A DNA stretch of 56,106 nt from Metabacillus rhizolycopersici (GTDB lineage Bacteria; Bacillota; Bacilli; Bacillales; Bacillaceae). A model generated the notes under the pieces. It saw only the letters and a list, made by a program, of their open reading frames with translations. It searched no databases and was not told the DNA's origin. The stretch covers positions 1-56,106 of the forward strand of contig NZ_JAIQUM010000034.1 of the NCBI RefSeq assembly GCF_020075705.1, given 5' to 3'. The position numbers and the translations under genes were made by a program. Shown one piece after another: positions 1 to 56,106 of the stretch (positions are counted from its first letter, which is position 1; each line of letters starts with the position of its first letter).

Positions 1-40
1 TTCTTCAATCTCTACATTTGAATAGGTGAAATACATACAA

Positions 41-78
41 AAATCCCTCGTTTTCATTTGATTTACGAGGGATTTTAT
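41..78. terminator. Hairpin terminator, probably bidirectional
   Basis: The inverted repeat AAATCCCTCG / CGAGGGATTT encloses a 15-nt loop, and T-rich tracts lie on both sides. It probably ends a gene outside the window on either side. Confidence 0.7.
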
Positions 79-127
79 CGAGATTTTCGCATTTTGTCCA
101 TAGACAATTTTGTTTTTCAACAGTATG

Positions 128-166
128 CGAATAAGGGACATCTATATGTCCCTTATTCGTTTTTTT
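128..166 (+). terminator. Strong intrinsic terminator
   Basis: A near-perfect stem (CGAATAAGGGACA pairing with TGTCCCTTATTCG) has a short AT loop and is followed by a run of seven T on the plus strand. The transcript it ends must come from the left, possibly from outside the window. Confidence 0.8.
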
Positions 167-207
167 CTATGCAACCAAGGATAATAGAAAGAATGTAATA
201 GAAACAT

Positions 208-528
208 ATGGCGACTCAAAAAGATAGATCTTTGGGAAAATATCTCGCTAATGCGCAGTTGGATGTTTCAATAGCTGCTTATACAAAAGTCCCAAAATCA
301 TGGAAGGTGAAGGATACGTCAAAGTGAACGATGAGACCTTTTATCCTATATCCTAAACCTGGTGAACTTTATTTGCTTCCTTTATGTTCAGTTCAATCTT
401 ATGGAACGATCAGTGACAATACGTTTGAGAATTTTTGGTGTCATTTCACTGTCAAAATTGGGGATTTTCATTTGTTTCAGCTGATGAAAACTCCAGTTTT
501 TATCAAGCCAGATGATATTGAACTTTAA
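208..528 (+). pseudogene. Decayed AraC-family regulator (N-terminal cupin part only)
   Basis: No intact gene is present, but three reading frames in succession carry pieces of one protein type. Frame 1 (from ATG 208) reads LANAQLDVSIAAYTKVPKSW and stops at 327. Frame 2 (from 300) reads EGEGYVKVNDETFY and stops at 354. Frame 3 (331-528) reads YPKPGELYLLP and later YGTISDNTFENFWCHFTVKIGD. From memory these match, in order, the N-terminal effector-binding cupin of AraC-family regulators in Bacillales, with about 14 codons deleted after KSW and a frameshift near 345. The helix-turn-helix half is absent. Seen: the fragments and frame changes. Inferred: the family, by recall. It cannot make a working regulator. 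Confidence 0.7.
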
Positions 529-630
529 AAAAATTTCAAACAACTAATTTCTTTTATGCAATGTAATAATAACTTATTTAAGTGTGTAAAAAGATCGAAA
601 TAAGCGTAGTACCTTCTTCATAAATGATAA

Positions 631-668
631 AAAAATTAGTGCCAAGGATTCCTTGACACTAATTTTCT
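631..668 (-). terminator. Terminator of the YhcR-like gene
   Basis: The stem AAATTAGTGCCAAGG / CCTTGACACTAATTT has one G-T pair. Read on the minus strand it is followed by a run of T. It lies about 30 bases past the stop codon at 696. Confidence 0.8.
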
Positions 669-695
669 TTAAAAGAATTTCTTATTTTATTGTAT

Positions 696-3600
696 TTAAT
701 TTTGTTCTTTTCGTCTTTTAGCTAGGATAAGAGTAATTACTCCACCTAGAGTTAATACTATTGCCCCAAGCATTAATAAATTATATGAATCTGTAGCAGT
801 ATTTGGTAAAGTATATCCCTTTTCAGGTGAAGAAATAGCATCAATTTCATCATTTGTAGAAATTTCAAATACTGCATAAGAACTAAAGTGGTTTGTAGAT
901 GCCGTTACGATGCCATCTTTATAAGCCCCACCAATCAATTCCCATTTCCTGCCATTAACATTGTAATAGTATACTTTTACATTATTTTCATCTTCAACTT
1001 CACTAGTTACATTAAATGACATTGTCATAGTATGGTCAAATTGATGATATTCAACCCCATCAGATGTAATTGTAAAATCGTATACTGCACTTTTAGCATT
1101 CTTTATATCTTTCATACGTTCGATATGAATTTCCACATCACCATCAGGTAAATTATCAGAAGGTATTGTAAGTTGCATATCTTTGTTTTCAATCTGGAAA
1201 GCAAGACCTTTTTCCTTAGCCATAGCAATTTGTTCACTTGTAAGTATTAGTTCGAATACATTTGCATTTCCAACATCAATGACAAGTGTACCATTAGCCA
1301 CTATTTTATTAAGATCTTCAGTTTTTATCGAAACCTTTCCATCTTTCACTTTTACTATGATTTTCTTTGTATTTACTTGTTGATCAGTGTTTCCGTTATT
1401 TCCATTGTTTCCGTTGTTTCCATTGTTTCCATTGTTTCCATTGTTTCCATTGTTTCCATTGTTTCCGTTATTTCCATTGTTTCCATTGTTTCCGTTGTTT
1501 CCGTTGTTTCCGTTGTTTCCGTTGTTTCCATTGTTTCCATTGTCGTCATCATCGTTGTTATCGTCTGGTTCTTCTATAGGAGTAGCAGCTGCAATAATAC
1601 GCCCTTCAACAGTTGGTTCAATTGTTCCACGTTGTTTAATATAATCCATCACCGCTTCATCTAATGCTGAGAAGTCTCCTGTAACTGGGAATGCTGCAAG
1701 TGCAGTATACTCATCTCCACCAGCTGCAAGGAAATCATTTGTAGCTAATGTGTATGTTGCATCCAAATCCATTGGTTCACCGTTAATTTTCATCGAATGA
1801 ATTCGTTCACCAACTGGTTTTGATACATCAATCGCAAATGTAAATCCAGCAATATGCGGGAATGCTCCTTTTGCTTCTGGATAACTGTTTACTCCCATTT
1901 CTAACGCTTCTTTTAATGCAAATCCTGGTACTTCTAAAGTTTGGATGTAGTTACCGAATGGAAGTACTGTAATAACTTCACCTTTTGTAATAATGCCTTT
2001 GTCAATTGAAGCACGAATTCCGCCACCATTTGTTAAAGCAATATCAGCACCTGTAGTTTCTAACATTGCATCAGTAATTAAGTTTCCTAGATTTGTTTCT
2101 CCCGTACGAACTTGCGCACGTTCTCCATCAAGGTGTACATTTGTTTCCCCAATTTCTTCAGCTAAAATTACTTCTTGTTCTGCTTCTAAATTATTAATTA
2201 ACGCAGCAACTTCTTGATCTGGTTCAATCTCAGCTGTTTCTTCAGTTGAAATTAGTGTTGCATCACGATTAATTAATTCGTCATTTTCATCAAAAGTTAA
2301 TGCAACACTACCTAGATTTTCTAAATATTCTCCAGTGCTGACGATTAATGTGTCGTTTAATTCGATTTCATCAACTGTATGGCTATGACCATCGATGATT
2401 AGATCAATACCTGAAACACCTTCAGCAACGTCAAAGCTTGTATCTTGGCTTGATGCGTCTGTTCCTAAATGTGATAATGCGATAATCGCATCAACACCTT
2501 GAGCCTCAAGTTCTTCAACCATTTCATTAGCTGCTTCTACAGGATCTGTGAATGTTAAACCCTCGACATTTTTAGGATGTGTTTTGAAATCTGTTTCTGG
2601 AGTCGATAAGCCAAACATCCCGATTTCCACACCATTCACTTCTTTGATTGTATAAGGTTCATAAACTAATTCGCCTGTTTCCTCATAAATAATGTTTGCA
2701 CTTAGTACTGGGAAGTCAGCGATTTCTTCTAATTCAAAAATACGCTTATAACCATAGTTGAAATCATGGTTACCTAAAGTCATGCCATCATAACCAATTT
2801 TGTTCATGATTTCTATGATGCTACTACCTTTTTCTAATGTTGCAAAAGTTGTACCGTGGAATGTATCTCCCATATCAAGTAAAAGAGTGTGTTCGTTTTC
2901 TGCTCTGTATTGATCTACTAAAGTAGCTAATTTCGCATAGCCCATTCCACCATTGTCCGTATTGTAACGGGCATGAACATCATTTGTGTGTAGGATGTTG
3001 ATTGTTTTTGGTTCTACAGGAGTAGGTGCCGCAACAATACGCCCTTCTACTTTCGGTTCGATTGTACCGCGTTTTTTAATGTAATCGATCACAGCTTCAT
3101 CAAGTGCTTGGTAGTCTCCTGTTACTGGGTAATTCGCAAGAACTGTATACTCATCTCCACCAGCCGCAAGAAAATCGTTAGTTGCTAATGTGTACGTTGC
3201 ATTCATATCAATTGGTTCACCGTTGATTTTCATCGAATGAACGCGTTCACCTGCTGGTTTTGATGGATCAATTGCGAATGTCATTCCTCCAACATGCGGG
3301 AATGCACCCTTCACTTCTGGATAATCGGTAACTCCATTTTCTAGTGCTTTTTTTAATGCTGAACCTGGTACTTCTTGTGTTTGAATATAGTTTCCGTATG
3401 GTAGTACCGTGATCACTTCACCTTTCGTAATGACACCAGCATCAATTGATGCACGAATTCCACCACCATTTTCTAATGAAACATCTGCACCAGTAACCTC
3501 TATCATAGTATCTGCAATTAAGTTTCCTAGATTAGTTTCTCCTGCACGGACCTGCGCACGTTCTCCGTCAAGCTTAACATTCGTTGTTCCAATTTCTTCT

Positions 3601-6600
3601 GCTAGAATTTCCTTCTGTCCATCTTCGATTGCTTTCATAACTGCTTCTACTTCTGGATCTGGGACAATATCAGTCATTTCTTCTTTTGTAATACGTGTTG
3701 CCTCTCTACCAATTAACTCATTATTTTCATCAAAAGTTAATTCAACAACACCAAGATTTTTCAAATATTCTCCTGCACTTACAACTAAAGTGCCACTGTT
3801 TTCAATATCATCAACCGTATGACTATGACCATCAACAATCAAATCAATTCCAGGTGCATTTTGTGCTACTTTTAAGCTTGTATCTGTACTTGATTCATCT
3901 GTACCTAAATGTGTTAATGCAACGATTGCATCAACATTTTGAGACTCAAGCTCCTTAACCATTTTTTTAGCAGCTTCTACAGGATCTGTGAATTTTAATC
4001 CCTCTACATTTTTAGGATGTGTTTTGAAATGTGTTTCTGGTGTTGCTAATCCAAATATTCCAATTTTCACTCCATTTACTTCTTTTATAACATACGGATC
4101 AAGTACTAATTCTCCTGTGTCTTCATAGATGACGTTCGCACTTAAAATTGGGAAATCAGCCATTTCTTCTAATTCAAGTAAACGATTGTATCCATAGTTA
4201 AAATCATGGTTACCAGCCGTCATACTATCATAGCCAATTTCATTCATAATGCTAACAATGCTACTACCTCGTTCCAATGTAGCGAATGTTGTACCATGGA
4301 ATGTATCGCCAGCATCTAAAACAAGTGTATGTTCATTTTCATCTTCAAGCTGTTTGATCAATGTTGATAATTTCGCAAAACCAATTCCATCATTCGGACC
4401 TTCAAAAACGCGTGCATGAGAATCATTTGTATGCAAAATATTAATTGCTTTTTCTCCCGTTTCATCAGCAGTTGGTAAATTAACTTGAATTAATACTGGA
4501 TCATGGTCACTAGCTCTTCCATGTTCCTCCATAAATGCGGAGTTAATGTTTACAATATCTACTTCTGTTGCCGCAGCAAGACGGTTATTTACTAAAATGT
4601 GATCAAGAGTTTGAGAATTCCCTCGGTAATTGTATGTCCAACGTTCTTCTTCAGGCAATTGATCAATCATATTTACAAGTTCCGTGCCTTTTAAAGCTTC
4701 AAGTGGTTTTGAAAATTCAAAATCATTCATATCTCCAAGAACGATAATATTTGCATCGTTATTTTCAGTCATAATTCCTTTAACAAACCTATTAATTTCT
4801 GATGCAATTTTGATTCGTTCTTCTTCACTACCTAAGACAGGTGGTTGTGATTGTCCAAATAATGGAGAATCTCCTGTTTTTGAATTAAGATGGTTATTGA
4901 TTACAATTACTTTTTCCCCATTAAATTCAAATTCTGCGGCTAATGATTTACGTGTGTTAGGAAATTGATCAGGTGAAATACGGCCTGGGTTTAATGTTAA
5001 ACTTCCATTCTCATAATCTACTGCCTCTGTCGAAGAACCTTTTTCTCCTTCTACTAATGACACACGTTCTGGGTTATATAGATAACCTACACGAATATTA
5101 CCACCTGGCGCACCGCCATCTTGTTTATCTTCTGGTGCAATGTCTGTAAACTCATAGCTTGGTCCGCCGAGTTCTTTAATTTTATCAACTAGGACTTTGT
5201 ATGAATCATCAGCACTGGTCGTACCGCTATCTGTCCCACCATCATTATCTTGAACTTCTACCAACCCTAGGATGTCAGGAGTGTTTAGGTTTTCGATAAT
5301 TGATTTTGCAATTTTTTCTACTTTTGAAGCATCTGTTTTAGCTGAAAAGTTTTCAATATTATAAGTTGCTACAGATAGCTTTTCTTTATCTTTCGTAATC
5401 GTTGATTTTTCCGGTGTTACTCCTCCATCTATTAAACTAGGAAGATTTTTAGATGTATCGCGATATACTTTATATGTTCCAAAGTCGTAGCTTAATACAC
5501 CTGTAATCGAGCCATCAAACGTATCTCCGACTTTCGCTACATATTTCTCTCCTGCTTGAACATAAAGGATTTCGGGATTAGGATCATTCTTTGTTAATTT
5601 ATAGCCACCAATTTGTGTTTTAAATTGTACTGTACCACTATCTACAACTACTGCTACATCACCATATTCCTGCGGACCGACCACAGTAGGGTTGTCCAAT
5701 TGCACACGCATTCCTTCTAAACTCTCGTAAAAGTCAAGCCCATCTTCTTCAGGGTCAAACTCACTGAATGAGTCATTCTCAATGATTTGAGATGGAATAA
5801 CTCGCCCGTCTTTTCCTAAAATAATTGCAGCTGGAAGTTCATTACCACTTGATAAGACTTCGGCGCTTGTCGCATTAATTTCTGTAAATGTTAAATCAGT
5901 TGTTGCTTTTTCAGCATAGCCGTCTAGGTAATACTCTTTTACTTGACCGGCAACGTTAATGTGGTCTCCTACTTTTACACCATGATTTTTCTTATAAACG
6001 AGTAGTCCTTCAGATGTTTTAAGATTGTCATCTGGGTTTGGTTCTTGAATATACACATTAGAACCATCAACATGAGTAACAATTCCATCAATATTTGCAA
6101 CTGTTTTATCTTTATAAGGTGATGTATGACTTTCTCCTTGAATGTCATGAATCTCTAATTTATCTAGATTTTTACCTATTTCATATAAGAACGTTGCGAC
6201 ATCACTGTTTTCTAAACCATCTTTAACAGCAATAGCTTTGATTGTAACTTTTTCGGTAATATCAATAGGTTGTTCATATACTCTTGAAGATACAGTTGGT
6301 TCAGTACCATCTGTTGTGTAATGAATTGTTGCATTTTCAGTTGCAGTAGTAAGTTCTACCTTTGTTCCCTCAGCAACTATGCCCGCTTCAGGATTTGCAA
6401 AGATGGATGCAACTTTGCTACTGTCTTCCATGACATCTGATGCATTTCTTGGAATTAATCTATATGTGTTAAAGCTATATTCTACAACTCCTGTAACTTG
6501 GTCATAACTTTTCCCAACTTTCACTAAATCAGAATCAATTAAAAATGATCCTTTTTCATCACTAGCAGTATGCTCGCCATAGCTATTGACTGACTCTATG

Positions 6601-7577
6601 AAAATATTTTTTACAGTTACAAGTTTTCCTTCAACAACTTCTGTTAAATCAGTTGAAGTAATCACTTGAGGTGATGGAGCTCCAGCGTTCTTCTCCACTA
6701 CAGTTACTGTATCAGCTGTTGCAGTAATTTGTGCCATATCATAATATTGAGTCGTTTTACCTACAGCTTTAATTTTATCCCCAATGCTTACTTTGCTATC
6801 AAGTCCTGCTGCTCTTACAATAATTCCAGCAGTACTGTCTTGTATGTAAACATTCGCCTGTCCACCAGCAACGAAAATCGCTGTTACAATACCTTCAACA
6901 GCAACATCTATATTACTCGTATTACGAATCTCCTGTATTTCTTTCACTTCTACTTCTGCTGGCGGTTCATCAACTGGGGGCTCTTCAATAACTTGTCCAT
7001 CCATTTGATGAGATCCAATGTTTGTAAATGTATCTTTTGGTAGTACCTCCCAATCTCCAAGATTAAAAGATTGGCTACCTTTTGTAATAGTAGATTTTCT
7101 AACTAGGGTCAAATCTACAAGGATGTTATCAGTAGAACCCACCGTATGAATAACATCAATAATAACGTTGTTTTTCTTTAAAACAAGCGCATCATCTCCA
7201 TTAAAATTAGCAACAGCGCTCATTGAATCTGCTTGTCCTTTTATTGTTTCCACAGCTTGAGAATGTGCAATGACATAAACATCATTGCTATTAAGAGTGC
7301 CTTCTAATGTCAAACTATTTCCGGCTTCTAACTTTCCATTGCTGTAAAGCTCAACAGTATAGCCACTTAAATCTATAGGATTTCCGGTCCCATTATAGAT
7401 TTCAATCGCTTTATTGTTGCCTCCCCCTTCTATATATTCAGAAAAAAACAACTCTTCAGCCTGTAATTCAGCTGCTTTTCCTACTGGTCCAATACCCGTC
7501 AAGACCGGTGTAGTCATTATTAAAAAAGCAACAAAAACGATTAATGCTTTTTTAACATGTTTCGTTTTAAATGACAT
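696..7577 (-). CDS. Giant cell-wall-anchored nuclease / tandem 5'-nucleotidase, YhcR-like
   Basis: A secreted multidomain phosphoesterase of 2293 residues, predicted to degrade extracellular nucleic acids and nucleotides at the cell wall. Domains in order: signal peptide (1-36); lamin-tail-like domain (about 40-170); OB-fold YhcR-type domain (215-385); chitobiase C-terminal-like domain (390-465, HYTTDGTEPT); second OB region (470-720); endonuclease/exonuclease/phosphatase domain (730-1038, SVATYNIENF, GDMNDFE, SDHDPV); two successive 5'-nucleotidase units (1044-1520 and 1526-1995), each with ILHTND, GDTFHG, GNHDFNYG, DGHSHT and a C-terminal NGGGIRA domain; an NGN repeat linker (about 2012-2063); and sorting signal LPNTA (2257-2261), a hydrophobic stretch and KRRKEQN. 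B. subtilis YhcR, as I recall, is about 1200 residues with one nucleotidase unit; here that unit is doubled. LPNTA-type signals are known substrates of class D sortases, and no sortase gene is in the window. GGGAGG lies 8 bases before the ATG. Monocistronic. Confidence 0.93.
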   Translation of the reverse strand: MSFKTKHVKKALIVFVAFLIMTTPVLTGIGPVGKAAELQAEELFFSEYIEGGGNNKAIEIYNGTGNPIDLSGYTVELYSNGKLEAGNSLTLEGTLNSNDVYVIAHSQAVETIKGQADSMSAVANFNGDDALVLKKNNVIIDVIHTVGSTDNILVDLTLVRKSTITKGSQSFNLGDWEVLPKDTFTNIGSHQMDGQVIEEPPVDEPPAEVEVKEIQEIRNTSNIDVAVEGIVTAIFVAGGQANVYIQDSTAGIIVRAAGLDSKVSIGDKIKAVGKTTQYYDMAQITATADTVTVVEKNAGAPSPQVITSTDLTEVVEGKLVTVKNIFIESVNSYGEHTASDEKGSFLIDSDLVKVGKSYDQVTGVVEYSFNTYRLIPRNASDVMEDSSKVASIFANPEAGIVAEGTKVELTTATENATIHYTTDGTEPTVSSRVYEQPIDITEKVTIKAIAVKDGLENSDVATFLYEIGKNLDKLEIHDIQGESHTSPYKDKTVANIDGIVTHVDGSNVYIQEPNPDDNLKTSEGLLVYKKNHGVKVGDHINVAGQVKEYYLDGYAEKATTDLTFTEINATSAEVLSSGNELPAAIILGKDGRVIPSQIIENDSFSEFDPEEDGLDFYESLEGMRVQLDNPTVVGPQEYGDVAVVVDSGTVQFKTQIGGYKLTKNDPNPEILYVQAGEKYVAKVGDTFDGSITGVLSYDFGTYKVYRDTSKNLPSLIDGGVTPEKSTITKDKEKLSVATYNIENFSAKTDASKVEKIAKSIIENLNTPDILGLVEVQDNDGGTDSGTTSADDSYKVLVDKIKELGGPSYEFTDIAPEDKQDGGAPGGNIRVGYLYNPERVSLVEGEKGSSTEAVDYENGSLTLNPGRISPDQFPNTRKSLAAEFEFNGEKVIVINNHLNSKTGDSPLFGQSQPPVLGSEEERIKIASEINRFVKGIMTENNDANIIVLGDMNDFEFSKPLEALKGTELVNMIDQLPEEERWTYNYRGNSQTLDHILVNNRLAAATEVDIVNINSAFMEEHGRASDHDPVLIQVNLPTADETGEKAINILHTNDSHARVFEGPNDGIGFAKLSTLIKQLEDENEHTLVLDAGDTFHGTTFATLERGSSIVSIMNEIGYDSMTAGNHDFNYGYNRLLELEEMADFPILSANVIYEDTGELVLDPYVIKEVNGVKIGIFGLATPETHFKTHPKNVEGLKFTDPVEAAKKMVKELESQNVDAIVALTHLGTDESSTDTSLKVAQNAPGIDLIVDGHSHTVDDIENSGTLVVSAGEYLKNLGVVELTFDENNELIGREATRITKEEMTDIVPDPEVEAVMKAIEDGQKEILAEEIGTTNVKLDGERAQVRAGETNLGNLIADTMIEVTGADVSLENGGGIRASIDAGVITKGEVITVLPYGNYIQTQEVPGSALKKALENGVTDYPEVKGAFPHVGGMTFAIDPSKPAGERVHSMKINGEPIDMNATYTLATNDFLAAGGDEYTVLANYPVTGDYQALDEAVIDYIKKRGTIEPKVEGRIVAAPTPVEPKTINILHTNDVHARYNTDNGGMGYAKLATLVDQYRAENEHTLLLDMGDTFHGTTFATLEKGSSIIEIMNKIGYDGMTLGNHDFNYGYKRIFELEEIADFPVLSANIIYEETGELVYEPYTIKEVNGVEIGMFGLSTPETDFKTHPKNVEGLTFTDPVEAANEMVEELEAQGVDAIIALSHLGTDASSQDTSFDVAEGVSGIDLIIDGHSHTVDEIELNDTLIVSTGEYLENLGSVALTFDENDELINRDATLISTEETAEIEPDQEVAALINNLEAEQEVILAEEIGETNVHLDGERAQVRTGETNLGNLITDAMLETTGADIALTNGGGIRASIDKGIITKGEVITVLPFGNYIQTLEVPGFALKEALEMGVNSYPEAKGAFPHIAGFTFAIDVSKPVGERIHSMKINGEPMDLDATYTLATNDFLAAGGDEYTALAAFPVTGDFSALDEAVMDYIKQRGTIEPTVEGRIIAAATPIEEPDDNNDDDDNGNNGNNGNNGNNGNNGNNGNNGNNGNNGNNGNNGNNGNNGNNGNNGNNGNTDQQVNTKKIIVKVKDGKVSIKTEDLNKIVANGTLVIDVGNANVFELILTSEQIAMAKEKGLAFQIENKDMQLTIPSDNLPDGDVEIHIERMKDIKNAKSAVYDFTITSDGVEYHQFDHTMTMSFNVTSEVEDENNVKVYYYNVNGRKWELIGGAYKDGIVTASTNHFSSYAVFEISTNDEIDAISSPEKGYTLPNTATDSYNLLMLGAIVLTLGGVITLILAKRRKEQN
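1387..1548 (-). repeat. 9-bp tandem repeat coding for Asn-Gly-Asn
   Basis: About 17 units of TTTCCATTG / TTTCCGTTG (plus strand) code for (NGN)n in the wall-spanning linker of the YhcR-like protein. The only variation is synonymous (AAT/AAC). Unit changes keep the reading frame, so length can vary by slippage without breaking the gene. Open frames on the opposite strand here are artefacts of the repeat. Confidence 0.9.
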
Positions 7578-7842
7578 TTCATTTCCTCCCTATTTTGTTT
7601 TTTATCACAATTCTAATCTTACTAAGTGAATGTTTAGTAATTGTTAATATTATGTAAAATTCAGAGGGCATTCGTAAATATTTGTAGGATATTGTCATTT
7701 CCATCCTTCTATTTCATTAAAAAACATTCCACCGTCAATAAACACTCACGGAAAAAGCCTTAGTTTCATTTAAATCTATCAACCTAAAGATTTATCTTTC
7801 GATAAGAATAAATAACGATATCTTTATTGTGTGTTTGTTGAA

Positions 7843-7882
7843 GAACAAAAGCGCAAGCGCTGGATGCCGTGCGCTTATCCAC
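7843..7882. repeat. Dispersed repeat copy 1 (GAACAAAAGCGCAAGCGC type)
   Basis: It starts GAACAAAAGCGCAAGCGC and continues TGGATGCCGTGCGCTTATCCAC. It shares its head with copies at 8023, 9285 and 18695 and its tail with the copy at 18695. It is an intergenic palindromic element of the kind common in Bacillus genomes. Confidence 0.65.
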
Positions 7883-8022
7883 AGGACAAGAATTTTGGTG
7901 ATGATGGAGATTTCCTCGATATTAGATGATAATCTATCAACTTTAAGTGTTAATCTATCAACTTTTTGAATTTATCTATCATTCAGCAAATTTCGACATC
8001 TACTTCTAAAGTTAATCTTCCA

Positions 8023-8067
8023 AGAACAAAAGCGTAAGCTCCTTGATCAGCCTTGGGCAAATAAGCC
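8023..8067. repeat. Dispersed repeat copy 2
   Basis: GAACAAAAGCGTAAGCTCC is followed by TTGATCAGCCTTGGGCAAAT. The second part matches the copy at 9285 (TTGTTCAGCCTCGGGCAAAT). Confidence 0.65.
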
Positions 8068-8101
8068 AACCAGGAATTTTTTCATTTCCTAAACACATAT
8101 A

Positions 8102-8134
8102 AAAAGAGGATACCGAATAACGGCATCCTCTTTC
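8102..8134 (-). terminator. Terminator of the MetE-like gene
   Basis: Stem AAAGAGGAT / ATCCTCTTT, with inner pairing around ACCGAATAACGG and a T tail on the minus strand. It lies just past the stop codon at 8147. Confidence 0.75.
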
Positions 8135-8146
8135 TTATCACACTGA

Positions 8147-9250
8147 TTATTTCCAAACGTCATTTGCAATCTCAATTACATGACGTACTTTATCCCATTG
8201 CTGCTCCTCGGTTAAAAGATTTCCTTCTTCTGTGGAAGAAAATCCGCATTGTGGACTTAAGCAAATTTGATCTAAACTAATATACTTATTTGCTTCTTCA
8301 ATTCTTGCCTTTACATTTTCCGGATTTTCTAGATCACCAAATTTTGATGTAATTAAACCTAGGACGATTTGAAGATTACTTCGATTGACATGACGTAATG
8401 ATTCAAATCCTCCTGAGCGTTCATCATCAAACTCAAGGAATAATCCGTCTACGTTTAAACCACCAAAAATAATTTCCGATGCATAATCGTATCCACCACT
8501 AGAAGTATAAGTAGATTTGAAGTTACCTCTACAAATATGCATCGTAATGACCATATCTTCGGGTTTATTCATAATCGACTCATTAATAACTCTAGCATAT
8601 AATGCAGCTAATTTTTCAGGGTCTTGTCCATTCTTCTCTAGTTTCTCTCTACTTTCTTCAGAGAATAACGCTGCCCATGATGTATCATCTAATTGTAAAT
8701 AACGACATCCTTCATCGTAAAATGCTTTAATCGCTTTTTGATAAGCGCGAATTAAATCGTCAATTAAACTTTCTTGATTTGGGTACACCTTTTGATCCAC
8801 TTGAGCTCTTGCAACCAACATATTCGGGCTTGGTATCGTAAACTTAGCAACATGATCTCCCGCAATTGAATGAAGGAATTTGTAATCCTCTAAGAATGGA
8901 TGTTGATCAAAATCAATTTTCCCAGTTACTTTTACACCATGTGCTCGCGTTTCTACTCCATGGAATTGAAGGCCACTATCTGTTTCGTAAAACTCTACTC
9001 CGACAAGTCCGCCAAGAAAATCAAAATGCCACCAAGCGCGTCTTAATTCACCATCTGTTACTGCACGTAAACCAACTTCCTTTTGCTTTTTAACTAGACG
9101 GATAATTTCTTCATCTTCAATGGAACGTAACTGTTCAGCAGTAATTTCCCCATTTTGCTTTTGTAATCTTGCCTCTTTTAAACGTTCCGGTCTTAAAAAA
9201 CTTCCTACTTGATCTGCTCTAAATGGTGCTTTGATTTTTGTTATAGTCAA
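8147..9250 (-). CDS. Cobalamin-independent methionine synthase-like protein (YxjG/YxjH type)
   Basis: A 367-residue protein of the UROD/MetE-like superfamily, corresponding to the C-terminal catalytic half of MetE. The likely role is methyl transfer to a thiol such as homocysteine, in the cytoplasm. It begins with the typical FRADQVGSFLRPERLKEAR. Candidate zinc ligands are visible: His and Cys in HICRGN (about 236-238) and Cys 334 in SPQCGF. The length fits B. subtilis YxjG/YxjH (about 375). Those genes are controlled by SAM (S-box) riboswitches, but no S-box core is seen upstream here, so control differs or methionine is not the product. A dispersed repeat sits 35-115 bases upstream. Family sure; substrate not known. 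Confidence 0.87.
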   Translation of the reverse strand: MTITKIKAPFRADQVGSFLRPERLKEARLQKQNGEITAEQLRSIEDEEIIRLVKKQKEVGLRAVTDGELRRAWWHFDFLGGLVGVEFYETDSGLQFHGVETRAHGVKVTGKIDFDQHPFLEDYKFLHSIAGDHVAKFTIPSPNMLVARAQVDQKVYPNQESLIDDLIRAYQKAIKAFYDEGCRYLQLDDTSWAALFSEESREKLEKNGQDPEKLAALYARVINESIMNKPEDMVITMHICRGNFKSTYTSSGGYDYASEIIFGGLNVDGLFLEFDDERSGGFESLRHVNRSNLQIVLGLITSKFGDLENPENVKARIEEANKYISLDQICLSPQCGFSSTEEGNLLTEEQQWDKVRHVIEIANDVWK

Positions 9251-9825
9251 TTAATTAAACCCCTCTTCTGCTAAATAAAAAATAAGAAAAGCACAAGCGC
9301 CTTGTTCAGCCTCGGGCAAATAAGACGCTTTTGACCTCGAGGGGCCGGACGCTTGCGCTGGACACGAAAACTAAGTCAAAAAATTTATACTTATCCTTTA
9401 AAAAACAGTCTCATCCTAGTACTCACCAAGTTAATATGTATACTATGTTTTGAATCATCATTTGTAAAATTCCAAAATTTCAAAACGCTTGGTTCGAATG
9501 AATTCTACAAATCATTACAAAACGAGACTTCCCTCAATCTTTAAGGGCAATAATCTCCCATCTATCTTCTTTGTTTCTTCTAATTCTTAGGTTAGGATTT
9601 TACTTTCGTTAAGAATTAGATTAAAATCTCTAACTATTAAGTTAATTCTATATAATTGATTATTATCCCATTATCTAGCATATTAACGCAAGCTATTTTA
9701 ATGATTTTTGATCTAACTTGTTATCGATTCCACCATTAATCCTAATGTGATCTCCTTAGTGTGCATATTAATCTCACCACTATTATCTTTCAGAACAATT
9801 TTATTTGAATCCTCTTTTTTCACAT
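9251..9825. other. Intergenic region of about 575 bases
   Basis: Apart from the dispersed repeat at 9285-9363, no gene or known RNA motif is seen. The short plus-strand frame at 9353-9544 starts inside the repeat, has no ribosome binding site and resembles no protein I know. Confidence 0.6.
9285..9363. repeat. Dispersed repeat copy 3, long form
   Basis: AAGCACAAGCGCC opens and GGACGCTTGCGCTGGAC closes this copy, so its ends are partly inverted. The middle reads TTGTTCAGCCTCGGGCAAAT, then ACGCTTTTGACCTCGAGGGG. It is the longest of the four copies and could fold into a cruciform. Confidence 0.7.
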
Positions 9826-9864
9826 AACAAAAAGGCCGACGATTCATTCGACAGCCCTTTTGTT
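9826..9864 (-). terminator. Terminator of ppc
   Basis: Stem AACAAAAAGGCCGACGA / TCGACAGCCCTTTTGTT, with T-rich flank on the minus strand, immediately downstream of the ppc stop codon. Confidence 0.8.
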
Positions 9865-9874
9865 ATGTAAATTA

Positions 9875-12637
9875 TCAACCTGTATTACGTAAACCAGCTG
9901 CAATACCGCTAATTGTTAATAATACTTCCGTTAATAACTCTTCATTAGGTTCTTCTTGTTCTCGAAGTTCCTTAATTAGTTCAACTTGTAAAAAGTTTAA
10001 TGGGTCTACATAAGGATTTCTGCGATGAACAGATTCCTTGATATTTGGTGTATGATCCAATAATTCCTCATCATCAGAAATTTTAAGTAGAACCGCTTTA
10101 GTCTTTTCATATTCTTCAACGATATTTCCAAAAATACGATCTGCAATTTCTTTGTCATGTACAAGAGATGTGTATTCCTTAGCAGTCGTAATGTCTGCTT
10201 TCATTAGTGCCATTTGCAGATTATCAATTGTCGAACGGAAGAATGGCCATTCTTCGTACATACGTTGTAATAACTTAAGGTTCTCCTCACCTTTTGAAGC
10301 AAAGCTTTCTAAGCCTGAACCCGCTGCGTACCATGCTGGTATTAGCTGGCGACTTTGTGTCCACGCAAAAACCCATGGAATCGCACGTAAGTCCTCAAAG
10401 CGATTACGATTTTTACGTTTAGAAGGACGTGAACCAATATTTAATTCTCCGACCTCGTTCAAAGGTGTTGCTTCTGTAAAATACGTTAAAAAGTCAGGAT
10501 CCTCGAACACGAGAGATTGATATTTTTTAAGAGAAATATCTGAGATCTCTTCCATTGCTTCTTCCCATGCTTTTTCACGCAAGTGTTGCTGCTCTGATTC
10601 CTCTGATAAGTTAACAGAAGCCTCAATTAATGTTGAGGTTGCTTGCTCAAGACTACGGTAAGCAATATCTTCAAGCAAGTAACGAGAAGACAAGACTTCC
10701 CCCTGCTCTGTAATCTTTACTCCATCTCCAAGTGTTTCTCTTGGTTGTGAAAGAATGCTTCGATTTAATGGACCGCCTCCACGTCCTAAAGAACCACCTC
10801 TACCATGGAAAAACTTCAATCCGATGTTATGGCGTTTTGCCATGTCATGGATTTCAAGCTGTGCTTTATAAAGCTTCCAATTTGCCGTTAGAGTTCCACC
10901 ATCTTTACTACCATCAGAGTAGCCAAGCATGATTTCTTGAGAATCTCCATGTATTTTCAAGTGATTACGGTAAACATCCAAATTAAATAATGTTTCCATA
11001 ATGTTTGGACCTGCGATTAAATCATCTACTGTTTCAAGAAGCGGAGCCACATTTAAATGACTTTCAACGGTTCCATCCGCATGAAGTCTGTAAATACCAG
11101 CTTCCTTCGCTAGCACCAATACTTCAAGTAAATCACTTGCAGATTGAGTCATACTTACTAGATACACAAGAATTGATTTTTTACCGAAAGTTTCATGTGC
11201 TTCTTTGATCATTGTAAAGACTTTGATCATTTCTTGAGTTTCTTTTGAATAATCCTCATTTAATAATAAAACTGGACGAGGGTCCATCAACACGTTTTCT
11301 AATGTCTTCATTTTTTCATCTTCAGAAAGTGCTGCATAATCATCCGTTACTTTCACTTTACGTAAAATTTCTGTAATCGCCGCTTCATGCTCTCCACTAT
11401 GATTCCGAATATCAAGTGTAGCTAAATGGAAGCCAAATAATTGAACTTGTCGAATTAATTTGTTAAGCATTTTTAGTTCACGATCTGCCGGCTGATGATT
11501 GTTTACACTTTGATGAATTAATAAAAGATCATCCAGTAATTCGTTAGCTGATTGATACCCAATTTCTGAATTACCTACTTCTTTAAGACGTTTTATAATA
11601 ATAGCGATTTTGCGACGATATACTTCCGTTTCAACTGGCCAACGCTTTTCTATTTTTAGGTACGTTTTTTCATCATTTTCAACATTTGCAATTAGCTCTT
11701 CACTAACCTTTGCACGTGTTGTCGAGTGACTGAAGCGTTTCATCAATTCGACTAGTGCTTCTTTGTATTTTTTTATCGCTAATTCACGTTGTCGTATTAA
11801 GGTCTCCCAAGTGACTTCAGGAGTTACATTTGGGTTCCCGTCGCGGTCCCCACCAATCCACGAACCAAAATGTAGGAAATTAGGAACTTCCCACTTATGC
11901 TTTGGAAATTGCTCTGTAAGACCTTCTTCAAGATCTTGATGGATATCTGGAAGGACATCAAAAAAGGTTTGATCAAAATAATAAAGTCCGTTACGTACTT
12001 CATCAATAACTGTCGGTTTTCTTTCACGTAACTCTTCAGTTTGCCATAGAATCGTTACTTCATTTAATAAACTATCCTCCAGTTTTTTGCGTTCCTTTTT
12101 TGTCAACGTAGTGTTATCTAAGTTTTTCAAAATAGTTGCGATACGCTTTTGGATTTCGATTACTGAACGCTTCGTCGCTTCCGTTGGATGGGCAGTAATA
12201 ACTAACTCTAGCGATATCGTATTTAGAACATTTTGAATTGTCGCCTCATCAATTTTATTTTCTTTCAAGGATAAAATTGCACTTTCGATTGAGGCCTTCT
12301 GTACGACATGATCATCTTGAAGCTGATATTCTCGGCGTCTGCGGATGCGATGATTTAATTCTGCGGCATTGATTAGATGAAAGTAAATTGAAAAGGCGCG
12401 AATAACTTGCTTACGCATCGGTGGATCTAAATTCACAATTTCTTCTTTTAATTCATTATAGATATCTTTATCATCATTTTTTCGAAGAGTTATCGCCATC
12501 ACTCTTAACTTTTCAACTTTTTCTAGAAGCTGCATTCCACCATGATGAACAAGGATTTCACCAAGAATATGACCTAGTGTTTTTATATCACGACGTAATG
12601 GGAGACTGCTACTATTTGTATCAATACTTGTTGTCAT
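9875..12637 (-). CDS. ppc: Phosphoenolpyruvate carboxylase
   Basis: Carboxylates PEP with bicarbonate to oxaloacetate, refilling the TCA cycle; cytoplasmic, usually a homotetramer. The 920 residues match the full bacterial length. Visible signatures are ITAHPTEATKRS with catalytic His150, FHGRGGSLGRGGGP (about 605-620), GYSDGSKDGG, and the invariant C-terminal ending NTG. GAGGGAAG precedes the ATG at 12637. It is monocistronic with its own terminator. Anaplerosis fits a strain that makes acetyl-CoA and pyruvate from aromatics, but that link is inference. Confidence 0.98.
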   Translation of the reverse strand: MTTSIDTNSSSLPLRRDIKTLGHILGEILVHHGGMQLLEKVEKLRVMAITLRKNDDKDIYNELKEEIVNLDPPMRKQVIRAFSIYFHLINAAELNHRIRRRREYQLQDDHVVQKASIESAILSLKENKIDEATIQNVLNTISLELVITAHPTEATKRSVIEIQKRIATILKNLDNTTLTKKERKKLEDSLLNEVTILWQTEELRERKPTVIDEVRNGLYYFDQTFFDVLPDIHQDLEEGLTEQFPKHKWEVPNFLHFGSWIGGDRDGNPNVTPEVTWETLIRQRELAIKKYKEALVELMKRFSHSTTRAKVSEELIANVENDEKTYLKIEKRWPVETEVYRRKIAIIIKRLKEVGNSEIGYQSANELLDDLLLIHQSVNNHQPADRELKMLNKLIRQVQLFGFHLATLDIRNHSGEHEAAITEILRKVKVTDDYAALSEDEKMKTLENVLMDPRPVLLLNEDYSKETQEMIKVFTMIKEAHETFGKKSILVYLVSMTQSASDLLEVLVLAKEAGIYRLHADGTVESHLNVAPLLETVDDLIAGPNIMETLFNLDVYRNHLKIHGDSQEIMLGYSDGSKDGGTLTANWKLYKAQLEIHDMAKRHNIGLKFFHGRGGSLGRGGGPLNRSILSQPRETLGDGVKITEQGEVLSSRYLLEDIAYRSLEQATSTLIEASVNLSEESEQQHLREKAWEEAMEEISDISLKKYQSLVFEDPDFLTYFTEATPLNEVGELNIGSRPSKRKNRNRFEDLRAIPWVFAWTQSRQLIPAWYAAGSGLESFASKGEENLKLLQRMYEEWPFFRSTIDNLQMALMKADITTAKEYTSLVHDKEIADRIFGNIVEEYEKTKAVLLKISDDEELLDHTPNIKESVHRRNPYVDPLNFLQVELIKELREQEEPNEELLTEVLLTISGIAAGLRNTG

Positions 12638-13071
12638 AGATTCACTTCCCTCAAATTTTGTTATTCTGGTAAATATTAAGATAATTCTATCATAACATTT
12701 TCTAGAGAGAAAATCAGCAAAAAACGTATTAATGATATCAACATGAGATGAATTCTACGGAATTGATCTAAATTAGACATCTAATAAGCATGTTTTTTTA
12801 CATTTTAACGCGAAATGTAAATGAATTGGAAACTAAACAGTCCTGCTAGCAATTTTAAAATAATAAAAAGTATCGATTCTATTTATAACTAATTAGATTT
12901 CCATCTAATTTTATTATCTTTTTTAACCAGTAAAATATTCGTTGAAAAATCGTGATTCAACTCACTAAATTAATTTTGAAGGAGCCTTTTTACAGAAAAG
13001 CTAACATTATTATTTCATTTTCAAAATCGTGATTTGAATCCGCATGGATATGACTGCACTGTGAAACGGGA
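12638..13071. other. Intergenic region, AT-rich
   Basis: No gene, RNA motif or clear repeat is seen. It contains the ppc promoter region, in which no regulatory site could be recognised. Confidence 0.5.
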
Positions 13072-13103
13072 TAAAGACCCTACTTAAAAAAGGAGGGTCT
13101 TTT
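13072..13103 (-). terminator. Terminator of the two-component operon
   Basis: Stem AAAGACCCT / AGGGTCTTT with an A/G-rich loop, directly before the histidine kinase stop codon. Confidence 0.75.
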
Positions 13104-13106
13104 CTC

Positions 13107-15299
13107 TTATCTATTCGATAATTCTAACTTTAGGGTAACTTTAAACAAATCACCATCAACATCAATATCCAAAGCCCCTTCATGCAAATCAATAATTGAT
13201 TTAGCAATCGCTAGACCCAGGCCAGATCCATCCGTATTACGTGATTCGTCACCGCGCTTAAATCGATCGAATAACTCATCAACATCATCATTTAGCTCAT
13301 ATTTTGAGATGTTTTTAAACGTAATCATCACATGTTCTTTTTCCACTTTGACATTAATATATGCCCTTGTGTTTTCTAAGGAATATTTAAGGATGTTTCC
13401 AATTAAGTTATCAAATACACGCCAAATCTTTTGGCCATCTACAATGGCATAGACTGGTTGATCCGGATTTATAACTCTAAATTGTATCGAGGAGTCTTGA
13501 ATCGTTTCGTTATATTCAGCCAACGCTTGTTGTAGTAGTTGAACGATATCAACTTTTACTTTTATTAACTCGATGTTTCCACTCGCCATTTTTGATGCTT
13601 CAAATAAATCATCAATTAATACTTTTAAGCGTTTTGATTTTCGATCAATCACTTCAAGATACGTACTACGTTCATCTTCGGTTATTTCATGATTTTTCAA
13701 AAGCTCTGAATACGTAATAATCGATGTTAATGGCGTACGTAAATCATGGCTAACATTTGTTATTAATTCTGTTTTTAACCTTTCGCTTTTTGCCTGCGCT
13801 TTTTGTGAAACCTTCACACCATGCTTCATTGTATTAATATCTTCTGCAAGTTTAGCCAAAACTGATTTTCCGACAACTTTTAGATCAGGCTCAAAATGTC
13901 CATTTGCTAATGCATGGGTATTTTTAATTATTTCGTTAAAATAGCCTGTTCTTTTGACGATAAGGAAAAACAATGGTACTACGACAATGAAAAACGCTGG
14001 TACATACAGGAGTAGGAATAATGGTTCGATGATGATTAGGATGGTTCCTACTCCAAATAGAAAGACTAATGTTAGAATGATAAATACTTGTGTTCCTACT
14101 TTTCGATTTAGGAATGCATCTCTAATTATTTTTACGAATTGTGCAATCAATAAGGTTTTCCAGATTTCTTTATTAGTAAATAAAGAAATTAGTCTCGGAT
14201 ACATTAAGATTCCTTGTATGACAGTAACTCCAAAAAACAAAATTAATAAAATGAACAGATTAATCATTTCTCTAAGCATGGAATAATCATATATATCAAG
14301 CATCAAAAATAGCGAAATCACCGCTGTTACTCCAAAAGGAATTAAGGCAACATCAAACGGGATTCTATCATAGTATGCCTTCCACTTACTTGAAGCAATT
14401 CTATTAACAATCCTTATTTTCTTCCCAATCAACACGCTTACTACTAAAGCTATTACTGCTCCAATCGTAAATATCCAAAACAACTTTCTTTGTTCCTGAT
14501 ATTCATAATATTCGCCCATTATATAATTTGATTTAGGTGCATCTTTAGAAATCGAGATTTTCCCTTCATATAATGCATTAGAATCAGTTATAAATTCATC
14601 ATTACTTAAGCTGAATTGATGCTCCCACATGTTAAGGTAATTATGATTCCCCATTGGATAACTACGAATAAATGCCATCGTTTTATTATTTATATACTTA
14701 TCAACTGATTGACTTTCTTTACTTGGAAGATTAGTGTATATTTCATCAGTTGATATGTTCTTAAGATAATATGTAAAAACCTTTTGATATGTTAGATAAT
14801 CTTCACGATGCGTTTCTAAGTCCTTGTAATATTCATCAATTTGTTGTTCCTTTTCCTTTAGTATTTTCTCCTTGACATACTCATCACTTTCAAAGTTTTT
14901 TGTGATATCTTTTATCTTTGTATCTCTTTCATTCCTATATATATCCATAATATTTTTGTCATTGCTATCTTGAGCATTTTGAATGTTTTCTTCATATTGT
15001 TGTTCAATACTTGTAATTTGCTCGGCAAGATCACCGTATCGATAACGATATTCTTCTACTTCTTCATTTGTTATCGCAATCGATTTTTTCATTTCTTCTT
15101 TAGATTGATAAGAAACCTCAAATGCCTGGATATATTCAATTAATTGGCTTACCCTCTCTTCAAATTGAATCGTCTTAAAATAGCTTTGCTTTGTGTACTC
15201 TCTATCATTAACTAATGCTGCAAATACACCACTCACTCCATAAGTAAATAAAATAAGCCAGACAATCATCGCGGCTCTACTTTTCCATTTTGTATCCAA
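13107..15299 (-). CDS. Sensor histidine kinase
   Basis: Membrane kinase of 730 residues paired with the response regulator just upstream. TM1 (about 9-28) is followed by a charged extracytoplasmic domain of about 240 residues rich in Glu/Lys/Gln, probably coiled coil. A cluster of further TM segments follows (about 270-455), then a HAMP-like linker, HisKA with phospho-acceptor His518 (NVSHDLRTPLT), an N box (DNLIGNILKYS, about 630) and a G box (GSGLGLAIA, about 692). Several membrane helices after the sensor domain suggest more than simple ligand sensing. The start is a TTG at 15299 with AGGTGG upstream, overlapping the regulator gene by 23 bases, so the two are translationally coupled. The stimulus is unknown. 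Confidence 0.9.
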   Translation of the reverse strand: MDTKWKSRAAMIVWLILFTYGVSGVFAALVNDREYTKQSYFKTIQFEERVSQLIEYIQAFEVSYQSKEEMKKSIAITNEEVEEYRYRYGDLAEQITSIEQQYEENIQNAQDSNDKNIMDIYRNERDTKIKDITKNFESDEYVKEKILKEKEQQIDEYYKDLETHREDYLTYQKVFTYYLKNISTDEIYTNLPSKESQSVDKYINNKTMAFIRSYPMGNHNYLNMWEHQFSLSNDEFITDSNALYEGKISISKDAPKSNYIMGEYYEYQEQRKLFWIFTIGAVIALVVSVLIGKKIRIVNRIASSKWKAYYDRIPFDVALIPFGVTAVISLFLMLDIYDYSMLREMINLFILLILFFGVTVIQGILMYPRLISLFTNKEIWKTLLIAQFVKIIRDAFLNRKVGTQVFIILTLVFLFGVGTILIIIEPLFLLLYVPAFFIVVVPLFFLIVKRTGYFNEIIKNTHALANGHFEPDLKVVGKSVLAKLAEDINTMKHGVKVSQKAQAKSERLKTELITNVSHDLRTPLTSIITYSELLKNHEITEDERSTYLEVIDRKSKRLKVLIDDLFEASKMASGNIELIKVKVDIVQLLQQALAEYNETIQDSSIQFRVINPDQPVYAIVDGQKIWRVFDNLIGNILKYSLENTRAYINVKVEKEHVMITFKNISKYELNDDVDELFDRFKRGDESRNTDGSGLGLAIAKSIIDLHEGALDIDVDGDLFKVTLKLELSNR

Positions 15300-15969
15300 T
15301 TCCCCATACCACCTTTAAATATCTTGGATTTTTAGGGTCGATTTCAATTTTTTCCCGAATTTTACGAATATGCACTGCAACGGTATTATCCGCGTTGTAG
15401 CAAGGTTCCTTCCAAACCTTTTCATAAATTTCAGTGATAGAGAACACTCGACCAGCATTCACCATTAATAATTCAACGATTCTGTATTCAATCGGAGTTA
15501 ATTTTACAGCTTCACCATTTACAGCAACTTCTTTTGCGGCTTGATCAATCGTAAGTCCATTTAGATCTATCTGTTTGTTTCCACCTTCAAATGGACCTAA
15601 TTTCACATATCTTCTAAGCTGAGATTTCACTCTGGCAATAAGTTCTAATGGATTAAATGGCTTTGTCACATAATCATCAGCACCAATTTGTAACCCTAAA
15701 ATCTTATCGGTATCTTCACTTTTTGCACTTAAAATAATAATTGGGATATTCTTTTTTTCACGTATTTTAAATGTTGTTGCAATTCCATCCATTCTTGGCA
15801 TCATAATATCTAATAAAATTAAGTGGACTTCATGTTCATTTAATCGTTCAGTTGCTTCAATGCCATCCCGTGCAGTTAATACTGTCATTCCTTCATTTTT
15901 TAAATATATTTTAATCCCGTCTCGGATTTCTTTATCATCATCCACGACTAACACAACATAATTATCCAT
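15277..15969 (-). CDS. OmpR-family response regulator
   Basis: A 230-residue DNA-binding regulator. The receiver domain (1-115) has acidic pocket DDD (10-12), phospho-acceptor Asp54 (LLDIMMP) and Lys103 (VTKPF). A winged-helix DNA-binding domain follows (about 130-228, ending YLKVVWGIGYKMEK). AAAGGAGG precedes the ATG at 15969. It is the first gene of a two-gene operon with the overlapping kinase. Targets are unknown. Confidence 0.93.
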   Translation of the reverse strand: MDNYVVLVVDDDKEIRDGIKIYLKNEGMTVLTARDGIEATERLNEHEVHLILLDIMMPRMDGIATTFKIREKKNIPIIILSAKSEDTDKILGLQIGADDYVTKPFNPLELIARVKSQLRRYVKLGPFEGGNKQIDLNGLTIDQAAKEVAVNGEAVKLTPIEYRIVELLMVNAGRVFSITEIYEKVWKEPCYNADNTVAVHIRKIREKIEIDPKNPRYLKVVWGIGYKMEK

Positions 15970-16295
15970 TTACACATTCCTCCTTTCCAAAGTATACCAT
16001 GTGTGGATTTTAAGATTATTTCTAGTATAAGCAGTAGTTCTTAATTAAAGGGTAAGAGAAATATGAAGAATTCCTTAAGATTTAATTGGCTACTATGAAG
16101 AAACTAATAAACCTCCAAATTAATTACAAAGGGTTCCGTTTTAGGTTGCTTTTTCAAATTACAGAAGAATTGATATCTTAGTTTCTGGTCACAGTTAAGG
16201 GTTTTTGGTTACCCGCATTGCCCTTTTGGACACGTTTATTACTTTTTCGTTACCGCCAGTGATTTCGGGCAAAATTTAGTCCTTCAAATAACATA
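15970..16295. other. Intergenic region
   Basis: It contains the regulator promoter. No gene is seen. A GC-richer stretch at about 16190-16270 does not look like coding sequence in any frame. Confidence 0.5.
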
Positions 16296-16327
16296 AAATG
16301 ACGTGTGCTAATTCACACGTCATTTTT
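16296..16327 (-). terminator. Hairpin terminator downstream of the esterase gene
   Basis: Perfect stem AAAATGACGTGTG / CACACGTCATTTT with a 5-nt loop and A/T runs on both sides. It lies about 80 bases beyond the minus-strand stop codon and may act in both directions. Confidence 0.75.
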
Positions 16328-16405
16328 TATGATTAACACTTCTTGTGACTAAAATTTGAATACTCCTCAAATTCCCCTCATCAGTCATGCTAGTAGTTAT
16401 TTAGC

Positions 16406-17182
16406 TTATTTGGGAATGGATGATAGGTAGTCTACATCTATAACATAATTAGATAGTGGAATATCTAGATTTTGTATTGCACGGGACACCAAGTTGCCCA
16501 TTTGGATAGCTCCGTATTCTTGAAAATGTGTATTATCCTGTGAACCTTTTGGGAATGCTGGATACACTCCTGGTTCTGTATGTAGAAATACCGATCGTGT
16601 CCCCTTTGGACCAATCTTATTATAGTACGCAATGCTTAAGGCACTGAGATCTACTAATGGAACATCTAATTCTGTAGCTACCTCCTTCATCCCTTGGACA
16701 TATTCTGGAAAACTGACATTGAATTGGCCAGTAGCTTCATTAAAAACTCTTCGTCCAATTGGTGTTATTAAAATAGGTGTTGCCCCACGCTGACGTGCCC
16801 CATCAACATATATTTTTAAATATTTTTTAAAATCTCCCACAGATGTATAAAGCTCTGGACGATTTTTTTTGGCATCATTATGTCCAAATTGGATAAGAAG
16901 ATAATCATTCGGTTTCATTACCCTTAAAATCCTCATTAATCTACCTTCATTGATAAACGATTTCGAGCTTCTGCCACTAATTGCATGATTTTCAAACATA
17001 ATTTCCGAGCTGAAAAATTGTGAAATCATTTGTCCCCAACCAGCTTTTGGCTCCCATTTCTTATCATATGTCTGCACAGTTGAATCTCCAGCTATGAACA
17101 CTCTCAGATGTTTTTTAGGCATCTTCTCAATAGGTTTCGCAGGTGCAACTGGAGTCGAAATGAATAATATCAATAAACTCAT
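16406..17182 (-). CDS. SGNH/GDSL esterase, rhamnogalacturonan acetylesterase-like (CE12 type)
   Basis: A secreted esterase likely removing acetyl groups from pectic or other polysaccharides. All SGNH blocks are visible: AGDSTV with nucleophile Ser34, GRSS, FGHND, and DNTH (Asp216, His219). The ATG at 17182 falls in the middle of what looks like a signal peptide. The same frame stays open upstream to about 17230 and reads IIIKKKSKWRAIIIVL, a normal positively charged n-region plus the start of an h-region, but without a canonical start codon. Either translation starts at a rare ATC/ATT codon about 10 bases after GAAGGG, or a base was lost from the AAAA run at 17230-17233, which would restore an ATG start at 17238. 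It stands alone, with no other polysaccharide gene nearby. Confidence 0.8.
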   Translation of the reverse strand: MSLLILFISTPVAPAKPIEKMPKKHLRVFIAGDSTVQTYDKKWEPKAGWGQMISQFFSSEIMFENHAISGRSSKSFINEGRLMRILRVMKPNDYLLIQFGHNDAKKNRPELYTSVGDFKKYLKIYVDGARQRGATPILITPIGRRVFNEATGQFNVSFPEYVQGMKEVATELDVPLVDLSALSIAYYNKIGPKGTRSVFLHTEPGVYPAFPKGSQDNTHFQEYGAIQMGNLVSRAIQNLDIPLSNYVIDVDYLSSIPK

Positions 17183-17403
17183 TAAAACTATAATAATCGC
17201 TCTCCACTTGCTTTTCTTCTTAATAATGATTTTGCACCCATCCCTTCTTCTTTCGTTTTGTGTATAGCTATAAGTTTGAAAAATTCTTCATAGTTTTCCC
17301 GAAAAAAATTTTAGAATGTAGATGATTTAATTTTTATTAACGCCGTTTCCATATTAAGAGGAACAATCTCTTCCACATTTGCCTCTATCTATTTGAGACG
17401 ACG

Positions 17404-17428
17404 AAAAAACCTCCAAATTCACGGAGGC
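17404..17428 (-). terminator. Terminator downstream of the ylbL-like gene
   Basis: Stem ACCTCC / GGAGG(C)T with six T following on the minus strand. A second, weaker pairing (TTTTACAAAAAGT / ACTTTTGTAAAA, about 17439-17483) lies between it and the stop codon. Confidence 0.65.
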
Positions 17429-17484
17429 TCCTAAAATTTTTTACAAAAAGTAGCTACGAGAATATTCACCGACTTTTGTAAAAT

Positions 17485-18525
17485 TTATTGTTTCTCTTCT
17501 AGATCTTCCAAATAATCAATAGCTTCCTCTAATGAAGCAACTGGTACTACTTGAAGGTCGTATTCATTTCCCTTAACTTCTGCGAGGACATCCTTTTCAT
17601 TCGTGTCGATAGCAGTGAGATCTTTTGGTGTGAAGAAGATGTCTGCCCCTTCTTCATTAGCTGCTGTCACTTTATGAGTGATTCCACCTATTTGACCTAC
17701 GTTACCGTTATGATCAATTGTACCAGTACCGGCAATTTTGTATCCTTTTGTCAAATCGGCTGAAGTTAGTTGATTGTAGATTTCCAGGGAAAACATTAAG
17801 CCAGCTGATGGTCCACCAATATCCTCACTATTTATTTTTACTTTTTTTGATACAGTGGCTGTGAATTCTTCTTCTGGAACAATTCCTATACCAGCCCTAT
17901 TAGTTGAAGCATCTACAGTAATCATTTCAACATTTTCTTTCAACTCTTGTCCACCACGTTCGATTGTTAGTGTGGCACTATCACCTATTTTTTTATTTTC
18001 TTCAATATATGAGATAAACTTAGGTGCTTCCGTTATTTTTTCACCATCAATACTCGTAATGATGTCGCCGACTTTCAGTACTTTTTTTGCCGGTGAATCT
18101 GGAAGAATGCCACTTACGAAAATTCCATGATAGGCAATGTCCACCTGTTCACCTGCTTCTATAAAGCCTGCGACTAAGGCATTTTGCTGAGAGTCCTTCA
18201 TCATAAAGTTTAATAGCTTTGTATATTCATCATCAGATAAATCACCTTTCACATCATCACCTTTCATAATATCGGTGTGAGGCGCAATAAGCCCGTACGC
18301 TAATATATAAGGGTTAAAAGCTTTTATAGATAGTACCGTTGTAAGGTTAAAGCTTCCTTTTTTTTCATCTCTGTGTCCACCTTCCACCGTTATGATCGGC
18401 TCTAATGCTTCAACAGGCCCTGGTTGATAAAGATAGAATGGTGTCGGGATAAAGGCAATAATGATCAAACATATCATCGTGATCAATATCCGTTTCATTG
18501 AGAATTTATAGTATTTTCGTATCAC
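17485..18525 (-). CDS. ylbL: PDZ/Lon-type membrane serine protease, YlbL-like
   Basis: A 346-residue membrane-anchored protease of the YlbL/SepM family, acting outside the membrane. One TM segment (about 12-30) is followed by the family mark YLYQPGPVEAL, a PDZ domain (about 125-200, GDIITSIDGEKI) and a Lon-type catalytic domain with Ser240 (GGPSAGLMF) and Lys285 (GGITHK). The start is GTG at 18525 with AGAGGAG upstream. In B. subtilis ylbL sits near coaD (ylbI); here it is alone between unrelated genes. SepM processes a competence peptide in Streptococcus; the substrate here is unknown. Confidence 0.9.
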   Translation of the reverse strand: MIRKYYKFSMKRILITMICLIIIAFIPTPFYLYQPGPVEALEPIITVEGGHRDEKKGSFNLTTVLSIKAFNPYILAYGLIAPHTDIMKGDDVKGDLSDDEYTKLLNFMMKDSQQNALVAGFIEAGEQVDIAYHGIFVSGILPDSPAKKVLKVGDIITSIDGEKITEAPKFISYIEENKKIGDSATLTIERGGQELKENVEMITVDASTNRAGIGIVPEEEFTATVSKKVKINSEDIGGPSAGLMFSLEIYNQLTSADLTKGYKIAGTGTIDHNGNVGQIGGITHKVTAANEEGADIFFTPKDLTAIDTNEKDVLAEVKGNEYDLQVVPVASLEEAIDYLEDLEEKQ

Positions 18526-18767
18526 TAGATAATCTCCTCTTTTGTTTATGTATTAATATACTATATTATTATATTCTTATTTAATGAAAAATAGAATTTC
18601 AACAACTTGATATAAAGCGCGAGTTACTTCTTAAAACTTGAGGTAGGTGTCTCACTTCTAAAAGAGGAGTGGATTAGATTGAAATTTGGGCAGTGAACAA
18701 AAGCGCTGGAGCTGGATGTCGCGCGCTCATCCACATCACCATAATTTCACAGTTCTCTAATCGATAA
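18526..18767. other. Intergenic region with dispersed repeat
   Basis: No gene is seen. It contains the ylbL promoter region and repeat copy 4 (listed separately). Confidence 0.5.
18695..18740. repeat. Dispersed repeat copy 4
   Basis: GAACAAAAGCGCTGGAGC is followed by TGGATGTCGCGCGCTCATCCAC. The tail matches copy 1 (TGGATGCCGTGCGCTTATCCAC) with a few changes. Confidence 0.65.
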
Positions 18768-18823
18768 AAAAAGACTGGGATTTGGCTGGAAGCATTCACT
18801 TCCAGCCAAATTCAGTCTCTTTG
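18768..18823 (-). terminator. Strong terminator of the TPR-dynamin gene
   Basis: A long stem of about 20 bp (AGACTGGGATTTGGCTGGAAG with its complement) has a 6-nt loop and a T run on the minus strand, ending 3 bases before the stop codon. Confidence 0.85.
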
Positions 18824-18825
18824 AA

Positions 18826-21585
18826 TTACATTGTACGACTATAGTCTTTTTTCGCCTGTAGCGTGAATTCCCGCTGTAGCAAATTGACTTCAAACAATTT
18901 CAACGGATCATAAAAGATTTCAGGGTTTGCTTGCATATTACTTAATGCTTCTTTACCTTCGTTTATCGCTGTTTCAGTTTCAACAATTGTTTCCGTCACT
19001 TCATTTAATGGTCCATTAAAGAAAGAGGAAACATCTTGATTTAACCCTTTCTCAAACAAATCAAAAGGTATAAACAATTTCATCGCAATAGATTTTGTTA
19101 CTTCCTCATATGTTTCATTTTCAACGTATTTTTTATATTGATTAGCAAGCATCGTTTTATTTTGATTCATTGCACCAAATAGTTTACCTGCACTTTTTAA
19201 TAATAATTGCGCTGGATTATGTCTTAACATGATGTTTTCTTTTTCGTACTGAATTCTACCTGTCATTCGATGAATATCACGACGCCAGTCCTCTAATACT
19301 GTAAACTCACATGTTAGTTTTAGCTTATCCTGTTGATAGATTTCATTAAAGGTTTCGCTCATTTCCTTTAAGTAAGATTGACATTCTAGTAATTCATCAT
19401 GTGATGCAGAAACCCAATCTGCAAGTTTTTCAAAAACAGATGGTAGCAAGGAGTGTTCAAAATAATCCTGTACTTTAACATTCATACTTTCGTTAAGCAT
19501 GATGTGAATTTGTTTAAAATCACTATCTTCTTTAATAAGCTCTGAACTTTCTTTTAACAATTTAGGTACTGCTTCTTTTAACTCATTTCTACTTTCAGTC
19601 ACTAAAGCTTTGTATGCAGTTAAAATTGCGGCAACTTTCTCGTGTTGGAGATCAATTAGTTTATTCGTAAAACCATTTAAACGCCCTAAAAGATCTTCAT
19701 TCCATTCAATTGAATCAATTAACCCTTTTTCCATATCTACACGTTTTTGAATTAAGTTAGATAGCATTTTACGAATCAATGTAAGAACCTTTGCAGTCTG
19801 CTTCTCTTGCTTCTCCTTCATGCTATTAGGGAAATTCGTATATAAAAACGAATTTAATTGACTTAACTGCTGACTAAATGGATGTAGTGACGAATAAGGT
19901 AGTATCTCTGACTCAGGATATACATTTGCAATTTTTTCCTTAACTTCGGAAGTCCGAGTTTGAGTATGGGCATCACTTGAAATTACATCAACTTTATTCA
20001 ACAAAAAGTGTACCTTTAAGTCTGGTGCAAATTTTTTCATTTGGCATAATACATCGTACTCTCTTTCAGATAACTCCGATGCCCCATCAAGAACATATAG
20101 CAATCCATCAGCCAAGAGTAGCGAATCAAACAGCTGGTTTCTTGATTCATGATGATCATTAATTGGAGGTGTATCAATGATTGCACACTGATGTTCGTGC
20201 AATAAAATACAAGGGTGCTTCACATGAAAAAGTGACGTTACTTCTTTTTTCATTAATTCATCTAACGAACGTTGGCTATGTACAGGCCGTACTTCTGAAT
20301 CAGTAACGTGATTCATCGTTAGCTCGTCATCATCATGAATCACTACGAAGGATGATGTTGACCCTTTGAACAATTGGTCGCCTAATAAGGAATTAACAAA
20401 CGTGGTTTTCCCACTTCCAGCTTTTCCCGCTAACAGAAAATGATTTTTTATTTGTGGGTTGATAAGCTCTTCTAACCACCAATTAATTCTAAAATCTATC
20501 TCTACCGAATGACTTTCCGCCCACCCACTAATCGTATCAAATAGTTGTAACGCGTTTTCTAATCCACTTTGATTATTTTCTGCTTCAAAAATAATCGATT
20601 CAGCTTTATATACAGCATCAGGCAGAACCGTACCAGGAAAAATTTCATTCCAAGCTAATACAGTCGCCGATGGAAACAAACCATTTGTTCGTGTTGAAAG
20701 CTTTAACCAGCTAGCCAATAAATTCGGTATAACATCATGTAGCTGATTTAAATAGTAAGACCCACCTGTCAAGTCAAGATATGTCTCTTCAAAAAGTTGT
20801 ACGGTTTGATCCCATTGATGATCACTTGTTTTAAGGTCTACTGTAAAAAACATATCATTAATCGTTTTTAACCAGGTAAGATAGGATTTCTCATTTTTAT
20901 AGCTATCCCATAACGCCCCAATAAATTGCGCAAATGAAGTTTGGCTAACTTCGAAAAATGTGAGTAGTGCTTCTGCAAAAAAATCAGGTTGGAATTTTTT
21001 TGTGTACCCAGCTTTTACATATGAAATCAAGGTAGAGAACCATTCTTCTTGCTCTGTTCGAATCGATTCAAGGACCGCAAGCTTTACTGCATTGTCGTAA
21101 TCATGACGTTCTTCATAAAAAGCTCGGGCAATCCGAGTAACTTGTGGATAATCTGGATTGATTGATAACGCCTTTTTTATGATTTCATATGCATTTTCTA
21201 CTTTATTCCTATCTTGATACAAAGAAAATAATTTAAGAGCCACTTCAATAGTTAACGTGTTATCATCTGTTTCGATTGATATGTACATATCTTCGGCAGC
21301 TGATAGCAATCCTAACTCGTTATAAGCATCACCGATATTTTTTTTCGCCCATGGTTCGAGCTCATTTTTTATATTTTCCCATTTAAAAATGGCTGTTTCA
21401 TAATCCTGATAAAGATAATAAACTTCCCCTTGAGCAAAACGAATGTATGACAAATCAAAGCTTTCATCACTGTTTTGCTCTTCAAAATAGACTTGACCTA
21501 GTATTTGAGCAGGCGTTCTTTTATCACTTTCTCCCAAATACGTTTCATAATATGTTTTATGGATTAGTTGTTTTTCTATTGTCAT
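18826..21585 (-). CDS. TPR-containing dynamin-family GTPase
   Basis: A 919-residue cytoplasmic protein. TPR-like repeats fill the first 180 or so residues (GEVYYLYQDYETAIFKWENI, KNIGDAYNELGLLSAAEDMY). A helical region follows, then a GTPase: P-loop AGKAGSGKTTF (about 381-391), G3 DTPP (about 470) and G4 NKVD (about 530). The remaining 350 residues are helical, as in dynamin stalks. This domain order suggests a bacterial dynamin-like protein acting on membranes, with TPRs for partner binding. Usual bacterial dynamins occur as pairs or fusions; this one stands alone. Start: an upstream in-frame ATG exists at 21600, but AGGAGG at 21591-21597 lies inside that extension, so the ATG at 21585 is chosen. 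The exact function is unknown. Confidence 0.75.
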   Translation of the reverse strand: MTIEKQLIHKTYYETYLGESDKRTPAQILGQVYFEEQNSDESFDLSYIRFAQGEVYYLYQDYETAIFKWENIKNELEPWAKKNIGDAYNELGLLSAAEDMYISIETDDNTLTIEVALKLFSLYQDRNKVENAYEIIKKALSINPDYPQVTRIARAFYEERHDYDNAVKLAVLESIRTEQEEWFSTLISYVKAGYTKKFQPDFFAEALLTFFEVSQTSFAQFIGALWDSYKNEKSYLTWLKTINDMFFTVDLKTSDHQWDQTVQLFEETYLDLTGGSYYLNQLHDVIPNLLASWLKLSTRTNGLFPSATVLAWNEIFPGTVLPDAVYKAESIIFEAENNQSGLENALQLFDTISGWAESHSVEIDFRINWWLEELINPQIKNHFLLAGKAGSGKTTFVNSLLGDQLFKGSTSSFVVIHDDDELTMNHVTDSEVRPVHSQRSLDELMKKEVTSLFHVKHPCILLHEHQCAIIDTPPINDHHESRNQLFDSLLLADGLLYVLDGASELSEREYDVLCQMKKFAPDLKVHFLLNKVDVISSDAHTQTRTSEVKEKIANVYPESEILPYSSLHPFSQQLSQLNSFLYTNFPNSMKEKQEKQTAKVLTLIRKMLSNLIQKRVDMEKGLIDSIEWNEDLLGRLNGFTNKLIDLQHEKVAAILTAYKALVTESRNELKEAVPKLLKESSELIKEDSDFKQIHIMLNESMNVKVQDYFEHSLLPSVFEKLADWVSASHDELLECQSYLKEMSETFNEIYQQDKLKLTCEFTVLEDWRRDIHRMTGRIQYEKENIMLRHNPAQLLLKSAGKLFGAMNQNKTMLANQYKKYVENETYEEVTKSIAMKLFIPFDLFEKGLNQDVSSFFNGPLNEVTETIVETETAINEGKEALSNMQANPEIFYDPLKLFEVNLLQREFTLQAKKDYSRTM

Positions 21586-22148
21586 AATATCCTCCTGCAA
21601 AAAATAAATTATCTCTTACATATACTAAACCTGAATAGTTAACGAACCTATTAAAATTACGGTCTTTTGGTTTATTTTAACAGATATATCTCCACAAAAA
21701 TGATAAAATTGAAATCATTTTTATTTAATTTCTAATACTCCAGCAATAACGATGAAAATCTCACTAAATATTATTTTTTGTAGTTGTAGAAAAAGCAAAT
21801 GCGTTTTTCGACTTCGAAAAAATAGGCCACATATGAATGAATAGAGTTCTTTACCTTCCATTCATATGTGGCTAAGTAGTTTAGAAATAAGCAGTGCTAA
21901 ATTAAAAAATTCGTGAAGGGTCTTCGTTTTATGGGGGTTTGGATAGTAATCATATGTAATGGATTCTTTTGAAGAATATAGAGACTTGATTACACGATTG
22001 AATTTTATTACCTTCCCAACTTAAAAAATTATTAGTAGTAGCTTCAATAATTAACTAATAGGATTCAGTTTCAATGCCTCCCTGCTAGGAGTTTCACTAG
22101 TGATCTTATTTTCATCCTTTATTAATTAGTTCGTGAATATCCCATTCA
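21586..22148. other. Intergenic region of about 560 bases
   Basis: It contains the GTPase promoter and a strong hairpin at 21822-21875. No gene is recognised in any frame. Confidence 0.5.
21822..21875 (-). terminator. Hairpin terminator
   Basis: TAGGCCACATATGAATG pairs with CATTCATATGTGGCTA around a loop of about 18 bases. Six T follow on the minus strand. It lies about 270 bases past the stop of the membrane protein gene at 22149 and is the first terminator for it. Confidence 0.65.
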
Positions 22149-22634
22149 TCATCCATGACGATTCCCTTCTTGTTTCTTCATCTTCTTAACTCTTCTTAGG
22201 ATCATTGATAATAAAATTCCGATAAGCAATCCAGGTATAAGTGAGAGAATTGGTAGCCAAATAGGACCTAATAGGACACCTCTAATCGTAAAAACGGGCG
22301 AATACATAAGTCCTACTGTGACGGAATACGCTCCAAATACAAATGGAAGGAACGAATATCGAGATGTTTCTCCTTTTGCATCTTTATATGCATCCCACAT
22401 CGCAAACATATACACACAAGGATAAAACATAATCCACTGAAAGTTTATAATGTGGATTGCTTTGTCTATTTCTCCCAGGAAACTAGCCATAATGGCTGAG
22501 TTAAAATTACTATTCACATTAATTAGAAATTCTAAAGCGATTAAGACAATTCCTTTAACAAGTTTTTTATTCAGTAATTGAGCAAATCCAGGTAAGGCAA
22601 TACTCCAAAATATTGCTTCTATTTTTGATGTCAT
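22149..22634 (-). CDS. Uncharacterised membrane protein, about four TM segments
   Basis: 161 residues with hydrophobic stretches at about 8-35, 60-85, 93-115 and 125-150 and a basic C-terminal tail (RRVKKMKKQEGNRHG). The opening SIALPGFAQLLNKKLVKGI resembles the PGxGQ...K..KG pattern of small Bacillus membrane proteins related to the TM2-type fold, so the first helices may be a TM2-like hairpin. AGGAAAC precedes the ATG. I cannot assign a function. Confidence 0.7.
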   Translation of the reverse strand: MTSKIEAIFWSIALPGFAQLLNKKLVKGIVLIALEFLINVNSNFNSAIMASFLGEIDKAIHIINFQWIMFYPCVYMFAMWDAYKDAKGETSRYSFLPFVFGAYSVTVGLMYSPVFTIRGVLLGPIWLPILSLIPGLLIGILLSMILRRVKKMKKQEGNRHG

Positions 22635-23180
22635 ATTAAAGTTTCCTATTCATCATATTTATCAATTCATCGTATTAATTTGGACGATTTAAGCCCAAAA
22701 ACCTACTGTTATATGTTTAAAACATGTCATTTATTCCAGAATAATAGATAAAAAAACCTCACTTCAAGACATAGCGGAAACGAAAATTTTTTAGAAAAAT
22801 GGGACAAACTAGATAATAAGACGAAGATACAACCAACTAACCACTTAAGAACGAGAGACATCCATCAGAGGGGATTTTCTTTATCACTCTATCTTCGTTG
22901 TTTCACTTGAATCTTGAGGTTCTGGTTTTACTGAAAGGTAAGAATGAGATCAAACACTTTACATTATTATTATTTACAATTAATACCAATTTTATTCTTA
23001 ATTTGAGATTTTACCCATAAATCATTCGTAAGAAATTACATACTCGTACCTAATATCAGACGTGACATAACGTAAAAAAGAGCTTGGAAAAGTTGCTTCA
23101 AACCCGTTTTTGATTTAAATATATTCATTAGTCTCACCATATTAGCTATTCCTGAACTTCGGTAAACTACAGATAAAAGC
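22635..23180. other. Intergenic region of about 550 bases
   Basis: No gene or clear remnant is seen. A loose inverted repeat pairs AACCTCACTTCAAG (about 22756) with ACTTGAATCTTGAGGTT (about 22907). Confidence 0.45.
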
Positions 23181-23213
23181 ATACTTCTATTAAAAAATTT
23201 CTAAAAGAAGTAT
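23181..23213 (-). terminator. Terminator of the SRPBCC/DUF1801 operon
   Basis: Stem ATACTTCT / AGAAGTAT with an A/T loop and a T-rich tail on the minus strand, about 35 bases after the stop codon. Confidence 0.6.
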
Positions 23214-23248
23214 TTCAAAATAGTCACGATTCACTACCCATGAAGGAC

Positions 23249-23671
23249 TTATTGATTCGGATAGGTTTCTCGCAAGAATAAGATAGATTGGTTAATTAAT
23301 GCTTTTAAAACATCAACATCAATATCTGCTACCTTATTGATGTACACACACGCTTTCCCTGTCGTATGTTTCCCAAAGTCCTTTAACAATTCCTCTCGTT
23401 TTTTATCACCGGTCGCAAAATACAAACTAATTTTTGCCTTACGTGGTGAAAAGCCAACTAGTGGTGCATCGCCTTCATGTCCGGATTCATATTTATAATG
23501 ATATGAACCAAATCCGATAATACTCGGGCCCCACATCTTTGCTTTAAACCCACTTGTTTCAGTAAAAAGATCTAATAGTTTATATGCGTCTTCACGTTTT
23601 TTAGGGCTTTCGACATTTTCTATAAATTCAATGACACTGTTGTCCGTTTCTTTTGTTTTGAGTTCATACAT
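23249..23671 (-). CDS. DUF1801 (YdhG-like) domain protein
   Basis: 140 residues of the DUF1801 family, a small cytoplasmic alpha/beta domain sometimes described as frataxin-like. Typical blocks are WGPSIIGFGSYHYKYESG, FSPRKAKISLYF and GKACVYINK. AGGGGATTTAAAT precedes the ATG. The gene lies 62 bases downstream of the SRPBCC gene on the same strand. DUF1801, SRPBCC and ArsR/MarR-type genes often sit together; here a broken MarR gene lies 520 bases further, on the opposite strand. The biochemical role is unknown. Confidence 0.85.
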   Translation of the reverse strand: MYELKTKETDNSVIEFIENVESPKKREDAYKLLDLFTETSGFKAKMWGPSIIGFGSYHYKYESGHEGDAPLVGFSPRKAKISLYFATGDKKREELLKDFGKHTTGKACVYINKVADIDVDVLKALINQSILFLRETYPNQ

Positions 23672-23733
23672 AATTTAAATCCCCTATTCTTAATTTTTAA
23701 AAAAATCACTTTAAAAGGAACATATTATATTTA

Positions 23734-24129
23734 TTAAACGTAGGGTAATTCTTTTCCTTCTAAGTAAGCTTTTAAATTTGCCAAAGAATATTCGAAACCA
23801 TCTTGGTTAAATTGTACTCTTGTTCCGCTAGATTCTGAACATAACTCAATTGTAAAATGCATTTCATTTGAATCCCAGTAATAAGAAAACTTTTGATTAG
23901 GGATGACTTCTTTAATCGTAAAATTCATTGGCATGCATTCGCCTTCTTTTAGGTCATTGTATGAACTTGGCATCAATGTAAAAACTGCTTGCTCTCCGAC
24001 CGCAAATGTAGGAATATCCCATTTCGAACCCGGCGCATACCATACCGAAAATTTCTCATCGTTTTCAATCGCATTCCAAACTGCTTCCTTATCCTTAGCT
24101 ATTAAGATCGAACTACTGCCATTACTCAC
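23734..24129 (-). CDS. SRPBCC (AHSA1/START-like) domain protein
   Basis: 131 residues with the AHSA1-type helix-grip fold: DKEAVWNAIENDEKFSVWYAPGSKWDIP, then KFSYYWDSNEMHFTIEL, then GTRVQFNQDGF. Such proteins bind hydrophobic ligands or act as Hsp90-type co-chaperones. The frame is open to an ATG at 24213, but the first 28 codons resemble nothing. GGGGGTGG lies 4 bases before a GTG at 24129, after which the family similarity begins, so the GTG is chosen. First gene of a pair with DUF1801. Confidence 0.82.
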   Translation of the reverse strand: MSNGSSSILIAKDKEAVWNAIENDEKFSVWYAPGSKWDIPTFAVGEQAVFTLMPSSYNDLKEGECMPMNFTIKEVIPNQKFSYYWDSNEMHFTIELCSESSGTRVQFNQDGFEYSLANLKAYLEGKELPYV

Positions 24130-24486
24130 TTTTCCACCCCCGTGTTTGTCCTTTTTAGTATAAAAAAGGTAGAAAGAAAAGACAAACATGTTTTGAGACA
24201 TTCCTGAGGTCAAGCAATAAGGAACATTAAAGGATTTGCAACAAACCTATTACCACTAAACTATTCACTCAACTTTCGCAGAATGAAATCGGCAAATAAG
24301 CCTTGAAATAAAACTGGGAGGCCAGAGATCCACTGCTCATGTTGACTTTGAATTAACTTTTTGATTTTCTTATTCGTCTATAGAAGCAACTGAAACGAAA
24401 TGATTTTTTAATCTCTGCTTGGCATAAATTCTAAAGTTGGAAATGTTTATATCCAAACCTGTTTTCAAGCAACAAAAAAATAAACA
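24130..24486. other. Intergenic region, possibly with a short gene scrap
   Basis: On the minus strand at about 24263-24362 a frame reads SQHEQWISGLPVLFQGLFAD and stops at TAG. It looks protein-like, but I could not identify it and a stop lies just upstream. No intact gene is present. Confidence 0.35.
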
Positions 24487-24546
24487 CTATCAACAGACAC
24501 AAGACCTCTTCCAACATTTAAGAAGCAGAGTTTGTGTCGTTGATAG
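24487..24546 (-). terminator. Orphan hairpin terminator
   Basis: CTATCAAC(A)GACACAA pairs with TTGTGTC(G)TTGATAG, and TTTATTTTTTTG follows on the minus strand. No minus-strand gene lies upstream of it, so it is probably left over from a lost gene. Confidence 0.6.
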
Positions 24547-24653
24547 CCTTATACTTGATTTTTCATTTATTTTCTATTGAATTGTATGCTGTACTTATAT
24601 CATAATCCGTTCCATCTTCATTAGTAGCGATAAATACGATTGGAGTGAAATAG

Positions 24654-25067
24654 TTGAATTCTAAATTACAATACTTAGATTTGATAGATTTGTTAAGTGA
24701 ACGTCATCTTCTGCTTCGTAGTATATCTGAGAAATCATGGAATGATAGCAGTAATATTTATGTTTCAAATTCCGAATGATTTATCATGGCAAGAGTATAT
24801 AAAAAGCAGCCTACCATTTCGTATGTGACAAAACATGTAGACATCTCTCGGCAGGCCGTTCATAAGTTCATAAAAAGTCTTGAGGCAAAAGGTTTAGTTG
24901 AAATTAAAAACGCAGAACATAACAAAAAAGATAAATGCATAAAGTTAACTGCATTAGGCAATGAATGTTTTGAGAAAAATGAAGCCTTAAAGGCGAAACT
25001 TGAGAAAAAAATTGCTGATCAAATAGCGATTCTGAAAGATATCTTAAAATCTGATTGGGGATTGTAG
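24654..25067 (+). pseudogene. MarR-family regulator interrupted by a nonsense codon
   Basis: One reading frame from TTG 24654 (GGAG 8-12 bases upstream) to 25067 reads as a normal 137-residue MarR protein: LIDLLSERHLLLRSISEKSW, then a recognition region TKHVDISRQAVHKFIKSLEA and LVEIKNAEHNKKDKCIKLTA. A single TGA at 24777-24779 breaks it just before FIMARVYKKQPTIS; one base change from TGG (Trp) explains it. The remaining open part from ATG 24786 has the wing and helix-turn-helix but lacks the N-terminal dimerisation helix and has no good ribosome binding site. Probably inactive, unless the TGA is read through or is a sequence error. Confidence 0.8.
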
Positions 25068-25126
25068 GGAGCTTTTTTTAAATGTTTGATCAAAACTGTA
25101 CTAGAAATATTGATTTTAATAGGAAC

Positions 25127-25170
25127 AAAAGAACTCATTTTACAAATATTATTAAAATTGAGTTCTTTCT
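25127..25170 (+). terminator. Hairpin terminator after the MarR gene
   Basis: Stem AAAGAACTCA(A)TTTT / AAAATTGAGTTCTTT, with a T-rich tail on the plus strand. It may also serve the ferredoxin scrap on the other strand. Confidence 0.6.
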
Positions 25171-25192
25171 GTTTAAAATCATGATGGAATTT

Positions 25193-25357
<165 letters not shown>

Positions 25358-25674
25358 TTAAAATTTAGAATAAAGCTTAATCAATAATAATTCCCTTACC
25401 TTCGTTATTTAATAATCTTAGGCTTTCTAATAAAAGACATTACTTTCCAAGTAAATATTTGGTACAATAAATCATGATATTTTGTGAATTTTCAAAATAT
25501 TGAACATGACATAGTTATTCTTTGGTTTGTTTTGATTTTATAATCTGCATAATGATTCGACAATTACGTAAATGAATCTATTTATGATTAAGTTTTAATT
25601 AGGAAATCCGTTAAACCGCTTTATATGAGAAATCAAGTAATAGAATCTAAACCGTTTCTTGCATTCGTTGTACC
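25358..25674. other. Intergenic AT-rich region
   Basis: No gene is seen between the ferredoxin scrap and the palindrome before the DUF1284 gene. The sequence is very AT-rich. Confidence 0.5.
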
Positions 25675-25723
25675 TAAATATACAAGTTAACTGATTAGAT
25701 GTTTTGGTTAACTTGTATATTTA
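25675..25723. promoter_or_regulatory. Perfect 17-bp inverted repeat upstream of the DUF1284 gene
   Basis: TAAATATACAAGTTAAC pairs perfectly with GTTAACTTGTATATTTA around a 15-nt loop, ending 27 bases before the chosen ATG. There is no T run, so a terminator is unlikely. It may be an operator or a 5' mRNA hairpin. Confidence 0.55.
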
Positions 25724-25750
25724 ATCGAACCTGTCGAAATGGGGGAAATT

Positions 25751-26167
25751 ATGTATAAGCTACGAGGTCATCATCTTTTTTGCCTTTTGGGCTATCGGGG
25801 AATGGGCTATTCCCAAGAATACGTGGAAAATATGACAAGTCTGCACCAAACCTTGAGAAACAATCCCAAGATTAGGATTCAACTTGTAAAGGGTCCCGAT
25901 CAGTTGTGTGAAAAGTACCCAAACTCAGGTGAATACCACTGCCAAGACGACACTATTTATGAAAGAGATGCCGCTATTATAGAGAAATTAGGGCTTAAAA
26001 TCGGACAAATTCTGAATTGGGAGGACATTGAGTCGCTCATCCGAAAGTATATCGTCCCCTCCGATATTCAAATTGTGTGTGAATCTTGTTCCTGGCGGTC
26101 ATATGGAGTTTGTGAAGAAGGTATTCAAGAGATTCTTGAAGGGAAGGGCTTAAGGGAAGTTAAATAA
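25751..26167 (+). CDS. DUF1284 cysteine-rich protein
   Basis: 138 residues of the DUF1284 family: LRGHHLFCLLGYRGMGYS at the N-terminus, Cys at 11, 53, 64, 110, 113 and 121, and His7/His8. The spacing CESC (110-113) plus C121 and the paired HH suggest metal or iron-sulfur binding; the function is not established. An ATG four codons upstream (25739) exists, but GGGGG lies between the two and serves as ribosome binding site for the ATG at 25751. It is the only intact plus-strand gene in the first 30 kb and sits alone behind a perfect palindrome. Confidence 0.85.
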   Translation: MYKLRGHHLFCLLGYRGMGYSQEYVENMTSLHQTLRNNPKIRIQLVKGPDQLCEKYPNSGEYHCQDDTIYERDAAIIEKLGLKIGQILNWEDIESLIRKYIVPSDIQIVCESCSWRSYGVCEEGIQEILEGKGLREVK

Positions 26168-26182
26168 GCCTTCCCCCTTTTA
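26140..26182 (+). terminator. Terminator overlapping the end of the DUF1284 gene
   Basis: GGAAGGGCTTA pairs with TAAGCCTTCC (one bulged G) across the stop codon, followed by CCCTTTTATT. Confidence 0.65.
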
Positions 26183-26283
26183 TTAAATAGTTCCGTTTTG
26201 AGGTAAAATATTTAAATTAAATCACCCTTTTTTCCATTCTAGCATCCGTTCGTTTAAGTATAATTTCTGTCCCTCAAAACCCA

Positions 26284-27444
26284 CTAGAGTGTCTTCGTTT
26301 CCAGTCGAAATCCTTCGACGACCACATCTTCATCGATCTCAACTAATAGGCACCGTTTTCCATTGTAATTAATATATTTTACATTTTTCAGATCTTTTGG
26401 GCTGACGGATACATCAGCTACCTTCGTATTGATTTTAATAGATTTAGGTATTATACTGCTTGCTTTGATTTCGTGTTTTTCGTCATCTACGACACTTTTG
26501 AAGGCATGTTCCACTTTGGCGGTATCTACATTTTCGACGCCGCTTACCTCTAAGATGCGTTCGATGTCCCGATAATTCAACATAGGAGATTCACTTTCTT
26601 CATCTTCTTCATTTTCCTGTACTATCTTATCGATTTCCTCATAGACATTAGAAATGACGTTGGAATCCACTTCGTCTCCCATTACTATTTTTAAGATTTG
26701 TTCGAAGCTGTCCTTATCTTCCACAGCGGTAATAATATCTTCACAGTTGAGAACTTCTTCTATAAATGAATCATCTGGTTGATTCACTTTCCCTCCACAA
26801 TAGAGAATATGATTTACATCTCCTGAGTTTTCATTAAAGGCAGGAAAAAGAAAACCTGTTAACGGAGTAGTCAAATTAATAATGGGATCAATTGCGTTAT
26901 TCGATTTGAATTCTTTCTCGATATAATCAAACAGCAAGACTTTTTTCGGCTGATCGGTTTTATTGAGACTGCAAAGGATAAACTCACTGGAATAAACCTC
27001 ATCATTCCCACCTTTTTCGGATTCCGGATCCCGTTTCCTAGTCGCCTTTTGATATTCACCTCGGATAAATGTCACCACAGTATCAAAATCGTAAGCAGCA
27101 TGAGCAAACATTTTCCCGACGATTTTGAGCATGTTTGCTTTCCAATCTTCCGTTGATTCTGCTCGTAATCCTTCGAAGAGGATCGTTTGTGTGCTGTCTT
27201 CCACATCACGCCTGAATTTCAGCTCAAACAGTTTGGCATCAAGATGACCTGTCAAAACCTTTTTAAAGTTTGCTAAAAACAATTCTTGTGCTTCCTGTTC
27301 TAACATTTGAAACGGTTGACTTACTTGATGGTAAATCTCACCTGATTCTTTCTTTACATAAATATTGAAGATTTCTCGAATTTCCATAAAATGATTGTCT
27401 AATTTAAATTGCTTTCGGATATTAGCGATGTCTTTTTTATTCAT
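26284..27444 (-). CDS. DUF4317 family protein
   Basis: 386 residues beginning MNKKDIANIRKQFKLDNHFM, the standard opening of DUF4317 proteins of Firmicutes, which run to about this length. The middle carries FEGLRAESTEDWKANMLKIV and a typical FLFPAFNENSGDVNHILYCG block; the C-terminal third is acidic, then basic. It is predicted cytoplasmic, with no signal or membrane segment. GGGAGATGAG precedes the ATG. It stands alone. Function unknown. Confidence 0.85.
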   Translation of the reverse strand: MNKKDIANIRKQFKLDNHFMEIREIFNIYVKKESGEIYHQVSQPFQMLEQEAQELFLANFKKVLTGHLDAKLFELKFRRDVEDSTQTILFEGLRAESTEDWKANMLKIVGKMFAHAAYDFDTVVTFIRGEYQKATRKRDPESEKGGNDEVYSSEFILCSLNKTDQPKKVLLFDYIEKEFKSNNAIDPIINLTTPLTGFLFPAFNENSGDVNHILYCGGKVNQPDDSFIEEVLNCEDIITAVEDKDSFEQILKIVMGDEVDSNVISNVYEEIDKIVQENEEDEESESPMLNYRDIERILEVSGVENVDTAKVEHAFKSVVDDEKHEIKASSIIPKSIKINTKVADVSVSPKDLKNVKYINYNGKRCLLVEIDEDVVVEGFRLETKTL

Positions 27445-27682
27445 TTATCTCATCTCCCATTCCTGATTATACTGGTCAGGCAAGAAAATAGTAATACTTG
27501 ATATTTTTCAATTTTGATAGCTGAAAGGGATAAAGTTAGTATTATCCTATTTTTTTATAGAGATAAATCTCCACTCACTCTAAATGATTTTTAACGTGTT
27601 ACAGACGAATACTTCAACTTTAGTTCAATAAAAAGCTGCCTAGATCGGAAGAAGGATATTTAAGAAACGCACCCGTTAGCAC
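27445..27682. other. Intergenic region with AACGCACCCGTTA motif
   Basis: No gene is seen. AACGCACCCGTTAG at 27666-27679, just before a terminator hairpin, recurs at 54708-54720. Confidence 0.5.
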
Positions 27683-27720
27683 AAAAAGGTGCACAGTAGT
27701 CGGAAACTGTGCACCTTTTT
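27683..27720. terminator. Strong bidirectional terminator
   Basis: Perfect stem AAAAAGGTGCACAGT / ACTGTGCACCTTTTT with an 8-nt loop and A/T tails both ways. No gene clearly ends here, so it may belong to a lost neighbour. Confidence 0.75.
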
Positions 27721-27920
27721 AAAATTCTTCACTAAGTAAATCCCTCATAACTCCCATAGCAACTTTATTAAAAAATTCGTTAAATTGTGGAGTGAATATT
27801 ACAAAGGGTGTGTTACACATAGTCCTTAACAAAGGATCTTGATATAAGAATGTGCAGGTTGAGATTGTGTTGGATAAAAGTTGTAGGGAGGATTGGTAAG
27901 TAATAAGGGTGTGACAAGAA

Positions 27921-28093
27921 AGCACTGGAACGGTTCGAAGCCACTGAAAAAGTTCATTGAAAGAAAAAAAGAAGTTGATTACCTACTATATGTAGATGAT
28001 CAACTTCTTTTCATTACTATATATCATTAGAAATAACTGTCAATCATTCAAAGTGAACACTTTTTCAGTGGTCTCGAACGGTTCCCGTGCTTC
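27921..28093. mobile_element. MITE-like element with imperfect terminal inverted repeats
   Basis: The left arm (27921-27955, AAGCACTGGAACGGTTCGAA then CCACTGAAAAAGT) matches the inverted right arm (28058-28093) at roughly 30 of 35 positions. Inside, AAAAGAAGTTGAT pairs with ATCAACTTCTTTT (about 27968-28013). No transposase is inside. The arms recall the ends of IS1182-type insertion sequences in Bacillus, from memory only. A non-autonomous element or a deletion derivative fits best. Confidence 0.6.
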
Positions 28094-28208
28094 TCTGTTT
28101 GTATTGGATAGTTAGTAAATTATAATAAGTATCTACTATAGGTGAAATATCAGTTTTTTCTAGTGTAATCGAAAGTGACGGTTAGGTGAAGAAGCATCTC
28201 CACACTTC

Positions 28209-28994
28209 TCAATATTTATAAGATTGTCCACCATCGATTGGAATAACGGTTGCGTTGATGAAGTTGGCTTGATCAGATAGTAGGAATGCCACTAAATAAC
28301 CCACTTCTTCTGGTTTACCGAAACGTTTCATTGGGTTTGGCTCAACAAATTGTTTTCCTACTTCTTCCCAGTTGTCTGGATCCATTTGTTTTAATGAACC
28401 TTCGACCATTGGTGTCATGATTGCGCCTGGTGCAATGGCTTTGACGCTGATTCCGTATTGTCCGTATTCAATTCCAGAGTTTCTTGTTAATCCGACCACG
28501 CCGTGTTTACTAGCTGCATAACCAGATTGGTTTCCTACCCCACGAATACCGCCAACAGAAGCAGTATTTACAATAGAGCCAAAGCCTTGTTCTCTCATAA
28601 CTTTCAATACGTGCTTCATACCGTAAAACACACCATTTAAGTTGACACTGACTACTTTTTGGAATTCATCAATCCCAAAATCCTCTGTTAGGTTTTGTTT
28701 TCCTTCGATCCCTGCGTTGTTGAAGAAACCATCGATTTTCCCAAATTTCTCAACTGTTTCATTTACATAGTTTTCAACTGCTTTTTCATCTGCCACATTC
28801 GCAGAGATAAGCAACACTTCTGCGTTTGGTGCAACTTCTAACACTTTACTTTTTGTTTCTTCTAATGAAGCAGCATTTAAATCAACGAGTGAAAGTTTTG
28901 CTCCTTCTTTTGCTATTTGTAAGGCAGAGGCTTGTCCTAAACCAGATCCTGCACCTGTAATTACTATGACTTTCCCATCAAAACGATTGCTCAT
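28209..28994 (-). CDS. Short-chain dehydrogenase, levodione reductase-like
   Basis: A 261-residue NAD(P)-dependent oxidoreductase. The Rossmann motif TGAGSGLG (about 13-20) is followed by Asp (LVDLN) favouring NAD, then NNAG, catalytic Ser (NTASVGG), and YAASK (Tyr-x3-Lys). Over most of its length, including DGFFNNAGIEGKQN, ASVGGIRGVGNQSGYAASKH and the ending IPIDGGQS, it agrees closely with levodione reductase of Corynebacterium aquaticum as I recall it, an enzyme for cyclic diketones. This suggests a cyclic ketone or alcohol substrate here. AAAGGAGG precedes the ATG. It lies 255 bases downstream of the next SDR on the same strand, at the edge of the catabolic island. Confidence 0.85.
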   Translation of the reverse strand: MSNRFDGKVIVITGAGSGLGQASALQIAKEGAKLSLVDLNAASLEETKSKVLEVAPNAEVLLISANVADEKAVENYVNETVEKFGKIDGFFNNAGIEGKQNLTEDFGIDEFQKVVSVNLNGVFYGMKHVLKVMREQGFGSIVNTASVGGIRGVGNQSGYAASKHGVVGLTRNSGIEYGQYGISVKAIAPGAIMTPMVEGSLKQMDPDNWEEVGKQFVEPNPMKRFGKPEEVGYLVAFLLSDQANFINATVIPIDGGQSYKY

Positions 28995-29249
28995 TTGAAA
29001 TTTCCTCCTTTATTTTTGTTTCTAGGTTTAAGAGGAAGATCCTATTATCGTAGGAAACGATAAATAACGTATGCTTAGATATCCCCTTTAATTATTTTTT
29101 AAAACATATCTCTTATTAAGGATATATAACGGTGAAAGTCACCTTTTCCTACTTAGTCCCCAGGTGGTACAAGTAATCCCACAAAGCTAGGTCGCGAAGA
29201 ACCATTCACTGTTTCAAGCTTGAAGCAAAAGATTCGTCCCCATGAATGA

Positions 29250-29987
29250 TTATTGCGCCGTATATCCACCATCAACCGTTAAGCTATTTCCAGTCATGAA
29301 TGAAGAATCATCAGAAGCCATGAATAATACTGCTTTTGCCATTTCTTCTACTTTACCAAGACGTTTCATCGGTGTTGCTGCAGCTAAAGCTTGCTTGCTT
29401 TCTTCCGGTATAATTGGTGTATCAATAAAACCAGGGCATAATGCGTTAATACGAATATTTTGTTCTGCATATTCAAGTGCAAGTGAACGAGTTAAGTTAA
29501 TCACGCCACCTTTTGCTGCGTTATAGGCTGCTGAACCAGGTGACCCAACCCAACCGTACATAGATGCCGTATTAACAATCGTACCGCCATCTGTTTTTAA
29601 CATTTCACGAATGGATTCACGTGCTACTAAGAAGACACCGTCTAAGTCAACATTTACGGTTTTGCGCCATTCTGAGTACTCTAAATCATGTGAAGGATGA
29701 ACACGACCGATACCCGCATTGTTGAAGACAACATCCACTTTGCCGAACGTTTCAACGGTTTGTTTAAAGATATTTGCGACTTCTTCTTCACTCGTAATAT
29801 TTGCTTTTATAAAAAGCGCTTCATAATTAAGCGCTTTCAACTCTTCCTCAAAAGCCTTCCCTTTTTCCTCGTTTAAATCAACAAGAACCACTTTGGCTCC
29901 TTCTGAAACGAATAAACGTGCTGTTTCTTCCCCAATACCAGATGCTCCGCCGGTAATCACAGCTACTTTATCTTGTAATTTTCCCAT
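29250..29987 (-). CDS. Short-chain dehydrogenase/reductase (SDR)
   Basis: A 245-residue classical SDR: TGGASGIG, Asp in LVDLN (NAD preference), NNAG, Ser in NTASMYGW, YNAAK, and C-terminal DGGYTAQ. It resembles cyclohexanol/cyclopentanol-type and 3-oxoacyl-ACP reductase-like dehydrogenases, which sequence alone does not separate. AGGAGG precedes the ATG. It is divergent from the tetR gene, with repeats in the shared promoter region, so TetR control is likely. Confidence 0.85.
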   Translation of the reverse strand: MGKLQDKVAVITGGASGIGEETARLFVSEGAKVVLVDLNEEKGKAFEEELKALNYEALFIKANITSEEEVANIFKQTVETFGKVDVVFNNAGIGRVHPSHDLEYSEWRKTVNVDLDGVFLVARESIREMLKTDGGTIVNTASMYGWVGSPGSAAYNAAKGGVINLTRSLALEYAEQNIRINALCPGFIDTPIIPEESKQALAAATPMKRLGKVEEMAKAVLFMASDDSSFMTGNSLTVDGGYTAQ

Positions 29988-30057
29988 CCTAAATCCTCCT
30001 AGTATTAAAAATTCTGTACCTCTTACCTGAGAAAAGTACTAGACAGATCTAATGTCT

Positions 30058-30099
30058 GTACTATTTTGTTTACAAATTAATTGTACTATTTTGTTCACA
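30058..30099. promoter_or_regulatory. Direct repeats in the SDR/tetR divergent promoter
   Basis: GTACTATTTTGTTTACA (30058-30074) and GTACTATTTTGTTCACA (30083-30099) differ at one base and start 25 bases apart. They lie about 70-110 bases before the SDR ATG and about 80-125 before tetR. Probable regulator binding sites or a duplicated promoter element. Confidence 0.5.
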
Positions 30100-30125
30100 T
30101 TTAACAATCATTAAGATATCATTAG

Positions 30126-30144
30126 GTGTCTACTAGTTAGACAC
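30126..30144. promoter_or_regulatory. Palindromic operator candidate before tetR
   Basis: GTGTCTA-CTAGT-TAGACAC is a 7-bp inverted repeat about 37 bases before the tetR start. A related pair (AGACAGA...TGTCTGT) lies at about 30041-30059. The size and position suit a TetR-type dimer. Confidence 0.5.
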
Positions 30145-30181
30145 TTATGATGAATCTGTCTATTTTGAGGGAGGTTTTTCT

Positions 30182-30787
30182 ATGAATGACGAACAAAATA
30201 CGACATCCGGGCGGCAAAATCGGACAAAAGACCATTTAAAGCAAGCATTAATTGAACTCATAAAAGAGAAGGGTTACCATTCCGTTACTGTAAAAAACAT
30301 TGTCGATTATGCCACTTATAATCGCAGTACCTTTTATATCCATTACCAAGATAAAATTGAATTAGCTGAAGACTTACTTGTTTCCATGCTTCAAGGGTTA
30401 GAAGCTTCAGTAGGCAAACCATATGTACCTGGTCACAAGGTTTATACAGTCAAGTTAAATGCACCATCTTTTAATATCGTTTCATATATCTATAAAAACC
30501 GGAATTTTTTTGAACTGATTAATTACGATGACACGTTACCAGGATTACATACAAGGTTCCCTCAATCGATCTTAAAAATCTATAAGGAACAATTTATCTT
30601 CGAAACAATCAACAATATCCCGGTCAATATGGATTATTTTAAACGTTATACAGCCTATGGCTTTTATGGACTCCTTCACAATTGGATCCAAAATGGCTTC
30701 AAAGAATCCCAAGAGGAATTCATCCAAGAAGTCATTGAGCTAACGAAAACACATATTTACTCACTTGAGTATATTGGAAATAACTAA
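30182..30787 (+). CDS. TetR/AcrR-family transcriptional regulator
   Basis: 201 residues. The N-terminal helix-turn-helix (about 12-60: RTKDHLKQALIELIKEKGYH, then NRSTFYIHYQDKIELAEDLL) is typical of TetR proteins, and the C-terminal half matches the TetR_C_7/DhaS-like ligand domain style. GAGGGAGG precedes the ATG. It is divergent from two SDR genes with operator-like repeats between, so it probably represses them in response to a substrate or intermediate. Confidence 0.9.
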   Translation: MNDEQNTTSGRQNRTKDHLKQALIELIKEKGYHSVTVKNIVDYATYNRSTFYIHYQDKIELAEDLLVSMLQGLEASVGKPYVPGHKVYTVKLNAPSFNIVSYIYKNRNFFELINYDDTLPGLHTRFPQSILKIYKEQFIFETINNIPVNMDYFKRYTAYGFYGLLHNWIQNGFKESQEEFIQEVIELTKTHIYSLEYIGNN

Positions 30788-31210
30788 ATAAGTGCCTGGC
30801 ACTTATCAATGAGGATGGCATAAGAATAACCCTTTCTATGTTCAACGGAAAAGTAAAAATATTTACTCGACACAAAAATAATGTAACAGCGAAATTCAAA
30901 GAGCTTCATCGCCTAACCATTCCTATTGGTACAGTATTATTAAGACTAAAATACAGAAATCCAAAAATATAAGCCTTTTAACATATTTGACATGTCCAAT
31001 ATGTTAAAAGGCTATCTTATATACTTCAACAAACGCCCCCCCCTTTAGCTTAATAATATATTGAGCTTATCAATGAAGTTTTAGAATATCCTCCCTAGTT
31101 TTTTTACATTTTAAAAATCACCATCGCTTATCAATTTTTCATTTTCTACTATACTTAATCTTTCAGAAAAGAGCCTTTTAAATTGAAATGAATTGTTACA
31201 AGTTAAATTT
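30788..31210. other. Intergenic region with palindromes
   Basis: A perfect palindrome ATAAGTGCC-T-GGCACTTAT (30788-30806) directly follows the tetR stop. A hairpin AGCCTTTTAACATAT / ATATGTTAAAAGGCT lies at 30972-31013. A 44-codon frame from ATG 30838 has no ribosome binding site and resembles nothing known. Confidence 0.5.
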
Positions 31211-31243
31211 AAAAACACGAGCACAAAGCTGCTCGTGTTTTTG
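31211..31243 (-). terminator. Terminator of meta-cleavage operon A
   Basis: Perfect stem AAAAACACGAGCA / TGCTCGTGTTTTT with a 6-nt loop, about 60 bases past the hydrolase stop. Confidence 0.8.
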
Positions 31244-31302
31244 TTTCCATCATAGTCAAATGATAGACATAATAGAAAAGATTCTCCCGAAAACGATAAT
31301 GA

Positions 31303-32157
31303 TTACTTAGTTACCTGCGCCAACAGGAAATCCGTTAATACACTATTAAACTCTTCAACTTTTTCCCATTGTGGCCAGTGTCCTGCGTCTTGAATGACCG
31401 TAAATTCACTATTAGGAATCATTTCTTGAAGTGGTTTTCCTTCTTCTACAGTTGAAGTAGGATCATGGCTAGTCCAAGCTAATAAAGTTGGAACATTAAT
31501 TTTGCCACACCAAGATGAATCCCAGCTGTATTGTTTTCTTACTTCGATATCTTGAAGACAAACAATATTATACACCGATTGTTGATACTCTGGTTGTGTA
31601 TAGATTTTATATCGTGCTTCGATTAGTTCTTCTGTTACTTGGCTTTTATCATACATGAGCCACTCAAGTCTTGTTTTTACATTTTCATAATTTGCTTCAA
31701 TGACTGCCTTTATAGTTGAATCTTTCAGTTTTTGCATCACTTCAGGTTTGTTATTCACATTTCCTGGCGTATTTAACACTAAGGCCTTCACATATTCGGG
31801 ATGATGTGCTGCAAACCAGGCAGCTACCCAACCGCCTAATGATTCACCTGAAATAAACGCTTGTGATAGATCCAATGCCTGCATAACCCCTAATAAATGA
31901 TCGCTGTAATAATCAATCCCATACGGTCGATTGGGTTTTTCTGTATAACCATGTCCTACCATATCAATACAAATAACGCGAAACTTTTCACTGAGACCTC
32001 TAATATTTCTTGCGTACGCTTCAATATGTCCCCCAGTACCATGAAGCAAAATAAGTGGTTCTCCACTACCAGCTTCAAGCACTCTTGTTTTTATTCCACC
32101 CGCATTTACATAGTGTAGTTTTAATTCCAAATCTGCTAAGTCCGTCCAAATTGTCAT
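31303..32157 (-). CDS. Meta-cleavage product C-C hydrolase (MhpC/HsaD-like), copy A
   Basis: A 284-residue alpha/beta hydrolase that would split the ring-fission product (a 2-hydroxy-6-oxo-dienoate) into 2-hydroxypenta-2,4-dienoate and a carboxylic acid. Oxyanion block LLHGTGGHIEAYARN, nucleophile Ser106 (SGESLGGW), acid Asp in TSHDPT and His in DAGHWPQWE are visible. GGGAGAG precedes the ATG. It is the last gene of operon A, 49 bases after the VOC dioxygenase. Copy B at 43854 is about 95% identical by eye (some 14 changes before the divergent C-termini). The acid released is unknown. Confidence 0.88.
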   Translation of the reverse strand: MTIWTDLADLELKLHYVNAGGIKTRVLEAGSGEPLILLHGTGGHIEAYARNIRGLSEKFRVICIDMVGHGYTEKPNRPYGIDYYSDHLLGVMQALDLSQAFISGESLGGWVAAWFAAHHPEYVKALVLNTPGNVNNKPEVMQKLKDSTIKAVIEANYENVKTRLEWLMYDKSQVTEELIEARYKIYTQPEYQQSVYNIVCLQDIEVRKQYSWDSSWCGKINVPTLLAWTSHDPTSTVEEGKPLQEMIPNSEFTVIQDAGHWPQWEKVEEFNSVLTDFLLAQVTK

Positions 32158-32206
32158 CTCAATCTCTCCCTTTTTTAAAAGAATTACTCCTCACTCTATC
32201 CCTTAT

Positions 32207-33163
32207 TTACCTTTTAACAACAGATTTCATCCATTCTGGATTAATCGCAGTTGTCTCAAAGAAACGTTCTGGTACAGTTGGTCCCCACCATAAACGACCT
32301 TTTTGATCGTATTCTTCTTTTGTCCAACCAATCGGCGTGAGATCAGTATCTCTTTTGTAATCTCCAGAGTAAATTTCAATACGATGTCCATCTGGATCTC
32401 TGACATACAAGAAGAACGCATTTGTAACTCCATGTCTTCCTGGACCATATTCGACTGAATCTCTATATCCTGCGTCTGCTAACAAGTCTGCAGTTCTAAC
32501 TACTCCGGCAACTCCATCCACAATATACGCAATATGATGTAGAGACGCTTCACTGTGTTTAACCAATGCTACATCATGAGTAGAAGTTTTAGCTCTTGTC
32601 CATGCTGCAAATTTTTCATCGCCATCTTGAACATATTCTGAAATGCTAAATCCAATTTCCTCCCAATAATCAAGAGCTTTATCAACATTCGGCACACGTA
32701 GATTCATATGATCAATACAAATTGGTGGAATACCTCTATGAAGATGAGAGTATCGCATTGGCAATGCATCTACACCACCATTTTGATTACCCACACTTAT
32801 TTGCTCCATTGAGTGATAAAACTCCACTGGATGTCCATTCGGTTCCGCCACTTTTAAAGTTGGTCCTTTACCTGGATGAATACTATCTAGACTATATTCT
32901 GTTTTAATGCCCATCTCTTCATGTTTCTTCTTTAATACTTCTAAGTACTCAGGGCTTGACACTCTTAATCCAAAACTGCCTAAAGCAGCAAACGGTTTTT
33001 CAGTTAAAATAAGCGAGTATCGATCAAACTCATCAATTGCTCGTAAATATAAGCTACTTTCAGTTCTCTCTACTTCGATAAAACCTAATACATCTACATA
33101 AAATTCCTTGGATTTATTTAAATCGGTTACAAAAAGTTCAATTTGTCCTAAACGTAAAATCAC
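32207..33163 (-). CDS. VOC-type extradiol dioxygenase (homoprotocatechuate 2,3-dioxygenase-like)
   Basis: A 318-residue ring-cleaving dioxygenase of the vicinal oxygen chelate superfamily, with two domains and a non-haem Fe(II) or Mn(II) site. The 2-His-1-Glu triad is visible as His152 (CIDHMNLRV), His210 (LHHIAYIV) and Glu263 (HRIEIYSGDY); the spacing matches HPCD of Brevibacterium (155/214/267 as I recall). GPGRHGVTNAFFLYVRDPDG and the C-terminal WWGPTVPERFFET block also point to that branch. The start is GTG at 33163 with GAGGAG 9 bases before it. It would cleave the catechol made by the HsaA-like hydroxylase. The true substrate is not certain. Confidence 0.87.
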   Translation of the reverse strand: MILRLGQIELFVTDLNKSKEFYVDVLGFIEVERTESSLYLRAIDEFDRYSLILTEKPFAALGSFGLRVSSPEYLEVLKKKHEEMGIKTEYSLDSIHPGKGPTLKVAEPNGHPVEFYHSMEQISVGNQNGGVDALPMRYSHLHRGIPPICIDHMNLRVPNVDKALDYWEEIGFSISEYVQDGDEKFAAWTRAKTSTHDVALVKHSEASLHHIAYIVDGVAGVVRTADLLADAGYRDSVEYGPGRHGVTNAFFLYVRDPDGHRIEIYSGDYKRDTDLTPIGWTKEEYDQKGRLWWGPTVPERFFETTAINPEWMKSVVKR

Positions 33164-33298
33164 GATTAACCACTCCTCACATTTTTTATCTACTAGTCTT
33201 TTACGAAATGATATTAATCTCTTTTTAAATTATCCTAATTAAACACAGTTCACATTTTCAAATTGTACGCAAACTAATGACCCCTTACTCAACTGTTC

Positions 33299-34330
33299 TT
33301 AACTCGTTAGTGATTGACTTTTGCTTTCCTTTGCTATTTCAGTTGCTACATCTACAATCATATCTTCTTGACCGCCAACCACTTTGCGACGTCCCAATTC
33401 TATTAAAATATCGCGTGAATCGATGTTATATTTTTCCGCTGCACGTTGGGCATGCAATAAGAAGCTTGAATACACACCTGCATAACCAAGCACAAGACTG
33501 TCTTTCGTAATTTCCTGTGGTTTTGGTAAAATTGGTGCCACGACGTTTTCAGCAAGATCCATGATTTTATACAAATCTACGCCTGTCTGAATTCCCATTC
33601 GATCCAAAACAGCAACTAGCACTTCTGTTTGCGTATTTCCAGCGCCAGCGCCTAGACAGCGAATACTTCCATCAATGCGAGTCGCCCCTGCTTCAATGGC
33701 TGCGAGCGTATTACCCATAGCAAGTGATAAATTATTGTGACCGTGAAAACCGATTTCAACCCCTACATACTCTTTCAAAGCTTTAATTCTTTCGGTAACT
33801 TCGTGTGGTAAAAGTGCTCCAGCAGAATCAACCATATAAATGACATCAGCCCCATAGCTTTCCATAAGCTTAGCTTGTTCAACTAGCTGTGCAACGGATG
33901 CCATATGAGACATCATTAAGAAACCTACTGTTTCAAGACCAAGACTTTTCGCGACATCAATATGTTGGGCTGATACATCAGCTTCAGTTACATGTGTTGC
34001 TACTCTAGCCATTTTCACACCAAGGCTTGCTGCCTGTTTTAAATCCTTTACTGTTCCGATTCCTGGCAACAGTAATACAGCCACTTTCGATGTATCGCAA
34101 ACAGAAACAGCTGCCTCAATTAACTCAAGTTCATTTGTGCGCGAAAATCCGTATTGCAAGGAAGAACCTGCAAGACCATCTCCGTGTGACACTTCAATGT
34201 ATGGAACTTTTGCCTCATTTAAACCTTTTGCGATTGCTAGTACTTTCCCTACTGTATATTGGTGGGCAACAGCATGACTGCCATCACGCAATGCTACTTC
34301 TGTTATGAGAATTTCTCGTTCTTTAGTCAT
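33299..34330 (-). CDS. 4-hydroxy-2-oxovalerate aldolase (MhpE/DmpG/HsaF family)
   Basis: A 343-residue class II pyruvate aldolase splitting 4-hydroxy-2-oxovalerate into pyruvate and acetaldehyde; it normally forms a complex with the acetaldehyde dehydrogenase next to it and channels the aldehyde. Visible: ALRDGSHAVAHQYT (catalytic Arg/Asp and metal Asp), HGDGLAGSSLQYG, GFHGHNNLSLA (metal HxH) and GAGAGNTQTE. AAGGAGG precedes the ATG, 12 bases after the dehydrogenase stop. It is the only copy in the window, so both operons depend on it. Confidence 0.95.
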   Translation of the reverse strand: MTKEREILITEVALRDGSHAVAHQYTVGKVLAIAKGLNEAKVPYIEVSHGDGLAGSSLQYGFSRTNELELIEAAVSVCDTSKVAVLLLPGIGTVKDLKQAASLGVKMARVATHVTEADVSAQHIDVAKSLGLETVGFLMMSHMASVAQLVEQAKLMESYGADVIYMVDSAGALLPHEVTERIKALKEYVGVEIGFHGHNNLSLAMGNTLAAIEAGATRIDGSIRCLGAGAGNTQTEVLVAVLDRMGIQTGVDLYKIMDLAENVVAPILPKPQEITKDSLVLGYAGVYSSFLLHAQRAAEKYNIDSRDILIELGRRKVVGGQEDMIVDVATEIAKESKSQSLTS

Positions 34331-34342
34331 TTTTTTTCCTCC

Positions 34343-35227
34343 TTAAACTGATTCTTTAGCAAGTCTTTTTTTAGCAAACGTTTCTGCCACTTGTACAGCT
34401 GCTGATGTCATAATATCAAGGTTACCTGAATATTTAGGCAAATAATCACCTGCACCTTCTACCTCGATGAATACGGTTACTTTATTTCCTTCAATAATCG
34501 GTTCCGTTCGCAAGCGGTAGCCTGGCACATAAGATTGAACAGATTGAACCATTTCTTGAATCGATTGAATAACAGCATCCTCATTCATGCTACCTTCTTC
34601 GACTAACGCATGAACTGTATCACGCATTAAAATAGGAGGTTCTGCCGGATTTAAGATAATAATAGCTTTCCCCTTTTTAGCACCACCAATTGCTTCTATC
34701 CCATGTGCTGTTGTTACGGTAAATTCATCGATATTTGCACGTGTTCCAGGACCGGCACTTTTACTTGAAATCGTCGCAACAATTTCAGCATACTCGACAG
34801 GACTAACACGGTTAATCGCATGGACAATTGGAATCGTTGCTTGACCTCCACATGTTATTAAATTCACGTTATCCTTATCGATATGTTCTTCTAAATTTAC
34901 AGTTGGCACAATTAGCTCACCCACTGCAGCTGGTGTTAAGTCAAGCGCAATGATCCCTGCTTCCCGCAGCATCTTTGCATGGCGGACATGCGCCTTTGCA
35001 GCAGTAGCATCAAACACAATTTCTACATCGTGTTCTGTTTCAAGAAATCCCTTTAGCCCTGTGTCGACAACGTTATAGCCTTTTTCTTTAGCCCGTTGCA
35101 ACCCATCAGAATTCGGGTCAATTCCAATCATGGTCGTTACTTCCAACTCGTTTGAACGCTCCAATTTCATCAATAAATCGGTTCCGATATTACCTGAACC
35201 AAGGACTGCTACTTTTACTTTGCTCAT
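34343..35227 (-). CDS. Acetaldehyde dehydrogenase, acetylating (MhpF/DmpF/HsaG family)
   Basis: 294 residues; oxidises acetaldehyde with NAD and CoA to acetyl-CoA as partner of the aldolase. Rossmann motif [12 protein letters not shown] is near the N-terminus; the catalytic Cys is in [12 protein letters not shown]; conserved [14 protein letters not shown] follows. Two adjacent ATG codons exist (35230 and 35227); the GGTGGAG position favours the second. It sits between the hydroxylase (116 bases upstream) and the aldolase. This is the last step feeding central metabolism. Confidence 0.95.
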
Positions 35228-35346
35228 CATGTCTCCACCTTTCTTACTTTTGTTCGATTTAGAAGACTACCACAAAACCAGTAGTCTTGAGTATTATCAA
35301 TATACTAGAATTATTTATTTCGTTTTTTTTACATTATGAGATTGTT

Positions 35347-36528
35347 TTATCCCCTAACTTCTCCATCAAAACCAAATACTTCTTTTCCATAAGCGGCTAC
35401 TGAATCCTCATATAAAGATGTCTTATGTGTAGCTACTGATAAAATATCTCTAATAAATAATTCCATTGTTCCGCCTTTATAAAGTGCTGCTCCTCCAAGC
35501 GTTAAAAGTGCTCTTACAGCGATATCTGTACAGATCTTGATGATTTTTGTGCGGATCGCAAAGAATTCTGCTCGGCCTGTTTTCTTGCCGTCTTTTTCAT
35601 AGTTCTCTAATAAACGAATATATTTCTCCATCAATGCCTCTGCCGCATGAAAGTCTGTTGTCATTTCTGCTAATACTCTTTGACTGCGAGGGGATTCACT
35701 TTCACGTACTCCATCCATCAAGCGCACGCGTTTTTCCGTCAGTGTTTTAAACTCTGATAGAATCCGCTCTGCACCACCTAATGCCATGTTTGGAAACCCT
35801 AGATAAAAGGCAGGGAAAAATGGAACATGGTATAAAGGATAGTCCTTATCATACTCTTCCTCTGGTGGTCTACCTGTACGATCTGCTGCATTCAGGCGTA
35901 AAATACGATCCATCGGGACATACACGTTATCCGCAATCACTTGGTTACTTCCAGAACCTCTCAGCCCAAAAGTATCCCAATTTTCTACGATTTGAATGTC
36001 GGATGCCTTTAAGATTGGCAAACAAACTTCTGGCTTTTCCTGATCATCAAACTGAATCGCGACACCAACACCGATCCAATCGCTATATAAACAACCACTG
36101 GCAAAATTCCACGTTCCACTGATCAGGTATCCATCGCCATCCTTTTCTGCTTTGCCAACTGCTGCAAATACATCACAGATTAATCCACCTTGATTGACGA
36201 TTTCGTCTCTCCCTTTTGGTGGGAGGTAGGACGGCAACACATTATGTAGCGGATAAAGATACGTTAACCACGCTGCTGAAATATTGTAATTGGCAACTGT
36301 ACGAACCATCTTAGCAAACGTTTGCAAATCGATTTGTGGTCCACCATATTTCTTAGGAAGCATTAACCTGGATATTTGCGTTTCTTTGATCAAGTTAATG
36401 ACATTTTCAGAAATCGTCGCATTCATTTCTGCTTCTTTCGCTTCTGCTTCCGCTAATTTTCCAATCTTTTCTGCCCCAGCTAAAATCTGTTCAGCCGTTA
36501 CTTCTTCCTTTACTGCAATGTTCCCCAT
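35347..36528 (-). CDS. Flavin-dependent aromatic monooxygenase, oxygenase subunit (HsaA-like), copy A
   Basis: 393 residues with the acyl-CoA dehydrogenase fold, group D two-component monooxygenases (HsaA, HpaH-C2, DszC relatives). Expected reaction: ortho-hydroxylation of a phenol to a catechol with O2 and reduced flavin from a separate reductase. Visible: LPKKYGGPQIDLQTFAKMVR, AAWLTYLYPLHNVLP, SGTWNFASGC, WDTFGLRGSGSNQVIADNVYVP and TLGGAALYKGG. The length equals M. tuberculosis HsaA (about 394). AAAGGGGTG precedes the ATG. It leads operon A. Copy B (47391) is about 97% identical by eye, and about 200 bases of upstream sequence are duplicated too. No reductase lies in operon A, so it must borrow that of operon B. 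Confidence 0.87.
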   Translation of the reverse strand: MGNIAVKEEVTAEQILAGAEKIGKLAEAEAKEAEMNATISENVINLIKETQISRLMLPKKYGGPQIDLQTFAKMVRTVANYNISAAWLTYLYPLHNVLPSYLPPKGRDEIVNQGGLICDVFAAVGKAEKDGDGYLISGTWNFASGCLYSDWIGVGVAIQFDDQEKPEVCLPILKASDIQIVENWDTFGLRGSGSNQVIADNVYVPMDRILRLNAADRTGRPPEEEYDKDYPLYHVPFFPAFYLGFPNMALGGAERILSEFKTLTEKRVRLMDGVRESESPRSQRVLAEMTTDFHAAEALMEKYIRLLENYEKDGKKTGRAEFFAIRTKIIKICTDIAVRALLTLGGAALYKGGTMELFIRDILSVATHKTSLYEDSVAAYGKEVFGFDGEVRG

Positions 36529-36607
36529 ATTTACACCCCTTTAATTACTTATGGTTTATTTGATTTTACATAAATACGTTGATATTGATGGTCTTTAAAA
36601 CAATAAT

Positions 36608-36621
36608 TGATATCGCTTACA
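36608..36621 (-). promoter_or_regulatory. cre site (CcpA) before operon A
   Basis: On the minus strand TGTAAGCGATATCA matches the cre consensus TGWAANCGNTNWCA at every position. It lies 80 bases before the hydroxylase ATG and is conserved in copy B, which predicts carbon catabolite repression. Confidence 0.7.
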
Positions 36622-36690
36622 TTGATTCGTTCAATTTTTTCACTCATCAATTACTATCTATAGTCTATTAAATTCTTACTATTCAGAATA

Positions 36691-36738
36691 GGGCAAAAAT
36701 TGTTCAAGAATACCAATTTTACAGCAATTTTTGTCCAT
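36691..36738. promoter_or_regulatory. Inverted-repeat operator candidate, operon A
   Basis: GGGCAAAAATTGTTC (36691-36705) faces CAGCAATTTTTGTCC (36722-36736): CAAAAATTG and its reverse complement CAATTTTTG, about 20 bases apart. A similar arrangement stands before copy B. A likely binding site for the XylR_N/PucR-type activator encoded at 49051. Confidence 0.5.
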
Positions 36739-36891
36739 TTTAATATTTTCATTTATTTAAAAAAACTCTCCAGGTTGTTATTAGCCTAAATAATACACTG
36801 CTGCATGTATTCAATGATTTATCAAGTCTTCCACTAGCCAAATTCTGTGAAGGTAGAATTTGAAATGATTGAGCACAAAATCGTTTATTAG

Positions 36892-37614
36892 GAATTTCTT
36901 ACATCTGACTTAATTGAAAGAAAACAAGGGAGCGGTACTCGTGTTAGCACCTCTAAATGGGGAATGCTTCACTCAGGAACGACAAATTGGAAGAGTTACG
37001 TTGAAGGTGATACATTCTTACCAGTGCTTCCACTGATTAAACGTATAAAACAAGAGGCTAATAGTATAAAAGATATTTATGATTTAGCTAGTGGGGATTT
37101 ACCTACAGATTTATTTCCTTCTTCTTTACTGGAGTCGTTTCTAAAGGATAGTACAGAAGTTGAGACTGGGTTTGAACATGTGCAAGGGCAATTATTATTA
37201 AGAGAAACAATTGCTCACTACATGAAAAAATTTTATAACATTAATGCAACTAGTTCCTCTATCATTGTTACAACAGGTATTCAGCAATCAATATATCTCA
37301 TTACACAATGTTTACTTAGTCCTGGGGATGCTATTGCAATTGAATCTCCTTCATATATTTATCCTTTTCTATTATTTCAATCCGCCGGTCTACGTGTATT
37401 TGGCTTACCTGTTGATGAAAATGGCATTAATCCGGAAGATATCATTACCTTGTATCGTAAGCATCGAATTAAGTTTATTTTCTTAAATCCAACCTATCAA
37501 AATCCAACGAGAACAGTTTTATCTGAAAATCGATGGAAAAGAATCGCTGAAATTGCCGCAGAATTAAACATTCCAATATCTGAGGGTGATTCTTACAATC
37601 CCTATCTTTTGTAA
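36892..37614 (+). pseudogene. MocR-type (GntR-aminotransferase) regulator fragment
   Basis: The open frame reads, without a start codon, FLTSDLIERKQGSGTRVS, the end of a GntR-type wing, then a PLP-dependent aminotransferase domain: FEHVQGQLLLRETIAHYMKK, TTGIQQSIYLITQCLLSPGD, SPSYIYPFLLFQ and FLNPTYQNPT. It stops at 37612 just after ISEGDSYNPYLL, before the PLP lysine. So both the helix-turn-helix and the C-terminal half of the aminotransferase fold are missing, and the protein could not bind PLP covalently. About 240 of 470 residues remain. It may once have controlled the neighbouring amidohydrolase/MFS operon (inference). Confidence 0.82.
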
Positions 37615-37649
37615 AGACTAGTATTAAAGATAAGCGTGCTAGACATAAA

Positions 37650-37687
37650 GAAAGGTCGCAATTCACTCTGGAATTGCGACCTTTTCT
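37650..37687 (-). terminator. Terminator of the amidohydrolase/MFS operon
   Basis: Perfect stem AAAGGTCGCAATTC / GAATTGCGACCTTT with a 6-nt loop, with T-rich sequence on both sides. Confidence 0.8.
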
Positions 37688-37694
37688 GGAACAT

Positions 37695-38945
37695 CTAAAA
37701 TTTGATCTCATCGTTGCTCAATTTGACGAAAGCCTGTTGATGAGCATGTTTCCTTAAAATATACGTTTCAAAATAATTAAAAACAACTTGTCCCACTGAT
37801 TTCGCTGCCACTAAAAGGGCATCTTCATCAATATCAAATTTAGGATGATGGTTAAAGTATGCTTGTTCCACATCTTTTGGTTTGCATCCAATGAAAAAGA
37901 AAGAGCCCGGAATTTTCTGTGTATAGTAGGCAAAGTCTTCTGAACCGGAGAATTTAGGGAATTCGATTACTCGTTGAATATCAGGATCATTCATATTTTC
38001 CATACTGGATTTAACAAAATCCGTAATATCCGGATCATTATATAAAGGTGGATAATCTGCTTCATAGGTAAGCTCGCATTCTACCCCAAACTCAACTTCC
38101 AGTCCCTTGATAATACGGTGTATTTCTTTTTCAATCAACTGTTGTGTGTCATCTGTCATGTAACGAACATCACCTTCAAGCTCAATACGATCTTTAATTA
38201 CATTGAAGCTTCCTTTTCCATCAAATGAACCAATTGTTACAACCCCCATATCAAAAGGGTTTAAGCGCCGGCTAATGATTGTTTGGACTGCTGTTACAAA
38301 ATGTGCACCAGCAACAATCGCATCATTGGCCATATGTGGTGATGAGCCATGTCCTCCAACTCCTTGAATAGCCAATTTAAAATAAGTTCGTCCGGCCATC
38401 GTATATCCGCTTCTATATCCTACTGTACCAGTGGGTTCAGTAGGGAATAAATGAATACCAAAAATATGTTCAACATCATCAAGGATGCCCGAATCTACAA
38501 TACTTTTTGCTCCACCCGGAGGCGTTTCTTCTGCATGTTGATGGATAATTTTGATGGTACCTGAGATGGATGATTTTAATTCAATGAAACAATCCGCAAG
38601 AATCATTAGGTATGCCGTATGCCCATCATGCCCGCAAGCATGCATAACGCCCTCATTTAAAGATTTAAATGGCACATCGGTTTCTTCTGTAATTGGCAAC
38701 GCATCAAAGTCTGCTCGCAAGGCGATTGTTTTCCCAGGCTTGTCCCCAGTAATCGTGACCACGATTCCATATCCATTGCCAACATTACGTGCAATTTGCA
38801 CATCTTTTCCTTCATAAAAGTCTGCTATATATTGCGCTGTTTTTTCTTCTTTAAAAGATATTTCAGGATGTTGATGTAGATATCTCCTTATCTCAATCAT
38901 TTCCTCTTTTCTTTCTTCAAGTCTTTTTAATAATTGATCGATCAT
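37695..38945 (-). CDS. M20-family amidohydrolase (N-acyl-amino acid / IAA-amide hydrolase type)
   Basis: A 416-residue zinc or manganese hydrolase that removes acyl groups from N-acyl amino acids or similar amides. Signatures: RRYLHQHPEIS (24-28), MHACGHDGHTA with Cys104, His106 and His109, HQHAEETPPGGAKSIVDSG, the lid domain VGGHGSSPHMANDAI and the C-terminal metal His region FSGSEDFAYY. No signal peptide, so cytoplasmic. AGGAGG precedes the ATG, which lies 12 bases after the MFS gene stop: one operon, transporter first. The pair suggests uptake and cleavage of a conjugate; the acyl or amine part might feed the ring-cleavage operons, but that is inference. Confidence 0.9.
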   Translation of the reverse strand: MIDQLLKRLEERKEEMIEIRRYLHQHPEISFKEEKTAQYIADFYEGKDVQIARNVGNGYGIVVTITGDKPGKTIALRADFDALPITEETDVPFKSLNEGVMHACGHDGHTAYLMILADCFIELKSSISGTIKIIHQHAEETPPGGAKSIVDSGILDDVEHIFGIHLFPTEPTGTVGYRSGYTMAGRTYFKLAIQGVGGHGSSPHMANDAIVAGAHFVTAVQTIISRRLNPFDMGVVTIGSFDGKGSFNVIKDRIELEGDVRYMTDDTQQLIEKEIHRIIKGLEVEFGVECELTYEADYPPLYNDPDITDFVKSSMENMNDPDIQRVIEFPKFSGSEDFAYYTQKIPGSFFFIGCKPKDVEQAYFNHHPKFDIDEDALLVAAKSVGQVVFNYFETYILRKHAHQQAFVKLSNDEIKF

Positions 38946-38957
38946 TTGTATTTCCTC

Positions 38958-40223
38958 CTACTCTTTTGTTTTAACCGCAAGAACAATAAACCCGGCGACA
39001 ACCATCACTACTGACAAACTGATAAACACGATTGAGAAAGATCCGCCAGCTAGAGAAATTAAAGCTCCAAATGTCATTGGGGCAATAAAGCCGCCAAGTG
39101 TCGATCCGGTATTGATAATCCCAACGGATGAACCAATTACTTTTTCAGGCAGGATTTTGTGTGGCCAAGAGAATACCCCAACAAAGATAATGGTTATGAA
39201 GAATGTAAGCAAATATAACAATCCAATAGATACTGCCAATGAATTAGTAAGCACCAAACCGGCAAACGCTACAGCTGAAAGGATAGAACTACTTAAAAAT
39301 AATACTTTTTCTTTTTCAGCAAAAAATTTTGTCAATAAAATGCCCGCTAATAAGGAAGCGATTGTTCCCCCAACTGCGTTGATACCTAGGATCGTTCCAA
39401 CTGTGCTAATCGATAATGAGAATTTTTCTTTTAAAAAAGATGGAAGCCATGACATATTTCCGTAAAAAGCCATATTGACTAAAATCATCACAATAAATAG
39501 GGTGATGACATTGCGATTTAAAATGACTGATTTAAAACTAGTTTGTGTTTGTTTTGGTTCAACCTTCCTTTTCACTGCTGGAGTATCGTTTGGCACAAAG
39601 AAAATAACTAATATTAATGAAATAACAAATAATGTACCTACTACATAGTAAGAATTTTGCCAGTTCCAATCGATTAGCCTTGCTCCAATTAGAAAAGCCA
39701 AGATTCCTCCAATTCCGCTTGTAGATAAAATAAGGGATTGGATAAAAGTCCGCCTATCTTTCGAGAAATTCTCCGCGATACTTTTTGACGTGCTTGGTGG
39801 ATAGCCTGCATGACCAACGCCTGCGAAGAAACGAATCAAAATAAATAAAATAAGGCTTCCTGCAAAACCAAATGCAAATGTAAATACAGAAATAAGTGAA
39901 AGAGACAGAATTAATACCTTTTTATAACCAATTTTATCTGCTAACCATCCTCCCGGAATTTGCATTAAGGAATAGCCTAAGAAAAATAAACTCATTATTA
40001 ATCCCGTTTGACTTGTTGTGAAATTGTACTGCTCTGCAATAGGGATAATTGCTGTCGAAATCATATTTTTGTCCATGTAAAGCAAGGAATAGCCAAACAT
40101 TAGAGCCGTAATCAGCAAAATTTCATTTGGTTTTTTTGCCTTTTGAACAGAATTCTTACCTACCATTTGTTGATGTGTTCCGTTTGTATATTGATCCTGT
40201 AATGCACTTTTGGAAATAGACAT
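38958..40223 (-). CDS. MFS transporter, anion:cation symporter (ACS) type
   Basis: A 421-residue membrane protein with a hydrophilic N-terminus of about 30 residues and 12 TM segments. Family marks: YMDKNMISTAIIPIAEQ in TM1, GGWLADKIGYKKVL between TM2 and TM3, and RFFAGVGHAGYPPSTSKSIA in TM4. ACS members carry organic anions such as hexuronates, phthalate or aromatic acids. GAGAGGAG precedes the ATG. First gene of an operon with the M20 hydrolase. A cre site overlaps the leader just upstream and a 15-bp inverted repeat lies further up. Confidence 0.9.
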   Translation of the reverse strand: MSISKSALQDQYTNGTHQQMVGKNSVQKAKKPNEILLITALMFGYSLLYMDKNMISTAIIPIAEQYNFTTSQTGLIMSLFFLGYSLMQIPGGWLADKIGYKKVLILSLSLISVFTFAFGFAGSLILFILIRFFAGVGHAGYPPSTSKSIAENFSKDRRTFIQSLILSTSGIGGILAFLIGARLIDWNWQNSYYVVGTLFVISLILVIFFVPNDTPAVKRKVEPKQTQTSFKSVILNRNVITLFIVMILVNMAFYGNMSWLPSFLKEKFSLSISTVGTILGINAVGGTIASLLAGILLTKFFAEKEKVLFLSSSILSAVAFAGLVLTNSLAVSIGLLYLLTFFITIIFVGVFSWPHKILPEKVIGSSVGIINTGSTLGGFIAPMTFGALISLAGGSFSIVFISLSVVMVVAGFIVLAVKTKE

Positions 40224-40242
40224 AGGAAGTCTCCTCTCAAAA

Positions 40243-40256
40243 TGTAATCGCTATCA
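40243..40256 (+). promoter_or_regulatory. cre site (CcpA) before the MFS/amidohydrolase operon
   Basis: TGTAATCGCTATCA matches TGWAANCGNTNWCA fully. It sits only about 20 bases before the MFS ATG, where CcpA would act as a roadblock. Confidence 0.6.
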
Positions 40257-40293
40257 ATTAATAAAGGAATTTTCTTAATAATCTTATTATAAA

Positions 40294-40344
40294 ATAATTG
40301 TCGTAATATTGTAAAAGAATTTTCCCAAAATTACGACAATTATT
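40294..40344. promoter_or_regulatory. Perfect 15-bp inverted repeat upstream of the MFS gene
   Basis: AATAATTGTCGTAAT and ATTACGACAATTATT are perfect inverted copies with a 21-base spacer, about 70-120 bases before the ATG. They are more likely a pair of operator half-sites than a terminator, since no T run follows. Confidence 0.55.
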
Positions 40345-40594
40345 TTTAAGGAATCCTGTATCTTTGATAAAAAATAGGTGTTCACATAGATGAATTACTT
40401 CTTTATGGAGCCCTGCATTTTCGATTATATATGAGTTATTCCAATGAAACACCCGTTCGTATAGGTCTTGTATTAAAGTGCTTATTGTTGTAAACTGCAA
40501 TTTCCTAATGATAGACCATGCCTATCAAGCTAACGATGGAAATATGATAGGACCCCTAGTAGAAATTTAATATTTTCATCATTTTATGTGCAAT

Positions 40595-41018
40595 TTATCT
40601 CTTAAAGTCACACTCAGGACCTAGATCATAATTGGTGACCAATCCCATTCCTCCCTGTTAACAAAGAGGCTCGGGTCGGTGAACATAATGGTGTTACATG
40701 AGAATTGTTATAGCGAAGTCCGTTTTCCGCTAACCAATCCAGGTTAGGTGTCTTAATTTCCGATCCGTAACTTCCAATATCAGAAAACCCAGAATCATCT
40801 AAAACAATAAACACCACATTTGGTTTTGATGAACTCTCTCCGTCTTTCTCTTGAATAGTTTCCTTCTGTACCTTTGTCTCTGACTTTGCTGCTTCTGTAC
40901 GTATAACGGAGCTAGAAGAAGCTTTCAACGAACAGCCCGATAATAACGATAAAGCAGAAGTAAAAATCGTTAACTTATGTAGCGATGACCAGTTCAGCAC
41001 GTTTAATCTTTCCCCCAA
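40595..41018 (-). pseudogene. Arylsulfatase lipoprotein, truncated and frameshifted
   Basis: The frame starts at TTG 41018 or GTG 41000 and shows a lipoprotein signal ([14 protein letters not shown], lipobox LLSG-C), a Ser/Lys linker and the start of a sulfatase: [20 protein letters not shown], then the formylglycine motif [13 protein letters not shown]. It then stops at 40626 (GIGHQL). In the next frame [14 protein letters not shown] continues family-like sequence to a stop at 40595, showing a frameshift near 40640. Sulfatases of this type run beyond 500 residues, so three quarters are lost. The modifiable Cys is intact, but no catalytic domain can form. Confidence 0.8.
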
Positions 41019-41260
41019 TGTGTCTCCGCCTCCCTATTGACTTAGTTTCACTCCAACAAAACAAAGAGGATTCTCTCATCTTCTGTAACCTATTCTATTT
41101 ACACGAGGACCTCTTTATTTTGTTAGCGCATTCATTTTTTGGTTAACTAAGCGTCCTGTTCCTTTGATGGTTTTAAATGTTTTGCTAAAAACTAGAACAT
41201 TTCTTAAAATCATAACCCTCAACCCTTATTTCAAAGTAAGGTAGGGCTACAATACGTTAC

Positions 41261-42553
41261 CTAACTTGATATATTTTTAGTTAATTCTACATTTGCTGTA
41301 TGTTCAAATTTCTTCGGGCGTACAGCAACCAAGGCAAGTCCTCCAAAAACAAGAAGAAGTAATGCACTAACCTGAAAAGAGTAATGGAATCCCGAAGCTG
41401 GATTTGAAGCATTTTGAACGAGTAAACCTGTTACATATGGTCCAACGATACCACCTAATGAGGTGATTGCCATAAACCAACCTTGAATTTTACCATGATG
41501 CTTTTTAGAAACAAGCTCCACTAATATGGCAGGTCCTTGAACTAATGTAATACATCCAAAAGTTAACCCGAGGGATAGTAAAGCAATTGCCATGAAGTTA
41601 GAGCTTACCATCGTCCCAATAAAGTAGCAGACTGATCCCGCTAACAGGACAGATCCAAGAACAAACACTCGCGCTTTGACAACATTTTGAGTTTTACGAT
41701 ACAAACGGTCTGAAATTGCAGAAAATACGACTTGTGAAATCGTAATGAGAATCCAAGGTAGGGCTACAACAATTTGTAATTGTTCTGCACTTAGTTGACG
41801 AACATTCTCTAAGTAATTAGGGAGCCAATTTAATCCAATTGTAAATGACCAATATGTTGCGAAGCCACATAAAGCAACGAAGATGAAATTTTTAGAAAGT
41901 AAGACAGAAGAGAAGTTTGTTTCTGGTTGGATTGTGGATGTGCCAGAACCTACTTTTGTCGATGATGTTTCAACTGCTGAATCCTCTTTCTCTTTTACTA
42001 ACCATAACCATACAACAATCCAAATTACACCAACGATCCCAGTAGCTACAAAAGCTGTACGCCACCCAAAATTCATAATAAGATACATTAAAATTGGAGC
42101 TGATATTGCTACCCCAAGAGGTCCACCAATAGATACCATCGATATTCCTACTCCGAGTTTTTCCTTAGGAAGCCATCTAGATGCTGCAGTCATCGCTAAA
42201 GAGTATGAAGGTCCTTCACCCGCCCCTAAAATGATTCTCGTAATTAATAAAAATGTAAAGCTCGACACAAATATAGTTGAAAACTGAACGAGAGACCAAA
42301 CTGCTACCATTCCAACGATTACTTTTCCAATTCCAAACCGATCGGCAAGTGCACCACCTAGAATGGCTGATATTGAATACAATAAGAAGAAAACACTCCC
42401 TACAATTCCCCATTGCTCGGCAGTCAATCCTAGTTCCGCGATTATTGGAACAGAAGCAAATCCGATAATTGCCTTATCTGCATTACTAATCACAGTCAAT
42501 AAGAATAATAAGCTAATCACAATCCACGCTTTTTTTGTTTCCTTTTGAGCCAT
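41261..42553 (-). CDS. MFS transporter, likely aromatic-acid uptake (ACS type)
   Basis: A 430-residue protein with 12 TM segments and a central cytoplasmic loop (about 190-215). Marks: NADKAIIGFASVPIIAELGL in TM1, GGALADRFGIGKVIV, and ILGAGEGPSYSLAMTAASRW in TM4. It follows the hydratase gene on the same strand after 351 bases with its own cre-like site, so it is probably separately transcribed though functionally part of operon B. GGGGG lies before the ATG. The substrate is probably the organic acid degraded by the island (inference). Confidence 0.88.
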   Translation of the reverse strand: MAQKETKKAWIVISLLFLLTVISNADKAIIGFASVPIIAELGLTAEQWGIVGSVFFLLYSISAILGGALADRFGIGKVIVGMVAVWSLVQFSTIFVSSFTFLLITRIILGAGEGPSYSLAMTAASRWLPKEKLGVGISMVSIGGPLGVAISAPILMYLIMNFGWRTAFVATGIVGVIWIVVWLWLVKEKEDSAVETSSTKVGSGTSTIQPETNFSSVLLSKNFIFVALCGFATYWSFTIGLNWLPNYLENVRQLSAEQLQIVVALPWILITISQVVFSAISDRLYRKTQNVVKARVFVLGSVLLAGSVCYFIGTMVSSNFMAIALLSLGLTFGCITLVQGPAILVELVSKKHHGKIQGWFMAITSLGGIVGPYVTGLLVQNASNPASGFHYSFQVSALLLLVFGGLALVAVRPKKFEHTANVELTKNISS

Positions 42554-42904
42554 AAAGTTACCCCCTGTAATGAACCTTTTATTTAAAATAGAATAGAAGC
42601 AGAGTCCTAGTTCTTATTTTTCTTTCAAAAAACAATATTGACTAGGTAGTTTTATTTCGCATATTCTGACTCTTAAAAAGACTATGGTGTAAGATCACGC
42701 TCATTGTTTGCGTTTACATTTTATTTTCCTAGTTGAAACGAAACGACGGGGCGGAAATTTCTCAAACATTTTTCAAGCATCTGTAACTCATCTCAACAAA
42801 ATCTTATTGGGTCCAGTATAATCTGCTAATCTCTTGATTGAGGGAACCTTTAGATAGTAACAGTTCCCCGTAATTTAAGTACTTGTATTTGTGTTTGCTT
42901 CCGT
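42554..42904. promoter_or_regulatory. Region between hydratase and MFS genes
   Basis: No gene and no clear terminator are seen. It holds a cre-like site at 42705-42719 and is long enough for its own promoter. Confidence 0.5.
42705..42719 (-). promoter_or_regulatory. cre-like site before the MFS gene of operon B
   Basis: On the minus strand ATGTAAACGCAAACA fits the looser cre consensus WTGNAANCGNWNNCW. It lies about 150 bases before the MFS ATG. A near-identical site stands before the regulator gene (51022). Confidence 0.55.
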
Positions 42905-43696
42905 TTAATGAAAAGTAGCTTCTACTTTTCCTAAATGAGTAAATTCGGCTGTGAATCGATCTCCTTTTTGTGCATTTACTGCTGCCGATAATGCTCCTGA
43001 AAGAATAACTTCCCCAGCTTTAAGAATGACATCGTATTCAAATAATTTATTTGCTAGCCAAGCCACACATTTTGCTGGATTACCTAATACAGCTGATCCA
43101 TATCCCGTGTTCATAAGTTCTCCATTTTGATACAAATTCATTTCGATTTTTGTTAAGTCTAAATCAGTTACAGAAAATCTTTTATCTCCTAACACAAAGA
43201 GGCCGCAAGAAGCATTATCTGCAATGGTGTCTTGTAATTTTATTCTCCAATCAACGATTCTGCTGTCCACAATTTCTAAAGCAGGGACAATGTATTCGGT
43301 TGCGTCTAAGACATCCTCTATGGTGACAGATGGACCTTTCAGATCTTTATGGAGAACAAATGCAATCTCCGCTTCCACCTTGGGTTGGAAAACACGATTC
43401 ATTGTAATAACGCCATTATTACTAACTTCCATACTATCCAACAGATGCCCGTAATCCGGTTGGTCAACACCTAGCAGCTCCTGCATGGCAAGTGAAGTTA
43501 AACCAATTTTTTTGCCGACAATTCGTTGGCCGTCCTTTACTTTCTGATCAATGGCTTTCAATTGTACTTGATATGCCTCATCAACTGTCATATCTGGATA
43601 TAAATCTGTAAGTGGTTTAACAGTTTTCTTCTCTACTTCCGCCTGTAGCAAATGCTCATATGCCTGATTTTCTCGATCTTTTACTTGGTTGCTCAA
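42905..43696 (-). CDS. 2-keto-4-pentenoate hydratase (MhpD/HsaE family)
   Basis: A 263-residue enzyme adding water to 2-hydroxypenta-2,4-dienoate to give 4-hydroxy-2-oxovalerate. Marks: GKKIGLTSLAMQELLGVDQP, PKVEAEIAFVLHKDL (metal Glu-x-Glu), VPALEIVDSRI and GNPAKCVAWLANKL. Relatives include oxalocrotonate decarboxylases, but the absence of a dehydrogenase/tautomerase branch favours hydratase. Start codon TTG at 43696 with AAAGAGG upstream. It is the only copy, shared by both operons. A hairpin (43743-43768) precedes it. Confidence 0.9.
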   Translation of the reverse strand: MSNQVKDRENQAYEHLLQAEVEKKTVKPLTDLYPDMTVDEAYQVQLKAIDQKVKDGQRIVGKKIGLTSLAMQELLGVDQPDYGHLLDSMEVSNNGVITMNRVFQPKVEAEIAFVLHKDLKGPSVTIEDVLDATEYIVPALEIVDSRIVDWRIKLQDTIADNASCGLFVLGDKRFSVTDLDLTKIEMNLYQNGELMNTGYGSAVLGNPAKCVAWLANKLFEYDVILKAGEVILSGALSAAVNAQKGDRFTAEFTHLGKVEATFH

Positions 43697-43742
43697 AGAA
43701 AAAACCTCTTTCTATAAAAAGTAATAACTTTAATTTAGCAAT

Positions 43743-43768
43743 CAAAGAGGAGGATAACCCCCTCTTTG
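43743..43768 (-). other. Hairpin between hydrolase B and hydratase genes
   Basis: CAAAGAGG pairs with CCTCTTTG in the 157-base gap. No T run follows on the minus strand, so it is not a classical terminator; an mRNA-processing or stability hairpin is possible. Confidence 0.45.
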
Positions 43769-43853
43769 AAAAAATCTATTTTTTAATAGTCTAAACTAGT
43801 AACCTATTATTTATGAAGAAGCATGATTATTGATTTATTATAAAATACTCCGG

Positions 43854-44720
43854 TTATTTTGCTTCGATTAAATTACCCTTTTCCAATAGGAAGTTTGTTA
43901 ACACGCTGTTAAATTCTTCAACCTTTTCCCATTGTGGCCAGTGTCCCGCATCTTGAATGACTGCAAATTCACTATTTGGAATCATTTCTTGAAGCGGTTT
44001 TCCTTCCTCTACAGTTGAAGTAGGATCATGGCTAGTCCAAGCTAATAAAGTTGGAACATTAATTTTCCCACACCAAGATGGATCCCAGCTGTATTGTTTT
44101 CTTACTTCGATGTCTTGAAGGCAAACGATATTATACACCGATTGTTGATACTCTGGTTGTGTATAGATTTTATACCGTGCTTCGATTAGTTCTTCTGTTA
44201 CTTGGCTTTTATCATACATTAGCCACTCAAGTCTTGTTTTTACATTTTCATAGTTTGCTTCAATAACTGCCTTTATAGTTGAATCTTTCAGTTTTTGCAT
44301 CACTTCAGGTTTGTTGTTCACGTTTCCTGGCGTATTTAAAACTAAGGCCTTCACATATTCAGGATGATGTGCTGCAAACCAAGCTGCTACCCAACCGCCT
44401 AATGATTCACCGGAAATATACGCTTCCGACAAATCCAAAGCCTGCATAACCCATAATAAATGATCACTATAATAGTCGATTCCATATGGACGATTTGGTT
44501 TGTCTGTATATCCATGTCCAACCATATCAATAACGATTACTCGAAAAGTTTCACTGAGGCCTCTAATATTTCTTGCGTACGCTTCAATATGTCCCCCAGT
44601 ACCATGAAGCAAAATAAGTGGTTCTCCACTACCAGCTTCAAGCACTCTTGTTTTTATTCCACCCGCATTTATATAGTGAAGTTTTAATTCTAAATCTGCT
44701 AAGTCCGTCCAAATTGTCAT
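43854..44720 (-). CDS. Meta-cleavage product C-C hydrolase (MhpC/HsaD-like), copy B
   Basis: A 288-residue alpha/beta hydrolase, duplicate of the gene at 31303, with the same nucleophile motif (SGESLGGW, Ser106) and acid/His motifs (TSHDPT, DAGHWPQWE). Substitutions are few and mostly early (YINAGG, SETFRVIVIDM, LLWVM, EAYISG). The C-terminus differs completely after LTNFLL (EKGNLIEAK against AQVTK), as if the duplication ended there. GGGGAGAG precedes the ATG, also conserved. It follows the MhpB-like dioxygenase, so it probably hydrolyses that enzyme's product. Confidence 0.88.
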   Translation of the reverse strand: MTIWTDLADLELKLHYINAGGIKTRVLEAGSGEPLILLHGTGGHIEAYARNIRGLSETFRVIVIDMVGHGYTDKPNRPYGIDYYSDHLLWVMQALDLSEAYISGESLGGWVAAWFAAHHPEYVKALVLNTPGNVNNKPEVMQKLKDSTIKAVIEANYENVKTRLEWLMYDKSQVTEELIEARYKIYTQPEYQQSVYNIVCLQDIEVRKQYSWDPSWCGKINVPTLLAWTSHDPTSTVEEGKPLQEMIPNSEFAVIQDAGHWPQWEKVEEFNSVLTNFLLEKGNLIEAK

Positions 44721-44894
44721 CTCAATCTCTCCCCTTTTTTTAATAAATAAAGTAGAATCACATTCTACTAAATAACAAACCCATCTATGGTCATAGAGTG
44801 AATATCATGTACCTGTATTCATTTTTTATAATAAGATTACATTTCCTACTGGAATGATAATCATTTTGCTTAAACGAATACTAATTATTTATGG

Positions 44895-45878
44895 TTACTT
44901 AATTGTTTCGTATTCAGACGATTTATTACTTTTATTTTGATTAATCGGCTGAGTGAACTGTACAATCGCCATTCCTGTTACCCATTCTGGAATCGGCTCA
45001 TAGTATGCCACCTCTGTTTCAAAGTTTTGGAGGGCACCCAACAATACAAGCCAGTTGTGGATTTCTTGGCCTCCATTCCCGCCATTTTCCTCAATAAATT
45101 CAGGGCTCCATTTTCTTAAAGCTTGAAAATCCCTTTCAGTAATTAAACGCAAAAACTCTCGATCCCATTCTTCATTCACTGGACCTGATTTAATTTGTGT
45201 GACTCTTGTTTTTCGTGTTTGTAAGTATTCGTCAAGTTGTTCGATTTCTTGTCGGCCATTTTTTAATATGTGAATCAACTGTTGATCCTCTGGTTTCTCA
45301 CTATCAATTTTTGGAATTGGTACCCAATGAGATAATCCACCTGACGCAACAATTGCCACTTTTTTATCAGAATCCCACGACTCAATCGATTTACGTATCA
45401 TTTCACCTACTTGGAAACAACGATCCATTGTTGGTAACGGTGGTGCAGATGTATTTACAGCGATTGGAACAACCGGTATGTTTAGATCTGAGTTTAAGAA
45501 ATAAATAGATTGCGTATGACCATGATCTACCTTCATTGACATTGTAAATGTAAAATCAATATTATTTTCTAAACTAGTTTGGAGGATATGCTTTGCCAAG
45601 TCTTGCTGTACAGGAATTTTGTATTCTGGTATTTGCCAGTCTCCCCATCCTTCACATTTACCGATTCCGATTGTAAACGCAGGCATATGATCATAGAAAT
45701 AACTGTTAAAATGATCATCTGAAACCAATACGATAATATCTGCCCCACTATCTTCCAACCATTTCTTCATTTCGCTTGTTTTTTCAAGAAACCGCTTCCC
45801 TTTTTCTCCACCGCCAGCTTCATTCGTCATGATCATTGGACTGTGTGACATTGCGATACCTGCGATAATTTCAGCCAT
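44895..45878 (-). CDS. Extradiol dioxygenase, class III (MhpB/LigB type)
   Basis: A 327-residue Fe(II)-dependent ring-cleaving enzyme of the LigB superfamily, unrelated in fold to the VOC enzyme of operon A. Motifs align with E. coli MhpB (2,3-dihydroxyphenylpropionate 1,2-dioxygenase) as recalled: MSHSPM, SDDHFNSYFYDHMPAFTIGI, MKVDHGHTQSIYFL, SGGLSHWVPIP, NEEWDREFLRLI and the C-terminal YYEPIPEWVTG. His residues in SHSP, DDHF, DHGH and LSHW supply the metal and acid/base positions. An in-frame GTG at 45887 is possible, but AAGGGAG 8 bases before ATG 45878 decides the start. Substrate: probably a 3-alkyl or carboxyalkyl catechol. Confidence 0.88.
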   Translation of the reverse strand: MAEIIAGIAMSHSPMIMTNEAGGGEKGKRFLEKTSEMKKWLEDSGADIIVLVSDDHFNSYFYDHMPAFTIGIGKCEGWGDWQIPEYKIPVQQDLAKHILQTSLENNIDFTFTMSMKVDHGHTQSIYFLNSDLNIPVVPIAVNTSAPPLPTMDRCFQVGEMIRKSIESWDSDKKVAIVASGGLSHWVPIPKIDSEKPEDQQLIHILKNGRQEIEQLDEYLQTRKTRVTQIKSGPVNEEWDREFLRLITERDFQALRKWSPEFIEENGGNGGQEIHNWLVLLGALQNFETEVAYYEPIPEWVTGMAIVQFTQPINQNKSNKSSEYETIK

Positions 45879-45922
45879 TTTCCCCACTCCCTTAAGAACT
45901 TATGAAATAATGATTTTAGCTT

Positions 45923-46768
45923 TTAATATACTAATACATTCGTATTTACGTGCTTAGTTTTGACATCCTCTACTCTGATTTGACGGTGCCATACAATGGA
46001 TAGATTTCCTTTCATGAATATGGGGATCTTCTTCACACATTTCAGAGATTGACCTTCTTGTTTTTCCATTACAATCACTTCAGTTTGCGTTGAACCCATC
46101 TCATTTTTCAGCGTGACAGCATAGCGACCGGGTGCAGGGAGTGTATAGTATGGGCTAAGTTTAAATAACATTCCGTCCCAGTCACATTTTACTTCATAAG
46201 AGTATCCGAGATAGTTAGGCAACTCCTCGACATGGCCTTTTGACAATTTTTCTCGAATGCATGATGAACTGATTTTCTGACCACACCATTCAACCTTAGA
46301 CACCTTTGTCACTTCAAGGAGACCACCCGAATCATTTTTGAGGCGATCCATATTCCCTGCTCCAAGACTGCCATACGTATAGTCGAAGCCAGCGACTGCA
46401 TGGACGACACCGAGCCCAATCAAATATTTAGTCACAAACTGTTCTGGTGAAAGCGCAGCAAAATCTTTGTCGAATTCAATTATATAAAACGTATCAACAC
46501 CCAATGTTTGGAGCATTTTCTCTTTTTCAGAAAGCGGCAATAAATAATCTACACGCTTTTTCCCATTGGATAAAATGGTTTTAGGGTGCGGGAAAAAACT
46601 CATGACAGAAAGTGAGAGATTCTTTTCCTTCGCTTTCCGTGTAGCTGTTTCAATCACCAGGCGATGTCCTTTATGAATGCCGTCAAAAAATCCAAGTGCA
46701 ATAACGCTTGTTCTTGCCCTTTTCTGCCAGTGTGCCAAATTGGTTGGGTTCAAATAAATCGTCTCCAT
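45923..46768 (-). CDS. FAD synthetase (RibF-like) without a functional riboflavin kinase domain
   Basis: 281 residues. The N-terminal adenylyltransferase domain is complete: GFFDGIHKGH (26-35) and SSSCIREKL (167-175). The C-terminal 90 residues keep a trace of the riboflavin kinase fold (LPAPGRYAV, 210-218) but lack the PTAN nucleotide motif of bifunctional RibF (usually about 310-320 residues). It therefore should make FAD from FMN only. It lies between the flavin reductase and the ring-cleavage gene, so it is a pathway-dedicated cofactor gene; the cell presumably has its own housekeeping ribF elsewhere. A TTG at 46783 is open, but AAAGGAG lies inside that extension and serves the ATG at 46768. 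Confidence 0.85.
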   Translation of the reverse strand: METIYLNPTNLAHWQKRARTSVIALGFFDGIHKGHRLVIETATRKAKEKNLSLSVMSFFPHPKTILSNGKKRVDYLLPLSEKEKMLQTLGVDTFYIIEFDKDFAALSPEQFVTKYLIGLGVVHAVAGFDYTYGSLGAGNMDRLKNDSGGLLEVTKVSKVEWCGQKISSSCIREKLSKGHVEELPNYLGYSYEVKCDWDGMLFKLSPYYTLPAPGRYAVTLKNEMGSTQTEVIVMEKQEGQSLKCVKKIPIFMKGNLSIVWHRQIRVEDVKTKHVNTNVLVY

Positions 46769-46790
46769 ACGATCTCCTTTCAAACGTAAT

Positions 46791-47270
46791 CTACAATGCT
46801 GCTGTTTTTTCTTCTGTCAATGAACGATAACGTCCACTGTAAAAAATGAGTGGCTCAGCATCTTCAAGGTGAATATCTGTCACTTTCCCAATAAATAAAG
46901 TATGGTCACCTTCAACATGCTCAGCTGATACTTCACAAGCTATTTGTGCGACAGCACCAGGTGTAACCGGTTTGCCATCAAGACGATCAAACTCGACTTC
47001 ACGGTGTTCTTTCAACTGACCAGCAAAAATCATTGAAAGTTCCTGTTGATCTGCTGCTAAAATATTAACTGTGAATATTTTACTTTGTTTAATTTTGTTA
47101 AGAATTCGTGCGTTTTCTCCGATTGAGATAACAACAAGCTTTGGATTAATTGACACAGACATGAAAGCATTTGCTGTCATACCATGCACTTCTCCTTCCA
47201 CCTCTGTCGCTATCACTGTTACACCTGTTGCAAATTTCCCCATTGCATTACGAAATTGACGATCATCCAT
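46791..47270 (-). CDS. Flavin reductase (HsaB/HpaC-like)
   Basis: A 159-residue reductase component that uses NAD(P)H to give reduced FMN/FAD to the group D oxygenase encoded immediately upstream. Typical marks: FRNAMGKFATGVTVIATEVE, VHGMTANAFMSVSINPKLVV, the motif ILAADQQELSMIFAG, and GDHTLFIGKVTDI. The upstream ATG at 47294 precedes AGGAGG, so the ATG at 47270 (MDDRQF) is the start. It is the only reductase in the island and would have to serve both oxygenase copies. 22 bases separate it from the FAD synthetase gene. Confidence 0.92.
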   Translation of the reverse strand: MDDRQFRNAMGKFATGVTVIATEVEGEVHGMTANAFMSVSINPKLVVISIGENARILNKIKQSKIFTVNILAADQQELSMIFAGQLKEHREVEFDRLDGKPVTPGAVAQIACEVSAEHVEGDHTLFIGKVTDIHLEDAEPLIFYSGRYRSLTEEKTAAL

Positions 47271-47390
47271 TTTAAAATTCCTCCTATTTTTCATGTATTG
47301 GAATAAAATTTTCTATTTATCAATGACTTAGACAAAATCCTTCTAAATCTAACTATTAAACTAGTTATAAAGTATGGATACTTCCTTCTT

Positions 47391-48572
47391 TTATCCTCTA
47401 ACTCCACTCTCGAAATCAAATACTTCTTTTCCATAGGCAGCTACTGAATCCTCATATAGCGATGTCTTATGTGTAGCTACTGATAAAATATCTCTAATAA
47501 ATAATTCCATTGTTCCGCCTTTATAAAGTGCTGCTCCTCCAAGCGTTAAAAGTGCTCTTACAGCGATGTCTGTACAGATCTTGATTATTTTTGTTCTAAT
47601 CGCAAAGAATTCTGCTCGGCCTGTTTTCTTCCCATCTTTTTCATAGTTCTCTAATAAACGAATATATTTATCCATCAATGCTTCTGCCGCATGAAATTCT
47701 GTTGTCATTTCTGCTAATACCCTTTGACTACGAGGTGATTCACTTTCACGTACTCCATCCATTAAGCGCACACGTTTTTCAGTAAGTGTTTTAAACTCTG
47801 AAAGGATCCGCTCTGCACCACCTAATGCCATGTTTGGAAATCCTAGATAAAATGCAGGGAAAAATGGAACATGGTATAGTGGATAGTCTTTATCATAATC
47901 CTCCTCTGGTGGTCTACCTGTACGATCTGCTGCATTTAGGCGTAAAATACGTTCCATCGGGACATACACGTTATCCGCAATTACTTGGTTACTTCCAGAA
48001 CCTCTTAATCCAAAGGTATCCCAATTTTCTACGATTTGAATGTCGGATGCCTTTAAGATTGGCAAACAAACTTCTGGCTTTTCCTGATCATCAAACTGAA
48101 TCGCAACACCAAGACCAAGCCAATCGCTATATAAACAACCACTGGCAAAATTCCACGTCCCACTTATGCGATACCCGTCACCATCCTTTTCCGCCTTTCC
48201 AACTGCTGCAAATACATCACAGATTAATCCACCTTGATTGACGATTTCGTCTCTCCCCTTCGGAGGAAGATAGGACGGCAACACATTATGTAGCGGATAA
48301 AGATACGTTAACCACGCTGCTGAAATATTGTAATTGGCAACTGTACGAACCATCTTCGCAAACGTGTGCAAATCGATTTGTGGTCCACCATATTTCTTAG
48401 GAAGCATTAACCTGGATATTTGCGTTTCTTTGATCAAGTTAATGACATTTTCAGAAATCGTCGCATTCCTTTCTGCTTCCTTCGCTTCTGCTTCCGCTAA
48501 TTTCCCAATCTTTTCTGCTCCAGCTAAAATCTGCTCAGCCGTTACTTCTTCCTTTACTGCAATGTTCCCCAT
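47391..48572 (-). CDS. Flavin-dependent aromatic monooxygenase, oxygenase subunit (HsaA-like), copy B
   Basis: 393 residues, near-identical to copy A (about 12-15 substitutions by eye, such as ERNA for EMNA, DWLGLG for DWIGVG, MERI for MDRI, and the end VFDFESGVRG). Same acyl-CoA-dehydrogenase-like architecture and expected phenol to catechol reaction. The next gene is its flavin reductase, so this copy is the one with a complete two-component system. It leads operon B, and its promoter region is duplicated with the gene. AAAGGGGTG precedes the ATG. Confidence 0.88.
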   Translation of the reverse strand: MGNIAVKEEVTAEQILAGAEKIGKLAEAEAKEAERNATISENVINLIKETQISRLMLPKKYGGPQIDLHTFAKMVRTVANYNISAAWLTYLYPLHNVLPSYLPPKGRDEIVNQGGLICDVFAAVGKAEKDGDGYRISGTWNFASGCLYSDWLGLGVAIQFDDQEKPEVCLPILKASDIQIVENWDTFGLRGSGSNQVIADNVYVPMERILRLNAADRTGRPPEEDYDKDYPLYHVPFFPAFYLGFPNMALGGAERILSEFKTLTEKRVRLMDGVRESESPRSQRVLAEMTTEFHAAEALMDKYIRLLENYEKDGKKTGRAEFFAIRTKIIKICTDIAVRALLTLGGAALYKGGTMELFIRDILSVATHKTSLYEDSVAAYGKEVFDFESGVRG

Positions 48573-48651
48573 ATTTACACCCCTTTGTTTACTTATGGTT
48601 TATTTGATTTTGCATAAATACGTTGATATTGATGGTCTTTGATTCAACAAT

Positions 48652-48665
48652 TGACATCGCTTACA
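48652..48665 (-). promoter_or_regulatory. cre site (CcpA) before operon B
   Basis: Minus-strand TGTAAGCGATGTCA matches TGWAANCGNTNWCA throughout. Its one difference from the operon A site is at a position the consensus leaves open. Confidence 0.7.
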
Positions 48666-48735
48666 TTGTTTCCTTCAAGCTTTTTTTCTTATCAATTACT
48701 ACCTATAGTGTATTAAATTCGCAATTTTCATAATA

Positions 48736-48784
48736 GAACAAAAATTGTCCATGTTTTTTCTCTTATTGACTATTTTTTGTCCAT
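48736..48784. promoter_or_regulatory. Inverted-repeat operator candidate, operon B
   Basis: GAACAAAAATTGTCC (48736-48750) faces GACTATTTTTTGTCC (48768-48782), matching in position and largely in sequence the pair before operon A. Flanking sequence has diverged more than the boxes. Confidence 0.5.
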
Positions 48785-49011
48785 CTAACAAATATCAAGA
48801 CTAATTACTCCTATAAGGTAAACTTCCTTCAGTCGTTTGTAGGACGTACATACATATTTCCGGGTAGTTTATCCCGCACTTTTCTTATTCAACAAAACTT
48901 TGAAGTGAGGTTTGCCTAATTTACGATTAAAAAAACTTGGCTTATCTTACATTCCTTATGGCGAAAGTCTTAGTTTTCCTTATGCTAATTTTAAATTCTA
49001 ATAGAATAAAA

Positions 49012-49053
49012 ATAGAAAAGGCCAACCAGTTAGAAACTGGACGGCCTTTTCTA
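49012..49053 (-). terminator. Terminator of the regulator gene
   Basis: AGAAAAGGCC and CCAGTT pair with AACTGG and GGCCTTTTCT around a short loop; it overlaps the last codons of the regulator gene region. Confidence 0.75.
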
Positions 49054-50931
49054 TTCGATATCTAATTCACCTAAAACGATTAAGGATTTTAAAATCAGTA
49101 ATAATTGATGTGTTTCATTTGGATCTCGAAGATCCTTTTCTAGTAAACTTTCTATCTTATTAATCCTATGCCTTAAACCACTCATTGATAGAGAAAGATC
49201 ACTCATAGTTTGCTCAAGCTTCCCACCATTTAGCAAGAAATTGTATAACGTTTTAAGGAGTTCTTTCGTTTTGGGGTCTGTCATTTTATATAGAGGTCCA
49301 AGTTCTTGTTCCGCTGTCATTTTAATGCCACTTATATTTTTTGAGTTAATTAGTACCCCTACAATCCCTAATGTTTTAAATGGAACAATTTTTTTCCTTC
49401 CTGTTAATCGTAGGGCAATCATTGCTTCCTCATAGTATTTTGCAGCATGTTTTATCCCGTCGCCTACATTACTAATTCCAAATTTAAAATCACCTTGAGG
49501 ATATTTCACTATCATAAAATCATGGAAATTTTCCATCACATCATATATAGTAGGCTTCTTGAGAGTTTCATTCGTTATAAATAGAATCATCTTTCCATCA
49601 CGTTGACATACTAGGATATTATGTTTTTTTTCACTAAAGTAGCGAAAGGTAGTGTCGAAGATTTTTTCCTGCAAAAGAAATTCTTCCTCAATAGACGTTT
49701 GCGATTTTTTATAATCCATCACCGTTATATAATAAGGCTGTCCAAGATCTAGACCCGTATACTTTCCCCTTTTGATTAATTCACTTGCAGTGAATTGTCC
49801 GTCTAATATTTGTTCTAGAAAATTCCCCTTCATCCTCTCAAAAGATTCAAATTTAGTCTTTTCATTTAATAGAATAAGAGAAGCCGCATTTGCAAAGCGA
49901 TCTAGAAACAAATAATCTTCCTCATATTTGTCATTTTTTCTTTCCTCATAAATAAAGCTACAATACCCCAAAACCTCCTTTTGAACAAGAATTGGCGTAA
50001 CAAGACGTTCCTGATTGAGGGTTTTAATTGTTTTTTTTCTAAACGGTAATAGACTTTTTTCCTTTCTTTTTATCGTATTTTTATGTGCATTTTCTTGAAT
50101 ATATTGTTCCATATCATCTTTCAGTTCTAGATATTTTACTTCAGATAAACCTGAATAAGTAATCGTTTGATGATCTATATCTTCAATGATGATTGGTAAT
50201 TGAACGATGTCATATACCATATTGGCAATCGTTTGCAAATTACTTCCATTGGTTATCTCTTCCGTTATTTTTTTTTGAAAATCTGCCAAACGTGTAACGA
50301 AGTTTTTTTGTTCAAGCATTTGTTCGTACGTATACTCTAGTTCCTTTACGATAGGTGTTTCATTGTAAAAAGGAAGTTCATCTTGCATTTCACTTTCCCA
50401 TTCTTTTTGTGTCCTTAAGATCCAACTGCATTCTGAATCTCCCTTTCCGACACACGTTACTTCTTTAGCAAGAAGTGGCTCGCCACCTACCGTTGACATA
50501 AATCCACTTGAATAACCGATAAGTGTATGACAGACTGGAGATGTAGATTTACCTAATTGTTTTATATGTTCCTCTGCCTCATAAGAATCAATCCAAGTCC
50601 CCGTTGAAAAATAGGATAGGATGTTATGATTTTCATCCAATTCAACGTTGCATTCATGCCTTATCCCTCTGATATGACCATTATTAATATGAAGAATTGG
50701 TCCATATTTGATCATATATTCTAACGATAAACCCTTTTTCAAAGCTTCTTTAGCATCATTAACGCCCGTTTCCCACCCGAAATGGAAAAGAAAACCTTTT
50801 AGTCTATCTATCCCTATATTCCTAACCAACTCTTTCCTGAGAATCCCAAAAGCCGATGAGGGGAATACAATTTTACGATCATTTACTACTAAATTCTGGC
50901 TAATACTCTCATCATAGAAATTGATTTTCAT
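49051..50931 (-). CDS. Aromatic-responsive activator: XylR_N-V4R sensor with PucR/CdaR-type output
   Basis: 626 residues. The first 180 form a DmpR/XylR-type sensor: XylR_N (about 10-110, GFLFHFGWETGVNDAKEAL) and V4R (about 118-180, PVCHTLIGYSSGF and KEVTCVGKGDSECSWIL) with likely zinc Cys134, Cys160 and Cys168. Then a GAF-like domain (about 225-355), a CdaR-type GGDEF-like region (about 370-510) and a C-terminal PucR HTH_30 (about 560-620, LEQTMSDLSLSMSGLRHRIN). DmpR/XylR use a sigma-54 AAA+ module instead; none is present. It should bind an aromatic effector and activate operons A and B. An in-frame GTG at 50940 is possible, but AGGGTG spacing favours ATG 50931. A cre-like site lies upstream. 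Confidence 0.85.
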   Translation of the reverse strand: MKINFYDESISQNLVVNDRKIVFPSSAFGILRKELVRNIGIDRLKGFLFHFGWETGVNDAKEALKKGLSLEYMIKYGPILHINNGHIRGIRHECNVELDENHNILSYFSTGTWIDSYEAEEHIKQLGKSTSPVCHTLIGYSSGFMSTVGGEPLLAKEVTCVGKGDSECSWILRTQKEWESEMQDELPFYNETPIVKELEYTYEQMLEQKNFVTRLADFQKKITEEITNGSNLQTIANMVYDIVQLPIIIEDIDHQTITYSGLSEVKYLELKDDMEQYIQENAHKNTIKRKEKSLLPFRKKTIKTLNQERLVTPILVQKEVLGYCSFIYEERKNDKYEEDYLFLDRFANAASLILLNEKTKFESFERMKGNFLEQILDGQFTASELIKRGKYTGLDLGQPYYITVMDYKKSQTSIEEEFLLQEKIFDTTFRYFSEKKHNILVCQRDGKMILFITNETLKKPTIYDVMENFHDFMIVKYPQGDFKFGISNVGDGIKHAAKYYEEAMIALRLTGRKKIVPFKTLGIVGVLINSKNISGIKMTAEQELGPLYKMTDPKTKELLKTLYNFLLNGGKLEQTMSDLSLSMSGLRHRINKIESLLEKDLRDPNETHQLLLILKSLIVLGELDIE

Positions 50932-51021
50932 TCTAAACACACCCTATTTTTGTAAGTTATGATTATTTCGAAACAAGAGTTAATTAAGTATCCTTCAGCT
51001 TAGTGCTATTACACCTCAAAA

Positions 51022-51036
51022 ATGTAAACGCAACCA
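51022..51036 (+). promoter_or_regulatory. cre-like site before the activator gene
   Basis: ATGTAAACGCAACCA fits WTGNAANCGNWNNCW, about 90 bases before the activator ATG, and is nearly the same as the site at 42705-42719 (opposite strand). Confidence 0.5.
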
Positions 51037-51125
51037 AATATAGATTTAATTGTACTACTTGCTAGACGCTTCTATCAACTTTAGTTAAAGAATAGAAATT
51101 TTGTCATTGAGGATTAGATAAAGAT

Positions 51126-51174
51126 AAAACAAGGTTAGATTAAAAATTCCTGAATTTTTAATCTAACCTTGTTT
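51126..51174 (-). terminator. Terminator of the pxp operon
   Basis: Perfect stem AACAAGGTTAGATTAAAAATTC with its complement around a short loop, ending 5 bases before the pxpA stop region. Confidence 0.8.
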
Positions 51175-51178
51175 CAAC

Positions 51179-51934
51179 TCACAACGACCTAACTTCTACT
51201 CCATTCTCACGAAGAACATTGTGTATTTTCCGAGCAAATTCTACTGAATGATCTCCATCGCCATGGATGCAAATTGTATCTGCTTTTATCGGTACTTCAA
51301 TTCCCGTTGTTGAGAAAACCGTTTGTTCTTTTACCATTCTTAACACTTGTGCGACTGCATCGCCTTCATTTTTGATGAGTGCATTTTCGCGAATTCGTGG
51401 TGTTAACGTCCCATCTTCCTGATACGTCCGATCTGCGAATACCTCATTCGCTGTTTTTAGTCCGAGCTTTTTTCCTGCTTTAATTAATTCACTCCCTGAA
51501 AGCCCATATAAAATAAGTTCTGGATTTATTTTATAGACGGCTTCGGCAATTGCTTCAGCAAGCTTCGCATTAACTGCAGCCATATTATATAAAGCACCAT
51601 GAGGTTTAACGTGATTCAACACCGCTCCTTCTGCTAATACAAAACCATGCAGTGCACCAATTTGGTAAACAACGATATCATAAACCTCTTGTGGAGTGAT
51701 TGACATGTTCCTTCTGCCAAATCCACTTAAATCATCTAAGCCAGGGTGAGCCCCAATGCTAACGGACTGATCTAACGCTATGCGGACTGATTTCCTCATC
51801 GTCGCTGGATCTCCGGCATGAAAACCGCACGCAATATTAGCAGAAGTAATCGAAGAGATAATGTGATCATCAGCACCGATTGTATATCTCCCAAAGCTCT
51901 CCCCCATATCACAGTTCAAATCAATTTGCACCAT
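51179..51934 (-). CDS. pxpA: 5-oxoprolinase subunit A (LamB/YcsF family)
   Basis: 251 residues opening with [16 protein letters not shown], the family hallmark, then [38 protein letters not shown] and [13 protein letters not shown]. With PxpB and PxpC it hydrolyses 5-oxoproline (pyroglutamate) to glutamate using ATP; cytoplasmic. AGGAGG before the ATG lies in the end of pxpC, with which it overlaps by 14 bases. Last gene of the operon. Confidence 0.95.
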
Positions 51935-52949
51935 TTTTCATCCTCCTAATCGCTAATGATATTCCACTTCTTAACTCAGAAAATGCATGCTCTCTCTCAA
52001 TCAACAGTCTCTGTGCTTCATTAATGGTGATTTCTTTAAAGGTCAGTTTTTCTCCTGGCATCACTTGAGCTAATACAGGAAAATCAATGCTTGCTACACA
52101 GCCAATTTTCGGGTAGCCACCAATCGTTTGTCGATCTGCCATTAAGATAATCGGTTGTCCATCATTCGGAACTTGGATCGTTCCCATTGTTACAGCTTCT
52201 GACAAGAGTTCCACTTGTGACGTTAATTCCAATGCTGTTCCAGACAGTCGGTAGCCCATGCGATCAGATTTAGATGTAACTTGATAGTGTTCAGTTACAA
52301 ACTTTTGCTTTGATTTCACTGAAAATTGATCAAACTGTGGTCCTTTTATAAAGTGAATTTCTGGATTTTTATCATACATTGGCTTTATTTTAGAACTCAC
52401 TGTCCAATGAACGGTATGAAAAGGATTTGAACTAATTTTCCTGCCAAGGTAATCCATTAAACAGGTTGTTTTTTTGCTTTTGTGTGGGTTCTGATTAAGA
52501 ACATCTCCCTCTTGTAATGCACGACCTTGATACCCACCGAATCCACCTCTTACATATGTACTGCGACTTCCCATTATCATTGAAACATCAATTCCACCTG
52601 CGATAGCCAAATAGGCACGACACCCTTTTTGAGGACGTCCAAAATGAAGAATACTTCCTTCTTTCACGAAAATTGGTTTCCATAATGGGATAGGCACCCT
52701 GTCAATTTTAGCGGACAAATCAGCACCGCAAATTGATATGACTATATCTTTTTGAATCAACAATGTTGGTCCCATCAGTGTCAGTTCAAGAACTGCATCT
52801 TCTTCCTTATTACCGATGAGGACGTTAGCAATTCTAGCAGCGATTTCATCCATTACACCACCAACAACAACTCCATATTGCTGAAAACCGATTCTACCCA
52901 AATCCTGCACGGATGTCGATAATCCTGGGTCAATAACTTTTAACGTCAT
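51921..52949 (-). CDS. pxpC: 5-oxoprolinase subunit C (KipA / biotin-dependent carboxyltransferase family)
   Basis: 342 residues: [23 protein letters not shown] at the N-terminus (read in two halves), [15 protein letters not shown], and [15 protein letters not shown] in the middle, all typical of KipA/PxpC. It starts at the stop of pxpB (TAATG overlap, 1 base). It forms the catalytic complex with PxpB. KipA in B. subtilis is also linked to relief of KinA inhibition by KipI. Confidence 0.94.
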
Positions 52950-53659
52950 TACTCAAAAACCTCCATACTCGTGAATCTTTGTGGTGTAATTGGTTGAAAG
53001 CGAACAACATCTCCCGCTTTTAATAGACTAGGTTGTTTCGAATTTTTCTGAAAAAGCTGGAGTGGTGTTCTGCCAATAATTTGCCAGCCTCCTGGACTTT
53101 CAATTGGGTAAACACCTGTTTGTTCTCCTCCAATGCCTACACTCCCAGCTGGAATCTTCAATCGCGGTGTCGCTTTTCGAGGTGTGACAATTTCTTTTGC
53201 CATCCCACCCAAATAAGGAAAGCCTGGAGCAAACCCGATCATATAAACGATATATTCTTGATTTGAGTGGATATGTATGACTTGCTGTTCTGATAATTGA
53301 TGGTAGTTTGCTACTGCTTGTAAGTCCAGACCATACTCACCACCATAGCACACTGGGATTGTCACAGTTTTTGACTTTTGACTATTGGATAATGGGAGAG
53401 TGAATAGTTTAGATTTTACTATTTTAACGATTTGTTCGTATGGAGTCTGATTGGGTGTCGGTAACTCAACTTTAGTTGGGTCATAAAAGATAGTAACAGC
53501 TGTAAAGCTTGGAATTACCTCAAGCATACCTGGAAATGGGTCTGTTTCTAAGTGTTTGGTGAAAATAGTTATTTTCTGATGGAGATCTTTCTGTATTTCG
53601 TTCCCAAAATTAATCGTGATTGCCCGATCGCCCTGTGGATAAAAGGTAATATGGTCCAC
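52949..53659 (-). CDS. pxpB: 5-oxoprolinase subunit B (KipI family)
   Basis: 236 residues: PQGDRAITINFGNEI, PSFTAVTIFYDP, VIPVCYGGEYG-type block (TIPVCYGGEYGLDL), MIGFAPGFPYLGGM and AGSVGIGGEQTGVYPIESPG. The frame is open upstream to an ATG at 53713, but GGAGGGGAG lies just before a GTG at 53659, where family similarity begins, so that GTG is the start. First gene of the operon. Confidence 0.94.
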   Translation of the reverse strand: MDHITFYPQGDRAITINFGNEIQKDLHQKITIFTKHLETDPFPGMLEVIPSFTAVTIFYDPTKVELPTPNQTPYEQIVKIVKSKLFTLPLSNSQKSKTVTIPVCYGGEYGLDLQAVANYHQLSEQQVIHIHSNQEYIVYMIGFAPGFPYLGGMAKEIVTPRKATPRLKIPAGSVGIGGEQTGVYPIESPGGWQIIGRTPLQLFQKNSKQPSLLKAGDVVRFQPITPQRFTSMEVFE

Positions 53660-53986
53660 TTTCTCCCCTCCTAGTTGTAAACTCGATTTTATGTATTTTG
53701 TAGACTTATACACTGCTTTTATTTTACCATTAAACTTAGAATCGCTCCTATCATCAAGCTATCCTCGATTGGATGGAGGGAATTCCACTATTGATTGCTT
53801 TTTTTCCACCATTCATCACAATTTTTCCGCCATTCTTTTGGAATTCTGTTGCTTTGAAATAAAGTTTGATCAAAGTTACCTGACAAACCAATATTTTACG
53901 ATAAATACAAAGAATCCATTTTGAAAAAAGATTGATCAAAATGGATTCATATCCAGCAGAGTTAAGTATCGGTTTTATAAAAAAGT
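53660..53986. other. Divergent promoter region with a perfect inverted repeat
   Basis: GAATCCATTTTGA (53912-53924) and TCAAAATGGATTC (53936-53948) are perfect inverted copies, 11 bases apart. TTTGATCAAA-like sequence recurs at about 53867, 53934 and 53986. No gene is seen; the minus-strand frame at 53754-53939 lacks a ribosome binding site. Confidence 0.5.
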
Positions 53987-54529
53987 TTGATCATTTTCTA
54001 CCTGTGTTGCTCCACAATCGCGCCCTTTAATAGAATAAGAAACGGGCTTCGATTAGCTGGTTTAGTTCAACAAGCAGATGGAATTTGGCAATATATCGCT
54101 TTATTTTTAATATCAATATTACCATTACTGGATGTTTTTTATATTATTCCAGTAGGTATTGTGTTGGAGATGTCACCTGTAGCCGTTGGGATTATTGCTT
54201 TTTTAGGAAATTTTATTATGGTTTTAGTCTTTGCAATGTTTTTTAGACAAATTTCTGAATGGCGTAACAAACGGAGAGAAAAAAAAGGAAAATCGGAGCC
54301 TTCAAAAAGAGAAACTAGAGCCAGACATATTTGGGAAAAATATGGTCTTCCAGTGTTTTCTTTGCTTTCACCCTCGTTACTTGGAACAGATTTAGCTGCT
54401 TTAACAGCTCTTTTGCTTGGTTCATCTAGAATTAGAGTAATTACTTGGATGGGAATCAGTTTAGTCATTTGGTCAATTTTTATGACAGTTGGCTCTGTTT
54501 ATGGCCTCAAATACGTAAATTGGATTTAA
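53987..54529 (+). CDS. Small multidrug export-type membrane protein (COG2426)
   Basis: The open frame gives up to 180 residues with TM segments at about 38-62, 65-90, 120-145 and 150-175. Blocks IALFLISILPLLDVFYIIPVG, SPVAVGIIAFLGNF and YGLPVFSLLSPSLLGTDLAAL fit the Sm_multidrug_ex family of small membrane proteins whose transport role is poorly tested. The start is uncertain: TTG 53987 has only AAAAAAG upstream, and the first 30 residues do not look family-like. The next Met is at residue 63, inside the domain, so the 5' end may be damaged or use another start. Confidence 0.7.
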   Translation: MIIFYLCCSTIAPFNRIRNGLRLAGLVQQADGIWQYIALFLISILPLLDVFYIIPVGIVLEMSPVAVGIIAFLGNFIMVLVFAMFFRQISEWRNKRREKKGKSEPSKRETRARHIWEKYGLPVFSLLSPSLLGTDLAALTALLLGSSRIRVITWMGISLVIWSIFMTVGSVYGLKYVNWI

Positions 54530-54545
54530 ATTTAGACACCATAAC

Positions 54546-54581
54546 AAAAAACTATTTATCTAGTCAGTAAATAGTTTTTTT
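54546..54581 (+). terminator. Terminator of the membrane protein gene
   Basis: Stem AAAACTATTTA / TAAATAGTTTT with a 9-nt loop and a T run on the plus strand, about 17 bases after the stop codon. Confidence 0.8.
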
Positions 54582-54762
54582 GTTGTTAGCTAGAAATTGT
54601 TTTGATCTTCAATACTACTTTATTGCTCAGTGCGGTAGCATCTTTATATTCTTTACTATCAACTGGGTCCAAAAATTCCATTTTTTTGTTCTATGTTTTA
54701 TTAAACTAACGCACCCGTTACTTTAAGTAGATTATTTCACAATCATAGTAAGGTTCCACAGA

Positions 54763-54799
54763 AAAAGGCATTAATCCTTCCTGCTGAATCAATGCCTTT
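54763..54799 (-). terminator. Terminator of the MmcQ/YjbR gene
   Basis: Stem AAAGGCATT / AATGCCTTT with a loop of about 17 bases and T-rich tail on the minus strand, touching the stop codon. Confidence 0.65.
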
Positions 54800-55154
54800 A
54801 CTTTTTGAAATTAACTTTACTATTACTTTTTTTAGTTAACATATAGCTTTGTTTTATCATTTCGTAAATTTCTTCCTTTGGAACAGTACCGTCAAGAATT
54901 ATCGAATTCCAATGGTCCTTATTAAGATGAAATGCCGGAACTACCGAATTGTAAATCTGACGCCAATAATCTAAAAAACCGGGTTCACATTTCACATTAA
55001 TCCAAATATGGCCATCCTTTTCAAATATCCACGCAAACACTTTCTTGTTATCTATATGTCGTATTAAAGTCCAATTCTTATCGCGAAATGGATAATCTTC
55101 ATATGTATTACCAATCCCCAAACAGTAACCGATAGCTTCCTCTCTATTTTTCAT
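54798..55154 (-). CDS. MmcQ/YjbR-family protein
   Basis: 118 residues of the MmcQ/YjbR family (CyaY-like fold, described as DNA-binding): REEAIGYCLGIGNTYEDYPF at the N-terminus, WINVKCEPGFLDYWRQIYNS in the middle and HWNSIILDGTVPKEEIYEMI towards the C-terminus, which ends in a basic tail. It is monocistronic with its own terminator. The role is not known. Confidence 0.88.
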   Translation of the reverse strand: MKNREEAIGYCLGIGNTYEDYPFRDKNWTLIRHIDNKKVFAWIFEKDGHIWINVKCEPGFLDYWRQIYNSVVPAFHLNKDHWNSIILDGTVPKEEIYEMIKQSYMLTKKSNSKVNFKK

Positions 55155-55325
55155 TGTTAACCTCTTCTCTAACCTAATAACTTGCTAGTTTTTTAATAAA
55201 GCTGCATCCTTAATTATAACCCTTGGACCCTTTATTACACTAACCTGCTTCGTTGAACAAGAAAAAAAAATGACGAAGTAGCTGGTGATCTTTAACAATT
55301 GCACCTTTTGTGTTTCTAATTAATA
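55155..55325. other. Short intergenic region
   Basis: AT-rich, no gene seen; holds the MmcQ gene promoter. Confidence 0.4.
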
Positions 55326-55358
55326 AAAAAAGACAGAAAATGAACAATATTTCCTGTC
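55326..55358 (-). terminator. Terminator of the DUF4395 gene
   Basis: Stem GACAG(A)AAA / TTTCCTGTC with a run of seven T on the minus strand, just after the stop codon. Confidence 0.75.
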
Positions 55359-55375
55359 TCAACCATCACATTTAT

Positions 55376-55807
55376 TTATTGTTTATTTAGAGATCTTCTG
55401 TATTGGTATTGTTTCCAATGAAATCTTATATAGCAACCAACACAAAAACCTAAAATTGCAATAAATGCAGCTGCAGCAACCATAATGGTGAAGACATAAC
55501 CTAAAATGGTCCAATTCATTAGAAAACTTATTAATCCCCCTGCTAGACAAATGACCGCAATTGTCTGATTGAATTGCTGCTGATCCCATTCCTCAGGAAT
55601 ATATTGTGATGGGTGCTTTCTAAAAAACAGCTTAGCTAAACGCATTACAGGATTAAATCCAAAAAATAAACCCATTAAACCTGCTAAGAAAGGAATAGCA
55701 AGGATCCATTCTTGCTTAGTTATCCAGGTAAACAATACAGACACCACAATAAACCACTGATTTGTTCGCACAAGCGGACGAGGAACTGAACGTACTTGAC
55801 TTCCCAT
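55376..55807 (-). CDS. DUF4395 membrane protein
   Basis: 143 residues with the DUF4395 opening SVPRPLVRTNQWFIVVSVLF and four TM segments (about 17-35, 36-55, 83-102, 105-130), then FCVGCYI (a CxxGCxxY-like end typical of the family) and a basic tail. A TTG three codons upstream is open, but AAGGAAGG spacing favours the ATG at 55807. Function unknown; related proteins often sit with thioredoxin-like or sulfur-handling genes, none of which is seen here. Confidence 0.85.
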   Translation of the reverse strand: MGSQVRSVPRPLVRTNQWFIVVSVLFTWITKQEWILAIPFLAGLMGLFFGFNPVMRLAKLFFRKHPSQYIPEEWDQQQFNQTIAVICLAGGLISFLMNWTILGYVFTIMVAAAAFIAILGFCVGCYIRFHWKQYQYRRSLNKQ

Positions 55808-56106
55808 CAAATCCAACCTTCCTTGTCGTTTTTATATAATTTACTTTGATTTTACTCCTTTTTTCCTATTTTATTAAGAAAAAAAGATATAATAATTGAA
55901 CTCCAAACTGGTTTCTTCATTTTTAAAACCTCAATAAGGTAAAATTTAACCTTATTTTAGCACTACTTCTTCCACTAACCTCCCTCTATAAAGAAAGGAA
56001 TAACTCTGGATTCCTCGCTTATTCTTAAGATTTCATTATGATCTGTATTAGATAGCCATTAAAGCGATGGATGTAAGTTGAAAGTAAGGGTAATTTTGGT
56101 ACTGTA
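55808..56106. other. Terminal region without a recognisable gene
   Basis: AT-rich sequence holding the DUF4395 promoter. No coding frame or terminator is seen up to the window edge. Confidence 0.4.

What the first reader, a model, noticed from the sequence alone, without database searches (positions are those of the whole stretch)
28209..50931. Two parallel meta-cleavage operons with duplicated hydroxylase and hydrolase but two unrelated ring-cleavage dioxygenases
Operon A pairs an HsaA-like hydroxylase with a VOC-type extradiol dioxygenase; operon B pairs a near-identical hydroxylase with an MhpB/LigB-type dioxygenase. Each has its own near-identical C-C hydrolase. The reductase, FAD synthetase and hydratase exist only in B, and the aldolase and acetaldehyde dehydrogenase only in A, so neither operon is complete alone. 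Together they cover every function of the actinobacterial HsaABCDEFG set. It looks like one pathway split in two to handle two catechols, in a Bacillaceae genome where such clusters are seldom described. Fold and step assignments rest on visible motifs; the substrates are unknown.
Basis: partly seen in the sequence, partly recalled or inferred. Interest (0 to 1): 0.72.

Follow-up and report, generated by a model that had tools for sequence, protein, structure and literature searches.

The report
Twin operons, swapped ring-cleaving enzymes
A Bacillus relative carries two copies of part of an aromatic-degradation pathway, with nearly the same first and third enzymes but an unrelated ring-opening enzyme in each, most likely two interchangeable tools for one job rather than a pathway split for two foods.

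Summary
Operon B (48572-42905, reverse strand) has hydroxylase, flavin reductase, FAD synthetase, LigB-type dioxygenase, hydrolase, hydratase. Operon A (36528-31303) has hydroxylase, acetaldehyde dehydrogenase, aldolase, VOC-type dioxygenase, hydrolase. Hydroxylases are 96.7% and hydrolases 95% identical; both pairs are under purifying selection (dN/dS about 0.06).

"One pathway split for two catechols" is not favoured. In relatives this is one conserved Bacillales cluster whose dioxygenase slot holds either LigB (29 clusters) or VOC (16), never both. The type changes at least 3 times on the hydroxylase tree. The window's hydroxylases are sisters, and so are its hydrolases, while the dioxygenases are unrelated, so at least one operon is a recombinant. 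Both leaders share a dyad operator, present at up to 4 mismatches in 43 of 45 such leaders against 12-15% of controls, beside a single regulator gene.

Best reading: two non-homologous, probably isofunctional dioxygenases in one regulon. In relatives LigB also sits in Hca-like (phenylpropionate dioxygenase) clusters, suggesting 3-(2,3-dihydroxyphenyl)propionate as the catechol; this is inference. No assay or expression data exist here. New variant of a known kind.

The parts
49051..50940 (-). regulator: XylR_N + V4R sensor domains, PucR-type C-terminal HTH
   Evidence: PF06505, PF02830, PF17853, PF13556; MobR model NF041906 94 bits, cut-off 999
48733..48751 (-). operator-like dyad upstream of operon B, TGGACA-N5-TGTTCTAT
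   Evidence: dyad at <=4 mismatches in 43 of 45 hydroxylase leaders; protein binding not tested
48656..48667 (-). second conserved leader element AATGTAAGCGAT, operon B
47391..48572 (-). oxyB, group D flavin hydroxylase (HsaA / pHPA hydroxylase C2-like)
   Evidence: NF045920 160 bits (cut-off 650), NF045629 159 bits (cut-off 450), both below cut-off; nearest solved chains Rv3094c 7f70 1.5e-32 and pHPA hydroxylase C2 2jbr 3e-30
46791..47294 (-). flavin reductase
   Evidence: PF01613 1.2e-39
45923..46783 (-). FAD synthetase without a recognised riboflavin kinase domain
   Evidence: PF06574 8.9e-45; no flavokinase match
44895..45887 (-). LigB-type (MhpB-like) extradiol dioxygenase
   Evidence: PF02900 4e-49; PRK13370 model 195 bits, cut-off 291; MhpB 8k04 2e-37
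43854..44720 (-). hydB, C-C bond hydrolase
   Evidence: PF00561; HsaD model 126 bits, cut-off 400
42905..43696 (-). 2-hydroxypentadienoate hydratase
   Evidence: TIGR03220 324 bits, cut-off 409, so a relative rather than a confirmed equivalog
41261..42553 (-). MFS transporter; a homologue is in 27 of 41 related cluster loci
   Evidence: PF07690; counts
36688..36706 (-). operator-like dyad upstream of operon A, TGAACA-N5-TGCCCTAT
   Evidence: it marks the outer end of the duplicated block
36612..36623 (-). second conserved leader element AATGTAAGCGAT, operon A
35347..36528 (-). oxyA, 96.7% identical to oxyB
   Evidence: dN/dS 0.062
34343..35230 (-). acetaldehyde dehydrogenase (acylating)
   Evidence: TIGR03215 459 bits
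33299..34330 (-). 4-hydroxy-2-oxovalerate aldolase
   Evidence: TIGR03217 534 bits
32207..33163 (-). VOC-type extradiol dioxygenase (HpaD-like)
   Evidence: TIGR02295 366 bits above cut-off; PDB 1f1r 8e-63
31303..32157 (-). hydA, 95% identical to hydB
   Evidence: dN/dS 0.057

Best explanation
One regulon, not a pathway divided between two catechols. A phenolic compound, probably an acid, is hydroxylated by either hydroxylase copy, both using the single flavin reductase and FAD from operon B. The resulting 3-substituted catechol is opened next to the substituted carbon by either of two non-homologous dioxygenases, LigB or VOC, to one meta-cleavage product. Either hydrolase copy splits this to a carboxylic acid and 2-hydroxypentadienoate, and the hydratase (B), aldolase and acetaldehyde dehydrogenase (A) finish the job. 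The two operons share copied leader, hydroxylase and hydrolase but not the genes between, so at least one is a recombinant; most likely operon A joined copies from a LigB-type operon to a VOC dioxygenase of the VOC lineage and the aldolase-dehydrogenase pair, but the direction is not settled. Shown: gene content, duplication, selection on both copies, exchange of dioxygenase type in relatives, common operator-like dyad. Inferred: every reaction step, that both dioxygenases cleave the same catechol, that the V4R/PucR protein binds the dyad, and that the catechol is 3-(2,3-dihydroxyphenyl)propionate or a close analogue (about 0.4).
For: Slot: LigB in 29 and VOC in 16 of 45 clusters, never both in one; six VOC clusters (L011, L019, L021, L022, L034, L154) have the gene order oxy-red-fad-VOC-hyd-hydratase that LigB clusters have with LigB. 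At least 3 changes of type on the hydroxylase tree; 5 (4 forced by starred branches) with 16 chosen database proteins added, 9 of them typed only by equal contig length. One clade of VOC-type rows is rejected, p 2e-44 with the window. hydA and hydB are sisters (98) and sit among LigB-type clusters (supports 82-94); the window VOC pairs with that of N. bataviensis (93) inside the VOC lineage. Hydrolases of two VOC clusters (L011, L021) share a starred set of six with those of three Hca-LigB clusters and L015. dN/dS 0.062 and 0.057 at dS 0.26 and 0.36. Dyad at <=3 mismatches in 38 of 45 leaders against 1.6-3.3% of controls; <=4 in 28 of 29 LigB and 15 of 16 VOC leaders against 11.6-15.4%. LigB lies beside HcaE-, HcaF- and HcaB-like genes in relatives, and 5 of 6 of those LigBs nest among the hydroxylase-cluster LigBs. 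MhpB's acid/base His115 and His179 (PMC5291488, passages) align with His122 and His187, invariant in 15 of 15.
Against: No enzyme assay or expression data. Without the window's operon A the one-clade hypothesis is rejected only weakly (p 0.043). The VOC passes the homoprotocatechuate dioxygenase model, so a different substrate is possible. A slot can also switch because the catechol changes. N. bataviensis keeps its VOC beside an HpaB-type hydroxylase, and LigB but no VOC was seen in the six Hca-like clusters. The dyad consensus was read from the same leaders on which it was counted; by that consensus three more places in the window match at 3 mismatches, and no Hca-like locus has it at <=2.
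Confidence: 0.57

Rival explanations
1. One reading: two operons for two catechols; the dioxygenases differ in substrate and the duplicated hydroxylases and hydrolases are broad.
For: Both copies of each duplicated gene are under purifying selection. The VOC passes TIGR02295 while LigB resembles MhpB. Four of 42 genomes hold a LigB and a VOC in different clusters.
Against: 13 differences in 393 residues between the hydroxylases make a change of substrate class unlikely; both operons share leader and dyad; either type fills the same slot elsewhere.
Confidence: 0.25
2. The VOC is a true 3,4-dihydroxyphenylacetate 2,3-dioxygenase and operon A a rudimentary Hpa pathway.
For: TIGR02295 366 bits above cut-off; closest solved structure is homoprotocatechuate dioxygenase; metal and catalytic residues kept.
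Against: No Hpa dehydrogenase, isomerase or decarboxylase was recognised among the window genes scanned (not every ORF of the window was scanned); a C-C hydrolase follows instead. R243 is Tyr in 18 of 18 orthologue rows while R293 stays; that these arginines bind the acid side chain is recalled, from no call.
Confidence: 0.1
3. Decaying redundancy: one operon is a leftover partial copy, and the mix of parts is accidental.
For: Two truncated genes lie between the operons; the VOC relative in Alkalihalobacillus sp. BA299 carries two in-frame stops while its LigB is intact.
Against: dS 0.26-0.36 with dN/dS about 0.06 and a preserved dyad show long maintenance.
Confidence: 0.08

Closest known systems
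E. coli hca + mhp pathway (3-phenylpropionate and 3-hydroxyphenylpropionate; pathway recalled)
   Same: LigB-type ring cleavage, C-C hydrolase, hydratase, aldolase and dehydrogenase; in relatives LigB stands beside HcaE/F/B-like genes
   Different: The hydroxylase is a two-component group D enzyme; LigB is below the MhpB cut-offs; Rieske alpha subunits of three relatives below the HcaE cut-off (505-520 of 830); a VOC enzyme can stand in
Homoprotocatechuate 2,3-dioxygenases, known in a VOC form (TIGR02295) and a LigB-like form (TIGR02298)
   Same: Precedent for one reaction named for both of these unrelated folds (models matched by our VOC and LigB; solved chain 8iq8 matched by the LigB profile)
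   Different: There the product goes to a dehydrogenase route (recalled); here both forms occupy one slot of one cluster and coexist in one likely regulon
phe operon of Geobacillus stearothermophilus (PMC2590616, abstract and passages read)
   Same: Bacillaceae meta pathway with two-component hydroxylase, hydratase, aldolase, dehydrogenase and a large regulator of 642 aa
   Different: Acts on phenol, has decarboxylase and tautomerase, lacks a recognised semialdehyde hydrolase, has one dioxygenase
Actinobacterial HsaABCDEFG
   Same: The same list of functions
   Different: None of the four Hsa models tested (A, B, C, D) reaches its cut-off
Pseudomonas pseudoalcaligenes C70, two catechol meta pathways (PMC5336314, passages read)
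   Same: Two redundant meta operons in one strain
   Different: Its two enzymes are both catechol 2,3-dioxygenases placed in one phylogeny, and belong to phenol and naphthalene-type pathways

Membership tests
HsaABCD steroid cluster | HsaA equivalog score (NF045629, cut-off 450) | tested here: not met
   160 and 159 bits
HsaABCD steroid cluster | HsaB equivalog score (NF045630, cut-off 230) | tested here: not met
   107.5 bits
HsaABCD steroid cluster | HsaC equivalog score (NF045631, cut-off 450) | tested here: not met
   VOC 24 bits
HsaABCD steroid cluster | HsaD equivalog score (NF045632, cut-off 400) | tested here: not met
   127 and 126 bits
MhpB (3-carboxyethylcatechol 2,3-dioxygenase) | PRK13370 model cut-offs (286-549) | tested here: not met
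   best 195 bits against 291
MhpB (3-carboxyethylcatechol 2,3-dioxygenase) | acid/base pair His115/His179 | tested here: met
   align with His122/His187, invariant in 15 of 15 (numbering checked)
MhpB (3-carboxyethylcatechol 2,3-dioxygenase) | cleavage of 3-(2,3-dihydroxyphenyl)propionate | not testable with these tools
   needs an assay
VOC homoprotocatechuate dioxygenase (HpaD) | TIGR02295 score above 321 | tested here: met
   366 bits
VOC homoprotocatechuate dioxygenase (HpaD) | H155, H214, E267 metal ligands and H200, Y257, H248 (roles recalled) | tested here: met
   conserved in 18 of 18 orthologue rows, 17 distinct genes
VOC homoprotocatechuate dioxygenase (HpaD) | R243 and R293 (acid-side-chain role recalled) | tested here: inconclusive
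   R293 kept, R243 replaced by Tyr in 18 of 18 rows
VOC homoprotocatechuate dioxygenase (HpaD) | activity on 3,4-dihydroxyphenylacetate | not testable with these tools
   needs an assay
2-oxopent-4-enoate hydratase (DmpE) | TIGR03220 score above 409 | tested here: not met
   324 bits, the best of the related models
4-hydroxy-2-oxovalerate aldolase / acylating dehydrogenase pair | TIGR03217 and TIGR03215 scores | tested here: met
   534 and 459 bits, above cut-offs

The most novel reading that the evidence does not exclude
The ring-cleavage step of a Bacillales aromatic-acid regulon is an interchangeable slot in which two unrelated dioxygenase folds have replaced each other repeatedly. In this strain both are kept side by side, each with its own copy of the neighbouring enzymes and the same operator, because the two folds tolerate different conditions (for example metal supply, oxygen or product inhibition) while cleaving one and the same catechol.
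Probability: 0.25. Interest if true: 0.7.

Novelty: new variant of a known kind. Interest (0 to 1): 0.5.

Why it matters
It offers a natural experiment: the enzymes before and after ring cleavage are held nearly constant while the cleavage enzyme differs in fold. That makes it directly testable whether LigB and VOC dioxygenases are exchangeable and why a cell would keep both. It also gives a conserved operator-like dyad and a likely regulator for an aromatic pathway in Bacillales for which the literature searches made here found little.

Tried and rejected
Plasmid origin: operon B with its regulator (42905-50940) has no near match in 72,556 plasmid records. Hsa identity: rejected by cut-offs. 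A promoter-consensus scan of the two leaders gave counts near or modestly above the shuffled mean (5 against 2.0, sd 1.6; 3 against 1.6, sd 1.1) and was not used. Literature on residues R243 and R293 of homoprotocatechuate dioxygenase: the one paper listed concerned another enzyme's Arg293 (passages), so that role stays recalled. A Bacillus ligniniphilus catechol 2,3-dioxygenase paper (PMC8671467) and a phenylpropanoate paper (PMC9956071) gave nothing on this cluster in the passages seen. Prior description of the slot exchange: not seen in the listings of searches, which cover an open-access library only. Structure prediction was not run, since the family scans already separate the two folds.

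Rows dropped: from the hydroxylase tree and the dyad counts, L128 (same cluster as L018), L035 (no dioxygenase of either type near), the second hydroxylase of L018 (next to a 31% VOC paralogue) and hydroxylases under 58% identity. The first tree still held L035 and L128. L018 was left out of the VOC, hydrolase, dehydrogenase and aldolase trees because L128 covers that place (L128 ends inside its second hydrolase, 40% of columns filled). The 16 proteins added were picked by me from the 120 listed; nine got their type only from equal contig lengths, seven stayed untyped. In some searches at most five candidates per genome were scored. The 18 VOC orthologue rows hold 17 distinct genes, one of them (L044) interrupted.
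Full report
What is there. On the reverse strand, a regulator gene is followed by operon B: hydroxylase - flavin reductase - FAD synthetase - LigB dioxygenase - hydrolase - hydratase - MFS. Operon A runs hydroxylase - acetaldehyde dehydrogenase - aldolase - VOC dioxygenase - hydrolase. Hydroxylases share 380 of 393 residues and hydrolases 270 of 284. Similarity is confined to two blocks: one from 178 bases before the hydroxylase start to just past its stop codon, the other from just before the hydrolase start to near its end, both about 93% identical (direct-repeat search agrees). The genes between the blocks are unrelated. Both pairs show dS 0.26 and 0.36 with dN/dS 0.062 and 0.057, so both copies have been kept by selection; divergence of this size does not fit an assembly artefact or a fresh duplication.

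Host. The best database match of the hydroxylase oxyB is a Metabacillus litoralis protein (99%; 96% to oxyA). No M. litoralis protein is among the 120 listed for the LigB or the VOC; there the nearest are metagenome proteins, 95% and 97%. No genome is held for the window, and operon B has no near match among the plasmid records.

Relatives. A scan of one genome per species (84,980) gave 61 loci. L001-L046 are from Bacillales; 41 of them hold the cluster with one dioxygenase type or the other. Mapping shows a shared plan: V4R regulator - hydroxylase - reductase - FAD synthetase - dioxygenase - hydrolase - hydratase - MFS, with dehydrogenase and aldolase next to it in some. Within the stored stretch, which is sometimes cut by a contig end, homologues at 40% or more are present in 37 (regulator), 35 (reductase), 38 (FAD synthetase), 29 (hydratase), 27 (MFS) and 17 (dehydrogenase, and likewise aldolase) of the 41. 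The dioxygenase position is filled by LigB in 29 and by VOC in 16 of the 45 clusters counted, the window's two included, and never by both. Among the VOC clusters, six have the LigB-type order (L011, L019, L021, L022, L034, L154), five read oxy-VOC-hyd (L029, L036-L039), four read oxy-hyd-VOC (L027, L030, L031, L033), and the last is operon A.

Whole genomes. Of 42 genomes behind these loci, 29 have a LigB homologue (67-83% identity) and 16 a VOC orthologue (58-87%). Four have both (N. bataviensis LMG 21833, Cytobacillus stercorigallinarum, C. kochii, Alkalihalobacillus sp. BA299, the VOC of the last with two in-frame stops), and one has neither. Only three of the 42 have two hydroxylases at 70% or more to oxyB (77/72 in N. 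bataviensis, 76/72 in N. rhizophilus, 76/75 in Bacillus sp. B15-48); the B15-48 pair is 81% alike and carries LigB twice. So a near-identical pair with different dioxygenases was seen in none of the 42. In an order-wide draw of 397 genomes the VOC is found in 3, one of them the centre of the draw, and LigB in 2: the cluster is rare overall but not special to this strain.

History. On the hydroxylase tree the dioxygenase type changes at least three times, all forced by starred branches; a careful tree also needs three, and holding all VOC-type rows together is rejected with p 2e-44, though only with p 0.043 when the window row is left out. With 16 more database proteins, nine of them typed by equal contig length only, five changes are needed, four of them forced. 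In the window the two hydroxylases are sisters (99) and the two hydrolases are sisters (98), but the dioxygenases are unrelated, so at least one operon is a recombinant. The hydrolases sit among LigB-type clusters (supports 82-94, none starred), and the window VOC pairs with that of N. bataviensis (93) inside the VOC lineage, which makes operon A the likelier chimera.

One regulon. Both hydroxylase leaders carry a dyad, TGRACA-N5-TGYYCTAT, at 48751-48733 and 36706-36688; the pattern written from these two has no other match in the window at up to three mismatches. AATGTAAGCGAT lies about 85 bases downstream, exact in both. The consensus TGAACA-N5-TGTTCTAG occurs at three mismatches or fewer in 38 of 45 leaders, against 3.3% of 900 random 300-mers of the same loci and 1.6% of 900 shuffled leaders; at four or fewer in 28 of 29 LigB-type and 15 of 16 VOC-type leaders, against 11.6% and 15.4%. 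The VOC-type matches are weaker: at two or fewer, 5 of 16 against 21 of 29. By this consensus three further places in the window match at up to three mismatches, and the six Hca-like loci have none at up to two. The consensus was derived from these leaders; its dyad symmetry and its sharing by both types are the stronger points. The regulator gene next to operon B, with XylR_N, V4R and PucR-type domains, is the natural candidate to bind it; that is inference.

Which catechol. In six relatives (L122, L123, L124, L126, L127, L155) LigB and a hydrolase stand, without the hydroxylase in the stretch seen, in a cluster with an SDR gene, a PucR-like regulator and two ORFs of the size of Rieske dioxygenase subunits. 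Where scanned, the alpha subunits of L122, L124 and L126 score 505-520 bits with the 3-phenylpropionate dioxygenase model HcaE against 168-184 with the benzoate model, all below the HcaE cut-off of 830. L124's beta subunit (177 bits, cut-off 145) and dihydrodiol dehydrogenase (365 bits, cut-off 330) pass the PRK models of this pathway, though not the stricter HcaF and HcaB equivalogs. Five of these six LigBs nest within the LigBs of hydroxylase clusters, next to those of B15-48; the sixth (L126) lies outside. LigB's nearest solved relative is MhpB, and MhpB's acid/base histidines (named in PMC5291488, passages read) are conserved in 15 of 15. This points to 3-(2,3-dihydroxyphenyl)propionate or a near analogue, reached either by hydroxylation or by dioxygenation. 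No VOC was seen in an Hca-like cluster. The VOC keeps the metal and catalytic residues of homoprotocatechuate dioxygenase and Arg293, but has Tyr for Arg243 in 18 of 18 orthologue rows; the nine distant VOC paralogues have lost both arginines. The role of these arginines is recalled, not read.

How it most likely works. Both hydroxylases make one catechol, both dioxygenases open it, both hydrolases split the product, and the single hydratase, aldolase and dehydrogenase finish. Exchange of LigB for VOC has a parallel: two curated models named 3,4-dihydroxyphenylacetate 2,3-dioxygenase exist, one matched by our VOC and one by our LigB. Why both are kept here is open; different metal or oxygen needs are a guess.

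Verdict. Observation confirmed; split-for-two-catechols not favoured but not excluded; a new variant of a known kind, of moderate interest.

Noticed in passing
window 45923-46783: FAD synthetase gene with only the FMN adenylyltransferase domain recognised (no riboflavin kinase domain); a homologue sits in 38 of 41 related cluster loci, suggesting a dedicated FAD supply for the hydroxylase.
   Followed up: partly
window 40626-41018: N-terminal fragment of a sulfatase (130 aa, profile positions 1-61 of 301), probably a gene remnant.
   Followed up: no
window 36964-37614: Fragment of a MocR-like / aminotransferase protein on the + strand, 216 aa, between the two operons, probably a remnant.
   Followed up: no
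window 37695-40223: M20 amidohydrolase and a second MFS transporter lie between the operons; in the loci mapped the only M20 match was 35% (L130).
   Followed up: partly
window 28209-30787: Two SDR genes and a divergent TetR gene downstream of operon A; no link to the pathway shown, though an SDR at 47-51% identity lies near clusters L001, L038 and L039.
   Followed up: partly
L015:4964-13900: Bacillus sp. B15-48 has two hydroxylase-LigB pairs in tandem around a V4R regulator gene (hydroxylases 81% alike), another partial duplication of the cluster.
   Followed up: partly
L044 / G026:C5:28825-29748: VOC orthologue in Alkalihalobacillus sp. BA299 with two in-frame TAG stops, while a LigB gene elsewhere in the genome is open.
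   Followed up: no
genome G001 (L001, Niallia endozanthoxylica): Six hydroxylase matches (E <= 1e-100) and 16 VOC matches in one genome, pointing to a larger family of related modules.
   Followed up: no
window 696-7577: A 2293-aa open reading frame that was not analysed.
   Followed up: no
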